A stretch of 64,000 bases of DNA from the NCBI GenBank assembly GCA_022925895.1, contig JAKSYS010000267.1, positions 1 through 64,000 on the forward strand. The letters run 5' to 3'. Of this stretch, positions 1 to 64,000 are shown piece after piece (position 1 is the stretch's first letter; the number at the start of each line of letters is the position of its first letter). The notes under the pieces were generated by a model. It made no database searches. It worked only from the letters and a program-made list of their open reading frames with translations, and was not told the origin of the DNA. Both the position numbers and the translations under genes were made by a program. This stretch comes from Fragilaria crotonensis (taxonomy: Eukaryota > Bacillariophyta > Fragilariophyceae > Fragilariales > Fragilariaceae).

Positions 1-2
1 GG

Positions 3-533
3 GCATCCGTCCACATTCTTGATTGGCGCGCCGACTCTTCAGTTCCGACAGGAACATGTTCTTCCTTCATGGCTCATCGATACGGTGTTACTTCTGTTGA
101 CTTCAATCCCAATAAGCCTCACGTACTGGCGACTGCCGGCCAAGACGGCTTGCTCAAGTTTTGGGATTTGCGCAATGCCAAGCGACCACTCCTGACGGCG
201 CGAGGCGGTCATTCGCATTACGCATGGCAAGTCAAATACAATCCCTTTCATGATCAGCTTGTTGTGAGCACAGGGACCGACTCGGTTGTGAACTTGTGGA
301 GAGTTAGCACCATCTCTAGTGCTCCTCTTTTCACTCTAGGCAACGATACAGACGAAGCGGGATCGGAAACATCCGCTCCAGATGTGCGAGTTTCAAGGTT
401 TGAGCATGGTGATTCAGTGTATGGCATGGCATGGGGTGCTGCTGACGCATGGATATACGCTACTGTAGGTTACGACGGCAAAGTCGTTCTGAATCATGTT
501 CCCAGCAAAGAGAAGTACAAGATATTGCTTTAA
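3..533 (+). CDS. EIPR1: EIPR1/TSSC1-like WD40 protein, C-terminal part
   Basis: The gene enters from the left edge already open. The frame starting at base 3 reads HILDWR, a WD40 strand ending, before the first ATG at 69, so that ATG is not the true start. About 176 residues remain, holding two to three WD40 blades (for example LLKFWDLRN and VVNLWRVS). The last residues, DSVYGMAWGAADAWIYATV then a blade ending in KYKILL, match what I know of the conserved tail of EIPR1 (EARP and GARP complex-interacting protein 1). In that family the beta-propeller binds the EARP/GARP tethering complexes and acts in endosome-to-Golgi and endosomal recycling traffic. The stop is at 531-533. Homology is from memory of the family; the ending at KILL is characteristic. 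No intron is visible in this part. Confidence 0.88.
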   Translation, partial: ASVHILDWRADSSVPTGTCSSFMAHRYGVTSVDFNPNKPHVLATAGQDGLLKFWDLRNAKRPLLTARGGHSHYAWQVKYNPFHDQLVVSTGTDSVVNLWRVSTISSAPLFTLGNDTDEAGSETSAPDVRVSRFEHGDSVYGMAWGAADAWIYATVGYDGKVVLNHVPSKEKYKILL

Positions 534-1640
534 AGCTGGGATCCGGAGTCATGTCCCCATCAAAGGATTTAACATGCGGTATTCGAGTACAATATTTCTT
601 TTTCTTGCTTGGGATTAATGAATCTGCTTCATTTCATCGTTTTTTTCTGGTGGAAAATCAAACAAGGCATTAGGTACAACCGCTTGCGTTGAGCCATTCA
701 TGAATTTAGACACGCACAAGAAAACGGGGGACGTGATTTGTTTTGTGAATCTCTCTCGAAACTAGCATCAGAATCATAAACCTAGGAACCAAATCAGTAG
801 ACCTCTGATCAGTTTGTTCTGTTGCGTACTAGTACCAGGAGTGCTAGGCTCGATGTTAATACTCTTTGCCTCCAATCATCGTCGCATGCATTCCAGCATT
901 TCTGAATACTTTTCAACATTGAGAACACATGTTGCCAAAATCCTGTACCTTTGATTTTCCTACGGTAGAAGAACCATAACTGAGATTTACTGTTCGGATC
1001 CTATGCACCATCTTGCTCAGTCGAGACGATGGTTTTGCTTGTTCATCATTCTACAGGAATGATCCGTGAGGAGCCATCCGAGAACAGCATCATTGGTAGA
1101 TAGTCTCCTCATGAGGAAGAAAGCGATCGCCACTGGGATCAATTGAGATGCCAGGATTCAAGGCCGATCTGTTGCCGCTCGCCTTTGCCTACAATTGAGA
1201 AGGGCGATATCCTTCTGAGAAATGACATACAATGGTGATTGCTATTCGAGAGTTTGATGCAGCCAAGGATGAGGAACTAAGGAAACCAGCACCTTGCTAC
1301 ATTGACAGCATGATCTTGACCCGTCCTGATAAGGATAAGTGAGGAACAGGGATCAGGACGGAAAGCTATGCGTTGCCAATCTTGGCCGCAAGGTAGCTAG
1401 TACTAGCTAGGAATAAACGGTGGAATTGTGAAATACTCCGAGCATGGAATATATGGCTGGTTTCACGAGTTGAGAACATGTAGTAGAAAATGTTTAGGGA
1501 TGGTACAACGTTAAGTGACATCACGGAGTGATTTCTGATCTGGCATACTCGTTCATTCGAACAACACGATCGGCATCGCACAAAAAACAGGGCTGCTGAC
1601 CATGATAATCGAATGACTATTTCATCATCTTCCAGTCATC

Positions 1641-1715
1641 ATCAGCCCCGCCTCTTTTGACATAACTTCAATAAACCAAGCAAGGAAGGCACTTGCCGAA
1701 AAAGGCGGGGCTGAT
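1641..1715. repeat. Imperfect hairpin (snap-back repeat)
   Basis: ATCAGCCCCGCCT at 1641-1653 is repeated inverted as AGGCGGGGCTGAT at 1703-1715, followed inward by T-rich and A-rich tracts. The loop is about 50 bases. It could be a folded-back MITE remnant or a transcript hairpin; no flanking duplication was seen. Confidence 0.5.
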
Positions 1716-2366
1716 TGGCCGTCATGAAGATACAGGTGTTTTACCAGGACCAGAGGTTATGACCTACAAAGCGCACGTAAACGATCCTGAACATTGATCA
1801 TCCCAGATTTCAAGGGTACAGTTGTTGGTTTCGGATTAGCAGAGCTAGGAAGTATGAAATTAGAATTAATAGTATGTAGTGATATAACAGTATGCTGTAC
1901 GTAAATGTCCGCACCGGAGCGCTTTTCAGAGTCCAGCATCAATTGGGAAATGTGAGTTGATACACATCAAATCTGGAAGAGCTTGCATGTCGAACAATCT
2001 TGAGATCGCTGATTTCCCTTGCTGCCAAGTTAGCAGCCGGCAACATTGTTGAGAAAGCCGCCCGTGTTGCCGGCAACCACCGTGAGGTCCGTTTCCTGTT
2101 GTTAGCACTGACGACTGCTGGCAACAAAATTACCATCATTTCAACGACAGACAACTGGGCTAGTAAGAGAGGGAACAAGAATACCGGTCAAATTGAACCC
2201 ACGTCAATCATAATCACTCGTGCCATTCCTGGTGCACCCAAGGAAGTGATGCTGATCGACTGCTGGGGTTGTGCACAACCCACAACAAGGGATTCGTTGG
2301 CTGTCGGCCTTAGTACGCTCACAATATTCTCTTTGGTCAGACAAAAGAGTGGAAGCCTTGTCTTGA

Positions 2367-2726
2367 CCACAATGTAGCATCACTCGCGCACTCAATGGCA
2401 AACCTTTCCCAGGGCTGTATCCCCTGCTGGACAGGTTTTTAAACCACTATGCAGTGTTGGATGAGGTCAAAACAGCGGATTCACGACGACTAAAAACGGC
2501 GTTGATGGCGCTCTTTGAACCATGGAAGCTTCCTTCTGAAGTCAAGGAGGCGCTCCTCAGTGCCATTCCGCGCCCACTGACAACGCCACGCCAATGGGAA
2601 TGGGAGGTATTCCAGTCGGGAAGATGCCCACTGATGATTCCGCATTACCACTCCATACGAACGACGACATGTGTAGATGCAAGGCAACCCTTGAATTCAG
2701 CCCAACTACGCTTACGCTTCCACTGA
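2367..2726 (+). pseudogene. Unrecognised coding-like fragment
   Basis: An open frame of about 120 codons with no ATG near its beginning. The first 80 residues have a globular composition (PFPGLYPLLDRFLNHY, then FEPWKLPSEVKEALLSA) and read like a helical protein fragment. The preceding ~120 bases also look protein-like, but in another frame (KEWKPCLDHNVASLAHSM), which fits a decayed gene or an unrecognised intron. I do not recognise a family. It may be chance. Confidence 0.2.
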
Positions 2727-3291
2727 TTGAGCGTCTTGTTAAGGCGTTCAAAACCCAGTGAATGCTTTTGCACCGACGCTTGAGAGGTGTGTCTTTGTAA
2801 GGAATGACACAAATGAAGCAGCGCAAGAAGAATAACAGGTTGTGGTATGGATTATGGAGATGTGATGCGTGTGAGAGGTCCATTTTGGGGCTTCAACTAA
2901 ATTTTTAGATTGCGGAGTCTACGTGCCTCTAGGATTTGCAGGCGCAGGATGAACCCAGCCATACTGAACAGCACAGTACAGTAGAAAATGCAATACTACC
3001 CGTTGTATGAAGTACTTCAGTAGACCTACTAGTAGCCTCCTACATAGAGTTTGTGTTACTGTATTACTAATTGTTTACTCTCTCCGATAGGAGTATCACA
3101 TGTACTGTATCACGTAACTGGCACAGTAGTATATTTTACTGTTACTCGGTTTTTAGCTTTCTCTTTTCTTTGATATCCAGCTCATGCACTTGAAAACCCC
3201 TGACTTTGAGCGTATGCATATAAGATCCTCAGGTACGAATAAACATCATACCATTTACTGCGCAAAGGGCTCTACTCTAGCCTCTCTCTAG

Positions 3292-4738
3292 TGTCTAAAC
3301 GCCCGAAATCTTTAATTAAAGATTGCTTAGTGGTAAAATCTTTAATTAAAGATTGATTTTGGCCCCTACTCAACTTCGTTGTTTTATGATTTACACCCAA
3401 ATTACTACGGCCAATGTGATCTCCATAAAGTCAAACCTCATGGGCCAAACGGGGTCATCTTAGTCAGCGACAGTTTCTGACGTACGTTCTTGAACACTAA
3501 TCTGAAGCCCATTTTTCCGAGTTTTTTTGCTTGGAAAATACCCGGATATACAGTACTCGAGATACGCAGGCTACACAAACTCAAGTCATTCGAAGCCTCA
3601 ACAAACACATTAACTTCATCACCTTCCACTTCGATTGAGCTAAAACACTCAAGTGCAATCGTCTTAAACTTCCTTTAAACGAAAGGTATGTAGTTGGTGT
3701 GAATCTCTAATTTTTGTTATTTGTTGAATTGTGAGCACGAATTTGAGGCAAGTTTTTTTATCACGCGCCACTATTTCATTGACACCCCATTTCTCACTTC
3801 CTTTGTCATTTAAAGCGCTTGTGTTGACCATTCAAGTCCAACCAGATGACCCGAGACCTTTGTTGGTGGTGCATTGTTTGAAGCAAAAGTGATGTTGCCG
3901 CAATGGAAGCAACTTAAAGCAAGAATGCCAAATTGTACATGGTACCCCCGGCGAGATTTGATGTGAAGGATCACTCGGTAATTGGTTGATGCAGGTGGTG
4001 AAACAACGAGCAAGCTTGAATACTTACTGTGGCTGTCAACAGGGATGATGTTGAACAATTGTTGGCATTACACGACGACCTCGAAGCAATTTGGTCTCGT
4101 GTCGAATGAACGATGTCGCCGCATCGTCGAATCCTGTTGTACATGAGACGCCAGCCAAAGTCGCTATGACACAACATTTTCTGCCACCAAGTGAGTCTGG
4201 ATCAAGACAATAGCGCCAGCATCAAACGTACTCATACTGTCAGAAGCAGGATGACCGGAGCATCTATAGTGCTGACCGCAAAAACTGTATATGGCTGGTG
4301 TTGTTGTTACACAACCGACAACCAACAATGACAAAACCTCACAGCTTTGCTTCATTGGAGACTCAGTGGATAAAGCAGACTAGCCTTTGATGAAACAGGA
4401 GATGAATTGACGAAGGGTAGCTGCCGGTATGAAGGTTCTTCGGAGTGCACAACAATCTTGTTGAATTTCTGCACAATAAAACAAAAGTTAAACATTCTGA
4501 CCCACCTACAAAGCTTCTCCAGTGTATAATGAACAGGTGTCAATTGATCCTTCACGAATGTAGCACAAGATATGTGATGAAATTGATGCCGGTGGTCGGC
4601 CATTGTCGATGTTGAATTTTGTGTTCATTATGGTACAAGATGTACCTTGACCGTCTTGCAGAACGTACGAAAATGGTCATCTTTAAAAAAAAGACAACTT
4701 TGTCGTTAATTAAAGAAACCCCCCCGGGCGTTTAGACA
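3292..4738. mobile_element. DNA transposon-like element with TIRs, non-autonomous or decayed
   Basis: TGTCTAAACGCCCG at 3292-3305 is matched perfectly inverted by CGGGCGTTTAGACA at 4725-4738; inward of this, both ends carry CTTTAATTAA. The flanks are CTAGCCTCTCTCTAG (3277-3291) and CTAGCCTCTAGCTAG (4739-4753), a 13/15 match that may be a target-site duplication or simply repetitive target DNA. The 1,447-bp interior has only short broken frames and no transposase I can name, so the superfamily is left open. The left end also carries two copies of a perfect 18-bp palindrome. Confidence 0.7.
3307..3354. repeat. Two copies of an 18-bp perfect palindrome
   Basis: AATCTTTAATTAAAGATT occurs at 3307-3324 and again at 3337-3354, just inside the left terminal inverted repeat of the element at 3292-4738. 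Subterminal palindromes of this sort are typical transposase-binding sites; that role is inferred. Confidence 0.75.
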
Positions 4739-5112
4739 CTAGCCTCTAGCTAGCGACTATGGAATTTTTCCCATGATAAATAAAATTTCAGGATTTGATG
4801 ACTTTTCGACACGTATGTAAATGCGACGGGTGCCCGTGAATCGATGGGAAGCAATGTTTGCATTGCATGAAAGACGTATGACCTGACAAGCGACGACGGC
4901 GAATTCTGAGCCTCAACGCTGTCGACGTTTAATCTCAGCTTCGAATCTTCCAATCGAGCTGACCGCAGCTCACAGCCTTGACAGTGATAACAACATTGAT
5001 CATTTCAATCTAGTTTTTCCGAAGTGAAGACATACAAAAAGTGCTGTTGTTCTTGCGACAATAACCGTCGATCAATCGAAGAAAACTTCTACACACGAGG
5101 GGTACCGTAAGC

Positions 5113-8100
5113 ATGAAAGGGATCAAGAGAGGAACAAGGAGGCCGTCCGGCACTACTGCAGATACGTCCGGCGAATCTGATAATGCTGGCTTCAATGCGA
5201 AGACTTTAAAGAACGCATCAAATTACGACTCTGCTGGAGAGCGAAAAATGAGGTTGAACAATAAACCAATCTTCTCTCCCACTGCGACGAAGCCCAAATT
5301 GCCAAATTTAAGTTTGAGGGCATCACTGAATCGGATAAGGACCCCGGATCCTGGGGACCAACATGACTTATCGAGGAATCTTATGGATGACCAATCCGTG
5401 GCATCCTTCGGAATTACCGACTCGAGAAAGTTCGAGGTACTCTCAGATGTTGAGTTAGCCCGTTCGTCGAACCCTCTAAGTCCAACCGAGGATTCGCACA
5501 AACAGTTACCTCCAAGACGTTCCAGCGCTCACGCTTATACTGTAGGTGCATCGACGTCATCGGCATCGTTTGGTGATGCGGCATCGCAAGACCATGTCCC
5601 TAGGCGCTACGGAGGGAAAGCATCGTCGGAGAAGCTTCACAATTCATGGTCGGAGAGCGCAGCCGGGACTACAACTGAACCGATCGATATGTTTGACAAT
5701 TTCACTCAACAGCGTCGTTCGTCAGCAAGTAATTCTGGAGAGCCCGATCCTTTTGAGAGTGTCGATGCATTTGCATCCAATAGCGCAGACGTGTCAAACT
5801 TCAAACCACCAGCAGTTCAACGAGCAAGCCAGATCGACGAAGAGCCGTCAATAGATGACAGCAACAAATCTGATTCTGTCATGAAGGACTCGTCTGCAGG
5901 GGACCATGGAAGAATTAAAAAGTCGAAGATGCAAAAAATTGGGGAACTCCTCGCTGAAAGGAAGAAATGGTCACTTGAGAGGAGAATTCTTCGAGCCAAG
6001 ACAATGTCACAGGCAGAGAAAATTTCGAGACTCGAACAGGAGGTAAAGGAACTGGGAGAAAGCGAAGCTCGTGCCGAAGAAATGAAGAAGTTGACCAGAG
6101 ATCTCGATAAGTCGCAGAAAGAAGCAAAGCTGGCGAAAAAACAACTTTTGCGGAAGAAAACGGAGTTAATGGCGAAGGACAAAGAGCTTGTCAACAATGA
6201 GGCGGAGATATCAACGCTGCGAAAAGAGTTATCTAAAGCTCTTCAACAAGTTGATATGCTGGAGGAGGAGCTGGAAAACGACAAGACGAGAATTCTCACG
6301 CTCACGAAGGGTCTGCTTGGTGCTGATTCAGGCAGAGATGATTATTCCACTGATTACGTCGAGACCAGGCAGGAGCAGCAGGAAATGTTTGAGCGAGAAC
6401 TGAACAAAAAAGACCAAAAAATTGAATCGCAACGATTAGAGGTGAATAGGCAGGCCGAACAAATACTGCTTCTGAAAAATGAGCTTGCGCAGGCTCAAAC
6501 TCTAGGTCGTAAAAACGAAGTACTGGCCGATCAGATCGCTGATCTAGTTGAGGCCAACGAAGCGATTACGGCCGAACTTGGCCTGAAGGAACAAGAGCTC
6601 GCAGATGCGAGAAAGAAACAAGCTGCTCAGAACACTGTACACGCCGCCAAAGTGCGGGAACTTGAACGAGAGCGACGCAGCTCAGCTAGGGACCTGTTAG
6701 CGACGTCGCGGACAATCGGTCGCGATGACGAAGCAGTTGCGGCATTACGAAAAGACCTTACCGCGACGAAGAGTGCTCTCTCGGAATCTCAACAGAAAAT
6801 TGCGACCATTACGTCTCAGAATGTCGAGTCCATTGTTCGATTGCAAGATACGATTCATCAAATAGAAAAGGAGAAGATGGAGTTGCAGTCGAAACTTCAG
6901 CAGGGCGACCCCAGCCTTCAGTCTTCTATCAACCACCTTCAGCATACCAATCAGGACCTCGAACGAACAGTGCAGGACCTTGAAAGAAATCTCGACCGTG
7001 AGAGGAAGGAATTCGAAAAGCTTGAGAGTAAACTGAATTCTCAGATATCCAGTCTTAGGTCTTCTTTGGAGGCGTCACAAAATCTGCACCAACAATCTGA
7101 AAACGAAGCGAAAATGGGCGTGAGTGGCCTTCAAGCAAAATTATCAGAAACAGAAATGGCTCTTGAGGAGGTGAAACTTTACAACGAAGAACTGGAGGCG
7201 AGTGTTGAAGAATTGAAAGAAACAAGTGCAGACGTTGAGCAAGAATTTGCACGACTCCAGGAGGAGCACCTCGAACTGCAAGCGAAGGCAGAAAAGCTAG
7301 AACAAGAGTTGGAGAATGCCATAAAGTCATATGTGGAGGTCCAGGCTCGGCTGGCGGAGATTCAGGAGCAAGGCGTCGTTCTAGACGAGAAGAACCAGCG
7401 GCTAGAGCGAGAGCTGGCACAAGCCGCAGATGAGAATGAGCGCCTTAAGGGCAATGTCGAGGACGCTGAAGCTCATGCGGCTGAGGCCCAACAAGCGGTA
7501 TCAGCGCTGGAGGATCTTATGGACGAGTACGATGACCTGCAAGACGAAGCTCATACGCTGCGCGAGAAAGTATCGACGCTTGAACTGGAGCTCGTGAAAG
7601 TCAAGATGGATAGTAGAGAATGGAAAGCCTCTGCCGATCGCGCTGAGAAAGATATCAGTGACGCTCGCGAATCGCTCGCTCTCGCTGCAGGGGCTCAAAG
7701 CGAGCTCGAGCTCTTAAAGGAGGAGTCAAACAAATTCTTTCAAGATTTCATTCAGGTACAGAAGAAGTTGGAGGTGGGCAACATCGAAAGAGATGCTCTA
7801 CGCAAGCAAGTACGCGAAGCTAGCGTTCAACTCGAGGAATATGTTGCGATTGTGACTGAGCTTGAGGATGAGCAATCGCGGTTACATGGCATCGACGACG
7901 GAACTAGGAGACTTCGTGACTTCAAGCAGTCCGCCGAATCGCAAATAAATGAATTGACTTGCGAGAGAGATAAATGGATGGAATCTGCGACTGCAGCAAT
8001 GGCTGGATTAGCAGGGAAAGAAGCCGAGATATCTAATTTAGCGAGTGCCAACAGCGAGTACTCTGCCTTGAGGGCGAAAGAAACCGAGCTCAGGGCCGAA

Positions 8101-11100
8101 GTCGAGGCTCATAGATCTGAAATTGAGGTGATCAGGAAGGAACGAGACGATTTTAAGGTCGCTGCTGCAATAGCTGATGCTGAGCTGGCGAAGGCTAGAA
8201 GTTCGCTCTCGTCCCTTGATGGCTTGATGGAAGACTATGAACTCCTTCAGACTGAGGCAGACACTCTTCACCAGAACAAGATACAGCTCGAACGCGAACT
8301 GGAGACACTACTCAAACAGAAAAGCGAACTTGAGGAGACATCCCGCCTTGAAGCGTCAAAATTCGAAGTTGCTTTTGCAGAGCTTGAGGCGTTAAGAAGT
8401 CAAGTTCAAAATCACGAACGCGATACCAGTGCACTGGCCCACACGAATGCCGATCTCGTTGTAAAGGTGGCAGAGCTTCATTCCACTTTGGACGACTGGA
8501 AAAAGAAGGCGGTACAGGCTGAGGCCAATTCAATGGATGCCACGGAGTTGGGTGAAAGATGCGTTGAGTACCAAAAGCGCATAGAAGCGATGGAATCGAT
8601 CATTAAAGGATTGCATGAAGATTACGATAAAGCCGTGCTAAAGATGGAAACTCTGGAAGTCGAGAACGCGAAATGGAGAAGTAGTTACGACATGACAACT
8701 TCAGAACTGAACGAGACAAGAGGGGCGTCGCAGTCTCTTGAGAAGCAATATCAGGAGGAACTAACGACTCTGAGAGCAGAGCAGTCAAGGCTTCTCTCTG
8801 AAATCGGAGAAAAAGACAAGCGGGACCTGGTAAGGGAGTCTCGTTGTTGTACCTGTCGTGAATCTGATGCACCGCCTAACTTTCTCCTATACCATTGACA
8901 GGTAGCACAATCAGAAGCGGGAGAGCTGCGGATCCTTAGGAACCAGCTTCGAGCTGAGATCGATGCACTCAACGCTCAAAAAGCAGAATTACAGTCGAGA
9001 AGTGTCGCCTCGAACATCGTCGCCGTCGAAGCCAATGCGATCCCCGGCTCGAGGAGTGTGGGCGGAAAGATTGACTTGGAACTCAAGCACCTGCAGGCCG
9101 AAAACGAAAGGCTCGCTGCTAGGGTTAACGAAATGGATGAAGAAAGGAAGCAATTAGTCGAGAAGAACATGGAGGTGCAGATGCAGTTGGCTGATCGAGA
9201 TTCTACTCGAGCATCTCTTGACGAGACGAAGCGTGCGAGAATTTCTCTCCAAGCAGACTTGGACTCTCTTCGCGAAAGATATGCCTTAATGGATCAGAAA
9301 ATTGAGAGCATCACAAGCGAACGGGATCATTGGCGGGAGATGGCCGAAGCGTCTGAAAATCAGGCTGGCGAAGCCAACGATGCTCTGATTGCTCTGGAAG
9401 AGCAGATGGAACAATCACGCCGTATCGAGCGCGAGCAAATGAATAGTGACATGAAGGCCCTCCAGTCTCAAATTGACGACCTTGTCTTTGAGCGAAATCA
9501 CCTGAAGGAATCTTTGGCAAAAGCAGACACTAGCATCACAAATGCTGTACGAGAGGCTGCGACCTTACGTTTGTCACTATCGGAGTTGAATACCGTAAAG
9601 GACAAGATCGGTGTGCTTGAGTCCGAAAACGCTGATTTAGTAGCCAAGGTGGTAGCTTCATCGAAGAGAGAGAGACGCTGATGGCATCGGCTGCCCTTGC
9701 GGAATCAAAATCACTTGATGCTCACGCAGAATTAGTTTCGCTGAAGAAGGAGCGCGAAGAGCTTATGGTAGCCAAGCTTGATGCCAAGAGAACGCGCGAA
9801 CAAAACTCACAATTCTTGCAAGAGATCGCCGAGCTGCAGGCGGCTCATGCCATGCTTAAAGCGGGTGAAAATCGTGCGGAATTCGCTGAAAAGGAAGTGA
9901 ATCATACCAAACGCATGTTGCTAGAATCGGAGCAACAAATAGTACATCTTGAAAAACGATATGCCGATCTGGAATCGCAATTTGAAGGCCTTCAGGAAGA
10001 GCGCGAATCCCTCATATCGGCATCTGATGCCACCAAACAAGAACTCAAGGAGGTTCAAGCATCCTTCGTTGCCTTGCAGGCTCGTGAAATCGAGCTGAAG
10101 GGTTCCAACGCCGAGCTTCAGGCAGAATGCGCAGCAATTCGAAGCCAGCATGATTCGCTTTCGAATGAACGAGAGCAGCTCAACGAGACTATACTCCTCG
10201 CCAACAAGAAGTCTGAGCAACTGTCGACTAGGCTGTCCATCTTGGAAGAGTCGGAGAAGACACTGATCGACCTGCGAAAACAGATTGACGAAGTGCGGCA
10301 CCGCCTTAACGTTTCTGACGAAGAAAGTGTTGTGACAGCGATAAGGCTCCTGCAACAAGATTACTCAGATGTTCTGGACGAGAACGATCGCTTGCGAGAA
10401 AGTTTGGCGGATTTGGATGGCGAGATTGTTGAGCTTCACGCCGAAAAAGAAGAGCTGCTCGCGCAAGCGGAGCAAAGGGCTACTAGTGCTTTCTCGGTAG
10501 CGAGTCAAAGCTCAAACGATGCAACAGGAATGCAGGAGCTATGTGAAGAGCTGCAGCGACAGTTACAAGCAATGACACGAGATAGGGATTCCTGGAAGGA
10601 GACTGCAGATACCGTTGCCAGAACGGGGAACAAAGGAGAGAGGAGAAGAATCACTGCTGAAAGTGATGATTGTTCCGTTTCTTCAGCTCGCAGTGTTGGC
10701 TCTGGACAGCATATGCTATTGAGACAAGCCATGGAATATCGAGATAAACGAGATGGCAAGAAATCGTCATGGGGATTTTCAACATTCGCAGTACAACGTC
10801 CGACCAAGGTCGACACTGAGAGCGTTGCCGACTCGAGCGTCCGTGAGGAGCTTATTGACCGTCTCACGGAACTCAACGAAACCTACCTAGAAACTATCGC
10901 AAAACTGAAGTCTGAGGTGGTGGGACTCAACACGAGCTTGAAGGAAGAATCGTACTCTATGAAGAAAACGCTCAATGCGCTTGAGCAAGAAAATCAGGCG
11001 TACGAGTTGAAGATCATGGCATTGGAACACGAGTTGGACCGCATTGGGTCAGAGGCTAAATCAAGTGACAGGCCGGGAGCCCGCAGTCGAAGTGAGTCTC

Positions 11101-11711
11101 TAGAACTTGTCGTAGATCAGCTTCAGAGTGAGAAGGAAAATGCCGAGCGACAGATTTCATTACTGAAATCGCAGATGGAAAAATTGAATAGTGCATCAGC
11201 TCGTGATGCCCATCATAAGCAGGTCGAGATTGACCATCTGAAAACGATTCAAGACGACATTCAAGCCAAGGTGAACGCTCTTGAAAACATGATGGATGCG
11301 ATTAATCAAGAAAACGAAACTCTCCGTCGAATTGCCGAGAAGGCAACGAACTTCTCCCTCGAATCCGATTTGGGAAAGCAGTTTGAACAGGACTACAAGG
11401 ACGTGCAAATTGCGCGGTTACATCATGAACTGGCAGAACTGCAATTGCAAGGACACCAGAAGCTGAAGAACCAAGTCCTTCAGCTGCAAAGTGAGAAACA
11501 CGAAATGCAAAGTGCGATGGAAGAGCACTATCTGGTCATGGATGAAGAGAATCGAAGTCACTTGGAAGACTTAGAAATGCGCCTGAAAGCTCGAGAGGAA
11601 ACGATTAACCAACTCCGAGGTGTTCTGGAGACAGTGGCTGACCGTGCTGACGACAGGTCCTTTGATTCGAGTGGCGACAGTACATACCTCAGTGTTGGAC
11701 CAGGACGCTAG
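5113..11711 (+). CDS. Giant coiled-coil protein (~2,170 aa)
   Basis: One locus in three blocks. Exon 1 (5113-8829, 1,239 codons) ends at a GTAAGG donor; the 72-bp intron (8830-8901) ends in TTGACAG; exon 2 resumes in phase at 8902. Near 9663-9677 the frame shifts by two bases inside a GA microsatellite, after which coding continues to 11711. The join reads smoothly (VVASSKRE then TLMASAAL). Residues 1-260 are Ser-rich and probably disordered; a basic patch (KKSKMQKIGELLAERKKW) leads into almost continuous heptads rich in Glu, Lys, Leu and Gln. There is no motor, GTPase or kinase motif and no membrane segment. The form suits a golgin, basal-body/centrosomal or cytoskeletal scaffold, but coiled coils attract false homology, so I name no family. 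Its 3' end faces another coiled-coil gene 110 bp away. Confidence 0.85.
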
Positions 11712-11820
11712 TGACGAGCTCACACTGCACATAATATGGGCACTCGCCGTGTATAATAGAAACATGTTTTGGTAACACTACAATCGTTAAGCAGGTAATA
11801 TTGAAGAGGAAGACAGCCTT

Positions 11821-13161
11821 TCAGCGGGTGGATCGTGTGGGAAGACGATCCTTCTGAGTTCTTTCGGGAGCGGCTACAACGACATCGTTTGTATCAAACG
11901 AGAGCATGTCTGTGTCGACGGATTCATCGCCTTCAACTTCAGCTAAGCTCAGAGCGCCCAAACCTACTGAAAGTGGTATTTCTTGCTGCCCTTCAAGTGG
12001 CAACTTCAGGTAAATAGAATCGACATCGATATCGCTGTCGCTTCGCCTTTGTCTCGCTTCTTGTAGTTCTTCAACCACGAGTTTCAGCATCATGTTTTGG
12101 CGTCGTAGTGACTTGATCTCAGCCTCGGCAGATATCAGCTCCATCGACCGAAATGACGCAGCGTTGGCGTCAAAACGATCCCCAGAGCAGGTGATCATGT
12201 CTTCGATTCGTCGTTCTGCCTTATGCAGTTTTTCCTTGCCCACTTCGACGTCGTGCTCCAACTGAATAATACATTCGGTCTTGCTCTGAAGCAATTCTAA
12301 CGTCACACCCAATTCATTGTCCCTCTTTTGCAAATCTGCCTTGAGCTGATCGACTTCTGCCAGTTGCTTACTGAGCATGCTGATTTTGTGCTTATCCTCT
12401 TGACGAGCTCTTTCTGCTTTCTCCAATTCAGTGACAGTTCGATGGAGTTCCCGTTGCAAACTCTCAATCTCAGATGCATGGGCCTTGACATTTTTCTCCA
12501 TTTGTAACAAATTAAGTTTTTCGTGTTTCCGCTTCGTCTTGAGCGCTCGGATCTTTCCCTTGAGTTTAGTGACCGACTCTTCACCATCGCCGTCGTCATC
12601 ATCGCCAGTCGATTGAGAAATGTCCTTCATTGTTTCTGTATGCGTAGTACCGGTACCATTGAGATCGCCTTCTTTCAACCCAAATCTGCGCTCAAACTCC
12701 GATACCAGTTCCTGCAATCGACGGTTTTCATGAATTAGAGCTCTGTTTCTTACTTTCAAGACTTCTGACTGTTCTTTCTGATCATCTGCTAGTGCATCAT
12801 GTCCACCCGGAGAGTCATCTGACATATCTGAAAATGCAGGAGTGACCACAGAGCGCACAGATTTCCGCTGTTTTGTCGACAAGTGATCTCGATTTCGACT
12901 GGAAGAACGAGTGTGTCTCGAGTCCGCAGATAGTCCGGCATAGGACGACGAGCTTTCTACCCCACGGCTTGATTTACTTCTCGCCACAGCCCGTTCCTTC
13001 ATCTGTGCTCGTTCCTTCATTTTCTCGGCATCGTCTGCGATGGGCATGGCATCAGTGCTGTGCCTACGCGAAATGCGGTCATGCGCATGCAGTGACTTTC
13101 CATACTTATCAGGCTTTTCCTGCATCCCTGTAAGAAATCCAAACGACTGATGCGCCATCAT
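11821..13161 (-). CDS. Coiled-coil protein, 446 aa
   Basis: An intact frame starting with two adjacent ATGs (13161 and 13158). Residues 1-130 are charged and Ser/Arg-rich (RSKSSRGVESSSSYAG, RSSSRNRDHLSTKQRK) and probably disordered. Heptad-type helices follow in two blocks, about 130-160 and 205-360 (for example LQRELHRTVTELEKAERARQ), separated by an acidic DDDDGDGEE patch. The C-terminal 80 residues are non-coiled and acidic. No catalytic motif or membrane segment is seen. The gene converges on the 2,170-aa coiled-coil gene, leaving 110 bp between the stop codons, so 3' UTRs may overlap. No family was recognised. Confidence 0.85.
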   Translation of the reverse strand: MMAHQSFGFLTGMQEKPDKYGKSLHAHDRISRRHSTDAMPIADDAEKMKERAQMKERAVARSKSSRGVESSSSYAGLSADSRHTRSSSRNRDHLSTKQRKSVRSVVTPAFSDMSDDSPGGHDALADDQKEQSEVLKVRNRALIHENRRLQELVSEFERRFGLKEGDLNGTGTTHTETMKDISQSTGDDDDGDGEESVTKLKGKIRALKTKRKHEKLNLLQMEKNVKAHASEIESLQRELHRTVTELEKAERARQEDKHKISMLSKQLAEVDQLKADLQKRDNELGVTLELLQSKTECIIQLEHDVEVGKEKLHKAERRIEDMITCSGDRFDANAASFRSMELISAEAEIKSLRRQNMMLKLVVEELQEARQRRSDSDIDVDSIYLKLPLEGQQEIPLSVGLGALSLAEVEGDESVDTDMLSFDTNDVVVAAPERTQKDRLPTRSTR

Positions 13162-16100
13162 GCTTTGATCTGTTTTATGTCCTGCTTTGATCTGTTTTAT
13201 GTCCTTAGTGCTTTGCGGAGTCGGGGTTATTATTGTTACTACGCATTCGGGTGTACTTTGCGCAATTGCGTTCGTGTTGCGGTTTTGACGCAGCCTCTGC
13301 TGCTTTCTTGCACTTCAAGGAGTGCGCGTACGGAATGCCCGTCGCCAGGATATCAATGACCGTACGACTACGCATGCGCGGATATTGGTCCAACATATCT
13401 AAATGATCCATGAAGCATGTTCGTTGGGGAAATGTCTTTTTATTATTTCATACCCAAGTGACTTTCCTTATAATCACCTTCAGAAATAGATTGCGCTCTA
13501 CAAACCTGCTTAGTGCCTAATCGAGAAAAAATACTTAGGAATGCGAGAATCGACATGTGTCCGAACATACGTGTTAGGCGAAAAAACGGGACCATGCCCT
13601 GTATGTCTGGTTCCCTATCAGGACTCACACACGGTATGTAAAATCGTAGGGTTGCCCTACGTTAAAATCGTACTGGATATTCCTGGTATTTCGCTATGAT
13701 ACACATAATTCCGATCCATGTCTCCAGACGACACATGTACAAATAGAGCACGTATGCATACTGTACTGTAGATATTGGACACTCCAGCCTTACACCTCTA
13801 TTTCTGTACAATGTAGTAGTAGTACCACTATCAGGTACGAGTAGTGCGGAGTGCGGAGTACGCCGGTTGTACCGGATAAGGCCTAAGGTGAGCCCTCAAT
13901 TGAGCAGTGTGTTGCGCGTTTTTAGTACCAGTATGATCCTTACCTATCCTTACCATGTGAAAACGGAGTTGACAATCCGCTGTACCGGTACAATAGTGGA
14001 TGTCGAATCAGGGATAAGAATCGGGAATGTGTTCGAATCAGCGTATATAGGAGTACTCGAGTACGGTATTCCAGTACCATTAAGCGAGCAAGATTTGTCC
14101 AAGGTCCACCCAATAGGACATCGTAATCTCGGATTTCTTTTTTTTTTTCAGCCATCTATCATTGTAGCAAAGAATGCTCATAAAGTTTGCGAATTCAGAA
14201 TGCGACGTACCCGTTTCGACGACGACCGAGTCGCACCTTCTAAATAAAAGTGTCATGAGTTTAACTTACGAAGTCGTATTGAAACAACCAACAGCGAACC
14301 ACACCACACACCAGCACCGTGATGAAGAAGCCACGTGTTGCGATTCGGCGAAACTACGAGACTTCAACGAATTCGCATCGGAACAACCGCGACAGCCGAC
14401 TCAGCAAGTACCCGAAACATCGCTGAGTAGTCACGTGTTCACGATATGATGTTCAAGTTGATAGGGGCATACATGCCTAGAGGTGACCACGTGACGACTC
14501 AAAGCAATCGTAGCGGTCATCTGAACGCACAATCCACAATACAAACAGTTCTGTGTTCCGTACTTCATCGACCTTGCTTGTCCCCATTTAGGCTGGTCTT
14601 CTGTTCGCTATAGATACAGCAGCATAAGAATATTCACCTTGTCTCTATTTTTTAGTATGGTATTCTACAACCCACACCGGTCACTTTTGATTATCTTTTC
14701 ATTCTAAGTGACAGATGGAGTGAATGCTGCCAAAGTAGCTAGTAATAGCTTCTGTGTTCTTGTGATTGAAAAAACGAAATGTAAGAACATCAAATTAATG
14801 TGCAGCACGTGAAGCTCCCGGCAGAAGACAGCCAACCCACACGGTCCAGTATTGATGCCAGAGAACTGACAGTAGACATGCTAAACAGTCCTAGGTATAT
14901 TTCATTCAGTCCCCTCAATTTGGACACCAGGAGCACCAGTAAAGAATGAGTGGATGGAATGCATAGTACTACCCGAAATTCCTTTCCTTGAGGCCGTGTC
15001 ACACTTTCCGTTACCATAGGTTTGTACATTGTAAGTCGACTCTGTAGATACGCAAGGACTGATTGCGCATGTCATTCTTCCGGAGCCAAAAGTCAAGAAT
15101 AATGTTCGCTCAGCTGCCACACCAATAGTTGCAGCATATGCAGGAGGGTGTGTTGCAAAGCTGTGTTGATACCATGCACCACCAAGTTATGGCTTTCAAA
15201 CAGTTTGAACCATAAATCCAGATTAGCTATGCTAGTAGTAATGATTTCTGCCACCTATTGCATTCCCTCCATGGGGGAAGTGAGATGGCCACAGTTATTG
15301 GCAAAGTGGACACCCTGAAGAATACTAGCCTACTACTACTAGTAGTCATTCCAAAATCTTCCATTTAAGCTTTTATCTCCAACCAATGTCCATTTGATGT
15401 TGCATCAGCATCATGACAAAGACTTTGCTAAAAGTGGAGATATCCAGTGGTGATGTTGCCTGAGAAAACCAGTGATTGATTCCAAGGAGATGCAGATCCC
15501 TCAGAATTGGGCTGGTGTAGTGATTGAAAACAATGAAGCAGTAGAGAACAAGTAATCCTACATATGCTTCGAAGCTTTTGCTAGGGCGCCATTACAGTCC
15601 ACAGTAGTAGTCTAGCATTGCTTGAGGACAATAACGACAGCAAGAGTCAGTATCAAGAAGGACGAATGTGATGCTGGTACAACTCATGCTGTGTTGATTT
15701 TCTGATAGCAGATTATGTTTTCTTCCTCATCCAGATTTTTGATTAATGCTTCACCTCGTCCTTCAGCTTCTTTATGTTCCTGTGGCGGCAGCCAGTAGAA
15801 CTGTTGTACGCGGTGTCCTTGGTATCAATACAAGTACAGTCATTTGCTTGTTTGGAGATTTTATACATGCTGGAAAGAAGCAGCAGCAGCAGGGAACCAG
15901 CCAGCCTCATGCAGAGGGACTATTCCAATCAAGATGATTACAGGATCATGCTCAAATCAATTCTTGCTGACTGCACACCGTGCACTAACAATTGCTGACT
16001 CCAGGAACATTCAACCAACCGCACAACCAATTGCATTGGCAGCATCATGTTAACTATACAGAAATCTTTGGGCAGCATCAGGCACAATGAAGTAACCCGC

Positions 16101-16294
16101 AATTTAAATCTCACAACGAACCCGCAATTTAAATCTCATGACCAATCAGGCACTTCTGTGCCTGCGAGGAGGGTAACAGGTGGTAACACATGCGCCAATG
16201 ACAGCCACTGCAGATCAAGCGATCGCAAAGTGAACGGCGATGTCGCAATGTCCAAAGTCCAAAGGTATTGTACGACGGCAAACGGCGTATCGGT
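13162..16294. other. Gene-poor intergenic stretch
   Basis: No gene could be supported. The frame around 13867-14247 has a non-ATG start and irregular composition and is probably chance. GTAC-rich patches occur near 13740-13870 and 16340-16380. The upstream regions of the minus-strand coiled-coil gene and of the F-box/FIST gene lie at the two ends. Confidence 0.45.
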
Positions 16295-16522
16295 GGGAGC
16301 CCGTGCATGTCCCCTAATCGAGCCAGCCATCACCTGCAGTAGTGTACGGGAGTACTGAGTTCTACTTACTACTGGTACACTGTACGGTTTTTCTGACCTC
16401 AGAGGAGCTGTCTGAGATTTGTAGGTAAAGTTGATGTGTAACCTAATTTGCACCATAATTTATGGAGTCGATTTTTTTAGAAAAGCTCGATCGGCTCGAT
16501 TAGGGGACATACACGGCCTCCC
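16295..16522 (+). mobile_element. 228-bp MITE, copy 1
   Basis: Terminal inverted repeats of about 30 bp begin GGGAGCCCGTGCATGTCCCC on the left and, read inverted from the right, GGGAGGCCGTGTATGTCCCC; both continue with TAATCGAGCC. A second copy of exactly the same length lies inverted at 38102-38329, similar along its whole length. There is no coding capacity. No clear target duplication is seen at either copy. The superfamily is unknown. Confidence 0.85.
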
Positions 16523-16615
16523 ATAGTGTACCAGGGTAGTAGTACTCCAGTACTGGTTGGCAAAACTCAACATTGGTGTCTCTGAGTCTGAGGGTCCGCC
16601 GCGTCACTTGTACGA

Positions 16616-17108
16616 GTACAGGTTTAAACCATATAGTGGGACTAAAAAAAAGTATCGATACCAAAAAACCGGTCGTTAGAGACCGAAAGCACCTCAAAAC
16701 GTTCAGAATTGTAGAGCGCACAAACTGGTCGAAGTAGAATGGCGAAAGGACGGATAGCAAGAAAGATATGTTTAGTCGGAGATTTTTTTTAGTCGATTTT
16801 TTTAACTGAGTAGTGGGACTGTCGTGCATTTATCGTGTTGCCAATTTTGAAAACAATTCCCGATCCACCTTGATCCACTTTCTGCCGCCAAAACATTTAC
16901 TCGACTTTTGGGCATCATAACTTTTGATGCGTACCAAGTTTTCCATAACATCCAAGTGTAACCCCTGCTGAATAACTGTTCGCTACCGTTCTTAAGTAGC
17001 GCAATCTACAGCCTTCAGGGATGTATTAAGTGTGAAAACGACCATTTTGGTTGGCGTCCCACTACTCTTTGAAAAAAAACCGTCCCACTATATGGTTTAT
17101 ACTTGTAC
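16616..17108. mobile_element. TIR element, ~490 bp
   Basis: AAACCATATAGTGGGAC near the left end (26 bp with two mismatches in total, 16616-16642) is mirrored by GTCCCACTATATGGTTTA at the right (17082-17108). A nested 12-bp inverted repeat, GAGTAGTGGGAC (16808-16819) and GTCCCACTACTC (17056-17067), shares the GTGGGAC core. The interior is non-coding. This is a non-autonomous DNA transposon by structure. The pentamer TACGA lies on both sides but not at equal distance, so the target duplication is unproven. Confidence 0.65.
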
Positions 17109-17199
17109 CCTGTAGTACGACTAGAAATCGACGCATGGCTGTTCAACATCCTATCATCTCGTGAAAAGATCCATTATTTCCTTCGTTTTATCTCTTGTC

Positions 17200-18859
17200 A
17201 TGTCCCAATTGTCTTGTAGCACCATGGACCTCCTCAGCGCTGATCTTCTCATGAATACTATATCATATCTAAGTGTGATTGATTCGAGCTCGTTATCATC
17301 GTCATCTCGACGAATGTACTACCTTACAAGTCAGTTCCGACGAATTCTGGGACCTCAGTTATCCACGTCGTCTTCTTCACTCGCCTGGGAGAATCAGCAG
17401 CGTCGGCCCATCGACAACTTCATGCATTGCCTATCTAGAATGCGCACGAAACCGAATTTTGCTTTAACATTCACCGGAGAGACTGGAAATGAGTTGTGTG
17501 GCCACTTGAACGAAGTCGCTCCGGATGGCTTGGTGACGCTCGGCGCATCAGCCTCCGGAATTCAGGCTAATTGCGAGGGTAGAGTGGAGCATGATATTGA
17601 TGCTGCTCTCATGCTGGGAAACTTCCCACCGGAACGGACCAAGATTCTTCCCCTTCTGTTGCGAGTCCTTTGAGTCGAGTACTTTGCCGGGACTACTGGC
17701 AGCGGCGACGCCACCTGGAGAGAATGCCAGTTCCTTCTGGAAAGTCTTTATTGTGTACGCATGTGGTAATGGCTACTACTCGGTGGACAACTTTGTATCC
17801 CTGTTGCAGAATAATCATCCTGATTCGACCATTGTTGGTGGCATATGTGAATCTGGCTTTGTTAGCATGGAGGTCACCAAGGAATTCCTTGCTACAAAGC
17901 GAAAGAGTGATCTCGAAGTGCTATTCGCCTCGCATGGGTTTGGTTCCATCGAGGAAGGTGTCGGATACGATACACTACTTGATCAAGTCTTTGTCGCCTT
18001 ACAAAAACGAAAATACATTGTTGAAGAAGTTGACAACGCGATCTTTGGACTAGCGTTTGGAGGAGATGTTCCGGTGCGAAGCGTCGTCTCCCGAGGGGTC
18101 AAGAGTGTGACAGGCGGTGCTGCTGATGCCGATCAGCCAAGCCGTTGGGTTGTGGAGGATGTTGAATTTTCGTGTCCTGGCGACCCAATGTATATGTTTC
18201 AAGGAGACCCTGAAATGCTGAAACCAACTAATGTGATTAGGTCGGTGCGTGATATGGAGAGTGGTAAGATTATGAGTCCGTTGGCCATGATGGCCAGTGT
18301 CAGGCAACGACAACCAGAATTTGTCGGACTTCGTCGCCCAGATACTGACGGATATGAGCTCCACGCCTTGAGCCCTTTCTCGATACAAGCGAACAGCATA
18401 GTGCTAATGACAGATGGGACACCGGAGCAGGAGCTGTCGATTCAATGCGCCAATATAGACCTCTTTGTGTTGGATGCCAAAGCGTGCAATGACCATCTGG
18501 ATAACACTTTGGAGCTTTTGAAGGCTGCTACTATCGATGAAGTCATATTGGGTGGTTTGATGTTCAGCTGCAGTGGACGAGGACCTGAGAAACGATCTAT
18601 GCTGCGAGAAGAAATGGCTGACGCGAGACGGTTCTACAAGCACTTTCCGGATATCAATTTATGTGGGTTTTATGCGGGGGGCGAAATCGGACCCATGGCC
18701 ATGGCTGGAAAGCGTGATGTTTTTCAATCCGGTAAGGCTGCCGTCCAAGGCTTCACAGCAGTCTTCGCACTCTTGATTGTACCTGTGATGAAACCAGGGG
18801 CCTTTGATATCGACGACAGTCCAGAAAATATTCTGAACTTTATGAGGAGAGCCATCTAG
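17200..18859 (+). CDS. F-box and FIST-domain protein (FBXO22-like)
   Basis: Two overlapping frames make one protein of about 550 aa. The N-terminus has an F-box-like helix set (MDLLSADLLMNTISYLSV, then DSSSLSSSSRRMYYL). A FIST-type region follows (ELCGHLNEVAPDGLVTLG, then LMLGNFPPE), and after the frame change FIST and FIST_C blocks continue with GLMFSCSGRGPEKRS and a GFYAGGEIGPM signature. In FBXO22-type proteins the F-box recruits the SCF ubiquitin ligase, and FIST is a sensory or substrate-binding fold. The frame moves by one base near 17644-17652 (ATTCTTCCCC); removing one base joins LGNFPPERTKI to FPFCCESFE without loss. There is no GT-AG intron possible there. Possible starts are ATG 17200 or ATG 17224, the latter in good context (CACCATGG). 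Confidence 0.8.
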
Positions 18860-19393
18860 GCTGGATGTAGGACAACCATGAATTAAATGCATTTTTATGT
18901 GAGCCTCTCAATCATTGAATGTCTGTCAGTGCTGCACATAAAACCAGGGGCGGCAACGTTTCCCTTGGCGGCTTCGGCTTGCTTTGTCCTCTACAACGGT
19001 AGGCTCAACGGCTCAACTGTGGCAGTGCGCAGGGTTGCATTAATATGCCGCCAACATGTGATGAGCCTGGTGTCCTTTATTCGGAACATAGGCGTGCGAG
19101 TTGCTGCCAGTACCTGGTACTGGCACATTTCTTTAGTGTACTGGCGTAGCACAATCACGGAGTACAGGTACCAGGTACTGTATATAGAATTATGGAGTAC
19201 ATACTGTATATATGGTGTGTATGGATTATATTATGCATATAGCTGCTAGCCAGAGTACATGCTACATACAACGACGGAGCATTTTGAGCAACGTTGTGCT
19301 TGGATCTACAGGTCGATAGGCATCCGACCAACTTGGCGTTCACTGTATGGACTTATTGCTTCGACAATAATAAGAATATTCTTGCAATCAAAC
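18860..19393. other. Intergenic region with GTAC-rich patch
   Basis: No gene is seen. From 19105 to 19200 there is a run of CAGTACCTGGTACTGGCAC-type words and TATA-like repeats upstream of the next gene. Confidence 0.45.
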
Positions 19394-20544
19394 ATGGAGA
19401 GCGATCAAGGCGATGCTATTGACAACGGCAACGAAGAACTACGCTCGAAGCGACCTCGCCTGAATGTCGACTCCTCCGCCCCACGATACCTTGCTCGTGC
19501 GAAGAATTTCTATCAATTCCGCTTCACATAATCTTTCGTCAAGTTTCCAATGGAAAACCGCTGCTGACACGGTCGGAGGCGCAAACGCTGCTCCGCATTG
19601 CCCATCTGGCCCATGAATTGGACCTGCTAGTGTCACTCACGTCGCGCGCGTTGGAATGTCGTGTGAAGTGTCGTCACGCTCGATCCATAATCGGGAGCAG
19701 TCCGACCTTGCGATCCCTCATTCCTATGCTAGAACTTCACGGAAAGCTTCTTCCACAAGCGGCACTGTCCTATTTTCAGGTAGAGCTGGAGCGGGTCATC
19801 GGATCCCTTGAGGTTTGTACGACGGCTCTGAAGCAGTCCTCTGAACAGAATTGGACCATGAGCGAATCATTGCTGGATGCGTTTGGAGGATCCGCCGTGA
19901 TATCTTCGGCACATGTGCTTGCAAATGAAAAGCGAATACTATCGGATTTGCAGGAAGAACTCAGTAAGAGAATTGAACATCTGACTACAAACGAGGGGAA
20001 CATTTTCGACGACTACACCACAGAGGATGAATTGTGTATGGCAACCGTCTGTAATCGACTTTTTATGATAGAGACACCTCCTCTTCCTGAAAATCAACAA
20101 GAAGAAAACGATGAACAAGTCATAACCAACGCAACAGAGCCTACTCTGCCCGACGACTACGGGGAAGCCATGGCATCGGACCTTACGGTAGAGCCTGCTG
20201 TCGATGAAAATATGGAAGGAAAAGCGCATTGCGAACCAACAACAGAGCAAGCAAGTGACACTCTGTCGGAATGCAAAGAGAAACCGGAGAATGCTATGCA
20301 TGTAGATGAACAAACTAGCGGAAATTCGGAGAGCTCCGCACGTCCTTCAACAGGCGCAGAAGAAACGGCCCACATTCTTGCTACGATGGATGATGTCGAC
20401 CTTGATGAAGAGTGCAACACGGGTCGCTTGGATGAAGACACGGAACCCTTACCAGATAGCGTGGTCAATACTCAAATGGCTGTCTCGACCCTTGCCGGCT
20501 TGACGCACCGGACCACTGGGCCAAAGGGAACAATGTTTCTTTAA
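19394..20544 (+). CDS. Unknown protein with basic N-terminus and acidic tail
   Basis: The ATG at 19394 opens with an acidic leader and a KRPR nuclear-localisation-like motif (SKRPRLNVDSSAPRYLAR). The frame then shifts by one missing base near 19495-19503, continuing as EEFLSIPLHIIFRQVSNG and LLTRSEAQTLLRIAHLAHEL, and runs open to 20544. The result is about 380 aa. Residues ~40-210 are helical with repeated Leu/Ala/Glu; the last ~150 residues are acidic, Thr/Glu/Pro-rich and probably disordered. No family was recognised; a nuclear role is inferred only from the basic patch. The single-base break resembles those in neighbouring genes. An intron is unlikely because no GT-AG pair fits. Confidence 0.65.
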
Positions 20545-21569
20545 ACGTAGTCATAACTGACCGTTCGCGCCGCTCCGAAAGCGTTGGGTAAGTCCGTACA
20601 ATGCGCATTCAACATGTGCCCTCATCTAATGACTCAGACCCAAAGATCATGGCTACTGGCTTTATTATGATGTGGCCTTGTCATTCATTTAACGACCGGT
20701 GACGTGTCGTCGCTCCAACGTCGATGGTGAAGGATATGACTGGGGTCAAGCTGTGCTTCTGGGGGTTGCCGTTACTTACATCAGCAATATCGGGACATGA
20801 GTACATTTCTGGGGATCACTAGAATCATCGGTCGGGCGGTTGCCTAATGGAATCACCTTGGGATGGTAGTAAATCAGGGAATGAACAATTGCATGTTGCG
20901 CTGCGATGCCTTTGGTGGTCCTTTCAGTCACACCATCAGGGGTTGTGTACAGAGATGAGCATGCCAAGTTGGTGTTACCTGGTACCTGGAACGAGGACTG
21001 CCCAAAGAGCGAGAGTGTGCGTTGGTTTCTAGCACACCGCTCACAACAGGGGGACTCCGAGTGAAGTATACTACCCGTCGCCTTTTAATCTCTTCACAGT
21101 TTCAATGTTTCATAGCAGTTTTATGGACGTGCCGAACATGCTGTCATGCACAACTCGAGTCCGAAGTGCTCCGAAGTATGTATCCGTAGAAGTCTGATTA
21201 CTATCATGTACAGTCCAACTTAAGTGTACTGCAGTAGCACGCACTCCGTACTGTATGATCGTTGAGTAAAGTATGAATTTAGCTTTCTTCACTCAAGACA
21301 AACGAACCGTCTTGAATGCGATTGTCGCCCACAATGAACGCGCGCCAAATGAATTGTAACACATTTCAAGATCAAGGTCACCAAAAACGACATCAATCCT
21401 TCGTTATATCGTGTACCAAAGGCATTGTTGGTGTCGTGTGTTGAACGCATGGAGCCAAGCTGCAAAATAATTGTGCCATCCTAGTGTCGATATATTCATT
21501 CATTTCATTCAAACAATAATTGTGGGACGACAGACGATACTCAAGTCACAACCCACAGCCCAGAATACC
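20545..21569. other. Intergenic region
   Basis: No gene is supported; only short frames on both strands. It contains the 3' flank of the unknown gene and the 5' flank of the XRCC2-like gene, with scattered GTAC words near 21200-21260. Confidence 0.45.
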
Positions 21570-22740
21570 ATGCACCTTGAAATGACCATGGATGATCAAG
21601 TCGAGTTCATCCAAAAGGAAAACATAGTAGGCGATATTGTTGATGATTGCAATGATGATGAGCAATCACAGTCGCAGCCTTATTCGATCGAAACGGCACT
21701 TGACTGGTGGGAACGATGTCATGAATCGAAGCGTATTGTTCCTACAGATCCAGTCACAGCCGCACAGGCGTTCCTCCGCGGTGACGTTCCGACGGGAATT
21801 GGATTTGTGGATGAGGCTTTGTTGTTGGAAAGGACGTTTGGGACAACAAAACATTCTACTAATTATCGTCGCGAGGCTCCAATTTTGGAACTCTTAACGG
21901 CTACGACAACTACGATGACACCGAGCACAACCAGCACTGGTGTCAGTGGTGCTGCCAGTTGGACTTTGATTTCGTTGGCAGCACGCTTTGTCGTGGCGAC
22001 ACGACCATCGAGGTTTATTCATTCACCATTGTCGTCAGAACCAAGTTTGCCGACCGCAACTGGTACATCGACGACATCCTCCACAATAACTCCAACTACG
22101 ACGCAGCAATTACCCATGGTTATTCTTATGGATCCTTTCCACTCTATTGACATGAATGATTTGGTTTCAGCGATTCGGAGCACGTGGTTGCTGCAGCAGG
22201 AGCACTCGGAGGATCCGTCAGAAACAAACGCACAAGATGTCGTCGAAGAATGTCTGTCGCGAATACAAATGTTGTTCCCATCGCCGGATACCCTATGCAC
22301 TGTTGCAATCTTGGAAGCATTGCAATGTCGATTCGCGAGCCGCGGCAGCATTAGCGACGAGAATTGTAACAATGAGAATGACAGGGGGCAGGATTAGTGA
22401 GCACAACCACATGCTCCTGTGGGATAACTTTTTGAGCACGATTCCGAATACAAATGGGAAAAAGGAAGTGATCCGGCAGTTGATGCGATTGTGGAGAGCG
22501 ACGAACCTGATGGTGGTGGTTGCGTCATCGAGAAGCTACAGCGAATTGGATGATTCTTGTGTAACTTGTCGGATTCGATTGGAGCAAGTCGCGGTTGCGA
22601 GCACTTCTCCTGGCTCAGAGGACGACGATGATAGGCAGCAGCTACCGCAGTCTCAGCATTGTCTCAAGGCGACTCTTTTGAGCAGCAAAACCCAGCTTGT
22701 GGTGCCATTTACGATTGGAACGGCGGGGATATTGTCATAA
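21570..22740 (+). CDS. RAD51-family, XRCC2-like protein
   Basis: Start ATG 21570 (ACCATGCACC). Features of the RecA/RAD51 core appear in order: PTGIGFVDEALLLERTFG (the strand and loop before the P-loop), APILELL, then GVSGAASWTLISLAARF where the Walker A helix should be, and PMVILMDPFHSID as a Walker B strand. After a G5 run at 22384-22388 the frame changes by one base; the continuation HMLLWDNFLSTIPNT and LMVVVASSRSY fits the later RecA strands. Total is about 390 aa. XRCC2 works in homologous recombination with RAD51D and other paralogues. The P-loop lacks the canonical GKT/GKS lysine, which for XRCC2 is known to be tolerated. A Thr/Ser-rich insert (TTTTMTPSTTSTG) precedes it. Paralogue identity is moderately sure; RAD51-family membership is more so. 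Confidence 0.7.
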
Positions 22741-23579
22741 CTTAGCTATCTTGTAGCATTAAGTGCAGTTCGTGTCAGTGTCATGGTATAGGTTCAGACT
22801 TCAGAAAACTACGACAATATTGCAGCAGGTGTCGGAGCTACGAGCGACGAGCCATGAACGGGACGAAAAATACTGGCACAGGAGGTAATGTCACGCAGCA
22901 GGAATGCTACAAGTACCGGTACAGGAAATGTAATCACGTATTACTGGACCGCAGAGAGCAACTACCAGGTACATGAACTGGTGGATGGAGGATCCATGGT
23001 GATGATGTCAATCTGATGTCAATATGCCATGTGACTCGTACATCGAGCATCAAGGACACATGTTTCATGTTGCATCCAACGGAAGCACACGGAATCGTCG
23101 TGAGATTGCCAACCTGTGCTCCATGTAAAGTGGTAGTCCGTTATGTAGCGAGTATATAAGTAGCGCATGGCACCCTTTCAACGGTTCAATTTTTGTTGTG
23201 AAATGCTGGTGCGCCGTAGAAAGTATAGTGGGAGATCCTTCGTCGTGGGTAAGGATCCGCTGTCTGGGTCCAGAGATGTCCCAAAAACCTTGACGTGCAC
23301 TCCGGTCTCCCGCACGCAGAGGTACATATCGTTGCACTGTGCTGGCCTCGTTGAAACACAAAACCTTGGACGAGTGTCTTTTCTTCCATCAATCTCCCCT
23401 TTTCTTTCCTTCTTCCTTTTCAACCTTTGTGCTCGCTGATCTAATCTGATCTGATCTGATCCGATCCTTGTATTGATTTGAGTAATTCAGTGTTGAATTG
23501 AAAAGAAAACGACGGACGGCAAGTTACGGATCGCAATTATTAATACTCGCGCCCTACACCCACCTCACTACACGGCACA
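22741..23579. other. Intergenic region upstream of the PDZ/NPF gene
   Basis: No gene is seen. TATATAAG at 23152-23159 is a possible TATA-like element. A C/T-rich tract (23390-23430) is followed by a short run of TGATC units (about 23438-23466), which could be part of the promoter of the gene beginning at 23580. Confidence 0.4.
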
Positions 23580-25727
23580 ATGTCCAATCCATTTGATCAG
23601 TTTTCCGCCGACCTTCACGGTGCCCTTCCTGGTGGACCTCCACCAGGAAACGATTCGTACACCCCATATCCTCCCAAAGGCAACGTCATGAATTCTCCGC
23701 CGCAGCAAACGTACCCTAGCTATCAAACACCCGCGCCGAATCAAATGCAACAGCAGCAGCCATCTTACGGAGCTCCGCAGCCGCCGCAGCCTGATTACGG
23801 ACCCCCACCTCCGTCGTATGGAGCTCCTCCACCGTCATACGGAGCTCCTCCCGAAGGAAATCCCTTTGGCGCACCTCCTCAGATGGCCCCACCGCAGCCT
23901 CCAGCCGACTCAAACCCATTTGGCGCTCCTCAGCCACCTCAGCAGGCGCTTCAACAGGCACTTGTACCTTCAACTCAGCCTCAGCAATCGCCGTACGCCA
24001 TGGCCTCTCCTCCACCTCAACAGAATGGTTACGGAGCTCCTCCGCGTGATGCTGGAAACCCATTTGGTTCGCCTGATGCTTCCAATCCCTTTGGCGCACC
24101 GCCTCCAATGCCTCCTGGCCCTCCTCCGTCTGCCGACCCTTGGGCTACTCCCGGACCACCGCAGTACCACCAGCCACCGCCTGATCCCATGTATGGAGCT
24201 ATTGTCCCTGCGGCTCCTCCGGTGGATCCATTTTCGGTATTCAGTTCTGCACCGGCGCCTCCCCCAGCACCACCTGTACCTCCACCTCAGATGGACATGT
24301 ATGGCGGTGGGTATGGTCCTCCGCCTCCACAGAGTCAACCACCTTCCACTGGTGGTGATATCTTTGGTGACATGGGATTTGGTCCCCCAGTCCAAACCGG
24401 ACCTCCGCCGCCAGCCAATAGCGACGGCATCTTCGAGACAGCCATTGTTGCGACCGAACCAGGACAGAACAAGCAGGAAGGTGATTTGCCTCCAGGCGGA
24501 GAGTGGTACGATGCTCGCATCTTCACTCCGACTTTGGGCGTCATGTTTTTCAAGCCCCAAGAACTTACCGATTCCTTGTTCTTGAATACGGATCGTGACA
24601 CTGTTGAGATTCTGGCGGAGCGCCCTGTCGTGGCCTTCATTGTCGAGGGATCGTCAGCTCGATCCGCAGGTGTCGAACTGGGTCATGTCTTGTTGAAGGT
24701 CAATGGAATCGATGTCAAAAACCCAAAGGACGCCTCGCGTCTCATTAAGGAAGGGCCTCGACCTTTGCCACTCTTGTTTTATGTCCCACCCACAGAGATT
24801 GTCGTCGCGGAGGGTGAGCACATGGTGAAGTACGATACACGTGATACAACCGCTCCCAACAGCGCCAAGGATTGGAAGCCAAAGTATGTTGTTATTGGTG
24901 GTATCATTGCTCAGCCATGGATGATGAATATGTACCGATCGAAGGTAAGGCCACGCTGATTTGAATCCACGTACGTGGTTGAACGATGACTTTTCACGTT
25001 GACTCACTATTCATTCTCCTTTCAGTCCGAGTATGATATTGCCGTGATTGAGACCCAAGCAAGACGCCCCGTCTCTGTGAAGGTAAAGCAATTCTCACTG
25101 CAAGGCGCAAGAATTCAAAACGACTGGCAAGGGCCTCAAATGGTCAAATACAAGAACAAGCTTCACCCTTGGAAATACATTGTTGTCCTGCCTGTCGCTC
25201 GAAATCCAATCAAGATTTCGTCACCAAATCTCACTCAACTTAAGCCAGTCCACGAAGGAATTCGACGTGTTTTGCTGGCTCAGCAACGTGATCGCGGCGG
25301 AAACCCAAATACAGCCGCTCCTGTGCGGGAGGACGATTCCTACGCCAGTAGCAGCCGAGGCGGTTCGCAAAGTTACAACCGTCCTCCTCCACAGCAGGAG
25401 GGGCGCGCACCTGCTCCACCTCCGGCGCCCGCACCTGCACCTGTGGTAGACTTGCTGGGATTTGATTCTCCTGCGCCAGCTCCTGTTCCTCCCCCACAGC
25501 CAAGCTACGGTGCGCCGCCTCCTCAGTATGGTGCTCCACCTCCTCAGTACGGTGCTCCGCCTCCTCAGTATGGTGCCCCGCCTCCTCAATATGGAGCTCC
25601 GCCCCCTCAATTTGGAGCTCCACCTCCGCAATATGGCGCTCCACCTCCTCAATATGGTGCTCCACCTCCTCAATATGGCGCACCACCGCCAGCTCAATTT
25701 GCTCAACAACCATACATCAATTACTAG
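23580..25727 (+). CDS. PDZ protein with NPF/DPF/DPW endocytic motifs
   Basis: Two exons: 23580-24944 (455 codons) and 25026-25727, joined across an 81-bp intron (GTAAGG to CTTTCAG), giving 688 aa. Residues 1-290 are Pro/Gln-rich and disordered and carry several NPF motifs (SNPFDQF at the very N-terminus, GNPFGAP, SNPFGAP and others) plus DPW and DPF. These are EH-domain and AP2-ear ligands in known endocytic adaptors. Residues ~305-400 form a PDZ-like domain (GVMFFKPQ loop, AFIVEGSSARSAGVELGHVL, KVNGIDVKNPKDASRLI). Residues ~415-560 (KDWKPKYVVIGG to HEGIRRVL) look like a PH-type fold. The tail is a QYGAPPP repeat. I infer a membrane-linked clathrin-adaptor role; the combination with PDZ is unusual and I know no exact homologue. 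Confidence 0.85.
25500..25695 (+). repeat. 24-bp class coding minisatellite (QYGAPPP)n
   Basis: About nine tandem copies of a roughly 21-24-bp unit encode YGAPPPQ repeats near the C-terminus of the PDZ/NPF protein. Copies differ mainly at third positions. Length is likely to vary between alleles. Confidence 0.85.
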
Positions 25728-25962
25728 GAACCGTATCCCGTCGCCCGCATGGCCATGAACGACAAACCATGTACCCTCAGATACCACAAGTGATAACTAT
25801 TACTCTATAGGGAACTTATTGAAAAGATGGGCGATTTGTTATTTCGTAAATTTGATGCAGCCGTGGTGATGACGTCCTCGATAGGTTAACGTGCAGGGGC
25901 TACATAATTGACGTCGAACAAACATAACTGTAAAGAATAATCGTGTTCTGGCTATACTGGAA

Positions 25963-26656
25963 GTCGGTGAGTTATATGAGTTTACCGAAAGTTGTTTGCT
26001 CGTACAAACGCACAAACTTCGAGGCTTTATGACGTAGTCGAGAATCGATCAGCAATAGGAAAGTACTCCTCAGTTCAATGTTTCAGTAGTTGAATTTAGG
26101 ATTGGGCAGTCACGCTACTGTTCACCCAGATTGCCCATTTATCGTACCATTCGTTACAAGGAGACGATTTAATATCTTCGATAGGTCTAAAACAACCCTT
26201 GGATGCATTTCCAGACTCCAGTTCTCCCAATGACCAGCCCTTCAACTTCTGACCCGAAGTGGACCCCGCAACAGCATGAGCGGGACTCGATTCCAGATGA
26301 AACACACAAGTCGGTGAGTTAATTGAGTTTACCGAAAGTTGTTTGCTCGTACAAACGCACAAACTTCGAGGCTTTATGACGTAGTCGAGAATCGATCAGC
26401 AATAGTAAAGTACTCCTCAGTTCAATGTTTCAGTAGTTGAATTTAGAATTGGGCAGTCACGCTACTGTTCACCCAGATTGCCCATTTATCGTACCATTCG
26501 TTACAATGAGACGATGTAATATCTTCGATAGGTCTAAAACAACCCTTGGATGCATTTCCAGACTCCAGTTCTCCCAATGACCAGCCCTTCAACTTCTGAC
26601 CCGCAGTGGACCCCGCAACAGCATGAGCGGGACTCGATTCCAGATGAAACACACAA
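25963..26656. repeat. 347-bp direct tandem duplication
   Basis: 25963-26309 and 26310-26656 are nearly identical (only a few scattered differences seen by eye). The unit begins GTCGGTGAGTTA and ends GATGAAACACACAA. It spans the 3' part of the membrane-protein gene at 26443-27219 plus its downstream flank, so the second half of the last six-cysteine module is now present twice. High identity implies a recent event. Confidence 0.92.
26096..26309 (-). pseudogene. Duplicated 3' fragment of the six-cysteine membrane-protein gene
   Basis: This is the coding part of the extra unit of the 347-bp tandem duplication. It encodes about 70 residues of the module (CVFHLESSPAHAVAGS, then GQKLKGWSLGELESGN) and the same terminus, ending TAQS instead of TAQF. 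It has no membrane segment and no start of its own, so it is probably not expressed as a separate protein. It could act as downstream UTR or as a recombination partner of the intact gene. Confidence 0.8.
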
Positions 26657-27219
26657 TACGATCCGCACCATGTCCACATGCCGAGGCTGTCCATAAGGTG
26701 GGATACATCCAAATTCAAGGAATCGTCGGGCTTGGGAACACCAATGAAGCAAACACTTGGATCCTCGACGGAATTCTTCCAGAACGAGTCATTCTTCCAG
26801 TTTGCGTCATTTTTGCATCGATCGTCAATTTGCTTGGACATGCTCGCCAGGGCTTGAGCGCGGCGTGCGACTTCCTCTTCTTCAGGAGAGGGCGTTGAAA
26901 GTGACGACGTAAGCGGCGACGATTCTTCAGCCGGGGGCGTCGAAAGTGACGCAGCCGGCGTCTCGGTGGATGACTGAGCTTTTAAGAACGCAAACTTGTA
27001 CCATTCAGGAGGAACGACGAGGAGAAGCACGGCAATCACAAGTTGGACATAAAGACAATACGTCGCTACTTTGCGAAACGATTTGGGTTTCTTGTAGCGC
27101 GGGTTTTTGTCAATGTTGTCATCGTTGTTCACGGAATATGGAAGCACCGTGGTCTTCGCCATCCCTTTCTTTTTGAGCCTGCGTTGCCAGAGAGACGATT
27201 CGTCGTTGCGTTCATTCAT
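26443..27219 (-). CDS. Six-cysteine Trp-rich membrane protein, member A (one module)
   Basis: Start chosen at ATG 27219 because MNERNDESSLWQRRL aligns with the starts of the two paralogues (MKERVDESSIWQRKL and MKERDEET); the longer frame has only a GTG. It encodes 258 aa: a basic N-tail, one membrane segment at ~51-69 (VATYCLYVQLVIAVLLLVV), a Ser/Thr/Pro/Glu linker (80-120), then one module with cysteines at 135, 157, 185, 189, 227 and 239. Signature pieces are SFWKNSVEDPSVC, CGSYCVFH, KGWSLG, KGCFRPIED and SHCNEWYDKWAIW. Sequons NAS and NSS suggest glycosylation. The predicted topology is type II with the module outside or lumenal. Three disulfides are likely. Function unknown; I recognise no described domain. 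Confidence 0.85.
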   Translation of the reverse strand: MNERNDESSLWQRRLKKKGMAKTTVLPYSVNNDDNIDKNPRYKKPKSFRKVATYCLYVQLVIAVLLLVVPPEWYKFAFLKAQSSTETPAASLSTPPAEESSPLTSSLSTPSPEEEEVARRAQALASMSKQIDDRCKNDANWKNDSFWKNSVEDPSVCFIGVPKPDDSLNLDVSHLMDSLGMWTWCGSYCVFHLESSPAHAVAGSTAGQKLKGWSLGELESGNASKGCFRPIEDITSSHCNEWYDKWAIWVNSSVTAQF

Positions 27220-27535
27220 GTTCCTTATTCTTGAGATTATATCTTCCTCCAACTGCACATCCTCTCTGTGTATGATACATCGATGATCGAAATATCACGA
27301 AGATGATACGCGTATCGCCTTCTTGGAGCATTTACATTATGTATAATATATCTGTATTGGATTATTCGAATGTTGTTTATGCTTTATCATACTCCCAGTA
27401 GGAAATACTTCTTGGTATGCATAGTGTGCGTATGACAAGCATTCATCCACATTCATCCGCACTTTTTTCATATGCGTCGTATGCATACAGTATAGAATAC
27501 AAGGCAGTAATGGCCCTCCGACGAAATTTAGTGAC
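27220..27535. other. Upstream flank of member A and left boundary of the retroelement
   Basis: AT-rich promoter-side DNA of the minus-strand gene, with no gene seen. TATGCATACAGTATAG-type words lie at about 27478-27496. The retroelement with split direct repeats begins at 27536. Confidence 0.4.
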
Positions 27536-27865
27536 CAATAGCGGCAGCGGAGACGTGAGGTCCGATACACCACTGCCGCATACGTCAGCACATTACACAT
27601 CGGCCCTCCGGAGTACGTTCGAGAAGAAGAATTTTGCCGATACCACAGCGTACGTGGTAATTCCGGTAGGCAGCGAAGATCCCGGCATTTGAAGAGAGGA
27701 ACGCTACCGGCTCGATGCACATTGTTGCTCAAACCAGGTTGAACGAACCAGTTTAGGCAACACGAGACTACCTGTATCAGCACGAAGAGTCGTCGAGCCT
27801 GCTAGTAGCCAGGTCCCGCGACTTAGTGTAGGCAGACAGCACTCACGCGAGTCTACGTTTAAAAG
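27536..27865 (+). repeat. Split direct repeat A1
   Basis: 330-bp left terminal repeat beginning CAATAGCGGCAGCGGAGACG and ending CTACGTTTAAAAG. It is repeated at 33541-33870. Confidence 0.95.
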
Positions 27866-27903
27866 ACCTCAGGTGAGCACAAGTATCTGCTTAGGCATTC
27901 AAC

Positions 27904-30123
27904 ATGGCCCATCCTGATCCAGGTGCCGCCGAAGGCATCCCGCCCGCCTTGCCTGTTGGTTTAGCACCCGTGGTAGGGCCGGCCGGTATGCCAGGTGGAC
28001 TGGTAGCTGTTGGAGCAGCGGCCCGCACCTACAGAGAGTACTACGCAGAACGAGGCCACATCCCGACACCAGATCGGGTAGCCGGGTATCTGGCGGGATA
28101 CCGGTTCACAGACGTCGGGGGCATCGGGGTTCCAACGCCTGCTGCTCTCCGAGATCAAACAGTGACGGTAAGCGACCGCCAGTCCTTGGCCTTCTTGTGT
28201 TTGACGCCAGGAGTCGATGGAATGGGCGAAGTGTCTATCATCCACCGGTTTGTTAGGTACATGGATAGTCCAGGTGATGACCCCAGTGGCTTTCACGACC
28301 GAGTGCTAGGATTAATGGGGGACATACTCCCTCATCAGTACCCGGTGGTCGACATTCCAAATACCGCCTTTCACTTGGTGACCGCTCCAGTACGCGTACC
28401 TACGGTTGGGGCGATGACAGCCTTGTTGCCAACTTGGGAAAATCCGCAAGTGGCACTCGGGCCATTCGCTGAAGAGGATGCAGAGACAGAGGTTATCCGG
28501 CCTCGTTATCTACAGCTTGTTCCTGGGCGACTGGCCACCATTTTGGTTCATCGCCGACGCATCCGAGCCAAACAAGCCTACCAGGAGCTCGTTGGCGCTA
28601 TTCAAGCTGAAGGAGGCTTGGGCGCCTACAGCGATGTGGTCATCTGGTTGCGCGCAGCCTGTACGGCCCGAGGGGGTGTCGGCCCGCAAAACACCGTCCC
28701 GAGTGTTATGCACCATTTCGCGCCCTTGCATTTGCCACCGGAAGTACACGAGTACGTCGCGTCGAAAGTACAGAGCGATCTACCGGCACTGGCACATCGC
28801 GGGGAAGTGGCGGGGACAACCGAGGCTTTAGTGGGAGCGATACGAGCACTCACTGCCCCCCGAGGTCGGTCTGCGGAGGGTGGCGAGGGTGACACAGAGC
28901 CAATCGCGCGCGAGCCCAAGACCGTAGCGGATACATACCGCGAAACATATCGCACTTTGTTGCGTTTCGGTAATGTCGACAGCATTACGGAATTAGCCCC
29001 AGTGTGGAACCGCTTGGCTAACTCTCACAAGAGTGAACATCATACAATCTTGACACAGGAGTTCCACAAAGTGTGCATGTCACGCGGCCTGTCGACCGAA
29101 TACTACGCGCCCATCGTAACGACATCGCTCAAACAAATGGTGATTGGCTTCCAGTTCATTGGGCATGGCCCGGATGACCTAACGTCCGGGTGCCAACCTT
29201 TTCTGGTCACTTACTCTGGGAAGGAAGATCACTACATGGCAGTGGCCGCCGCCGATGTGGGCAACCAGTTGTCCCAAGGCGCGCAAAACGCCTCCCTGTC
29301 GGATTATCGCGAGATACGTGCCAAGGAAAAGGTGAAGTTCCCGAAGGACGTCCTGGACGCATCTATTACATTGTGTCGTTTTGCCGTTTTGTGTCAAGTC
29401 CTATTTCAAGGCACCGGCCCGGCGCACCCGCTGGTCGATGCCATGTGGGCAACAGCGTTGGGACTGCAGAATCTGGCACCGTCGATAACGGCGCAGTACC
29501 AAGCCCTGATGCGCATGCCTGGAATTGCCCCGACATACTACGCGCGGGTGATTCGAGCGATCCAGTTGGGAATCCATGACTACTTCCAGCAAGTGGCGGT
29601 TAACGTCGTCGAGAGCGTAGTGGGAGTGGAAGTGCCCAACTTCCGAACCATGTTGCAGGAGCTCAAGCGCGGGACCTTCCACCAGTCCACTAACTGGATT
29701 CCAATCCCAGACGAGTATTTGGGAAGCCCTCCACCTCGCAGTGTGAGCACAGCGGGGAATGTTAGTCGCGGGACTATGGCGGGGTCGGCCGCTACCAGCA
29801 TTACAGGTGGCTCGGGAGGAACGACTGTGTCGGCTCTAACGCCGGAAACGACCCGGGCCGAAAGCGTGGCCAGGGTTGCGAATCCGGTAGAGGACAGTGA
29901 GTTCCGCTCGCTGACGTTACGCGCAGGGGGGACACGCAACATCCTGCGAACACACCGCCCCCCAGCCAATGACGCAGGAAACGAGCTCTGTGTGGCATGG
30001 TGGACGCGAGGCGGCTGTTATGCCAACTGCGGACGTCGCAACACCCATCAGCCGTTCGCGTCGGCCGACGAACGCACCAGGCTCCTCACCTATGTCCGCC
30101 AGCACCTGGTGGACCCCGCCTGA
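27904..30123 (+). CDS. Gag-like protein of the tyrosine-recombinase retroelement
   Basis: 739 aa, starting 38 bp after repeat A1. The N-terminal ~40 residues are Gly/Ala/Pro-rich; the middle is helical (RETYRTLLRFGNVDS, FQFIGHGPDDLTSG) and a fossil copy of that part is found inverted near 35 kb. The C-terminus carries a zinc-knuckle-like Cys/His cluster (CVAWWTRGGCYANCGRRNTH), consistent with nucleic-acid binding. Gag proteins of this order package the RNA. Part of a mobile element; the frame is whole. Confidence 0.85.
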   Translation: MAHPDPGAAEGIPPALPVGLAPVVGPAGMPGGLVAVGAAARTYREYYAERGHIPTPDRVAGYLAGYRFTDVGGIGVPTPAALRDQTVTVSDRQSLAFLCLTPGVDGMGEVSIIHRFVRYMDSPGDDPSGFHDRVLGLMGDILPHQYPVVDIPNTAFHLVTAPVRVPTVGAMTALLPTWENPQVALGPFAEEDAETEVIRPRYLQLVPGRLATILVHRRRIRAKQAYQELVGAIQAEGGLGAYSDVVIWLRAACTARGGVGPQNTVPSVMHHFAPLHLPPEVHEYVASKVQSDLPALAHRGEVAGTTEALVGAIRALTAPRGRSAEGGEGDTEPIAREPKTVADTYRETYRTLLRFGNVDSITELAPVWNRLANSHKSEHHTILTQEFHKVCMSRGLSTEYYAPIVTTSLKQMVIGFQFIGHGPDDLTSGCQPFLVTYSGKEDHYMAVAAADVGNQLSQGAQNASLSDYREIRAKEKVKFPKDVLDASITLCRFAVLCQVLFQGTGPAHPLVDAMWATALGLQNLAPSITAQYQALMRMPGIAPTYYARVIRAIQLGIHDYFQQVAVNVVESVVGVEVPNFRTMLQELKRGTFHQSTNWIPIPDEYLGSPPPRSVSTAGNVSRGTMAGSAATSITGGSGGTTVSALTPETTRAESVARVANPVEDSEFRSLTLRAGGTRNILRTHRPPANDAGNELCVAWWTRGGCYANCGRRNTHQPFASADERTRLLTYVRQHLVDPA

Positions 30124-30192
30124 CGGTCACGCCAGGGGGAGGCCGCTGCACTCGACTATTCGCAGCGTCCGCCACCCTGGCCACCTGACTCT

Positions 30193-32520
30193 ATGGCGAC
30201 AGGAGGAGAGACCCCCGCGGTCGTGGCGACGACGGGGCACAAACGTAAGGCTGCGACAATCTCGACAGCGGAGCACACGCTTGGTAAGTTCGCATCGGAG
30301 TATGCTGCAGAGTTGAAATTGAAAGGCTGGCGGCGGTTTGTGTCTGAGGCACGAGGAACATCAAACATCAACGCAAGGGCTAAGCATGTGCCCCACAATG
30401 CTGCCAGATTGCTTGGACATCTGGAGAAACGAGGCGCTAGTGTCATCATGACAACGGAGCCATGGTCCCCGGAACGGCGCGACCGAGCGGTGAGGCGGGG
30501 ATCACACAAGTCCTCACATGGCGAGATCGCGTTCGTCAGTGAGGAGATGGTGAACTTTTGCCGCCAAGGGTATTGGGTGGTGTTGCCGTACTCCGAGGTG
30601 GCCGACCTGCCGCACCTGCGAATCTCTCCACTGGGAGTCGTTCCGCAGCGCGACCGGAGACCGCGCCTTATAGTTGATTACTCGTTTTCCGACGTGAACA
30701 CGGAAACCTTCCAGCTCGCACCGAAAGAAGCTATGCAGTTTGGACGTGCCCTTCAACGGGTGTTCACCACTATCGTTCACGCCGACCCTCGGTATGGGCC
30801 GGTGTACTTAGCAAAGATTGACGTCGCCGACGGCTTTTATCGTGTGTGGATACAGATAGACGATGTCCCTAAGTTAGGCGTCGTGTTGCCCACTGCACCT
30901 GGTTGTCAACCACTGGTAGCGTTCCCGTTGGCTCTACCCATGGGATGGGTAGAGTCCCCACCGTATTTTACTGCACTCACCGAAACGGCCTGCGACCTTG
31001 CCAACGCGGCACTCCAAGTGTGCCCAACGCTGTCTCGCCTCAAGCAGGCCCACCGGCTGGAGGCAGTGGCCAACACACCTCCTCCCGACGCCGTCCCTTG
31101 TACGCATGCGAAGCAGACTGGCACGTCGCGGTCAACACTCAGCACTCACGGTCATCCCCCGGTGGCGTCGGTCGACGTTTACGTGGATGACTTCCTCCTC
31201 CTGGCGCAGACGCACGCCCAACGTCAAAAAGTCCTGCGCGCCACTCTTCAGGCCATCGACGCCGTTTTTCGCCCGCTCGAGTCGTCCGACCCTGCGCACC
31301 GGACCGAGCCGGCATCTATCAAGAAAATGCTCAAAGGTGATGCCCACTGGTCCACCTGGAAGCGCATGTTAGGTTGGGACCTCGACACGATCAACGCAAC
31401 GCTACATTTGCCCGCACATCGTCTCGACCGCCTTCTCCACGTCCTGTCGTGGATTTGCCCACCTCGCAAACGACTGTCCACCAAGAAATGGCATCAATTG
31501 TTGGGCGAACTACGGTCCATGGCGCCGGCGCTGCCTGGTACCCGCGGGCTTTTCTCCGTCCTCCAAGAGGCACTGAGTCGAGGCGATCGCCACCGGGTTC
31601 GCCTCAACCCCGACGTGTACGCCACTGCACATGACTTTCGCGTTTTGGTCAATGCCGTCGCAAGTCGGCCAACCCGTCTCCACGAACTGGTCCCCACGCC
31701 TCCTTCCGACATTGGCGCGTGCGACGCGTGTCGCATCGGCATGGGCGGCGTGTGGTTCGATGCGATCGACCCCACAGCCGCGCCAGTGCTCTGGCGGTTA
31801 CGTTTCCCGCCACACGTGGTCGCCGCGTTGATTACGTCGGACAACCCCCACGGCTCGCTCTCCATCTCTGACCTAGAGCTCGCCGGCGTCATTGCACATA
31901 AAGAGGTTCTCGCCACGCACCGAGATATCGCGGAGCGCACGATCTGGATTGCCAGCGACAACCGCGCTGCAATTTCGTGGTCCAACAAGGGCTCTTCCAC
32001 GTCCCTTGCGGCTCGCGCTCATCTCCTGCGTTACAACGCCCTCCAGCAACGCCGCTTCCGCTACATTGCCCGTCACCACTACATCCCCGGGGATGTCAAC
32101 GTGATGGCGGACGATGCCAGTCGATTGTGGTCTTTGTCCGACGACGCGCTTCTCACATATTTCAACGTCACGTATCCACAGGCAGTCTCCTGGCGAATGC
32201 TCACCCTTCCGTCCGCGACGAGTGCTATCGTGATTGGTGCGCTCTCCAGGAAGCCACGTCCATGCGAGGATCTGCTCAGCGTAGTGCCAATGCTGCCACA
32301 GCGTGGGAACTCTGGCAGACCTTCTGTTCCAGCCTCGGCCTCGATGCCCGACACCTCCCTTCACGCGACCCCATCCCTCTACTCCAACTGTATGCCCAAC
32401 GGTACCGCACAGGGGCCATTGCTCCCGGGCGTCGGCCTGTCCGATCTCGCACGGTGGAGGACGCCCTACGAGCGGTGGGCCAGGCGTACACAGGGATGGG
32501 GGCCCCTGACCCTCGTTTAA
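30193..32520 (+). CDS. Reverse transcriptase-RNase H of the tyrosine-recombinase retroelement
   Basis: 775 aa. The RT palm is visible as KIDVADGFYRVW, FPLALPMGWVESPPYF and the YVDDFLLL active-site strand. The thumb/connection region follows, then RNase H with DACRIGMGG, ISDLELAGV and IASDNRAAISW. This DIRS-type RT groups with LTR-element RTs but is paired with a tyrosine recombinase instead of an integrase. Its 3' end overlaps the recombinase frame by about 540 bp, as often in this order. Confidence 0.92.
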   Translation: MATGGETPAVVATTGHKRKAATISTAEHTLGKFASEYAAELKLKGWRRFVSEARGTSNINARAKHVPHNAARLLGHLEKRGASVIMTTEPWSPERRDRAVRRGSHKSSHGEIAFVSEEMVNFCRQGYWVVLPYSEVADLPHLRISPLGVVPQRDRRPRLIVDYSFSDVNTETFQLAPKEAMQFGRALQRVFTTIVHADPRYGPVYLAKIDVADGFYRVWIQIDDVPKLGVVLPTAPGCQPLVAFPLALPMGWVESPPYFTALTETACDLANAALQVCPTLSRLKQAHRLEAVANTPPPDAVPCTHAKQTGTSRSTLSTHGHPPVASVDVYVDDFLLLAQTHAQRQKVLRATLQAIDAVFRPLESSDPAHRTEPASIKKMLKGDAHWSTWKRMLGWDLDTINATLHLPAHRLDRLLHVLSWICPPRKRLSTKKWHQLLGELRSMAPALPGTRGLFSVLQEALSRGDRHRVRLNPDVYATAHDFRVLVNAVASRPTRLHELVPTPPSDIGACDACRIGMGGVWFDAIDPTAAPVLWRLRFPPHVVAALITSDNPHGSLSISDLELAGVIAHKEVLATHRDIAERTIWIASDNRAAISWSNKGSSTSLAARAHLLRYNALQQRRFRYIARHHYIPGDVNVMADDASRLWSLSDDALLTYFNVTYPQAVSWRMLTLPSATSAIVIGALSRKPRPCEDLLSVVPMLPQRGNSGRPSVPASASMPDTSLHATPSLYSNCMPNGTAQGPLLPGVGLSDLARWRTPYERWARRTQGWGPLTLV

Positions 32521-33311
32521 ATGCGCATGGGCAGGTGGATTTCCGCCTCAGCGCCATGTACCGCGCCTGGGCGGGCGCTGACGATCCGCCGTCACGCGTC
32601 AAGCCCCTTCCACTCCAGCTAGTCGCCCATGTGTGGCATCATGCCTCGCTGGCTGCTACGCCACGCGCGCTGGCTGCCGCGGGTTGCCTAACATTCGGTT
32701 TCTTCTTCCTGTTGCGGCCTGGCGAGTACTTGGGCACCCCGAATCGCACGCAATTCGTTTTGCAGGACGTACGGTTCTGGATTGGCTCCCGCGCCATTGA
32801 CCACCTCACCTGCCCAGCTGCCGACATCCTCGCTGCCACCTTTGTCACCCTTACATTCACCCGCCAGAAAAACGGGGTCCGTAATGAGACTGTGGGGCAT
32901 GGACGCTCTGGGCATGCACACCTGTGCCCCGTGCACTCGCTCGGGCTCCGCGTCCTCGCCCTGCGCAGCGACGCTGCTACCGCCGAAACTCCCCTCAACG
33001 CCTTCCGTGCCACCGCACAGGCCCCTTGGTCCTACATCCTCCCGTCCGACCTCACCTCAAGCCTTCGCGCCGGCTTAGCCTCACACCCTGACCCCGCCTA
33101 TGGTCCCTCCGATGTCTCTATCCGCTCCACCCGCGCAGGCGGCGCTATGGCGCTCCTTTGCGCGGGTGTCGACTCCGATCGCATCCGGCTGCTCGGCCGG
33201 TGGCGCTCGGACGAGATGTATAGGTACCTCCACGTCCAGGCGCAGCCCGTCATGACTGGCCTGGCTGCCGCCATGCTTCGGGGCGGCTCCTTCCGGCTGT
33301 CCCCTAACTAA
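31977..33311 (+). CDS. Tyrosine recombinase of the retroelement
   Basis: About 440 codons, overlapping the RT-RNase H frame in another phase; the functional start is probably well inside. The C-terminal half has the tyrosine-recombinase fold: AAGCLTFGFFFLLRPGEYLG (box I region with the first Arg) and, near the end, RSTRAGGAMALL and LLGRWRSDEMYRYLH, which contain the second Arg region and the Tyr. It cuts and joins the circular DNA intermediate into the genome. Confidence 0.88.
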   Translation: MVQQGLFHVPCGSRSSPALQRPPATPLPLHCPSPLHPRGCQRDGGRCQSIVVFVRRRASHIFQRHVSTGSLLANAHPSVRDECYRDWCALQEATSMRGSAQRSANAATAWELWQTFCSSLGLDARHLPSRDPIPLLQLYAQRYRTGAIAPGRRPVRSRTVEDALRAVGQAYTGMGAPDPRLNAHGQVDFRLSAMYRAWAGADDPPSRVKPLPLQLVAHVWHHASLAATPRALAAAGCLTFGFFFLLRPGEYLGTPNRTQFVLQDVRFWIGSRAIDHLTCPAADILAATFVTLTFTRQKNGVRNETVGHGRSGHAHLCPVHSLGLRVLALRSDAATAETPLNAFRATAQAPWSYILPSDLTSSLRAGLASHPDPAYGPSDVSIRSTRAGGAMALLCAGVDSDRIRLLGRWRSDEMYRYLHVQAQPVMTGLAAAMLRGGSFRLSPN

Positions 33312-33364
33312 ACTTCCCTTCCACGCTTTCTGCTCCCACCCTACTTTGCCTTTGGCCCCTTGGG

Positions 33365-34058
33365 CCGCACGCGACGGCAAGTACGCTACCGTCCGTGGAG
33401 ATGGAGGGTGTAGCAACTCTTAGTAGGATGTCACAACCCCCCATCGCAACTAGCTACTACGACTACCACTAGCCCACTAGCTAGATCCCGAGGACCGTAG
33501 AGTCGAGCAGCCGCTGAGGCGGGAGAGCGACGAATCCCGCCAATAGCGGCAGCGGAGACGTGAGGTCCGATACACCACTGCCGCATACGTCAGCACATTA
33601 CACATCGGCCCTCCGGAGTACGTTCGAGAAGAAGAATTTTGCCGATACCACAGCGTACGTGGTAATTCCGGTAGGCAGCGAAGATCCCGGCATTTGAAGA
33701 GAGGAACGCTACCGGCTCGATGCACATTGTTGCTCAAACCAGGTTGAACGAACCAGTTTAGGCAACACGAGACTACCTGTATCAGCACGAAGAGTCGTCG
33801 AGCCTGCTAGTAGCCAGGTCCCGCGACTTAGTGTAGGCAGACAGCACTCACGCGAGTCTACGTTTAAAAGCCCGCCCGCCCACCGCACGCGACGGCAAGT
33901 ACGCTACCGTCCGTGGAGATGGAGGGTGTAGCAACTCTTAGTAGGATGTCACAACCCCCCATCGCAACTAGCTACTACGACTACCACTAGCCCACTAGCT
34001 AGATCCCGAGGACCGTAGAGTCGAGCAGCCGCTGAGGCGGGAGAGCGACGAATCCCGC
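33365..34058 (+). repeat. Split direct repeats B1-A2-B2
   Basis: B1 (33365-33540) and B2 (33883-34058) are 176-bp copies beginning CCGCACGCGACGGCAAG and ending GCGACGAATCCCGC. A2 (33541-33870) copies the 330-bp left terminus. Twelve bases lie between A2 and B2. Confidence 0.95.
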
Positions 34059-34359
34059 ATCACTTGTGCATATGCATATGTCATAACAGGTACAGTACTT
34101 GTAGTGCATACTCGATGCTCGGAGTACTCCATGTACTGTACCCTCTTGCACCGGCAGTCGTGCACCCAAAAAGTGAAGCTGGATACTTGTAACAAAACTG
34201 CACGGCATCCGTAATTATGCTTGAAGTTCCCCCTCTTTTTAACACCAGTTCAATGCCGTCCTATTCTGATATTCGCTCGATCTCAGAAGCTATCGGTTGT
34301 AGTATTTTGAGGGGCAATGTTTTGATAGTGATGATCTGAATGCACACATCTTCTTATCA

Positions 34360-34737
34360 TTGTCTGGTTTCATACAAATGAATGTTCAACCAGCCAAGGC
34401 TCAGCCAGAGACCCAAACTTGACCAAGTCCTCCTGCTTGAAATTGACCACACTGTATTTGTCTTTTGTTTGCCTCTGGATTGTACATCCCTTGCTCATTG
34501 CATACGTCCAATTTGAGTAGTACTTTTCTTTCAATATTCTCTGGTTTCTACCAATTAAAATTCACTGAAGGCTTCGAGACTCGTTCACCTTCTCACCATC
34601 CCTCCAAACTTTGACCTAGTCCTGGTGCTTGAAATTGACCTCACTTTATTGCTTGGTCTGTTGCTTGGTCTCTGGACCATGCATCCCTTGCCCAATGCCT
34701 ACTAAGCCCTATTTTGGGTACTACTTTTCTTCTTCCT
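34360..34737. repeat. Old diverged tandem duplication (~185 bp unit)
   Basis: About 34360-34537 and 34538-34737 share phrases such as TGCTTGAAATTGACC, CATGCATCCCTTGC/TACATCCCTTGC and GTACTTTTCTTTC/CTACTTTTCTTC in the same order, with many differences. No coding content. The 34059-34359 stretch to its left is GTAC-rich at first, otherwise unremarkable. Confidence 0.55.
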
Positions 34738-34779
34738 CCTGCCAACCTGGCTGACTTAACATGATCCTTCTTTGCTCAA

Positions 34780-35620
34780 GAGATGGATGCAGTCAATGTC
34801 CGCACCAGCACAGGAGAGCAGGGCCATCACACCGCCAGCGTGTGTCAAGTGGGACGAGATGTTGGTTTGGTAAAGACCTGGTCAGCAGGATGGCTGTGTA
34901 AGGCATGACGGATGCGAAGAGTAACGTCCGGAGGTGCAATACCGCATTGATGGGGGTGTCACGTTCCTCGGCACCATCGCGGCGGAGCGCGAGAACACGA
35001 CGGGTGGTGACGAGGCACCAGTAAACAGGACAGCCAGCGGTGGAGGTGGCCCGAATGGCCGTTACCGACTGTTTTGTTGCAGACACCATTTTTCTGGTGG
35101 TTAAACATCAAGGGCATAGCTCGTACCTGCTCCATCAGCACGACATCATGCTGGGGGAATGAAGCTTTGCTTTCCCCAGTATGGTGGTGTGAATGTCTGC
35201 AAGGCCAAACTCTGGTGGTCCCCATGTGCCAGCAGGTTTCTCTCACTTGAGTTGGCCAACACGATTGCGTGATTTGCCCACGTGAGTGGGACTCTTGGAA
35301 GGGTTGGTGGCAGCTAGTGGTCAGGTCATTGGCTCCGTGTCCGATGAACAAGAACCCAACAATGATCTGTCTTATGCCCCTGGTGACCACTGGTGGTTAC
35401 TACAGCTCGGATTACAACATGCACACCTTCTGCATTTCTTGCGTTAACACTGTCTGCTGCTTGCTCTTCAGGCAGTTGGCGAATTGTGCCCAACCGCCGG
35501 TGCGACAGCTTCTACTTCCTCGACAACGTTGCAGTACCCCCGGCTTACTAGGCTGCGGTACGTTTCCTTGTACGTTTCTGCGAGGGTGGTCTCGGCTGCT
35601 TTCATGACTGGTTTGCCCTT
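34780..35620 (-). mobile_element. Fossil of a DIRS-order retroelement
   Basis: The minus strand encodes decayed stretches similar to the intact element at 27.5-34 kb: a Gag-like piece (VGFLFIGHGANDLT against GFQFIGHGPDDLT, with a TYRETYR-like stretch upstream) and recombinase-like pieces (HQKNGVCNKTVGNG against RQKNGVRNETVGHG). It is broken in several places and much shorter than a whole element, with the RT part not found. It is older than the intact copy and in the opposite orientation. Confidence 0.65.
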
Positions 35621-35776
35621 GTTCTCTTCATGTGTGGCGGTGGGGAGGGCATGGAAAGCACCCTCGAGTGTTTCCGGTCTGCATTGGATTGGATTGGCCG
35701 CAGGGCCAGAAGGTCACCTATGACCGACCTTGGCCATCGTCATGTAGCTACTAGCTGTAGCTATACCTGCAGCCAG

Positions 35777-36084
35777 TGGGAGGTGCAGAGGTGTGAGGCC
35801 TACTTGTTGATGTTTACCCGATGTCTGTGGATGAGGAGGGCCATGAGGTGTCATGGGAATAATTGCGTGTGCCGTGGGCATACCACCACTTCCACACGGA
35901 GTTGTACGCGCACGGACTCTCGCTAGCAAGTGGGAGGTGCAGAGGTGTGAGGCCTACTTGTTGATGTTTACCCGATGTCTGTGGATGAGGAGGGCCATGA
36001 GGTGTCATGGGAATAATTGCGTGTGCCGTGGGCATACCACCACTTCCACACGGAGTTGTACGCGCACGGACTCTCGCTAGCAAG
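35777..36084. repeat. 154-bp perfect-looking tandem duplication
   Basis: 35777-35930 and 35931-36084 read as the same sequence, from TGGGAGGTGCAGAGG to CTCTCGCTAGCAAG. This is a recent duplication in non-coding DNA next to the DIRS-type fossil. Confidence 0.9.
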
Positions 36085-36925
36085 GCGAGGGAGCCCATGT
36101 CTATTATTTCCCCTTTTCGAGCCAGTCAACCTTTCTTAATAAGGCCGTTCCTTACAGTGCGACAAAACAGAAACAAAACTCGTCGGATAATCTTTTCTGT
36201 TGTTGTTTTGTCGGATCAGCGATTTTTGTCCCCAACAGTTGTCAACAAAAACAAAGCGTTTCGTCACATACAGCAATGTGGAAATGATTTACTTCGCGCA
36301 AGCATGTCTTGGAGGCCAGTTTTTTTTTGTCCAAAAGAACACGGGCAATGACCGTTCGATTGTTGACTGCCTTCTGACGTTGCAAATTGGAATGGTTGGT
36401 GGTGGTTGGGTTTTACACGGAATCAGGCATCCGAAACGTTTCTGTTATTGTTTTGTTGTCGTGAAATCCCGACAGATCGGAAAACCTTTTCTGTCGGAAA
36501 TGGGTTATTTTTTGGGGCTCCACAGAACTAAATAAATAAATGTCGGAGTTTTGTAGACCATAAGGGACGACTATTCAACAAAACAGAAACAAAAGTGGAG
36601 TTTTGTTATCAGTTATCAGCCAAGCATGTACTGTATCATATGACATACTCTTAGTACATCCACCATCTCATCGCCGCAAGGTTTTCGCCCTATAGACAGT
36701 GATGTAGACACTACGCTAACAAAAGTTTGACCAGCTCATCAGGTGACAGGTGACACTGTGACACAGTCCGGCGCTCGTATTTCTCCCAGGAATTTGGAGT
36801 ACCGAGGCTACACACCGTGTACTCAGCGCCATGGATTGAAGATTGAAGTTACTCTTGTACTGTAGTATTGTTATCGCGTTCTCCAATCCAATAGGGGATT
36901 TAAGCAAACCAAAATTTTTCTGCAC

Positions 36926-37036
36926 GCGCACGGTTTCAGCATGGTTTCAGAAAGTCGGCGAAATCCCGATGTCGCACCTTCTGTCTCCGGTACTCAGCTT
37001 CGAAATCCATGCTGAACCCATGCTGAAACCGTGCGC
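36926..37036. repeat. 19-bp perfect inverted repeat
   Basis: GCGCACGGTTTCAGCATGG (36926-36944) and CCATGCTGAAACCGTGCGC (37018-37036) are exact reverse complements 73 bp apart. The left arm with its outer flank (GCTTAAATC, inverted) is similar to 40297-40350, which suggests a dispersed repeat family. Confidence 0.75.
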
Positions 37037-37561
37037 AGAGGGCAAAAACATGGCCGACTCAACATGAAAACGCCCTTTTCAGGCAGAGAACATGACCTCG
37101 AATTATTTGCGCACGCACGGATTTCCAGGAATTTTGTTCGTCAGTTTCTACACGAACGGTACAGAAGGCCACCTCTGACGTCAGGGTATAAGAAAAGGAA
37201 GTATTACTATTCATTAGTACCACAACGACGTACCAGTAGCAGTGCTACGAGCTAGTAACTGGTACGACAATCGCCCCAGATACGCAACGTTGTGGACGGC
37301 AGTGCAGTGCTTGTACCTGGTACTGTACCAAAACGAAGGAAGCCACTACCAGTACTTCGTGTACTGGTACACTGAAAACTGAAAACTGTGGTTGTGTCGA
37401 ATCGCACGGCAAGATCTTGCACCAAGCCAAAATCTATACGTACCAGTACCTGAAGCGATAGCGCAAGATAACACAGTGATCAAATTCCTCGAGTTATAAA
37501 TCCCAAGCGCAGGGAAGAGAAGAACGGGAATTCTAGGTGATACCAACTGCCCACCACGGTC

Positions 37562-37704
37562 ATTCTAGGTGATTTGTCACCTAGAATACCGGGGATGATC
37601 GATCAGAAAAAAAATCCGTGCGTAGAATATTGGGTACAGGTGTACCAGGCTTTTTTTCTTCCCTGGAAGAAAAGGGTATTCTAGGTGACATATCACCTAG
37701 AATT
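37562..37704. mobile_element. Small element with a hairpin at each end
   Basis: Each end is itself a palindrome built from TTCTAGGTGA and TCACCTAGAA: one at about 37562-37587 (4-base loop TTTG) and one at about 37676-37704 (loop CATA). A related single motif, TTCTAGG...TCACCTAGAAA, sits near 39990-40014. A MITE-like or foldback element of about 143 bp; no transposase or target duplication seen. Confidence 0.55.
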
Positions 37705-38101
37705 GACACAACATTTTTTCATACACCATTCAAAAGTCAGTCGATCTTCGATTTTTTTCTACGTCTGCGTATTCACCGCCTGAATCACGAATAAACAACA
37801 CCACCACAATGGATCAGTAAGGTTTGGGTTCTACTTTCTACTCCAACAGTACCGATACGGAGCCCTGGACTACAGTACAGTACTGCGGTAGTAAACTACC
37901 GGTAGTATTGTACTCCGAGTGGCACTATGCAGTGCAGTATCTTTGTCGGCTATTGTAGTACTGCTAGAGTACTAGTACTGCCGGTAGAGTACGAATGCTG
38001 CACTAAACACTCGTACTCGGAGTTTCAGTACCACAGTAGCGTGTCCACTACTACCCTGCTGGTTTGATATTGCTAACAGTGACTAGATGCAGGGATGGAC
38101 T

Positions 38102-38329
38102 GGGAGGCCGTGTATGTCCCCTAATCGAGCCGATCGAGCGTTTCTAAAAAAATCGACTTTATAAATTATATTGCAAGTTAAGTTACACATCAACTTTACC
38201 TACGAATCTCAGACTGCTCCTCTGAGGATAGAAATACCGGACACTGTACCAGTACTAAGTAGAACTCAGTACTCCCGTACGCTACTGCAGGTCATGGCCG
38301 GCTCGATTAGGGGACATACACGGGCTCCC
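38102..38329 (-). mobile_element. 228-bp MITE, copy 2
   Basis: Inverted relative to the copy at 16295-16522 and exactly the same length. Its termini are GGGAGGCCGTGTATGTCCCC and, inverted from the right, GGGAGCCCGTGTATGTCCCC. Roughly 90 percent of the interior agrees with copy 1 by eye. Non-coding. Confidence 0.85.
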
Positions 38330-41060
38330 GGAAACAAGATCAACACTGAAAGCCATGACAGGGTCTCTAAGGTACCATAGCTATCATTGACAGAAGGCTT
38401 TGGGACGTGCAGGATAATTTAATTACCCTTACAACCTACTGTTAGAAGAGAAATGATCTATGGAACACCTTTTTGGATTTTGTCGATTCGACTTCTTGAG
38501 ACCATATGAGAAGCACATTTTGAAGAGCTTTTCAAGTGGTTATTGCTGAAGAATTCTGGGTGATGTAAATTTTTTAAAATGCATATTAAAGATAAGCAAC
38601 AATACAAAGAACCAGGAAACAGTGGAGGTAAGTATGGCTGTACTGCTCCTGTCCTTTACTAACTTGGTTCTGCCAATGTTAAGAAAAGTAAATAAAGGTA
38701 AATTAAAGGTAATCCTGTATCTTGTTTATAGTACACATTCAACAGAACCAAACATTGATGCGCCAGATTTTGTGATTCATTGTTCCTATCAATCTGACTT
38801 GGTCTCACCATGGTAAGTCGCATGATGTTGGAGGCAGACACCAGCCACATGTTCATTGCTTTATACTACTTCCTCACTTACTAGTAGACATGCTCCTCAT
38901 TTACTTACCTAGTTCATATGGCCTCAATGAATCAACATCTTGGCGTGGTAGTTCAAAGATACAACACAGCTCTCAAGCAGGTGAAAAAATCATCATGCCA
39001 TCCAATGTCTTCACTTCCATGACAAGTAAAGGGCTCATACCTGGTTTTGTAGAAAATACTGGATGCATGAGCCCCTGGAACTAACAGTTCTCAAGCTAAA
39101 TGCAATTTGTGTCCGACAATAATTGGTCAGTTCAATTGGGGGGGGGTGCTTGTTGCCAATCAGCAACAATTTATAATCTCCATGCAAACTCTCACATTCC
39201 TTTCATTTAGTAAAGTAAAGGGAACTGATATACCATTACTATGTGATGATCAGATTCATCATCATAACTAACTGCAACTCCTGGCGGCTAAAGTTTGCTC
39301 AATTCACTCAGGCAGGGCAGCTATTGCTGCTGAGCTCAACTAGTACCTTCCTCATCTTTTCTATTATTGAAAGGCACTTGATTGTCTGAAAACCATGGGA
39401 AGGAACATGCATTGTTGCAATTAAGCCCAAAAGACCAACACAATGCTGGTGAATCTGTTACCATTTACAATGCTATGTATGGGCATCTTTTCCCTTTTCG
39501 ATTAGTTTTTCCCCTTTTTAGTTTCTGACTAGTCAATCTAACTGGCATTTCAACATACTAGGGCTTTTTCAGGCATTGAATCACCTGGTTTTTCTAGGGC
39601 ATTGGGGTTTTATTATAATCCTAGAACAGCTGATTCGGTGAAAAATTGTTTTGCAGTGTCTTGCTAAGAGCTAGAATTGTGCTGGAGTACCAGTAATGTA
39701 GTACCTTGTACCATGAGCTACAGCATTACCGTATTACTGGAGTTCTGTACTCCAAGTACTCAACACGCAGTATTGTACTACGTTGTACAAGGTACTGTAC
39801 TTGGGCATCGCGTCGGTTACATGTCGTTCTCTGCCCATAAAGCACTGGAGTAGGAGAATTCCGTTGTACTTGTACTCCAGTACGAGTTGCGAGTTGCGAG
39901 TACAACTCCTTGTACTCTTGTACGCGACGAGGGTGAAGATTGCCCATCCGTGACAGAATGTGCGTATGTAGGGTTTGTACCAGCATTTTCTAGGTTGCGA
40001 ATCACCTAGAAAACCGGTTGTGAAACAGAGAAGAATCTCAACCTACAAGTACTCCTCTCTTAGAGCTAGTACTTGTTGTATAGTAGTACTCCAGTACTCT
40101 GTGCTCTGTGCAGCTTGGAACCGATATGGATGCAGTGGAGTACTGGAGATGGTGATCCTACGACAGTACGTATGGTAGTAGATGGGTGCGCGGGAGGATT
40201 TGTTTTTGCTTAAACGACTTTTGCGTCCATCCTGGGTTTTCGTCACGCATGCTTTTCAGTGCCGGAGCGCACAATGCGGTAATCGATGAGTACCGGTCCA
40301 TGCTGAAAGTATGCGCGTGCAAAAGTTTTTCGAAAGTTGCTTAAATCCGCTAATGCAAACCAAGCAAATCCAGAAGTACATAGGACAGCATCATTCGTTC
40401 AGTCCTTCGAACGATGTTGTGGAGACGAATGGTTTGTGCGCCACTTGTCGACTTCGTGTAATTAAACCACACGTCGAGTGTGTCCACAGGTGGTAACCGT
40501 TCGCTCCACAACGCCCCATGAACTTAGGCTATCGTTCTTCTCGCTCTTATTACATATCCGATCACTCCATCGTCCTTGGTAACTCTGATTGTTCCAGCCG
40601 CGCAAGTGCTTTATTTGCACCATGATAAGCGGATCGTGTTTTCTGGAGTGATCATTCCGGACGTTTTCGTTCGTGAAGGCCTCCTTTTATTGCTCAGAAT
40701 ATCCTTGGACCTTCAATTGGGATGCCGAATATCCACAACAAGTTATGACGCAGGGTCCTTCACCAAGTCACCTCCACTTTGCTTCGCAACAAACTGACTG
40801 CCCAAATTAAGAGTAAGATACCAGTTGTAGATTGCTTTTTCACACGATTTCCTGAGTGCTGTGCATCTACGAACGATTTGGCCCGAACTCAACATCTCGA
40901 CACCTATAATAACTACGTTGACTTACGCGCAGGGTTGTTTGGTAGTATTCGTAACCACGCCAAGTTCATACACACGACCTCAAAAAGGCTTACAATGTTG
41001 TCGAGAATCGTTCCTTAGTTCCGTACTACGTAGTGCACCGCATGAGGATTGAGATTAGGA
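38330..41060. other. Gene-free stretch
   Basis: 38330-39660 is AT-rich with no convincing frame. 39670-40160 is dominated by GTAC/AGTACT/GTACTCCAGTAC words. 40160-41060 holds a dispersed repeat (40297-40350) and the 3' flank of member B, whose last ~70 bases (CGAGAATCGTTCCTTAG, GGATTGAGATTAGGAT) match the 3' flank of member C. Confidence 0.5.
40297..40350 (+). repeat. Dispersed repeat fragment
   Basis: TCCATGCTGAAAGTATGCGCGTGCA followed by GTTGCTTAAATCC resembles, in inverse orientation, the sequence at about 36890-36945 (GGTTTGCTTAAATCC there). Two related fragments 3.4 kb apart; nature unknown. Confidence 0.45.
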
Positions 41061-42225
41061 TCAGGCCTCCTTGAGCTGTTTCACCCAGTCTACCCAATGT
41101 TCGTACCATTGGTTGCAATGAGAGAATCGTACGTCAGGGATAGGTGTAAAACAGCCCTTCGTCTCATTACTCCCATGTTCTCCCAACGACCAGCCTTTCA
41201 ACTTCTGACCTGGAACAGCATGAAAGGGGCTCGATTCCTGATGAAACACACAATGCGATCCGCACTGGGTCAGCGTGGCGAGGCTGTCGACAAGATAAGA
41301 AACACCCAATTTTAAGGATTCTTCGCCCTGGAACATCAGCGACGCAAACAGCTGGATCGGAGACGGAATTCCTCCAGTACGAGTCTTTAATCCAAATTGT
41401 ATTATTGTTGCATCGACTGTCAAACACTGCTGGAATGCTCGCCAGGGCTTCAGCACGTCGTTTGGCCTCAGCTTCAGCTTCAGCGCGGCGTTTGGCCTCG
41501 GCTTCGGCTTCAGCGAGGCGTTTGGCCTCTGCTTCCGCTTCAGCGAGGCGTTTGGCGTCGGCATCAGCACGGCGTTTGGCTTCCTCTACCTGTTCTGCAG
41601 ACAACCCAGGTAGTAATGGTGCTTTTTTGTTAAAGTCCACAATCCAAGCCTTCCAATCGTCGAACCACTTGGAGCAAAAATGAGGGCGAACGTCGAGGAA
41701 GGGTTCCCAACATCCGTTGGATCCTTTCCCGGAGCGGTCGATCAACGCCCAACCAGTGACTACAGCATTTGTGCTCGCCGCTGCATCCGCATGAAAGGCA
41801 CAGTATGCCCCACACGGAGTTCTGAAGTCGATGGTCTCCTGTAGTTGTTGGGCGTCCAAACCTTTTTGTTGCAAATCGACAACAGGGTCACCACGTTTGG
41901 GAGGGCAGAGTCGAGGGCTCTTCACTGACGTCTTCCAGAGGATGTCGCTTGTCCAGAGGGAACTATTCTTGCAGGCCAGTTCAATCGGAGTCACGATGGA
42001 TGATTCGGCTTGAGAGTGCGTGAACAATTCATAGGCAACGATGAGGAGACCTAGTGCCAAAAGTTGGAGATAAACAGAGTTCCAGTCGAACGAGAAGGCG
42101 AGTTTCCTACCGCGCTGCATGTTCTTTTTCTTCATGGAGTATGATGGAAGCGACATGGCCTTTGCAGGACGATTTGTTTTGAGCTTGCGCTGCCAAATAG
42201 ACGATTCGTCGACGCGTTCCTTCAT
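41061..42225 (-). CDS. Six-cysteine Trp-rich membrane protein, member B (two modules)
   Basis: Start ATG 42225 (MKERVDESSIWQRKL). Membrane segment at about 49-66 (NSVYLQLLALGLLIVAY). Module 1 has cysteines at 85, 107, 138, 142, 172 and 184 (CGAYCAFH, TGWALIDRSGKG, NGCWEPFLD, FCSKWFDDWKAW). A charged helix of about 50 residues follows, built from AEAEAEAKRLAEAEAEAKRR repeats. Module 2 begins RCNNNTIW. Near 41325-41328 one extra base shifts the frame; the other frame then continues the module (ESLKLGVSYLVDSL, CGSHCVFH, KGWSLGEHG, HCNQWYEHWVDW) to a stop at 41061. I treat this as one gene of about 390 aa with a one-base indel, possibly an assembly error. Sequons NSS and NET lie in the modules. 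Function unknown. Confidence 0.8.
41455..41590 (-). repeat. 30-bp coding minisatellite in member B
   Basis: Four to five tandem 30-bp units (plus-strand core GGCGTTTGGCCTC then GCTTC repeats) encode a ten-residue AKRLAEAEAE-type repeat, predicted to be a single charged alpha-helix between the two modules. The paralogues A and C lack it. Confidence 0.85.
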
Positions 42226-43043
42226 TTTCTTTCTTCTTGGGATCGATACTTGCTCTTGGTTGTTGCTTGTGATTTAAAGTCGTACAATGTACTCCAGTGC
42301 TCTCCACTCCCAGAATGATTGATTAACTTGTGTACTGTTGTTCAGTGTTTCTTGTCAAATGCTTTGTATTGAGCCTATCCTTCTGGATTTTTCTTTGTGC
42401 GTATCGACAGATTGAGAGTTATTTCATCCGCGTTTCCTGTGATAGACCCCCCTACACCCTACACCATACACCCCCAGCCCTACTACCGGTAGACTATCAT
42501 CATTGCATTGTCCTAAACTCTGTACAGTCACTCAATCAACATCGATTGCCTACTCGTACTACCACCGCGTAGACGTTATGAAAATAGTCGCACGGTACAT
42601 GTATAAACTATTAATACACATGAATATTTTACACTCCGAGTACATTATTAAATACTAGTGGGTACCTCACATTTGATCGGAGTGTCTACTACAGGAAACT
42701 GGACGTACAGTACCCCCAACCTGGTCGTACTGGTCGTTTATGTACTGTAGACCTGTAGTACATGTAATCCACGTAACAGTACAACAGTATCCCAGAGTGG
42801 TCATACTCCGTAACAGACGCACACACGCACGCACACAATTAATTTATAATATAGTAGGATATACATTATGGATACTCAAATTACTTCTATATATGCAATT
42901 CTATGTAAAGTACAATGCACAGAATTGACGGCCCTCAGAACTCCGAACCAATCAGGATTCAGGATGCTCTCAAAATGTTACTGTCGTACTGTACTAGCGT
43001 AGAGCTGTACTGGTAGTATCTAATCGAGCACATGCATCCTGCA
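42226..43043. other. Upstream flank of member B
   Basis: No gene is seen. GTAC-rich words are frequent from 42270 to 43020, with AT-rich stretches such as 42836-42900. CTGCA at 43039-43043 is the left target-site duplication of the copia element. Confidence 0.45.
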
Positions 43044-43151
43044 TGTCATACACAAGTAAGAGTGACTAATATAGGATTAGATCTTCCTTCTGTGTTGGCA
43101 CGGTGAGTTACGTGGCTGGGACGGGAGCAGGACAGACGACACTATCCTGAC
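43044..43151 (-). repeat. Copia LTR, left copy (3' LTR on the minus strand)
   Basis: Runs from TGTCATACACAAGTAAGAG to CACTATCCTGAC. Nearly the same sequence is at 54225-54333. At about 108 bp it is short for a copia LTR. Confidence 0.85.
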
Positions 43152-43227
43152 CTCCTCTTCGGCTAAACTAGCTAGAGTCCCCAGCCCGAGTCCTCACCTC
43201 CTCTCAAACCCAGTCCCTAGACTTACA

Positions 43228-45072
43228 TTAGGCCATCATGTCACAAACCAAATCATTGAATATCGTCGCGCCCAGGGCCTTAGTGCAAATATCGGCAAAA
43301 TTCTCATGGCTACGACACCAATGAGCGTTGACGATGCGTGCGGCGATGGCCTCGCGAACATAGTGGTACGATATGGCGATGTGCTTCTTTTTTGAGTTCT
43401 CCTTCAGGAATCTCAGCGCTCTGGATAACGCCGAAGTTATCGCCATACATATCCGTAGGTTTCGTAACCGGAATGCCGAGGCAATGGAGCATATATCGTA
43501 TCGAAATCGCCTCTTCGACGGCAGAACGCATTGCGACAAATTCGGCACAATACGTACTCGTGGCAATGCACCCTTGGCGTTTACTCTGCCATATCACCGG
43601 CGTGCTACCCACGAATACGATGATACCCGAAATGGAACGTCGCGTCACATGGTCGTGTGCGTGGTCCGCGTCGAAGAAAACCGAGGTTTCCAATTCCGAA
43701 CCGTACGCTTCAGGCATATCCGTACCGACGTCCTCAGTCGCGTCAGGGTAATCCTCCAGAAAATCCGGGTGAAACGACTCTGTTCGCAACTCGTCGTCGA
43801 CAAGTAATGGTCTTGAGTCTAATACAATACGTCGGTTAGGGTTCTTTTTGAGATAACCAAACAGGTGCAAAGCGAGCTCCAAATGGTGTGTCCGTGGGGC
43901 TGCCGAGAACCTACTAAGGGACGACACGGCAAACGAGATGTCGAGTCGACCAATAGTGCATGCCCACTGAGCCATGCCGATCAACATCTGATAACGTCGG
44001 GTTCCCAATTCCGACAACAGATCGCTATCGTCCAGCTCAGGGTGGCATCCTTCCGGAAGGGGAGTGCGATGGGTCCACAAGGTGCCATCCAGATCGAGTT
44101 CGGACTCAATCCGACGAATGCATTCCTTGATGTATGTCGCACAACTCAGGACCCACGCCTTCTCTTCAACCGAGAAGTTATAATCATTCCCAAGATAATA
44201 GGATGGGGGTCCTATCGACTTCAAAAGGAATGCAGCAGAGATCTGTTCTTTCCAACGTGATGGGTTTCGAGCGACGATCTTGAAGTCGTCAACATGGGTG
44301 CAAATGTAATCATATCCATCGCGATCTTCTCGCTTTCGCATCCAGACATCTCTGTCGTAGCGCGAAGCAGAGAATCCCATGTTGCGTAGAAAGTCAGCAA
44401 AATGAGCTCTAAAAGCCCTACTCGATGACCGTAGACCATATAAAGCCTTCTTGAAAAGTACGACAGAGTCCTCGCGTTCTTCAAATTCCGGTCCAGCTCT
44501 AGAGAATACTTTCTCCATGCATTCCGCCGTGATAAAAGCATTACCAATGTCACCACATAGGACCTCAAGACCGTCGCGATGAGCAATCAAATCGAGAAGT
44601 CGGACACTGATACCTTTCACGACAGTGGAACGGGGGTTTATCCCTCTCGGATCTACCATGTGGCCTCCAGCGACAAGTCGGGCTTTACGTCGTCCGTCCT
44701 GTTTAACCTCAAAGATCATGGACAAGGTAGTCCACTGGTAGTCGGAGCTGGGTTTGTAGTCTGGGGCGTGGAACTCAAAGCAGTTTAGCGCGAGGAGGGA
44801 CGCGACTTCTTTACGTATAGCGTCTGCCCAGAGAGTATTTCCCGCCGCCCCGTCCAGTTCAAATGCATGACGGACGTTACGCGGCACCTCCACCCCATAC
44901 TTAACTTGAACTGGTCTGCTGATTCGCCCTGGCTTCTTCCGTTTACGAACGCCACCAGTGTTCGGTGCCGTAACAGCAACTCTGCGAATCAGACGAGTAC
45001 CGTTCATCAATTTGGTCGGCAAAACCAAGTGTGTACGCTGCTCGTCACGCTCGACGTAACCACGTGCGGAAC
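43228..45072 (-). pseudogene. Copia RT-RNase H part
   Basis: Typical copia motifs: FEVKQDGRRKARLVAGGH, EVLCGDIGNAFITA, FKKALYGLRSSSRAFR, the active-site strand YICTHVDDFKIVA, and RNase H pieces (VFFDADHAHD, IWQSKRQGCIATSTYCAEFVA, ENFADICTKALG near the end). It is separated from its integrase part by the nested Ty3 element. Confidence 0.9.
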
Positions 45073-45077
45073 GGAGC

Positions 45078-45461
45078 TGCCCTACGCGCGAAGTAATCAG
45101 TTTTATTTTGGAGGCTAATTTGTAGCTAGTTTTAAAGGATTAATAGTTGCACCTTATTAAAAGTTATGAGACTAGTTTTTAAAACAAGAGAGCAGTCCCA
45201 TCCTTGGTGGGATTGGACTGTTCTCTTTCATTCATCTAGGAGACTCAGTGAGTCTCCAAGAGATGTCAGACAGTTCTCATTCTACTGTTGTACGGTTGTA
45301 CTGTTGTACAGGATCAGTGTTCTATTGTTGCACTGTACTATGGTATTACTAGTCTACCGGTATATCCAAGTACTATACATGGCCATTGTATTGTAGTACT
45401 GGATACTAGTAATATAGTATACTGTATCGCACTACGCTAAGGGCACGTGCGGTGTACTGCA
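45078..45461 (-). repeat. Ty3 LTR, left copy
   Basis: 384 bp, starting TGCCCTACGCGCGAAG and ending GTGTACTGCA. The right copy at 49927-50310 looks identical over its full length. The LTR is rich in GTAC/AGTACT words in its outer half (about 45290-45440). Confidence 0.95.
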
Positions 45462-48400
45462 CTCGCTTCCCTAATTGGGCGGTACGCGTTCTTTATATGG
45501 TGTTAGTCGACGTATGTTGACACGTTCATTGACAATGCCACGTTGAATGCGTACTGTACCATTAGCATAGGTTTCAGTAATCCGATAAGGTCCCGTACGT
45601 GGGGCGGATAATTTGGAGATCAGTCCTGGTTTTTCTAGTAGGACTTTTTCGCCAACACGGTACTCGTGTTCAATGCGTTTAGCATTTTCCTTTTTATTAT
45701 TGGCGTTAATAGTATCTTGCTTACGTTGTCTTATCCTAGCCCAATCCGTCTTTAATTGGATGGGCAACAACATGTCGCGTCCAAATACTAACTGTCCGGG
45801 TGTAGCATCTAATGTAGTATGTACTGTACTACGTATTGCCCACGCAGCTGCACTGGTCCCCAAGGGTCATTCGCATCGAGTTCTTTTTGTTCGAGTTCGA
45901 ATGTCCGAAGTGCATTACCCAGTACTTGATGTACTCGTTCTACAATACCGTTTGATTGTGGGTTGTAACTGGATGACGGTTTTTCTTTCATACCATAATT
46001 CTCGCACATTTGTTTGAATTGTGCTTTGAATTCGGAACCGTTATCATACCCTATATGTTGGGGTCGTGGATATCTCGTCAACCACGTATTATTAAACGCT
46101 TCCATAACAGTATGTGCGTTCTTATCTGGTATTGCTATGACTTCGAACCATCCTGTTACGGGATCAATCATAGTCAACGCACGAAGTGTATGCGTAGACG
46201 TTGGAGTACGTACAACGTATGGTCCAATCAAGTCTACGTTTACACGAGACCAGGGAAGTTCTTCAGCTTCCTTAGGAGGTAAGTGTCCATACTTCTTCCT
46301 TTGTTTCTTAAATAGTTGACACGTACGACACGTCTTACAGAATGTCTCAACGTGACTACGTAATTTTGGCCACGTACATGTTTGTCGTATCGTTGCTTCA
46401 GTGCGTGATTCGCCTGGGTGTGCTAGATACTCATGATACCAAGCCACTACGCGTTGTTGAAGTTGAATAGGAATATATATTTTTTCCTTGGTACGTAATG
46501 ACCTCAACTCCTTCAATTGTTTTGGTATTGAAGTTCTGACTTTTTGATTTCGTACTTCTTCGTTTAAGCTCATTATCTAACCGTTGGTATTTAGCGATTA
46601 GCATAGGACTTAACGGAAAGTCAGTTTCTTTAACGTCTGTTTTTGTCATGAAGATGTAAGCCATCGTATCATTTGTAGGCTCTGTTGGTAACTTCTCATT
46701 GAAGTTCGCATCTAATCTTGACAAGGCGTCAGCAATGACGTTCTTTTCTCCTTTTATATGTAGAAAGGTAGGTCCAAACTCTTCTATCAGGAGTCTCCAT
46801 CGTATTATACGATCAGTGGACATTTTCTGATATAGGAGATTCTTATGATCGGTATGTACTATCAGTTTTTGACCTAATAGTATATTTTTGAATTCCTTAA
46901 GTGTTTCTACTATGGATAACAGCTCTTGTTCACCAGTCGTGTAACGTTTTGAGCGCTGTTAAGTTTCCTACTGTAGAAAGCTAACGGACGGTCATTTTGC
47001 ATTATGACTGCTCCCAGTTGATAATCACTGGAGTCCGTATAAATGTGAAAGTCTTTTGAGAAGTCAGGATAAGCCAGTAATGTCTCTCGACTTATTATGG
47101 CCTTAATGTCTTCAAATGCTTTCTGTTCTTTATCGTGCCAAATAAATTTAGCTTTGGCAGAACACAGCGCCGTAAGCGGTGCTAGTATGTGACTTCTACG
47201 TCGCCACATGTCACGGTAGTAATTGATCATACCTAAGAAACGTCTTAACTGCCGTTTGGTAGTTGGTGGTGTCAGCCGCATAATCGCTTCCACTTTCTTA
47301 GGTTGAGGTTGGATACCGCGACGAGTAATCCAATATCCTAAGTAATCAAGCTCGGTCACAGCGAACGAGGATTTACGTAGGTTAACGGCAAAGCCAACAT
47401 CAGTTAGGCGTTGCAACACGAGTTCAACATGCTGAAGATGGTCCTCGTAGGAACCTGCTGTTGTAATCAGTATGTCATCTAAGTACGCACGCACATTAGG
47501 CAAATCGCCCATAATGTCATTAATTATGGCCTGAAAGATGTCAGGACTGCCATTCAAACCCATAGGTAGGCGACAGTAGCGATATTTGCCCCAGGGTACA
47601 ATCATTGTACATAGATAGCTGGATTCTTTATCCAGGACAATATGGTAGTAGCCCATACTTAAGTCCAGAGCCGTTGCCCAATTAAACCCTTCAAGTTTCT
47701 GAAGAAGGTCTGCAATCTTGGGTAACGGGTATGGTTTACGTTTATGTACCTATTAAGTACACGAAAGTCCGTTAGGACTCGAACGTCACCAGTCTTTTAG
47801 GCTGTATGAGCGTTGGTGCCGCCCACTCAGTCATTGCACTTCGTTAATACTCCTATGTCACATAAACGTTGAATTTCTTTCTTCGTTGTTTCCTCGTAGC
47901 ATTTTGGTACAGGAACGGACGAGCGTGATACGGCTTCTCATCCTTACTTAAGGGCCGTAGTTCGAGATGTACAGGCGGTACATTGAGTACGCCCAGTCCT
48001 CCACTAAACAACTTCGGATACTTTCGTAGCGAACGTACGAGTTGTTTTTGTTGATCGTTACTTAGGTGCGTATCCATGTGTGCGTAGTCATCCAGATCTA
48101 ACGCACTATAGTCTGCATCCAGTATACGTTTCTGCCTCGCTTCTGCTTCCTTGAGTACCGTAGGTTCGATACTGTGGTAGTAGATAGCTGTAGCATTCTG
48201 TAGATCGGATATTACGTGTTTTCTTTCATGGGAATTTCTACACCTTCCCATACTATCCGTTGTGTATTGAAATTAATTTCGATACCCAATTCTGATAGTA
48301 AATCTGCACCGATGATCATGTCATACTGTGCATTCTTGCATAACGTATGTGTGTCCTCGTGACACACCCATTGTACTATCTTTGACATACTAAACTCGGG

Positions 48401-49926
48401 TAATTTGAATTTAATTTCCCGTTGCAGTTTCGTTACGATTGACCACCCATAGTGTGCCATCGTGTATGTGATGTTTTGAATACCGGTCCAGTTAAGCCCC
48501 GTATCGCATCCTTAAGTATAATTGTCGCAGATGCTCCAGTGTCTAGCAAAATGCGAACAATGCCGGGTTTGCCTGTTCCCATCACTTCGCCCACGACTTC
48601 GGTGGTTTGTGTTTTTTTGTTTTGTCTCTTACTGCCATGGCCATCTTTGGATGGCAATATCTCACTAGAAAATGAACCAAAGTAGATGGAACTTTCGTCA
48701 CTATCTTCTTTAGTCTCTACTGTGCTAATGGTTGTCTTGGGACTGAACATTTCCACGATTTCTGCATCCGAATTCTCGGGTGTAAAGTCGCGGACCTTAC
48801 GCTTGCCAGACTTCGGGTTGCGTGGAAGACGCTCAAGGATAGCGTTAAGCTGCTCCTGCGTCATCAAGACATTTCGGTCAGTAAAACCGACATTTTTCTT
48901 ACCAGGTTTCTGTTTCCCTTGTTCTCAGGGTTAAACCAACAGTCTTTCGTAGTATGATTCGTACGACCGCAATGCGCACACTTCTTATACTTAGACGACT
49001 GTGTTTTGGCCGTTGCCATTTTGTCAGCGGACTTACCGTTCCAATTGCCCTTTTTCGTGCCCTCAGGGTTATCGGATTTGTCCACCTTACGACGTTTGGC
49101 CTCAAGTGCCTGTCTGAGTTCAAGTTTCTCAAAATAATCAACAGTGCCTTGAAAATCGAACTTATAAAGCTCGATGTTCGCACCAAGAATGACCGCTTGC
49201 CATTCTTCAGGCTTCGCCTGGTTGAGAATTTGAATCAAGTCGTCATCAGACAATTTAGACGGTTCAGCCTTACCTTCTTCCCGTGGAAAATACGGTAAGT
49301 AATTATTTAGCTCGCGTAAACGCGTAGCAAAGTTACGAACCGTATGACTTCCAAGACGTAGGTAATGCTGCATGTACACCACCTGCTTCTGGTACGCATG
49401 CAAGATTGGGAAGTAAGACTTACCAACTTCCGTCATTACCAGCTGGAAAATCTCGTTTGGAGTCTTCCTCTGTCGTGCGGGACCCGCTACGTTCTCCGTA
49501 TCGAGTCTACGCCACGTTTGCTGGAATTTGTCTCTTGCACTGCCCTTAAGTAGTGCAAGAGCCATAGACGCTTTTGTTCGCCAGACTCGAGCGGATAGTC
49601 ACGAATGACCTCCTCGAGCTCTATGCGCCACTTCACCCACGCTTCTGGCGAGGTGTCGTAGTCTCCAAACAAACGAATTCTCTTTTCGATATTTTGGAGT
49701 TCGCATTTCCGGCTTCAATCGGGACGTCGATTTTTTTATAGTTGCCCTCATCGTCAGATTTCTCTGTCGATTTCTTGGGCCTATCAAAATAAATCGACGG
49801 CGGATTCAACGCGAGTTCGACTGACGGAATGCAACATGTTCCGCAGACGAATTTTCAGGCGCTTTGCGCTTACCTTTATTTTTGTTCGTCATGGTGATGT
49901 ACTGACTACTGGGAGTGAATTCACTG

Positions 49927-50310
49927 TGCCCTACGCGCGAAGTAATCAGTTTTATTTTGGAGGCTAATTTGTAGCTAGTTTTAAAGGATTAATAGTTGCA
50001 CCTTATTAAAAGTTATGAGACTAGTTTTTAAAACAAGAGAGCAGTCCCATCCTTGGTGGGATTGGACTGTTCTCTTTCATTCATCTAGGAGACTCAGTGA
50101 GTCTCCAAGAGATGTCAGACAGTTCTCATTCTACTGTTGTACGGTTGTACTGTTGTACAGGATCAGTGTTCTATTGTTGCACTGTACTATGGTATTACTA
50201 GTCTACCGGTATATCCAAGTACTATACATGGCCATTGTATTGTAGTACTGGATACTAGTAATATAGTATACTGTATCGCACTACGCTAAGGGCACGTGCG
50301 GTGTACTGCA
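49927..50310 (-). repeat. Ty3 LTR, right copy (5' LTR on the minus strand)
   Basis: 384 bp, matching 45078-45461 without visible difference. It is followed by the target duplication GGAGC at 50311-50315. Confidence 0.95.
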
Positions 50311-50315
50311 GGAGC

Positions 50316-52636
50316 AATCGTCGCACAACTCGGGTATAAGTACGTTTGAATTGGCGAGCCCAACGAGTGAAACGCCCTCCGCTATACTTAGCATCTGGAC
50401 TCCCAACTTTATGTCGGAGAATGTAGTCCGCAGCGGCCACTGGGAAGTCCCTGCAGGCCGTTGTAAATGGAACAGTTGTAGTTTCGTCAGTCTTCCATAG
50501 CAGTCGGAACATAAGGACGCCGTCAATCCACTCATGACCTACAATGGCCTCAAACAAGTCATCATCCACTGGGGTATCCGCATCCCGCTGAAGCTGATGG
50601 ACTACGTTCTCGAGAATGTCGGGCGTTACACTCTCGTCCTCCTGTGTAACTGGAACACAAACAGATGCGCCGGACGGAGTACTTGAAGACTCTCCCCAAA
50701 CGTCGTCACGCCCAGGATCTGCACCGATTGATGCAGTCGTACCCGTCGCCACTGGTGGTCCCACAGGGGGTGTGTTTGAAGTATGCAAATCGGTGACCTG
50801 GACCAAAACTGCGTCATGTGCCAATCGAGCCGCGTCGAGAACTGGTACAGTTTCCATGATCGTAGTCTGTCCCTGGGGCAGCGGAATGGCCACAGGGTCA
50901 ACGTCGTCAGGAAACGATGGCACTGATCCGTCGGACACCAAAGAACGAGGTCGTTTCGTAGGTGGACCAATCACCTCACGAATACCATCCTCAAACGGGT
51001 CGTCGAGCACGTCGTGCGAAACATCGGACGAATCCACAGCCCCCCATAACTCCTCTGGAGAAGTAGGTACAACCGACAGAGCATCGGTGACCTCCTCTAT
51101 GTCTGTGGCAGGCGGATCGTCCAAAATAGTGGTTTCATCGTTTTTATAAAACGTTAACGAATGTCCACTAGCCGCAGTCTCCTCTGGAACGATGTCCGGA
51201 GCATCCTCTCGTGGATATCGAGGCCGAACTACAGAACGGGCCAAGACCTGCGGCGTTGAAATTGCATTTTCATCTTCTGGCAACGCAAGGATAAGAAAGC
51301 AGAAAGCGTCTCCGACACTCGGTGCCACTCCCAAGAAACGACCCTTTAACATCTTCGCTCTCGGGAACGCCCTGCGCGGTTGGTAATACCATACCGGCTG
51401 CCAAAAGATAAAACGAAACACACTTATATCAGGGCGTTCGCCCCAATGGCATTCGTGTGGTGTTAACCAATTCAAACTCCTACGAGCAAGAACGGTCCGC
51501 ACCAGGCACATGTACTCTAGTGCAAAGCACCAGTACGCCAAGGGAGCGCCGGTCACCGTCAACATGTGTACCGTGGCCGCTTTTAAAGCACCACCTCTCC
51601 GTTCCGCAAGGTTCTGATTAGGATGGTGAGCTTCGGTGTACTCAGACTTGACGGATAGACTCTCCAAGTATGAGGTCCATCTCTTACCCTTGAACTCTGG
51701 AGCATTATCCGATTTCATTCTTGTCGGTGCTCCACATTCCGCAACCATTTTTGGAAGAGTAGTCGGGCTCTGAGACCGCCGTCGCATTAAATACACCACA
51801 TCCCAACCAGTCCGTTGAAACGAAAACAAGTTCCAGCACGTATAACCACGCACAGAAAGAATAGAAGAAAAGAAGGTGTCGACATAACACAGATCATTAA
51901 GTCGGCGGACCTTAAGCTGGGGAAGACGAGTCTGGAAGTGATCCCTCATAATCTCCCGAGTCTCCGATTCCACTGTAGGAACAAGTTGTGTTGTCGCGTC
52001 AAGAGTACGCGAAACAACGTTGTCGGGAGCAAATCCCAGGCGTCGTTTCCATTGAGATGTTGATCCCTCAGAGCCCATAACACGGCGCCGTGAATGTACC
52101 CGTGCAAAAGGTTCATAAGGTGCGCTACCATCCGTGATTGTCACGTTCGGGAGTCGTCGAAGTTCGTCCTCCGTTATAGGGAACACTTCGAAGAAACACT
52201 TAGTGCCATCAAAGAAGAAAGGCATCTTGATGTCTCGGAAACGAGCCATCTGTAAACCAGGTTTCCCGTCAATGTCACGTTCGCACCGAGCGCGGTCGTC
52301 GATCCCATTGCGAGTATCCCGTAAAGACTGGTGAACCGAAAGCAGTGATTCAGTCTGTGCCGGATTCGAATCGTAAAGGGCTTCATGAGCATATGCCGCG
52401 TAGCATCGCCCATCCTCGTCACGTAGTTTGGCCACCGCCGAAACCACCGGAAAGGATTCGCCCACGTTTCGTCCTGCAAATGCCCCAGTCATCGTTACTT
52501 CCCTCCCCGTACGCTCAAGGATTGTCCAAACGCTTGTCAACAGGGTCTGATCGTTGCCCGTGTCGGACACAAGAATCTGTGTGGAGGAATCGACGGTTGA
52601 GATATCGTCGTTGATACGCGTCACGCGACGTAACAC
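50316..52636 (-). pseudogene. Copia protease-integrase part
   Basis: About 770 residues: a protease-like DTGNDQTLLTSVW near the N-terminus, then the integrase core (VAECGAPTRMKSDNAPEFKG, HHPNQNLAERRGGALKAA) and the linker region rich in Asp/Glu/Pro/Thr. The part downstream continues across the nested Ty3 element at 43228-45072. Confidence 0.88.
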
Positions 52637-52663
52637 TCTCGCCGGCGACTCCTCCGCAACGAG

Positions 52664-54208
52664 TCAGGTTGAACGCTCGGTCACCACTCGTCTGCTCTTC
52701 TGAAGACGGATACGCTTGCGCGGTGGGGCTTCATCGCCTCCTTGCGCTGGGGTTTCACCCGCGTTAACCGAAGCTTCGGTTGAACCAGACTCTAGGATCG
52801 GAGCACCAGAGCTAGCACCCGAACCTGTCTTCCTTGATTTCGTAACCGGGCGATATGTTTCGATAATCGTATCAAAGGCATCATTTAGCTGCAACTGCGT
52901 TTCACCCTTGTGGGCGTCGGTCCTCCAATCAAGCACCAATTTGAAAAGGGCTGCACCGAACGACTTCTTCCACGAATCCGGAAGTCGTGGGATCAACCAC
53001 TTCCTGTTGTCTGGTGCTGGACCAGGCGTCGGTTGTCGCTTGCCCGTCTTCGAAGCGGTTGCACTCTGTGCACGCCTCGAATAACGGGTCGTAGACGCGC
53101 CGTCTCCAGCGACATTCGAAGCCTGATCCTTCATCATAAGAGACGTATCCCTCTCGCGAATCTCAGTAAGGATTTGATCCAAACTGGAATTCGGTTTTTG
53201 AACTATCGAATCGCGAACGATTTCGAAGTCATCATCCTGAATCGCGACCAGGAGGAGAGCCCTAAGAGTAGCTGTGTCGTCCGCGAGCTGAGCATTGTTC
53301 TTACGCAGGCGCTGAAGACAATCTCGCACATCGGAAATGAACTTTGTCGCCGTGTTATCCGGAGTCAGACGCAAGTTAAGGAGGCGTCGAATATCGAACA
53401 ACACAACGTTGGCTCGATTGAGAGCTGTATTATAATAGCTCTCAAGGCCAGACCAAAGGACAACTGGATCCAACTGCTTGTCATCAAGCATGGATTGAGC
53501 GATGGATTGTGCTTGGCCGCCGTGAACCGCACCCCGCAACGCATAGAACACACTCTCGGAGACTTCCGGGTACTTATCTGTCCAAGTCGTTTCATCTAAG
53601 AAACGCCCAAATCCTGCGGTTCCTAAGATGTTGATCGTCGACTCCCGCCAAGCAAAGTAATCCTCGTCGTGTCCGGAGAACTTATCCAATGTCGGAACAG
53701 CTTTCTTGTCGAAAATCTGAACCGAGCGTCGCGCAGGCGAGCTGGCATTGGACGACGTGGACGGCTTCGAATGGTGGAGTGACGTGACCGTAGAGAGAAT
53801 CTGGGTCATAGTCGTGCTCTCCGTCAATTCGCCAATTCTGGCGTAGTCCACTATATACCCAAGCTTCTTCACGATAACAGGGGCCGTAAGCTCCTCTGGA
53901 ACAACACCGTTCTGAACGAGGGCCGTGGAAATGTCCGCCGACGTAAACACCATCAAATCACACCAATCCCGCGCCTGCCAATGCTCAGAGAACAACGCGT
54001 CGATACCGGCACGAATAATCCCACGAGCTTGTTGGGTTGGAGCGAGTAGGGAGACGATACGGTCCAATAACTCCGGAACGAAACGGTCAATTCGAGGCGG
54101 AGCAGGATCCTGCTCAACACCAGGAGTTACCGCAGCGAAGGGAGTACCTGGGATCGGAGATGGTGGAGCGGACATGGGCGAAAAGAGCGGAAGAGTTAGC
54201 AAAAGCAA
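52664..54208 (-). CDS. Copia Gag protein
   Basis: 514 aa beginning near the 5' LTR. It has the retrotransposon Gag form (LDKFSGHDEDYFAWRESTIN, LWSGLESYYNTALNRANVV, LLNLRLTPDNTATKFISDV) that assembles the virus-like particle. The C-terminus is basic (PPRKRIRLQKSRR). No zinc knuckle is seen, which is common in this group. The frame looks whole. Confidence 0.85.
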   Translation of the reverse strand: MLLLTLPLFSPMSAPPSPIPGTPFAAVTPGVEQDPAPPRIDRFVPELLDRIVSLLAPTQQARGIIRAGIDALFSEHWQARDWCDLMVFTSADISTALVQNGVVPEELTAPVIVKKLGYIVDYARIGELTESTTMTQILSTVTSLHHSKPSTSSNASSPARRSVQIFDKKAVPTLDKFSGHDEDYFAWRESTINILGTAGFGRFLDETTWTDKYPEVSESVFYALRGAVHGGQAQSIAQSMLDDKQLDPVVLWSGLESYYNTALNRANVVLFDIRRLLNLRLTPDNTATKFISDVRDCLQRLRKNNAQLADDTATLRALLLVAIQDDDFEIVRDSIVQKPNSSLDQILTEIRERDTSLMMKDQASNVAGDGASTTRYSRRAQSATASKTGKRQPTPGPAPDNRKWLIPRLPDSWKKSFGAALFKLVLDWRTDAHKGETQLQLNDAFDTIIETYRPVTKSRKTGSGASSGAPILESGSTEASVNAGETPAQGGDEAPPRKRIRLQKSRRVVTERST

Positions 54209-54224
54209 ACAAAAGACTATTAAT

Positions 54225-54333
54225 CGTCATACACAAGTAAGAGTGACTAATATAGGATTAGATCTTCCTTCTGTGTTGGCACGGTGAGTTACGTGGCTGG
54301 GACGGGAGCAGGACAGACGACACTATCCTGACA
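54225..54333 (-). repeat. Copia LTR, right copy (5' LTR on the minus strand)
   Basis: Matches 43044-43151; followed by the target duplication CTGCA at 54334-54338. Confidence 0.85.
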
Positions 54334-54338
54334 CTGCA

Positions 54339-54746
54339 TACTGCATTATTGCATTGCAGGAGTGGTACCATGATGGTCGAATCCAAGCGACACGCGTGTC
54401 TTTGCAGAGATAATAGATAGGTTGACTACTAGCGATTGGCGATCCATTTTAAGCTACAGTCCACGGAGCACAAGTTGGCAGTCCAAAATCAAGGTCTTTA
54501 CACCGTTACAAACAGCCTTCAACGAAAAGAAATCAGACGACTAGTACCTGCATCCATGATGACCGACCAAGTCCAGCGGTACGTTGGCGAACACGGTGTT
54601 GATAAGTTAGTGCTCTTCGTGTCCCATAGTCCAATGTTTTGGCACCTGCACAGATCCGGCTCGTGTGCAAGCTCAACCAAGGTTTGAAAGGCAGTCAAAA
54701 TCGTTCCTTTAGTAATCCGAATTTTTTTACAGCGTATGGATTGAGA
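54339..54746. other. 3' flank of member C
   Basis: Non-coding. Its last ~60 bases (AATCGTTCC, GGATTGAGATTAGGAT) match the 3' flank of member B, evidence that the two genes arose by duplication with their flanks. Confidence 0.5.
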
Positions 54747-55817
54747 TTAGGATTGGCCCGCCACGGTGCTGTTCACCCAGATTGCCCATTTTTCGTACCA
54801 TTGGTTGCAATGAGACGACGTGATATTTTCGATAGGTCTAAAACAACCCTTCTCTGCATTTCCTTTTTCAAGTTTTCCTAATGACCAGCCTTTCAACTTC
54901 TGACCTGCAGTGGCCCCTGCAACAGCATGAACGGGACTTGATTCCACATGAAACACACAATACGATCCGCACCATGTCCGCGTGGCGAGGCTGTTGATAA
55001 GGTGGGACTTTCCTAATTTCAACGATTCGTCGGGCGTTGGAACGCCGATGTAGCAAACAGCTGGATCCTCTACGGAATTTCTCCAGAACGAATTCTTCTT
55101 CCAACTTTCATGGTTTTGGCATTTCCCGCCAATTTTCTCGGACATGCTGGCCAGGGCTTGAGCGTGGCGTTCGGCTTCCAGAGAGGGCTTTGAAAGCAAC
55201 TTGTTGGATTCCAGCATCCAAGCTTTCCAATCGTCGAACCACTTGGAACAATCATGTGTGTGCATGTCAAGGATGGGTTCCCAACACCCTCGGGATCCTT
55301 TCCCGGAGTGGTCGGTCAACAACCATCCCACGACTACAGAATTTGCGAACGACAATGTGTCCGTACGAAATGCGCAGTATGCGCCACACGGGGTTCTGAA
55401 ATTGATGGTCTCCTGTAGTTGTTGAGCATCCAAACCTCTTTGTTCCCAGTCCACCGCAGGGTCACCACGCTTGGGGGGGCAAAGTCGAGGCCTGTGCGCT
55501 GAGGTCCTCCAGAGGGCGTCGCTGGCCCAGGCAGAACTATTCTTGCAGAACAATTCAATAGATGTCTCGATGGATGATGGGGCTTGAAAGTAGTCGTACC
55601 ACATCGACTCAACAATGAGTATCACCGCCAGAAAAAGTTGGAAATGAAGACAATTCGTTGCTAGCTTGCGAAATGATGATGCGCGTTTCCTACCGCGATG
55701 GTCAAGGTTAAGGTTGCCTTTGTCGTCCATGGAGTATCGACGCGACCTGGTCTTCACTGGTTCCTTTCGCTTGAGCCTGCATGGCCAGGGACACGTTTCT
55801 TCATCGCGTTCCTTCAT
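54747..55817 (-). CDS. Six-cysteine Trp-rich membrane protein, member C (two modules)
   Basis: Start chosen at ATG 55817 (MKERDEET) to match the paralogues; an in-frame ATG at 55934 would add 39 residues. The frame is intact, 356 aa. Basic N-tail, one membrane segment at about 52-70 (LATNCLHFQLFLAVILIVE), module 1 with Cys 91, 113, 144, 148, 178 and 190, and module 2 with Cys 233, 255, 283, 287, 325 and 337. Spacings are 22-31-4-30-12 and 22-28-4-38-12, so the two modules are homologous. Shared marks: CGxYCxF, GWxL, GCxxP, and a closing HCxxWYxKWxxW type block. Topology is predicted type II with the modules outside or lumenal. This is the best reference copy of the family. No described domain recognised. 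Confidence 0.88.
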   Translation of the reverse strand: MKERDEETCPWPCRLKRKEPVKTRSRRYSMDDKGNLNLDHRGRKRASSFRKLATNCLHFQLFLAVILIVESMWYDYFQAPSSIETSIELFCKNSSAWASDALWRTSAHRPRLCPPKRGDPAVDWEQRGLDAQQLQETINFRTPCGAYCAFRTDTLSFANSVVVGWLLTDHSGKGSRGCWEPILDMHTHDCSKWFDDWKAWMLESNKLLSKPSLEAERHAQALASMSEKIGGKCQNHESWKKNSFWRNSVEDPAVCYIGVPTPDESLKLGKSHLINSLATRTWCGSYCVFHVESSPVHAVAGATAGQKLKGWSLGKLEKGNAEKGCFRPIENITSSHCNQWYEKWAIWVNSTVAGQS

Positions 55818-56000
55818 TTTTCTGATGATATCTTCTGTTAGCGGGGGTGTCGTCTTCTGCTGTATGCGCGTATGAATGTACGCATATGCACCCTGTGACT
55901 TGAAATGGCACCAGGCATATGCGTGTTCATTCATGTATGATATAAAAGACGAGTAAACTTTCTGCGTATACAGCTCGAACGTACAGTTGTATGTTGTATG

Positions 56001-56702
56001 CAGGCTTTGGAAAAATAATACTGCATACTGGTATCGACCTCCAATGTCGCACCAGTACGTATACTTCTACTGCAGTGGAGCTGCAGTACGTACTTCAGTA
56101 TATCTAAGAGCTGCAGTATATACTGCAGTATCTTCCCACCGATGCTGCAAATACTGATACTGCAAGGGGAGCTGCAGTATTTACTGGTACTGCACAACAG
56201 TAACAGTAGCACAGTAGCGACTATTGGTACGACGCTAGCTGTATTGGCGAAGTCGCAAAAATGCCAAATTAAGCAAAGTGCAAGTAGAATTAGTATTGTA
56301 CTACTGTGTACTGTAGTGGGACGAAGAAATTGTACAGATTTATGGATAAGAATGCAACTTAAACCGACACAAATAGTTACAAATTGACGTGATTGATAAT
56401 TCTTGTGCAAGAAATAGTTACAAATTGACGTGATTGATAATTCTTGTGCAAGTCAGTTCTCGCACGATATTCCCAGTATTTCAAAATACTGCAAATACTG
56501 CAGTATCGTTTTCAGAGCTGGAGTATGGTTTTTTGTGGAGCTGCAGTATGGTTCTACTGCTCTGGAGCTGCAGTATATTTTTTTACTTACTGCGCGAGAG
56601 CTGCAGTACGTATTACTTACTGCCATGGAGCACAAGTATACTGGTATGGTATACTGCAGTATCCAGTATACTTATGTACCAGTATATTTTTTCCAAAGCC
56701 TG
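56001..56702. mobile_element. hAT-type non-autonomous DNA transposon, 702 bp
   Basis: Ends CAGGCTTTGGAAAAA (56001) and TTTTTTCCAAAGCCTG (to 56702) are inverted repeats. They are flanked by a perfect 8-bp target duplication GTTGTATG (55993-56000 and 56703-56710), the hallmark length of hAT transposons; ends beginning CAG are also typical. The subterminal zones are crowded with GAGCTGCAGTA and TACTGCAGTA words, like hAT transposase-binding arrays. There is no transposase. A 41-bp tandem pair lies in the middle. Confidence 0.88.
56371..56452. repeat. 41-bp tandem duplication inside the hAT MITE
   Basis: AAATAGTTACAAATTGACGT opens both 56371-56411 and 56412-56452; the two units look identical. 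Non-coding. Confidence 0.9.
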
Positions 56703-57639
56703 GTTGTATGTATATAGTTCTTTACTACATGTACGACGAGTACAATACTCAGTTTACAGCAGCGTGGATAATTTTTTTAGATTGACGCTACCCGTACGAT
56801 ACAAGTATGTCATAGTATGAAATACGAGTTGACGAAGGACGGAGGTCGAACAGGTGCTGAGAACGGATCTGATATAAATAAATGGCACCGAACAAGTAGA
56901 ATGTCGTACAGTTGATGACGAAATCTAAAGTGCCAGTTAATCGGATCCCTCTTTCGTTTTTACTTCGAACATCGCCCGTGAAGAGAGGCATTTCATACGC
57001 ACATTCAGATTTTGCATTTATAAACATTTATTTTTTTTATTCAACAAAACCCGCCATGATACTCCGAGTGTTTCCTCCCTGGCTGGCGGACACATCTGAG
57101 AAACCTGTATGCATAAATGGCACTTGATGCAGGTGCATATGATATGATACAGAAAACAGCTCAGAAAACCATACTGGACGCTGGACACACGAACCAAACT
57201 GGACGTCACGTTGGTAAAAACTGGGTCCGATTAGGTTTCACCAATTTGACGTCAGCACTTTTCAGCACTTTTGTTGCGGAATTTAACTTGTACGGAATCT
57301 TTATCTTTGATTTTCTCAGCGCCCACTTTTCAAACCACCTCTTGTGCAAAACTACGTTCTAGATAAGGAACATAAATCAGCGCCACATTTGTTTGAATAG
57401 AAATAAAAATGATCGTGTCTAGATGTGTATATAACAGGGTACCAGTAGTGGATTCAAGTTTACTCACACAAAACTCATAATTTTGATATTTCACAACCAC
57501 GATGGTACGGCACTTTGTCTCCCTGTCATTCTTGTTTCTCTTGTTGTTCTTGCTCTCCTTGCTGCTTTTGTTTCTCTTGTTGCTGTTGTTCTGTTTTTGC
57601 TCTTGTTTGCTCTCTGTCTGTTGCCATTTTGCGTTACTA

Positions 57640-58430
57640 CAGCACCCACCTACCGATTATTCTGTAACCAACCCCTGTTTTGTTCTCTTTAGGATCATCC
57701 ACAACAAGCAAGAAGGACCATTGATGCAGGATCCACATCCAGTGGATCAGACTCTATCTGCTCTCAAGGCTATGTCATGGACTGCTTCTTTGCCTTTCAA
57801 AGGTCATTTTTGTCATGCAACCGATGATTTCAATGCATCATTGGAAACCAAGTATGACCTCTTTCAGTACACTACTTCTATGTACAAAGGTTCCAAGCAC
57901 ATTATTCGGTCCTAGCTAATCAATGTCGCAAGAGATCCACTTGCCTGAGGCACCACTCAACGACCTCTGTTCTGGACATGAAGAAACTGATGTTTCTGAT
58001 AATGTTGTTGATGTACAGCACACGAATACTCATAATGACGACAATGACAACATCGCTCCTCATGGAATCTAAAAGTTTAGAAACTGTCTGCATTGATTTT
58101 GGATCGCGTGCTCTTCACCATGAAGACATACCCGAATTGGAGCGTTACAATGCATATGACAGCATTATGCCAAGAGCAGAGGAACTAGTTAGTCTTGTTG
58201 ATGCCTCAAAAGCCCACAGAGAGGTCTTCTTGTTGAGGCGAGGCACTCGACAAGATTATCTTCACCGAAAGCCAACATGGCTGAGAAACCACCACCCAAG
58301 GGTCCCTAGTTTCGGTGTCCTGTTGGCAAGGTGTGCAAAACATATGTCTCATCATGGAGTTTTTAAAAGTAGTACATTTAGAATTAATAACAATGTTGAC
58401 TTAGACTTTCGTTCTTGTTCGACATCATGA
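57640..58430 (+). pseudogene. Decayed coding-like stretch, unrecognised
   Basis: Protein-like pieces occur in more than one frame: about 57700-57915 (VDQTLSALKAMSWTASLPF), 57923-58072 (an acidic piece beginning MSQEIHLPEAPLNDL) and 58068-58430 (SLETVCIDFGSRALHHEDIP, then DYLHRKPTWLRNHHPRVPSF). The preceding Leu-rich run (57502-57630) comes from CTT/TTG-rich DNA and is probably not coding. I do not recognise the family; a dead transposase gene is one possibility given the surrounding inverted repeats. Confidence 0.3.
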
Positions 58431-58435
58431 GTAGG

Positions 58436-59521
58436 ATGGGGACTATTTGGTGATCGAAATTTGATCTTCAAATAGTCGTCACAGTACGAGTAACACTAGT
58501 ACAGTACAATGGCAACTATTTGGTGATCGAAATTCGATCTTCAAATAGTCGTCACAATACGAGTATCACCAGTACAGTACAATGGCGACTATTTGGTGAT
58601 CGAAATTCGATCTTCAAATAGTCGTCACAGTACGAGTAACACTAGTACAGTACAATGGTAACTATTTGGTGATTGAAATTCGATCTTCAAATAGTCGTCA
58701 CACAGTATCACCAGTACAGTACAATGGCGACTATTTGGTGATCGAAATTGATCTTCAAATAGTCGTCACAGTACAAGTAACACTAGTACAGTACAATGGC
58801 GACTATTTGGTGATCGAAATCGATCTTCAAATAGTCGTCACAGTCAGTATCACCAGTACAGTACAATGGCGACTATTTGGTGATCAAAATTCGATCTTCA
58901 AATAGTCGTCACAGTACACTAGTACAGTACAATGGCGACTATTTGGTGATCGAAATCGATCTTCAAATAGTCGTCACAGTACAAGTAACACTAGTACAGT
59001 ACAATGGCGACTATTTGGTGATCGAAATTCGATCTTCAAATAGTCGTCACAGTACGAGTATCACCAGTACAGTACAATGGCGACTATTTGGTGATCGAAA
59101 TTCGATCTTCAAATAGTCGTCACAGTACGAGTAACACTAGTACAGTACAATGGCGACTATTTGGTGATCGAAATTCGATCTTCAAATAGTCGTCACAGTA
59201 CGAGTATCACCAGTACAGTACAATGGCGACTATTTGGTGATCGAAATTCGATCTTCAAATAGTCGTCACAGTACGAGTAACACTAGTACAGTACAATGGC
59301 AACTATTTGGTGATTGAATCACTAGTACAGTACAATGGCAACTATTTGGTGATCGAAATTCGATCTTCAAATAGTCGTCACAGTACGAGTATCACCAGTA
59401 CAGTACAATGGCGACTATTTGGTGATCGAAATTCGATCTTCAAATAGTCCCCATCGTACTGTCGTACTGTTACTCGTACTGTGACGACTATTTGAAGATC
59501 AAAATTCGTACACCAAATAGT
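58436..59521 (+). repeat. Hairpin satellite: ~15 tandem 73-bp palindromic units
   Basis: Each unit contains GACTATTTGGTGATCGAA followed by ATTCGATCTTCAAATAGTC, an inverted repeat of about 18 bp per arm with two internal mismatches. Units are linked by GTCACAGTACGAGTA and ACAGTACAATGGC. The linkers alternate between two types, AACACTAG and TCACCAG, so the basic period is really a dimer of about 146 bp. One unit (near 59300) is truncated. The array ends with one copy in inverted orientation (about 59482-59521). It is non-coding. The regular alternation implies growth by unequal exchange of dimers. Confidence 0.93.
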
Positions 59522-59567
59522 CCTTTGAGTACGGTAGTACTGTTGCAGTACAGAGTAGTACTCGAGT

Positions 59568-59613
59568 GATTCAAAAGGGAAACACATGAAGATTCAAAAG
59601 GGAAACACATGAA
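59568..59613. repeat. 23-bp tandem duplication
   Basis: GATTCAAAAGGGAAACACAT and three more bases occur at 59568-59590 and 59591-59613. It directly follows the hairpin array. Confidence 0.85.
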
Positions 59614-62439
59614 TTACTGATAGGAGGAGAAGAGTAGCAGTTATCTATCTGACATGACAAAGGCTTGGCATGCGCATTAGGAAAAGCACCGATAGAAGTC
59701 AACAACAAAGATTCCGTGTTTTGTCAGCCATTCAAATTTCCGATGTCTTCAAAATTCTTCTACAGGAGGTCTCACTGTAGATTATTACTGTGACGTGGGT
59801 GCTGACGTCAAATTGGTGAAACCTAATCGGATCCCTTACGAGCCTCTCAAACTCTCAAGTCGACACCGTTCTGGGATGTGCGAGAACGCAGGCCGACTAA
59901 GCGGACAGGCGGACAGCTCAGAGAAACGAGTCCACAAAGACGACGATAGCAATCCAACGAGCCTATTTAAACGGGTCTTTTTAATCATTAAAAATGAAAA
60001 CCAAACTCGACACCGCCCGGGGTCCGAGTACACTTGTAAAGGGCCCGGCTTCAAGAAACCAAACCTGACACTGGAGTACGGCTGCACTGTCTACCAGTCA
60101 TGACTGGAGACAGTTTTAGTTCAATTGGCATGTTTTGCTGAATCATATTGTAACAGTATTCTATTTCCTTCCACTCTATTTCAAGCCATTTCTGAAGCAA
60201 CCATGGGTCTAGAAGCTTCGAGACTTCTTGCAAATGAGGACATGATGCTGAAGTGTCTGTGTGATGGTGGTGTCCATGCTCCGCTGACAGAAGACGATTG
60301 CAGATTGTTTTGACAAAATGGCGAGATTGATGATGAGAAATTCAAAAGAGTATCTCCTGCAAGAAAACAATGAAGATGAAGAGAAGATAAAGTTGCTCCT
60401 TGTTTTAGCAAACATGGTTGGAGAGAGCTGAAGGAAACAAAAGAGAGGTGCAATGGAGGATGCTCAACGACAAATCCGCGCGGCCAAGAAAACTTGAGCT
60501 GTGCGCTCGAGGTGGTATACTGATCCAGTGACACGCGTCAAGCGCAAGAAGATGCCCAAAATGAGCACATGGATGCTGCTGGTGGGAGGAGCATTTCATT
60601 CTGAAGACAAGCAACAATGGGCCAACACTAGCTAGTAATACTCATTGCCATAGAAGAAATATGAAATTGAAGAGTACTCACATAGAGACATTAAAGTTGG
60701 TTCATATAAGAGTTCTGTGAGGAACTGATTCCATTCTGCGGAATGAATCTGACGTCGAGTTTGGTTCGAGAAAATTCTGTACTGTTCTCTGTAAGCACCG
60801 GCCTGACCTATTGATTTTCCGAAAAAATTTAAAAAACAGGCCATTTGTTTTTTGATCCGCTATGTCCTACATGCTATGTACAGCGATGATTTACTTTGGC
60901 GATCTGGCAGGCGCGCCTACCTTATGTACCATTCTCTTGAAGTTAAAGCCTTTCTGTGCGGTAAGAAGATGTAAACTCATCCACGCTGCTGATTGGGAGA
61001 GGTGTGCTTCAGAACACAAGCAAAGAACAGCAGTTGTCCAAATACTATGCAAGTAGTAGTGCTTCTTTGACTTACCAACTATCCAAACAGACCATTCTGT
61101 GTCCTTGTTGGTCACTTGAGGCAGTGATCCCACCAACAACTGGAGCAACATCCAGGGTTCTTGGATGAAGTAACTGGATGTTCTGTAGAAGTATGGCTTC
61201 CCTTCCATAGAATTGTCAAAGATTATAACAACAGCACTGCTGTTGTTAGTGTGTCAAAATTATGAAGAAAAAGCTCAGGAATAATACTGTAGTAGTTCAG
61301 GAGCAACAACATTTCTCCATAAAAATGAGGAAACAGCAAACTTCCAAATCCTGAACTAGTAAATAAATAAACCTGAACAAAACTTCAGGAATCCTGAAAT
61401 AAATTTGGGAATCCTGAAATTTTTCCAATAAATATGATACAAAATTCTTGTATCAACTATGTTGCTCTGTACTTAGTTTTGGCACCCTTAGATGCAGCTT
61501 CTGCTGGAAAGGAGGATTGCGCATGCTTGCCAGAGAGGTAAGAAGGTTTTGAGGGTAAGTCATATGATTGGGTGAGTACAACCAAGAATGGATGTTCCAG
61601 GCATGATCAAGGCTGCATCCACTTGTTTGAATATCTGCTGGGCAACCAGGTGAAAGGACAACCATTCTTTGTTATGTTACTGCTGGTTTGTTTCACTTTT
61701 GAGCTATTTCTGAGGTTCATTTGGAAGAATCAATCCAGGTTTGATTAAGTCTTACTGGTTTGCAAAATTGGCACCTTGCAAGATCAAGCATTAGTCTCTT
61801 CATACCTTACTTGATGATTGCAGAAGAGTCTTACCATTGATACCAACACACCTCCTCCCACGTGGCACTTGCAAATCCAGACCTACTACTAGCGACAACA
61901 AGCAACTGTGTGCAATGCAGGACACATGATGGGAATTTGTTGACACATCATGGGACATATGATGGGAATTTGTTGACACATCATGGGACATGAGACATGA
62001 TCCTTGTTGGCTTTGTAGGCATTGATTGTATGTCATAGCTGTATCACTGTGGTGCTGACCGCTGGGGAGGACTAAGAATTGGACTCAACACCTGTCCAGA
62101 TACGTCTCCAACGACGGTACTGGTACTAGTACAGGTATATGTATCATAGTATCATAGATCATAGCACTCCTGCATGTATTCTCGGAGTACTTGTACTGTA
62201 CCGGTAGAAGTGATCGTTATATCGTTATGCATAATGTAACTCGCCTCACTCCAAGTCTACTGAACATGTACTTGTACTGGAGTAGGGCGTTCATGTAGTA
62301 GTAGTAGTAGTTTGAATACTCGTAGTCTCGGAGTGTATGATATGCCCAGACACGATATCGAGGGAAACAAAACTCGCCGTTACAAAGACGGATGCCAGGC
62401 AAGACCACATCTCACACGACACATCACACGCTTAAGACC
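59614..62439. other. Gene-poor stretch
   Basis: No gene could be supported. A short protein-like run starting at ATG 60204 (GLEASRLLANEDMMLKCLCD) stops after about 37 codons. A 33-bp tandem pair (61921-61953 and 61954-61986, GATGGGAATTTGTTGACACA core) and a GTAC-rich patch (62110-62300) are present. No RNA gene recognised. Confidence 0.45.
61921..61986. repeat. 33-bp tandem duplication
   Basis: GACACATGATGGGAATTTGT and GACATATGATGGGAATTTGT open the two units, which differ at one visible base. Confidence 0.85.
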
Positions 62440-62908
62440 ATGGTATCAGCAACCGCAATTGCGTCTGTCTTACTCATGATGAGTGGAGTCTTGATTGCTG
62501 CGTTGCTATTCAACAAGCAATCGTACGAAGAGGTGAGCCGCTCATGTGCTTAATGCGAGTGATCACGTGCATGTACTGTTAGTTGTGCTCTCGTTGTATT
62601 CCCGTTGGTCAACGCGTTGGCAAAATTGCAAGGCTCAACAATTCGTCGCTTCCTACATACAGCAACAAGCTAGCCGGGTCGCGACACCAAGTTTCAGTTC
62701 GTCGCACAAGGAAGGACCGTGGCCGGCATGCAAGGGAATGGACGGTGCTGCGTGCTGTGAGTTGATTGAAGGCTACGCCGTTGACATTCGAGGGCAATGT
62801 TTTATCATTCCGGAAAATAGCCCTGTCACTATGGATTTCAGATCGACTCGGGTGCGAGTCTTTGTGGACAATGACAATGTTGTGACTAGCATTCCGAGCC
62901 GAGGATAA
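62440..62908 (+). CDS. Potato inhibitor I-family protease inhibitor with membrane anchor or signal
   Basis: Two exons: 62440-62532 and 62633-62908, across a 100-bp GT-AG intron (GTGAGC to TGCAAG), phase 0, 122 aa. Exon 1 starts at ATG 62440 and encodes a hydrophobic segment (IASVLLMMSGVLIAALLF), a signal anchor or signal peptide. Exon 2 has a helical linker and then a potato-inhibitor-I domain (MEROPS I13; CI-2/eglin relatives). It has WPACKGMDGAACCEL, the binding loop NSPVTMDFRSTRVRVFVD and the ending VVTSIPSRG. By alignment with CI-2 and eglin c the reactive bond should be Met-Asp, as in inhibitors of chymotrypsin- and subtilisin-type proteases. Four cysteines could form disulfides that CI-2 lacks. 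It probably faces the outside or the secretory lumen. Confidence 0.88.
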
Positions 62909-63656
62909 GTTGGTGTTTAAGGATTCAGATGTCACATTAAACTATGTAACATCATTTTTATATTGGAAATAATTTCAGGAAATTTAAAAGCGATTGCCAC
63001 GATGTAAGTCTTTGCCATGAGATAGGTTTTAATAGTCCAACTTGATTTCCATTATGCTTTGGAGTAGGTCTCATCCCCTTGGCATAGACTCCCATGAGTA
63101 AGCAATACGAAATTCACCAGGAAGCTCCTTTCGCCGCTTGGCAGTTAAGATATGGCTGCAGAGTCTGATTCGATCAGATATCATCGAGCGTGGTATGTTC
63201 TATGCAACATGGATCATCGCATCATTTGAGAGATTTGAAACACCTACAATTGTGTTGACTATTCTTGTACTCGAGTACTACCTGCAACCGGTCGTGCAAC
63301 TACGTCGTTGAGTTTCGTGTCTTAAAAACTGCTACGGTACATGCACTTGAGTAGCACTGGCGTACTCCAGTACAGAAGAAGAGAATTAGTAGTTGTACTA
63401 TGGTACTCGTACCTGATCTACCGTTGCACAAGTATGAGTACCTTTTCCACATACACAGAAATTGAAGAGATGAGACTGTAGCGGTAGACCGCGCTGGCCT
63501 CTGGTGACAGGTGACTGATGTGGTAACCAGAATCGAGGATCGAAGCGAAGCGAAGCCTTTTCCTTCCCCCAATCCTTCATTTCATCGATCCATCGATCTA
63601 TCATCAAACATCAGCGTCAATACAACTCTATAGATTATTCAAGTACACAATTAGCC
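62909..63656. other. Intergenic region
   Basis: No gene is seen. GTAC-rich words lie near 63260-63420. The last ~100 bases are the upstream region of the UVR-motif gene. Confidence 0.45.
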
Positions 63657-64000
63657 ATGTGGTCAATAGCACGATGCTTCTTGACGGTATCTCTTGTGGA
63701 AGGATGGGTTTCCGTTGTTGTTCCTCCAGCACCTCCGATCAATGGTCCTTCGGGACGCATAATCTCCCCAATACACCAGTTCCAAGCTTCGCGTCCTGGT
63801 ACGGCTCGCTTCCTGTCGTCATCGTCGGAACAACAACTTTCGTTCACAGGTGGAGAAGAAGAACCAGAAATGGGCCTGAATGAGCTTCAAACGTTGCTCC
63901 GTAATGCAGCGAAACGGGAAGACTATATGGAGGCTGGTCGTCTGTCCGACATGTTGGTAAGGCGTCTCAGTGGTGGAAAGGATAAGGATTGGACCGAAGA
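63657..64000 (+). CDS. UVR-motif protein, N-terminal part
   Basis: Open from ATG 63657 (GCCATGTGG) to the right edge, 114 codons so far. The N-terminus is hydrophobic (MWSIARCFLTVSLVEGWVSV) then Ser/Pro/Arg-rich, like a signal peptide followed by a transit-like region. In diatoms that form suggests plastid targeting; no clear cleavage motif is visible, so this is inference. Residues ~76-103 (NELQTLLRNAAKREDYMEAG then RLSDMLVRRL) match the UVR motif, a short helical hairpin found in UvrB/UvrC, Clp proteins and several plastid proteins. The rest lies outside the window. Confidence 0.72.
   Translation, partial: MWSIARCFLTVSLVEGWVSVVVPPAPPINGPSGRIISPIHQFQASRPGTARFLSSSSEQQLSFTGGEEEPEMGLNELQTLLRNAAKREDYMEAGRLSDMLVRRLSGGKDKDWTE

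Follow-up and report, generated by a model that had tools for sequence, protein, structure and literature searches.

Membrane-anchored proteins with a six-cysteine module in Fragilaria crotonensis: predicted members of a sulfotransferase-type family without the enzyme domain

Introduction

Three minus-strand genes, here called A, B and C, lie on a contig of the diatom Fragilaria crotonensis (GenBank assembly GCA_022925895.1, contig JAKSYS010000267.1, positions 1 to 64,000; this stretch of 64,000 nucleotides is the window), and each codes for a single membrane segment and one or two copies of a tryptophan-rich module with six cysteines. The question arises to which larger family such proteins belong, and what a membrane-anchored protein built in this way could do for the cell.

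Layout of the three genes

The features of the three loci are:

25961..26656, minus strand: tandem duplication of 347 bp, 2 copies, 97%, comprising the 3' half of A's module and the downstream flank
26099-26308: extra partial copy of A's module, inside the 347-bp tandem duplication
26443..27219, minus strand: gene A; its basic N-tail leads into a membrane segment (best 19-residue stretch 51-69), followed by a stalk rich in Ser, Thr and Pro, a single type 2 module and the stop
26461..26844, minus strand: module 2 of A, cysteine spacing 22-28-4-38-12
41061..42225, minus strand: gene B; an N-tail and a membrane segment precede module 1, which an EA-rich linker joins to the frame-split module 2
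41064..41321, minus strand: module 2 of B, second part, in a different frame, spacing 4-33-12
41329..41439, minus strand: module 2 of B, first part, spacing 22
41447..41568, minus strand: 30-bp minisatellite, 4.1 copies, encoding the charged EA-rich linker of B
41632..41997, minus strand: module 1 of B, spacing 22-31-4-30-12
54747..55817, minus strand: gene C; its N-tail leads into a membrane segment (best 19-residue stretch 52-70), and modules 1 and 2, joined by a short linker, precede the stop
54765..55148, minus strand: module 2 of C, spacing 22-28-4-38-12
55206..55571, minus strand: module 1 of C, spacing 22-31-4-30-12

The initial annotation of three genes holds for A (26443-27219) and C (54747-55817), which are open reading frames without interruption and both stop soon after module 2, but not for B, which is not continuous through 41061-42225: its frame switches within module 2, where it is net 2 bases short relative to C at about position 41,328. 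The basic N-tail followed by a single hydrophobic segment was borne out by hydropathy in all three proteins, the best 19-residue values being 2.53 for A, 1.85 for B and 1.77 for C, each starting at residue 51-52. Together with the large C-terminal part, this is the layout of predicted type II membrane proteins. The surrounding DNA contains retroelement frames with Pfam matches between B and C, retroelement-like frames without a Pfam match between A and B, and, downstream of C (50255-54208), two long retroelement-like frames that likewise have no Pfam match.

The six-cysteine module

The cysteine spacings reported initially, namely 22-28-4-38-12 for A and module 2 of C and 22-31-4-30-12 for module 1 of B and of C, were all recovered, and the spacing of 22 in module 2 of B was found in its first part, before the frame switch. 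When the six frames of the window were searched with a widened comb (22, 25-35, 4, 27-43, 12), exactly four places were found, which are the four modules of A, B and C, and 200 residue shuffles of the window's 132 open frames that reach 100 amino acids or more gave 0 matches. The six cysteines would presumably be paired in disulfides.

That modules 1 and 2 are one duplicated unit, as had been proposed, is supported by the local alignment of the two modules of C (score 162 versus 29.6 +/- 5.1 in 1000 shuffles) and by a tree built from 10 module rows (three partial), in which types 1 and 2 are separated by one branch with a support of 100/99. Judged from these sequences, the module duplication predates the split of the genes.

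The modules show dN/dS below 1, namely 0.36 for module 2 of A and C (bootstrap interval 0.21-0.65) and 0.38 for module 1 of B and C (0.22-0.67), with 0 of 300 resamplings reaching 1 or more in either case. In each of these two pairs, all six cysteines and seven of the eight tryptophans are at identical positions. The N-tails are less constrained than the modules (0.57 and 0.68), and constraint is also weaker in the second half of module 2 of B (0.46 against C, 0.55 against A); in comparisons against the relative E (see below), dS was saturated.

No described domain could be assigned to the module, in line with the initial annotation, as neither Pfam nor PDB gave a match by profile: all 7 module rows hit 0 Pfam-A families at E up to 10, and the PDB profile search with the module found no sequence match. 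Two phmmer matches of C in PDB (E 0.39 and 1.9) were judged to be chance, and NCBIfam returned nothing above a cut-off for E, C and A. The AlphaFold model of module 2 of C is of modest confidence (mean pLDDT 68.6), and a fold comparison of this model gave no match. In the part of the literature covered by our search, no account of such a module was found, by which its absence from print is not proven.

Relatives with a sulfotransferase-type domain

Elsewhere in the genome, which its silicon transporters mark as that of a diatom, three relatives, D, E and F, were found. D (on C878) matches C with 48% over residues 30-352 and has an N-tail and anchor layout that by eye resembles that of A, B and C. 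In its open frame, a hydrophobic segment is followed by module 1 and, after CPECD, by module 2, from which CPACD leads on to a sulfotransferase-type domain. E (on C196) is arranged as module 1, CPECD, module 2, CPRCD and sulfotransferase-type domain, and F, also on C196, breaks off in module 1. In D and E, module 2 continues into the sulfotransferase-type domain within one open frame, and the two domains share 56% identity across the 207 residues that align upstream of D's frame break. The initial view of a family built solely from the module is thus not supported, since D and E carry both modules plus this domain, which places the family with the membrane-bound sulfotransferases. By sequence, A, B and C are hence members of a membrane sulfotransferase-type family that have no enzyme domain, and the module is the N-terminal, presumably lumenal, part of that family.

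The C-terminal end of D is spread over three frames, and module 1 of E is net one base short compared to F, so that this assembly contains no fully intact family locus with the enzyme domain. As the genome searches score only the best candidates, the family as found here (A, B and C, the partial module copy next to A, D on C878, and E and F on C196) is a lower bound.

The domain of E exceeds the Pfam cut-offs of Sulfotransfer_3 by a narrow margin (27.4 bits, cut-off 27) and of Sulfotransfer_1 (24 bits, cut-off 22), and that of D, with 19.1 bits, stays under the cut-off of 27. The best PDB sequence matches of the E domain are the sulfotransferase 3rnl (3e-8) and the heparan sulfate N-deacetylase/N-sulfotransferase 1nst (1.2e-7). 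E retains the PAPS-loop lysine (VGAMKCGT vs IGPQKTGT) and the NP..R..S motif (NPVGRLFS vs NPADRAYS), both of which we take to have functional roles in sulfotransferases, and D has Gly at the place of the lysine and His at that of the serine of NP..R..S. In one alignment, and within a variable stretch of it, both E and D have Asn where the other sulfotransferase rows of the genome have Glu (7 of 8) or Gln (1 of 8). This is the Glu position of a K-E-x-x-F type motif, presumably the catalytic base, and the Asn suggests that the fused domains of D and E may not be active. Catalysis by these domains is therefore putative.

In the window itself, no sulfotransferase domain was detected in A, B or C, the best hit of a tblastn search with the domain of E against the whole window having an E of 1.3. 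Pfam searches gave no match at E up to 1 for A, C and the second frame of B, and the two matches of B's first frame (E 0.078 and 0.49) are far below cut-off and centred on the linker.

Wider searches

Searches seeded by two short peptide patterns, which could miss distant relatives, found 15 stretches fitting a peptide pattern in viral contigs (module profile A1) and 75 in prokaryote genome contigs, of which 0 were confirmed in either set. Over the genome, the DNA pattern for T.CG..C.F occurs at 25 places versus 45 for the reversed pattern that served as control and is, taken alone, no better than chance. Eight of the 25 places fall in known module loci (C189, C196, C878), and among the other 17, eight (C6, C131, C314, C659, C800, C764, C199 and C126) were read by eye, none being module-like. 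The places outside this reading are C376, C753, C465, C795 and C802, which have the same matched letters as another listed place, and also include C12, C164, C198 and C302. A weak match on C230 (E 0.7) lies in a frame that is unrelated by eye, and module searches at the Pfam sulfotransferase places C501, C120, C873 and C603 gave no match.

Discussion

That the module precedes a sulfotransferase-type domain suggests that it takes part in the sulfation or handling of sugars at the cell surface. Our best guess, held with moderate confidence, is that A, B and C are type II anchored units that bind glycans or act as partners in polysaccharide sulfation. The full order of this diatom family, whose members would be type II membrane proteins in the secretory pathway, would be a basic cytosolic tail, one membrane anchor, a lumenal module 1, a CPxCD linker and module 2, followed by a second CPxCD linker and the sulfotransferase-type domain. 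A, B and C would have retained the anchor and one or two modules, with the enzyme domain missing. The anchor could keep these proteins within the Golgi or else at the surface, and the disulfide-bonded, tryptophan-rich modules might bind the polysaccharide acceptor or join enzyme subunits. The enzyme-less members would then be non-catalytic partners, or units that present the acceptor, in the sulfation of cell-wall or extracellular polysaccharide.

Alternatively, the freed module could tie the plasma membrane to wall or mucilage independently of sulfation, A, B and C being surface or wall polysaccharide-binding or adhesion proteins. We regard this as rather unlikely, although it would fit the enzyme domain not being found in the window and the stop of A and C shortly after module 2, stalks that vary in length and composition (Ser/Thr/Pro-rich in A, EA-rich repeats in B), and modules that are rich in tryptophan and have dN/dS below 1. 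However, the modules of D and E are linked to a sulfotransferase-type domain, with F broken off in module 1, and a single short membrane segment behind a basic tail is just as typical of Golgi type II enzymes. One could also imagine that the three genes are drifting remnants of a decaying sulfotransferase family, which lost the enzyme domain by local rearrangement among transposons. B is indeed out of frame, with a dN/dS of 0.46-0.55 in the second half of its module 2, a partial module copy lies beside A, F is broken off, D combines a broken frame with the loss of PAPS-motif residues, and retroelement frames occur between B and C and retroelement-like ones between A and B. Against this, A and C have uninterrupted frames from end to end, with module dN/dS below 1, even if pairwise values are compatible with constraint that ended recently. 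The small frame changes, moreover, may be long-read errors, as the likely source assembly was made by Canu on Nanopore reads with Pilon polishing (PMC9476933). Decay of this kind thus appears unlikely to us. That the sulfotransferase domain was merely overlooked, because it lies in a distant exon or was separated by assembly or insertion, is highly improbable: the domain does follow directly after module 2 in D and E, and two long retroelement-like frames lie downstream of C (50255-54208), but the tblastn search of the window had no hit better than E 1.3, D and E read from module 2 into the domain without interruption of the frame, and A and C stop at comparable places past module 2.

Returning to anchored glycan-binding or partner units as the preferred reading, one could speculate further, as a rather unlikely extension, that the module represents a novel disulfide-bonded fold by which diatoms recognise glycans, having arisen in tandem to bind the acceptor in the front half of a Golgi sulfotransferase. 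Loss of the enzyme domain would have freed it for a set of anchored proteins by which sulfated polysaccharide of the wall is bound or presented, and the fused domains might be pseudo-enzymes, with recognition conserved rather than catalysis.

Comparison with known systems

Sulfated polysaccharides are regarded as a general component of diatom walls and mucilage; little is known about how the individual enzymes are matched to the chains they sulfate. A module that is joined to one sulfotransferase subfamily and also kept alone could offer a handle on acceptor recognition, and C, intact and with two modules, is a concrete target for work on binding, structure and localisation.

The closest known counterparts of D and E, in domain and single N-terminal anchor, are sulfotransferases of the heparan sulfate N-/3-O-type (Sulfotransfer_1/Sulfotransfer_3; 1nst, 3rnl), with D below the Pfam cut-off. 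In contrast to this type, A, B and C have no sulfotransferase domain, and D and E have two N-terminal six-cysteine modules unknown to Pfam, CPxCD linkers and Asn at the usual Glu position. The other sulfotransferases of the same genome (C194, C462, C113, C13, C269, C79) belong, by sequence, to the same enzyme family as the domains of D and E, and several have, as judged by eye, an N-terminal hydrophobic segment; the six-cysteine module is absent from their frames as read by eye. Lastly, Golgi glycan-modifying enzymes can have non-catalytic partners, of which Cosmc is an example. The comparison concerns only the way of working, that is, an enzyme-free lumenal partner beside an active enzyme.

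Results

The six-cysteine, tryptophan-rich module that recurs in three genes of the window (A, B and C, each with a membrane anchor and one or two modules) had been taken for an undescribed family. The module is indeed real, conserved and present in no library searched, but it does not make up a family of unknown kind: it is one portion of a family of sulfotransferase type. When the genome (an assembly of 62.1 Mb in 881 contigs, the window being its contig C189) was searched at the protein level, three loci, D, E and F, were found beyond A, B and C, along with a partial copy of the module of A (26099-26308).

Family members in the window and elsewhere in the genome
26443-27219, minus strand: A, anchor and module 2
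41061-42225, minus strand: B, anchor and modules 1 and 2
54747-55817, minus strand: C, anchor and modules 1 and 2
Contig C878: D, one frame with hydrophobic segment, module 1, CPECD linker, module 2, CPACD linker and sulfotransferase-type domain
Contig C196: E, from module 1 onward in the order of D, through the sulfotransferase-type domain
Contig C196: F, hydrophobic segment and module 1 as far as the fourth cysteine, then a stop

E is net one base short relative to F, and its hydrophobic segment is read, together with the beginning of module 1, in a different frame from the rest. Against Pfam, E scores narrowly above the cut-offs of Sulfotransfer_3 and Sulfotransfer_1, whereas D stays under them. 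A and C are uninterrupted frames, as initially annotated; B did not hold up as an intact gene, since its module 2 shifts frame near 41,328, net two bases short relative to C. The small slips in B and E may be long-read errors.

The cysteine spacing of the initial annotation, 22-(28 or 31)-4-(30 or 38)-12, was reproduced on recounting. When all six frames of the window are scanned with a slightly widened form of it, the four matches are the known modules; shuffling the 132 frames that are 100 aa or longer 200 times yields no match. The proposed common origin of modules 1 and 2 is borne out by the pair in C, which is 30% identical and scores 162 against 29.6 +/- 5.1 for shuffled sequences. As a tree built from 10 module rows separates the two types (support 100/99), the module duplication predates the split of the genes.

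In the window, tblastn with the sulfotransferase-type domain of E gave no significant match (best E-value 1.3); in A and in C, a stop follows module 2. The modules of these enzyme-less members are under constraint: dN/dS is 0.36 for module 2 of A and C (bootstrap interval 0.21-0.65) and 0.38 for module 1 of B and C (0.22-0.67), with values of at least 1 in 0 of 300 resamplings for each. Constraint is weaker in the N-tails, with 0.57 and 0.68; for the broken module 2 of B, the second half lies between modules and N-tails (0.46 against C, 0.55 against A).

Repeats and other frames lie in and around these genes. A 347-bp tandem duplication (25961-26656; two copies, 97%), which is local and probably recent, covers the 3' half of A and its flank, and a 30-bp minisatellite (41447-41568) encodes the EA-rich, probably helical linker of B, whose length may differ among strains.

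Neighbouring frames
17591-18859: FIST_C domain, a sensory domain (39.7 bits, cut-off 28.5)
23580-25727: proline-rich frame with PDZ domain (PDZ_6), then a frame with a 21-bp repeat, 8.5 copies (GAPPPQY)
27904-33311, plus strand: three long frames, second and third overlapping, none above Pfam cut-offs; presumably a DIRS-type element with tyrosine recombinase, by its appearance
43313-45028, minus strand: RVT_2 (copia type; Pfam), between B and C
45812-47656, minus strand: RVT_1, RNase H and integrase (gypsy type; Pfam), between B and C
50258-54208, minus strand: two long frames without Pfam match, between B and C

Elsewhere in the assembly, contigs C194 and C269 carry open frames of >800 aa (L037/L038) with a tandem pair of sulfotransferase-type domains behind one N-terminal hydrophobic segment. 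Silicon transporter frames on C97 and C771 hold several matches each, 1456 aa with three transporter matches and 1008 aa with two, each in one frame. The term SIT-TRI is reportedly used in a paper on Synedra silicon transporters (PMC6114903). Together with a RuBisCO large-subunit gene on contig C881, the silicon transporter genes mark the genome as that of a photosynthetic diatom. For Fragilaria crotonensis strain SAG 28.96, 61.85 Mb, 879 nuclear contigs and 47.4% GC are reported (PMC9476933).

Discussion

Since D and E both have the sulfotransferase-type domain, the simplest history starts from an ancestor with two modules and that domain, after which the A/B/C line lost the domain, A also lost module 1, and local duplication took place. 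That the domain was lost a single time is a matter of parsimony, because the tree leaves the branching among type 2 modules open.

In E the lysine of the PAPS loop is retained, as is the NP..R..S motif, whereas D has Gly and His at these positions and the end of its domain is spread over three frames. In a single alignment of E, D and eight sulfotransferase rows of the same genome, E and D share an Asn, in a variable stretch, where seven of the eight others have Glu and one has Gln; this Glu we take to be the catalytic base of heparan sulfate enzymes. Given the lost motif residues of D and the Asn in both, enzyme activity of the D/E subfamily is putative.

A, B and C are inferred to lie in type II orientation within the secretory pathway, where the cysteines of the modules would form disulfide bonds, the modules might bind glycans, and the proteins may act as partners in polysaccharide sulfation. 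A phylogeny of algal carbohydrate sulfotransferases with two diatoms included does not use the words "N-terminal" or "transmembrane" in its main text (PMC4659905). Among known structures, the closest sequence relatives of the sulfotransferase-type domain in the PDB are 3rnl, a sulfotransferase entry, and 1nst, a heparan sulfate N-deacetylase/N-sulfotransferase.
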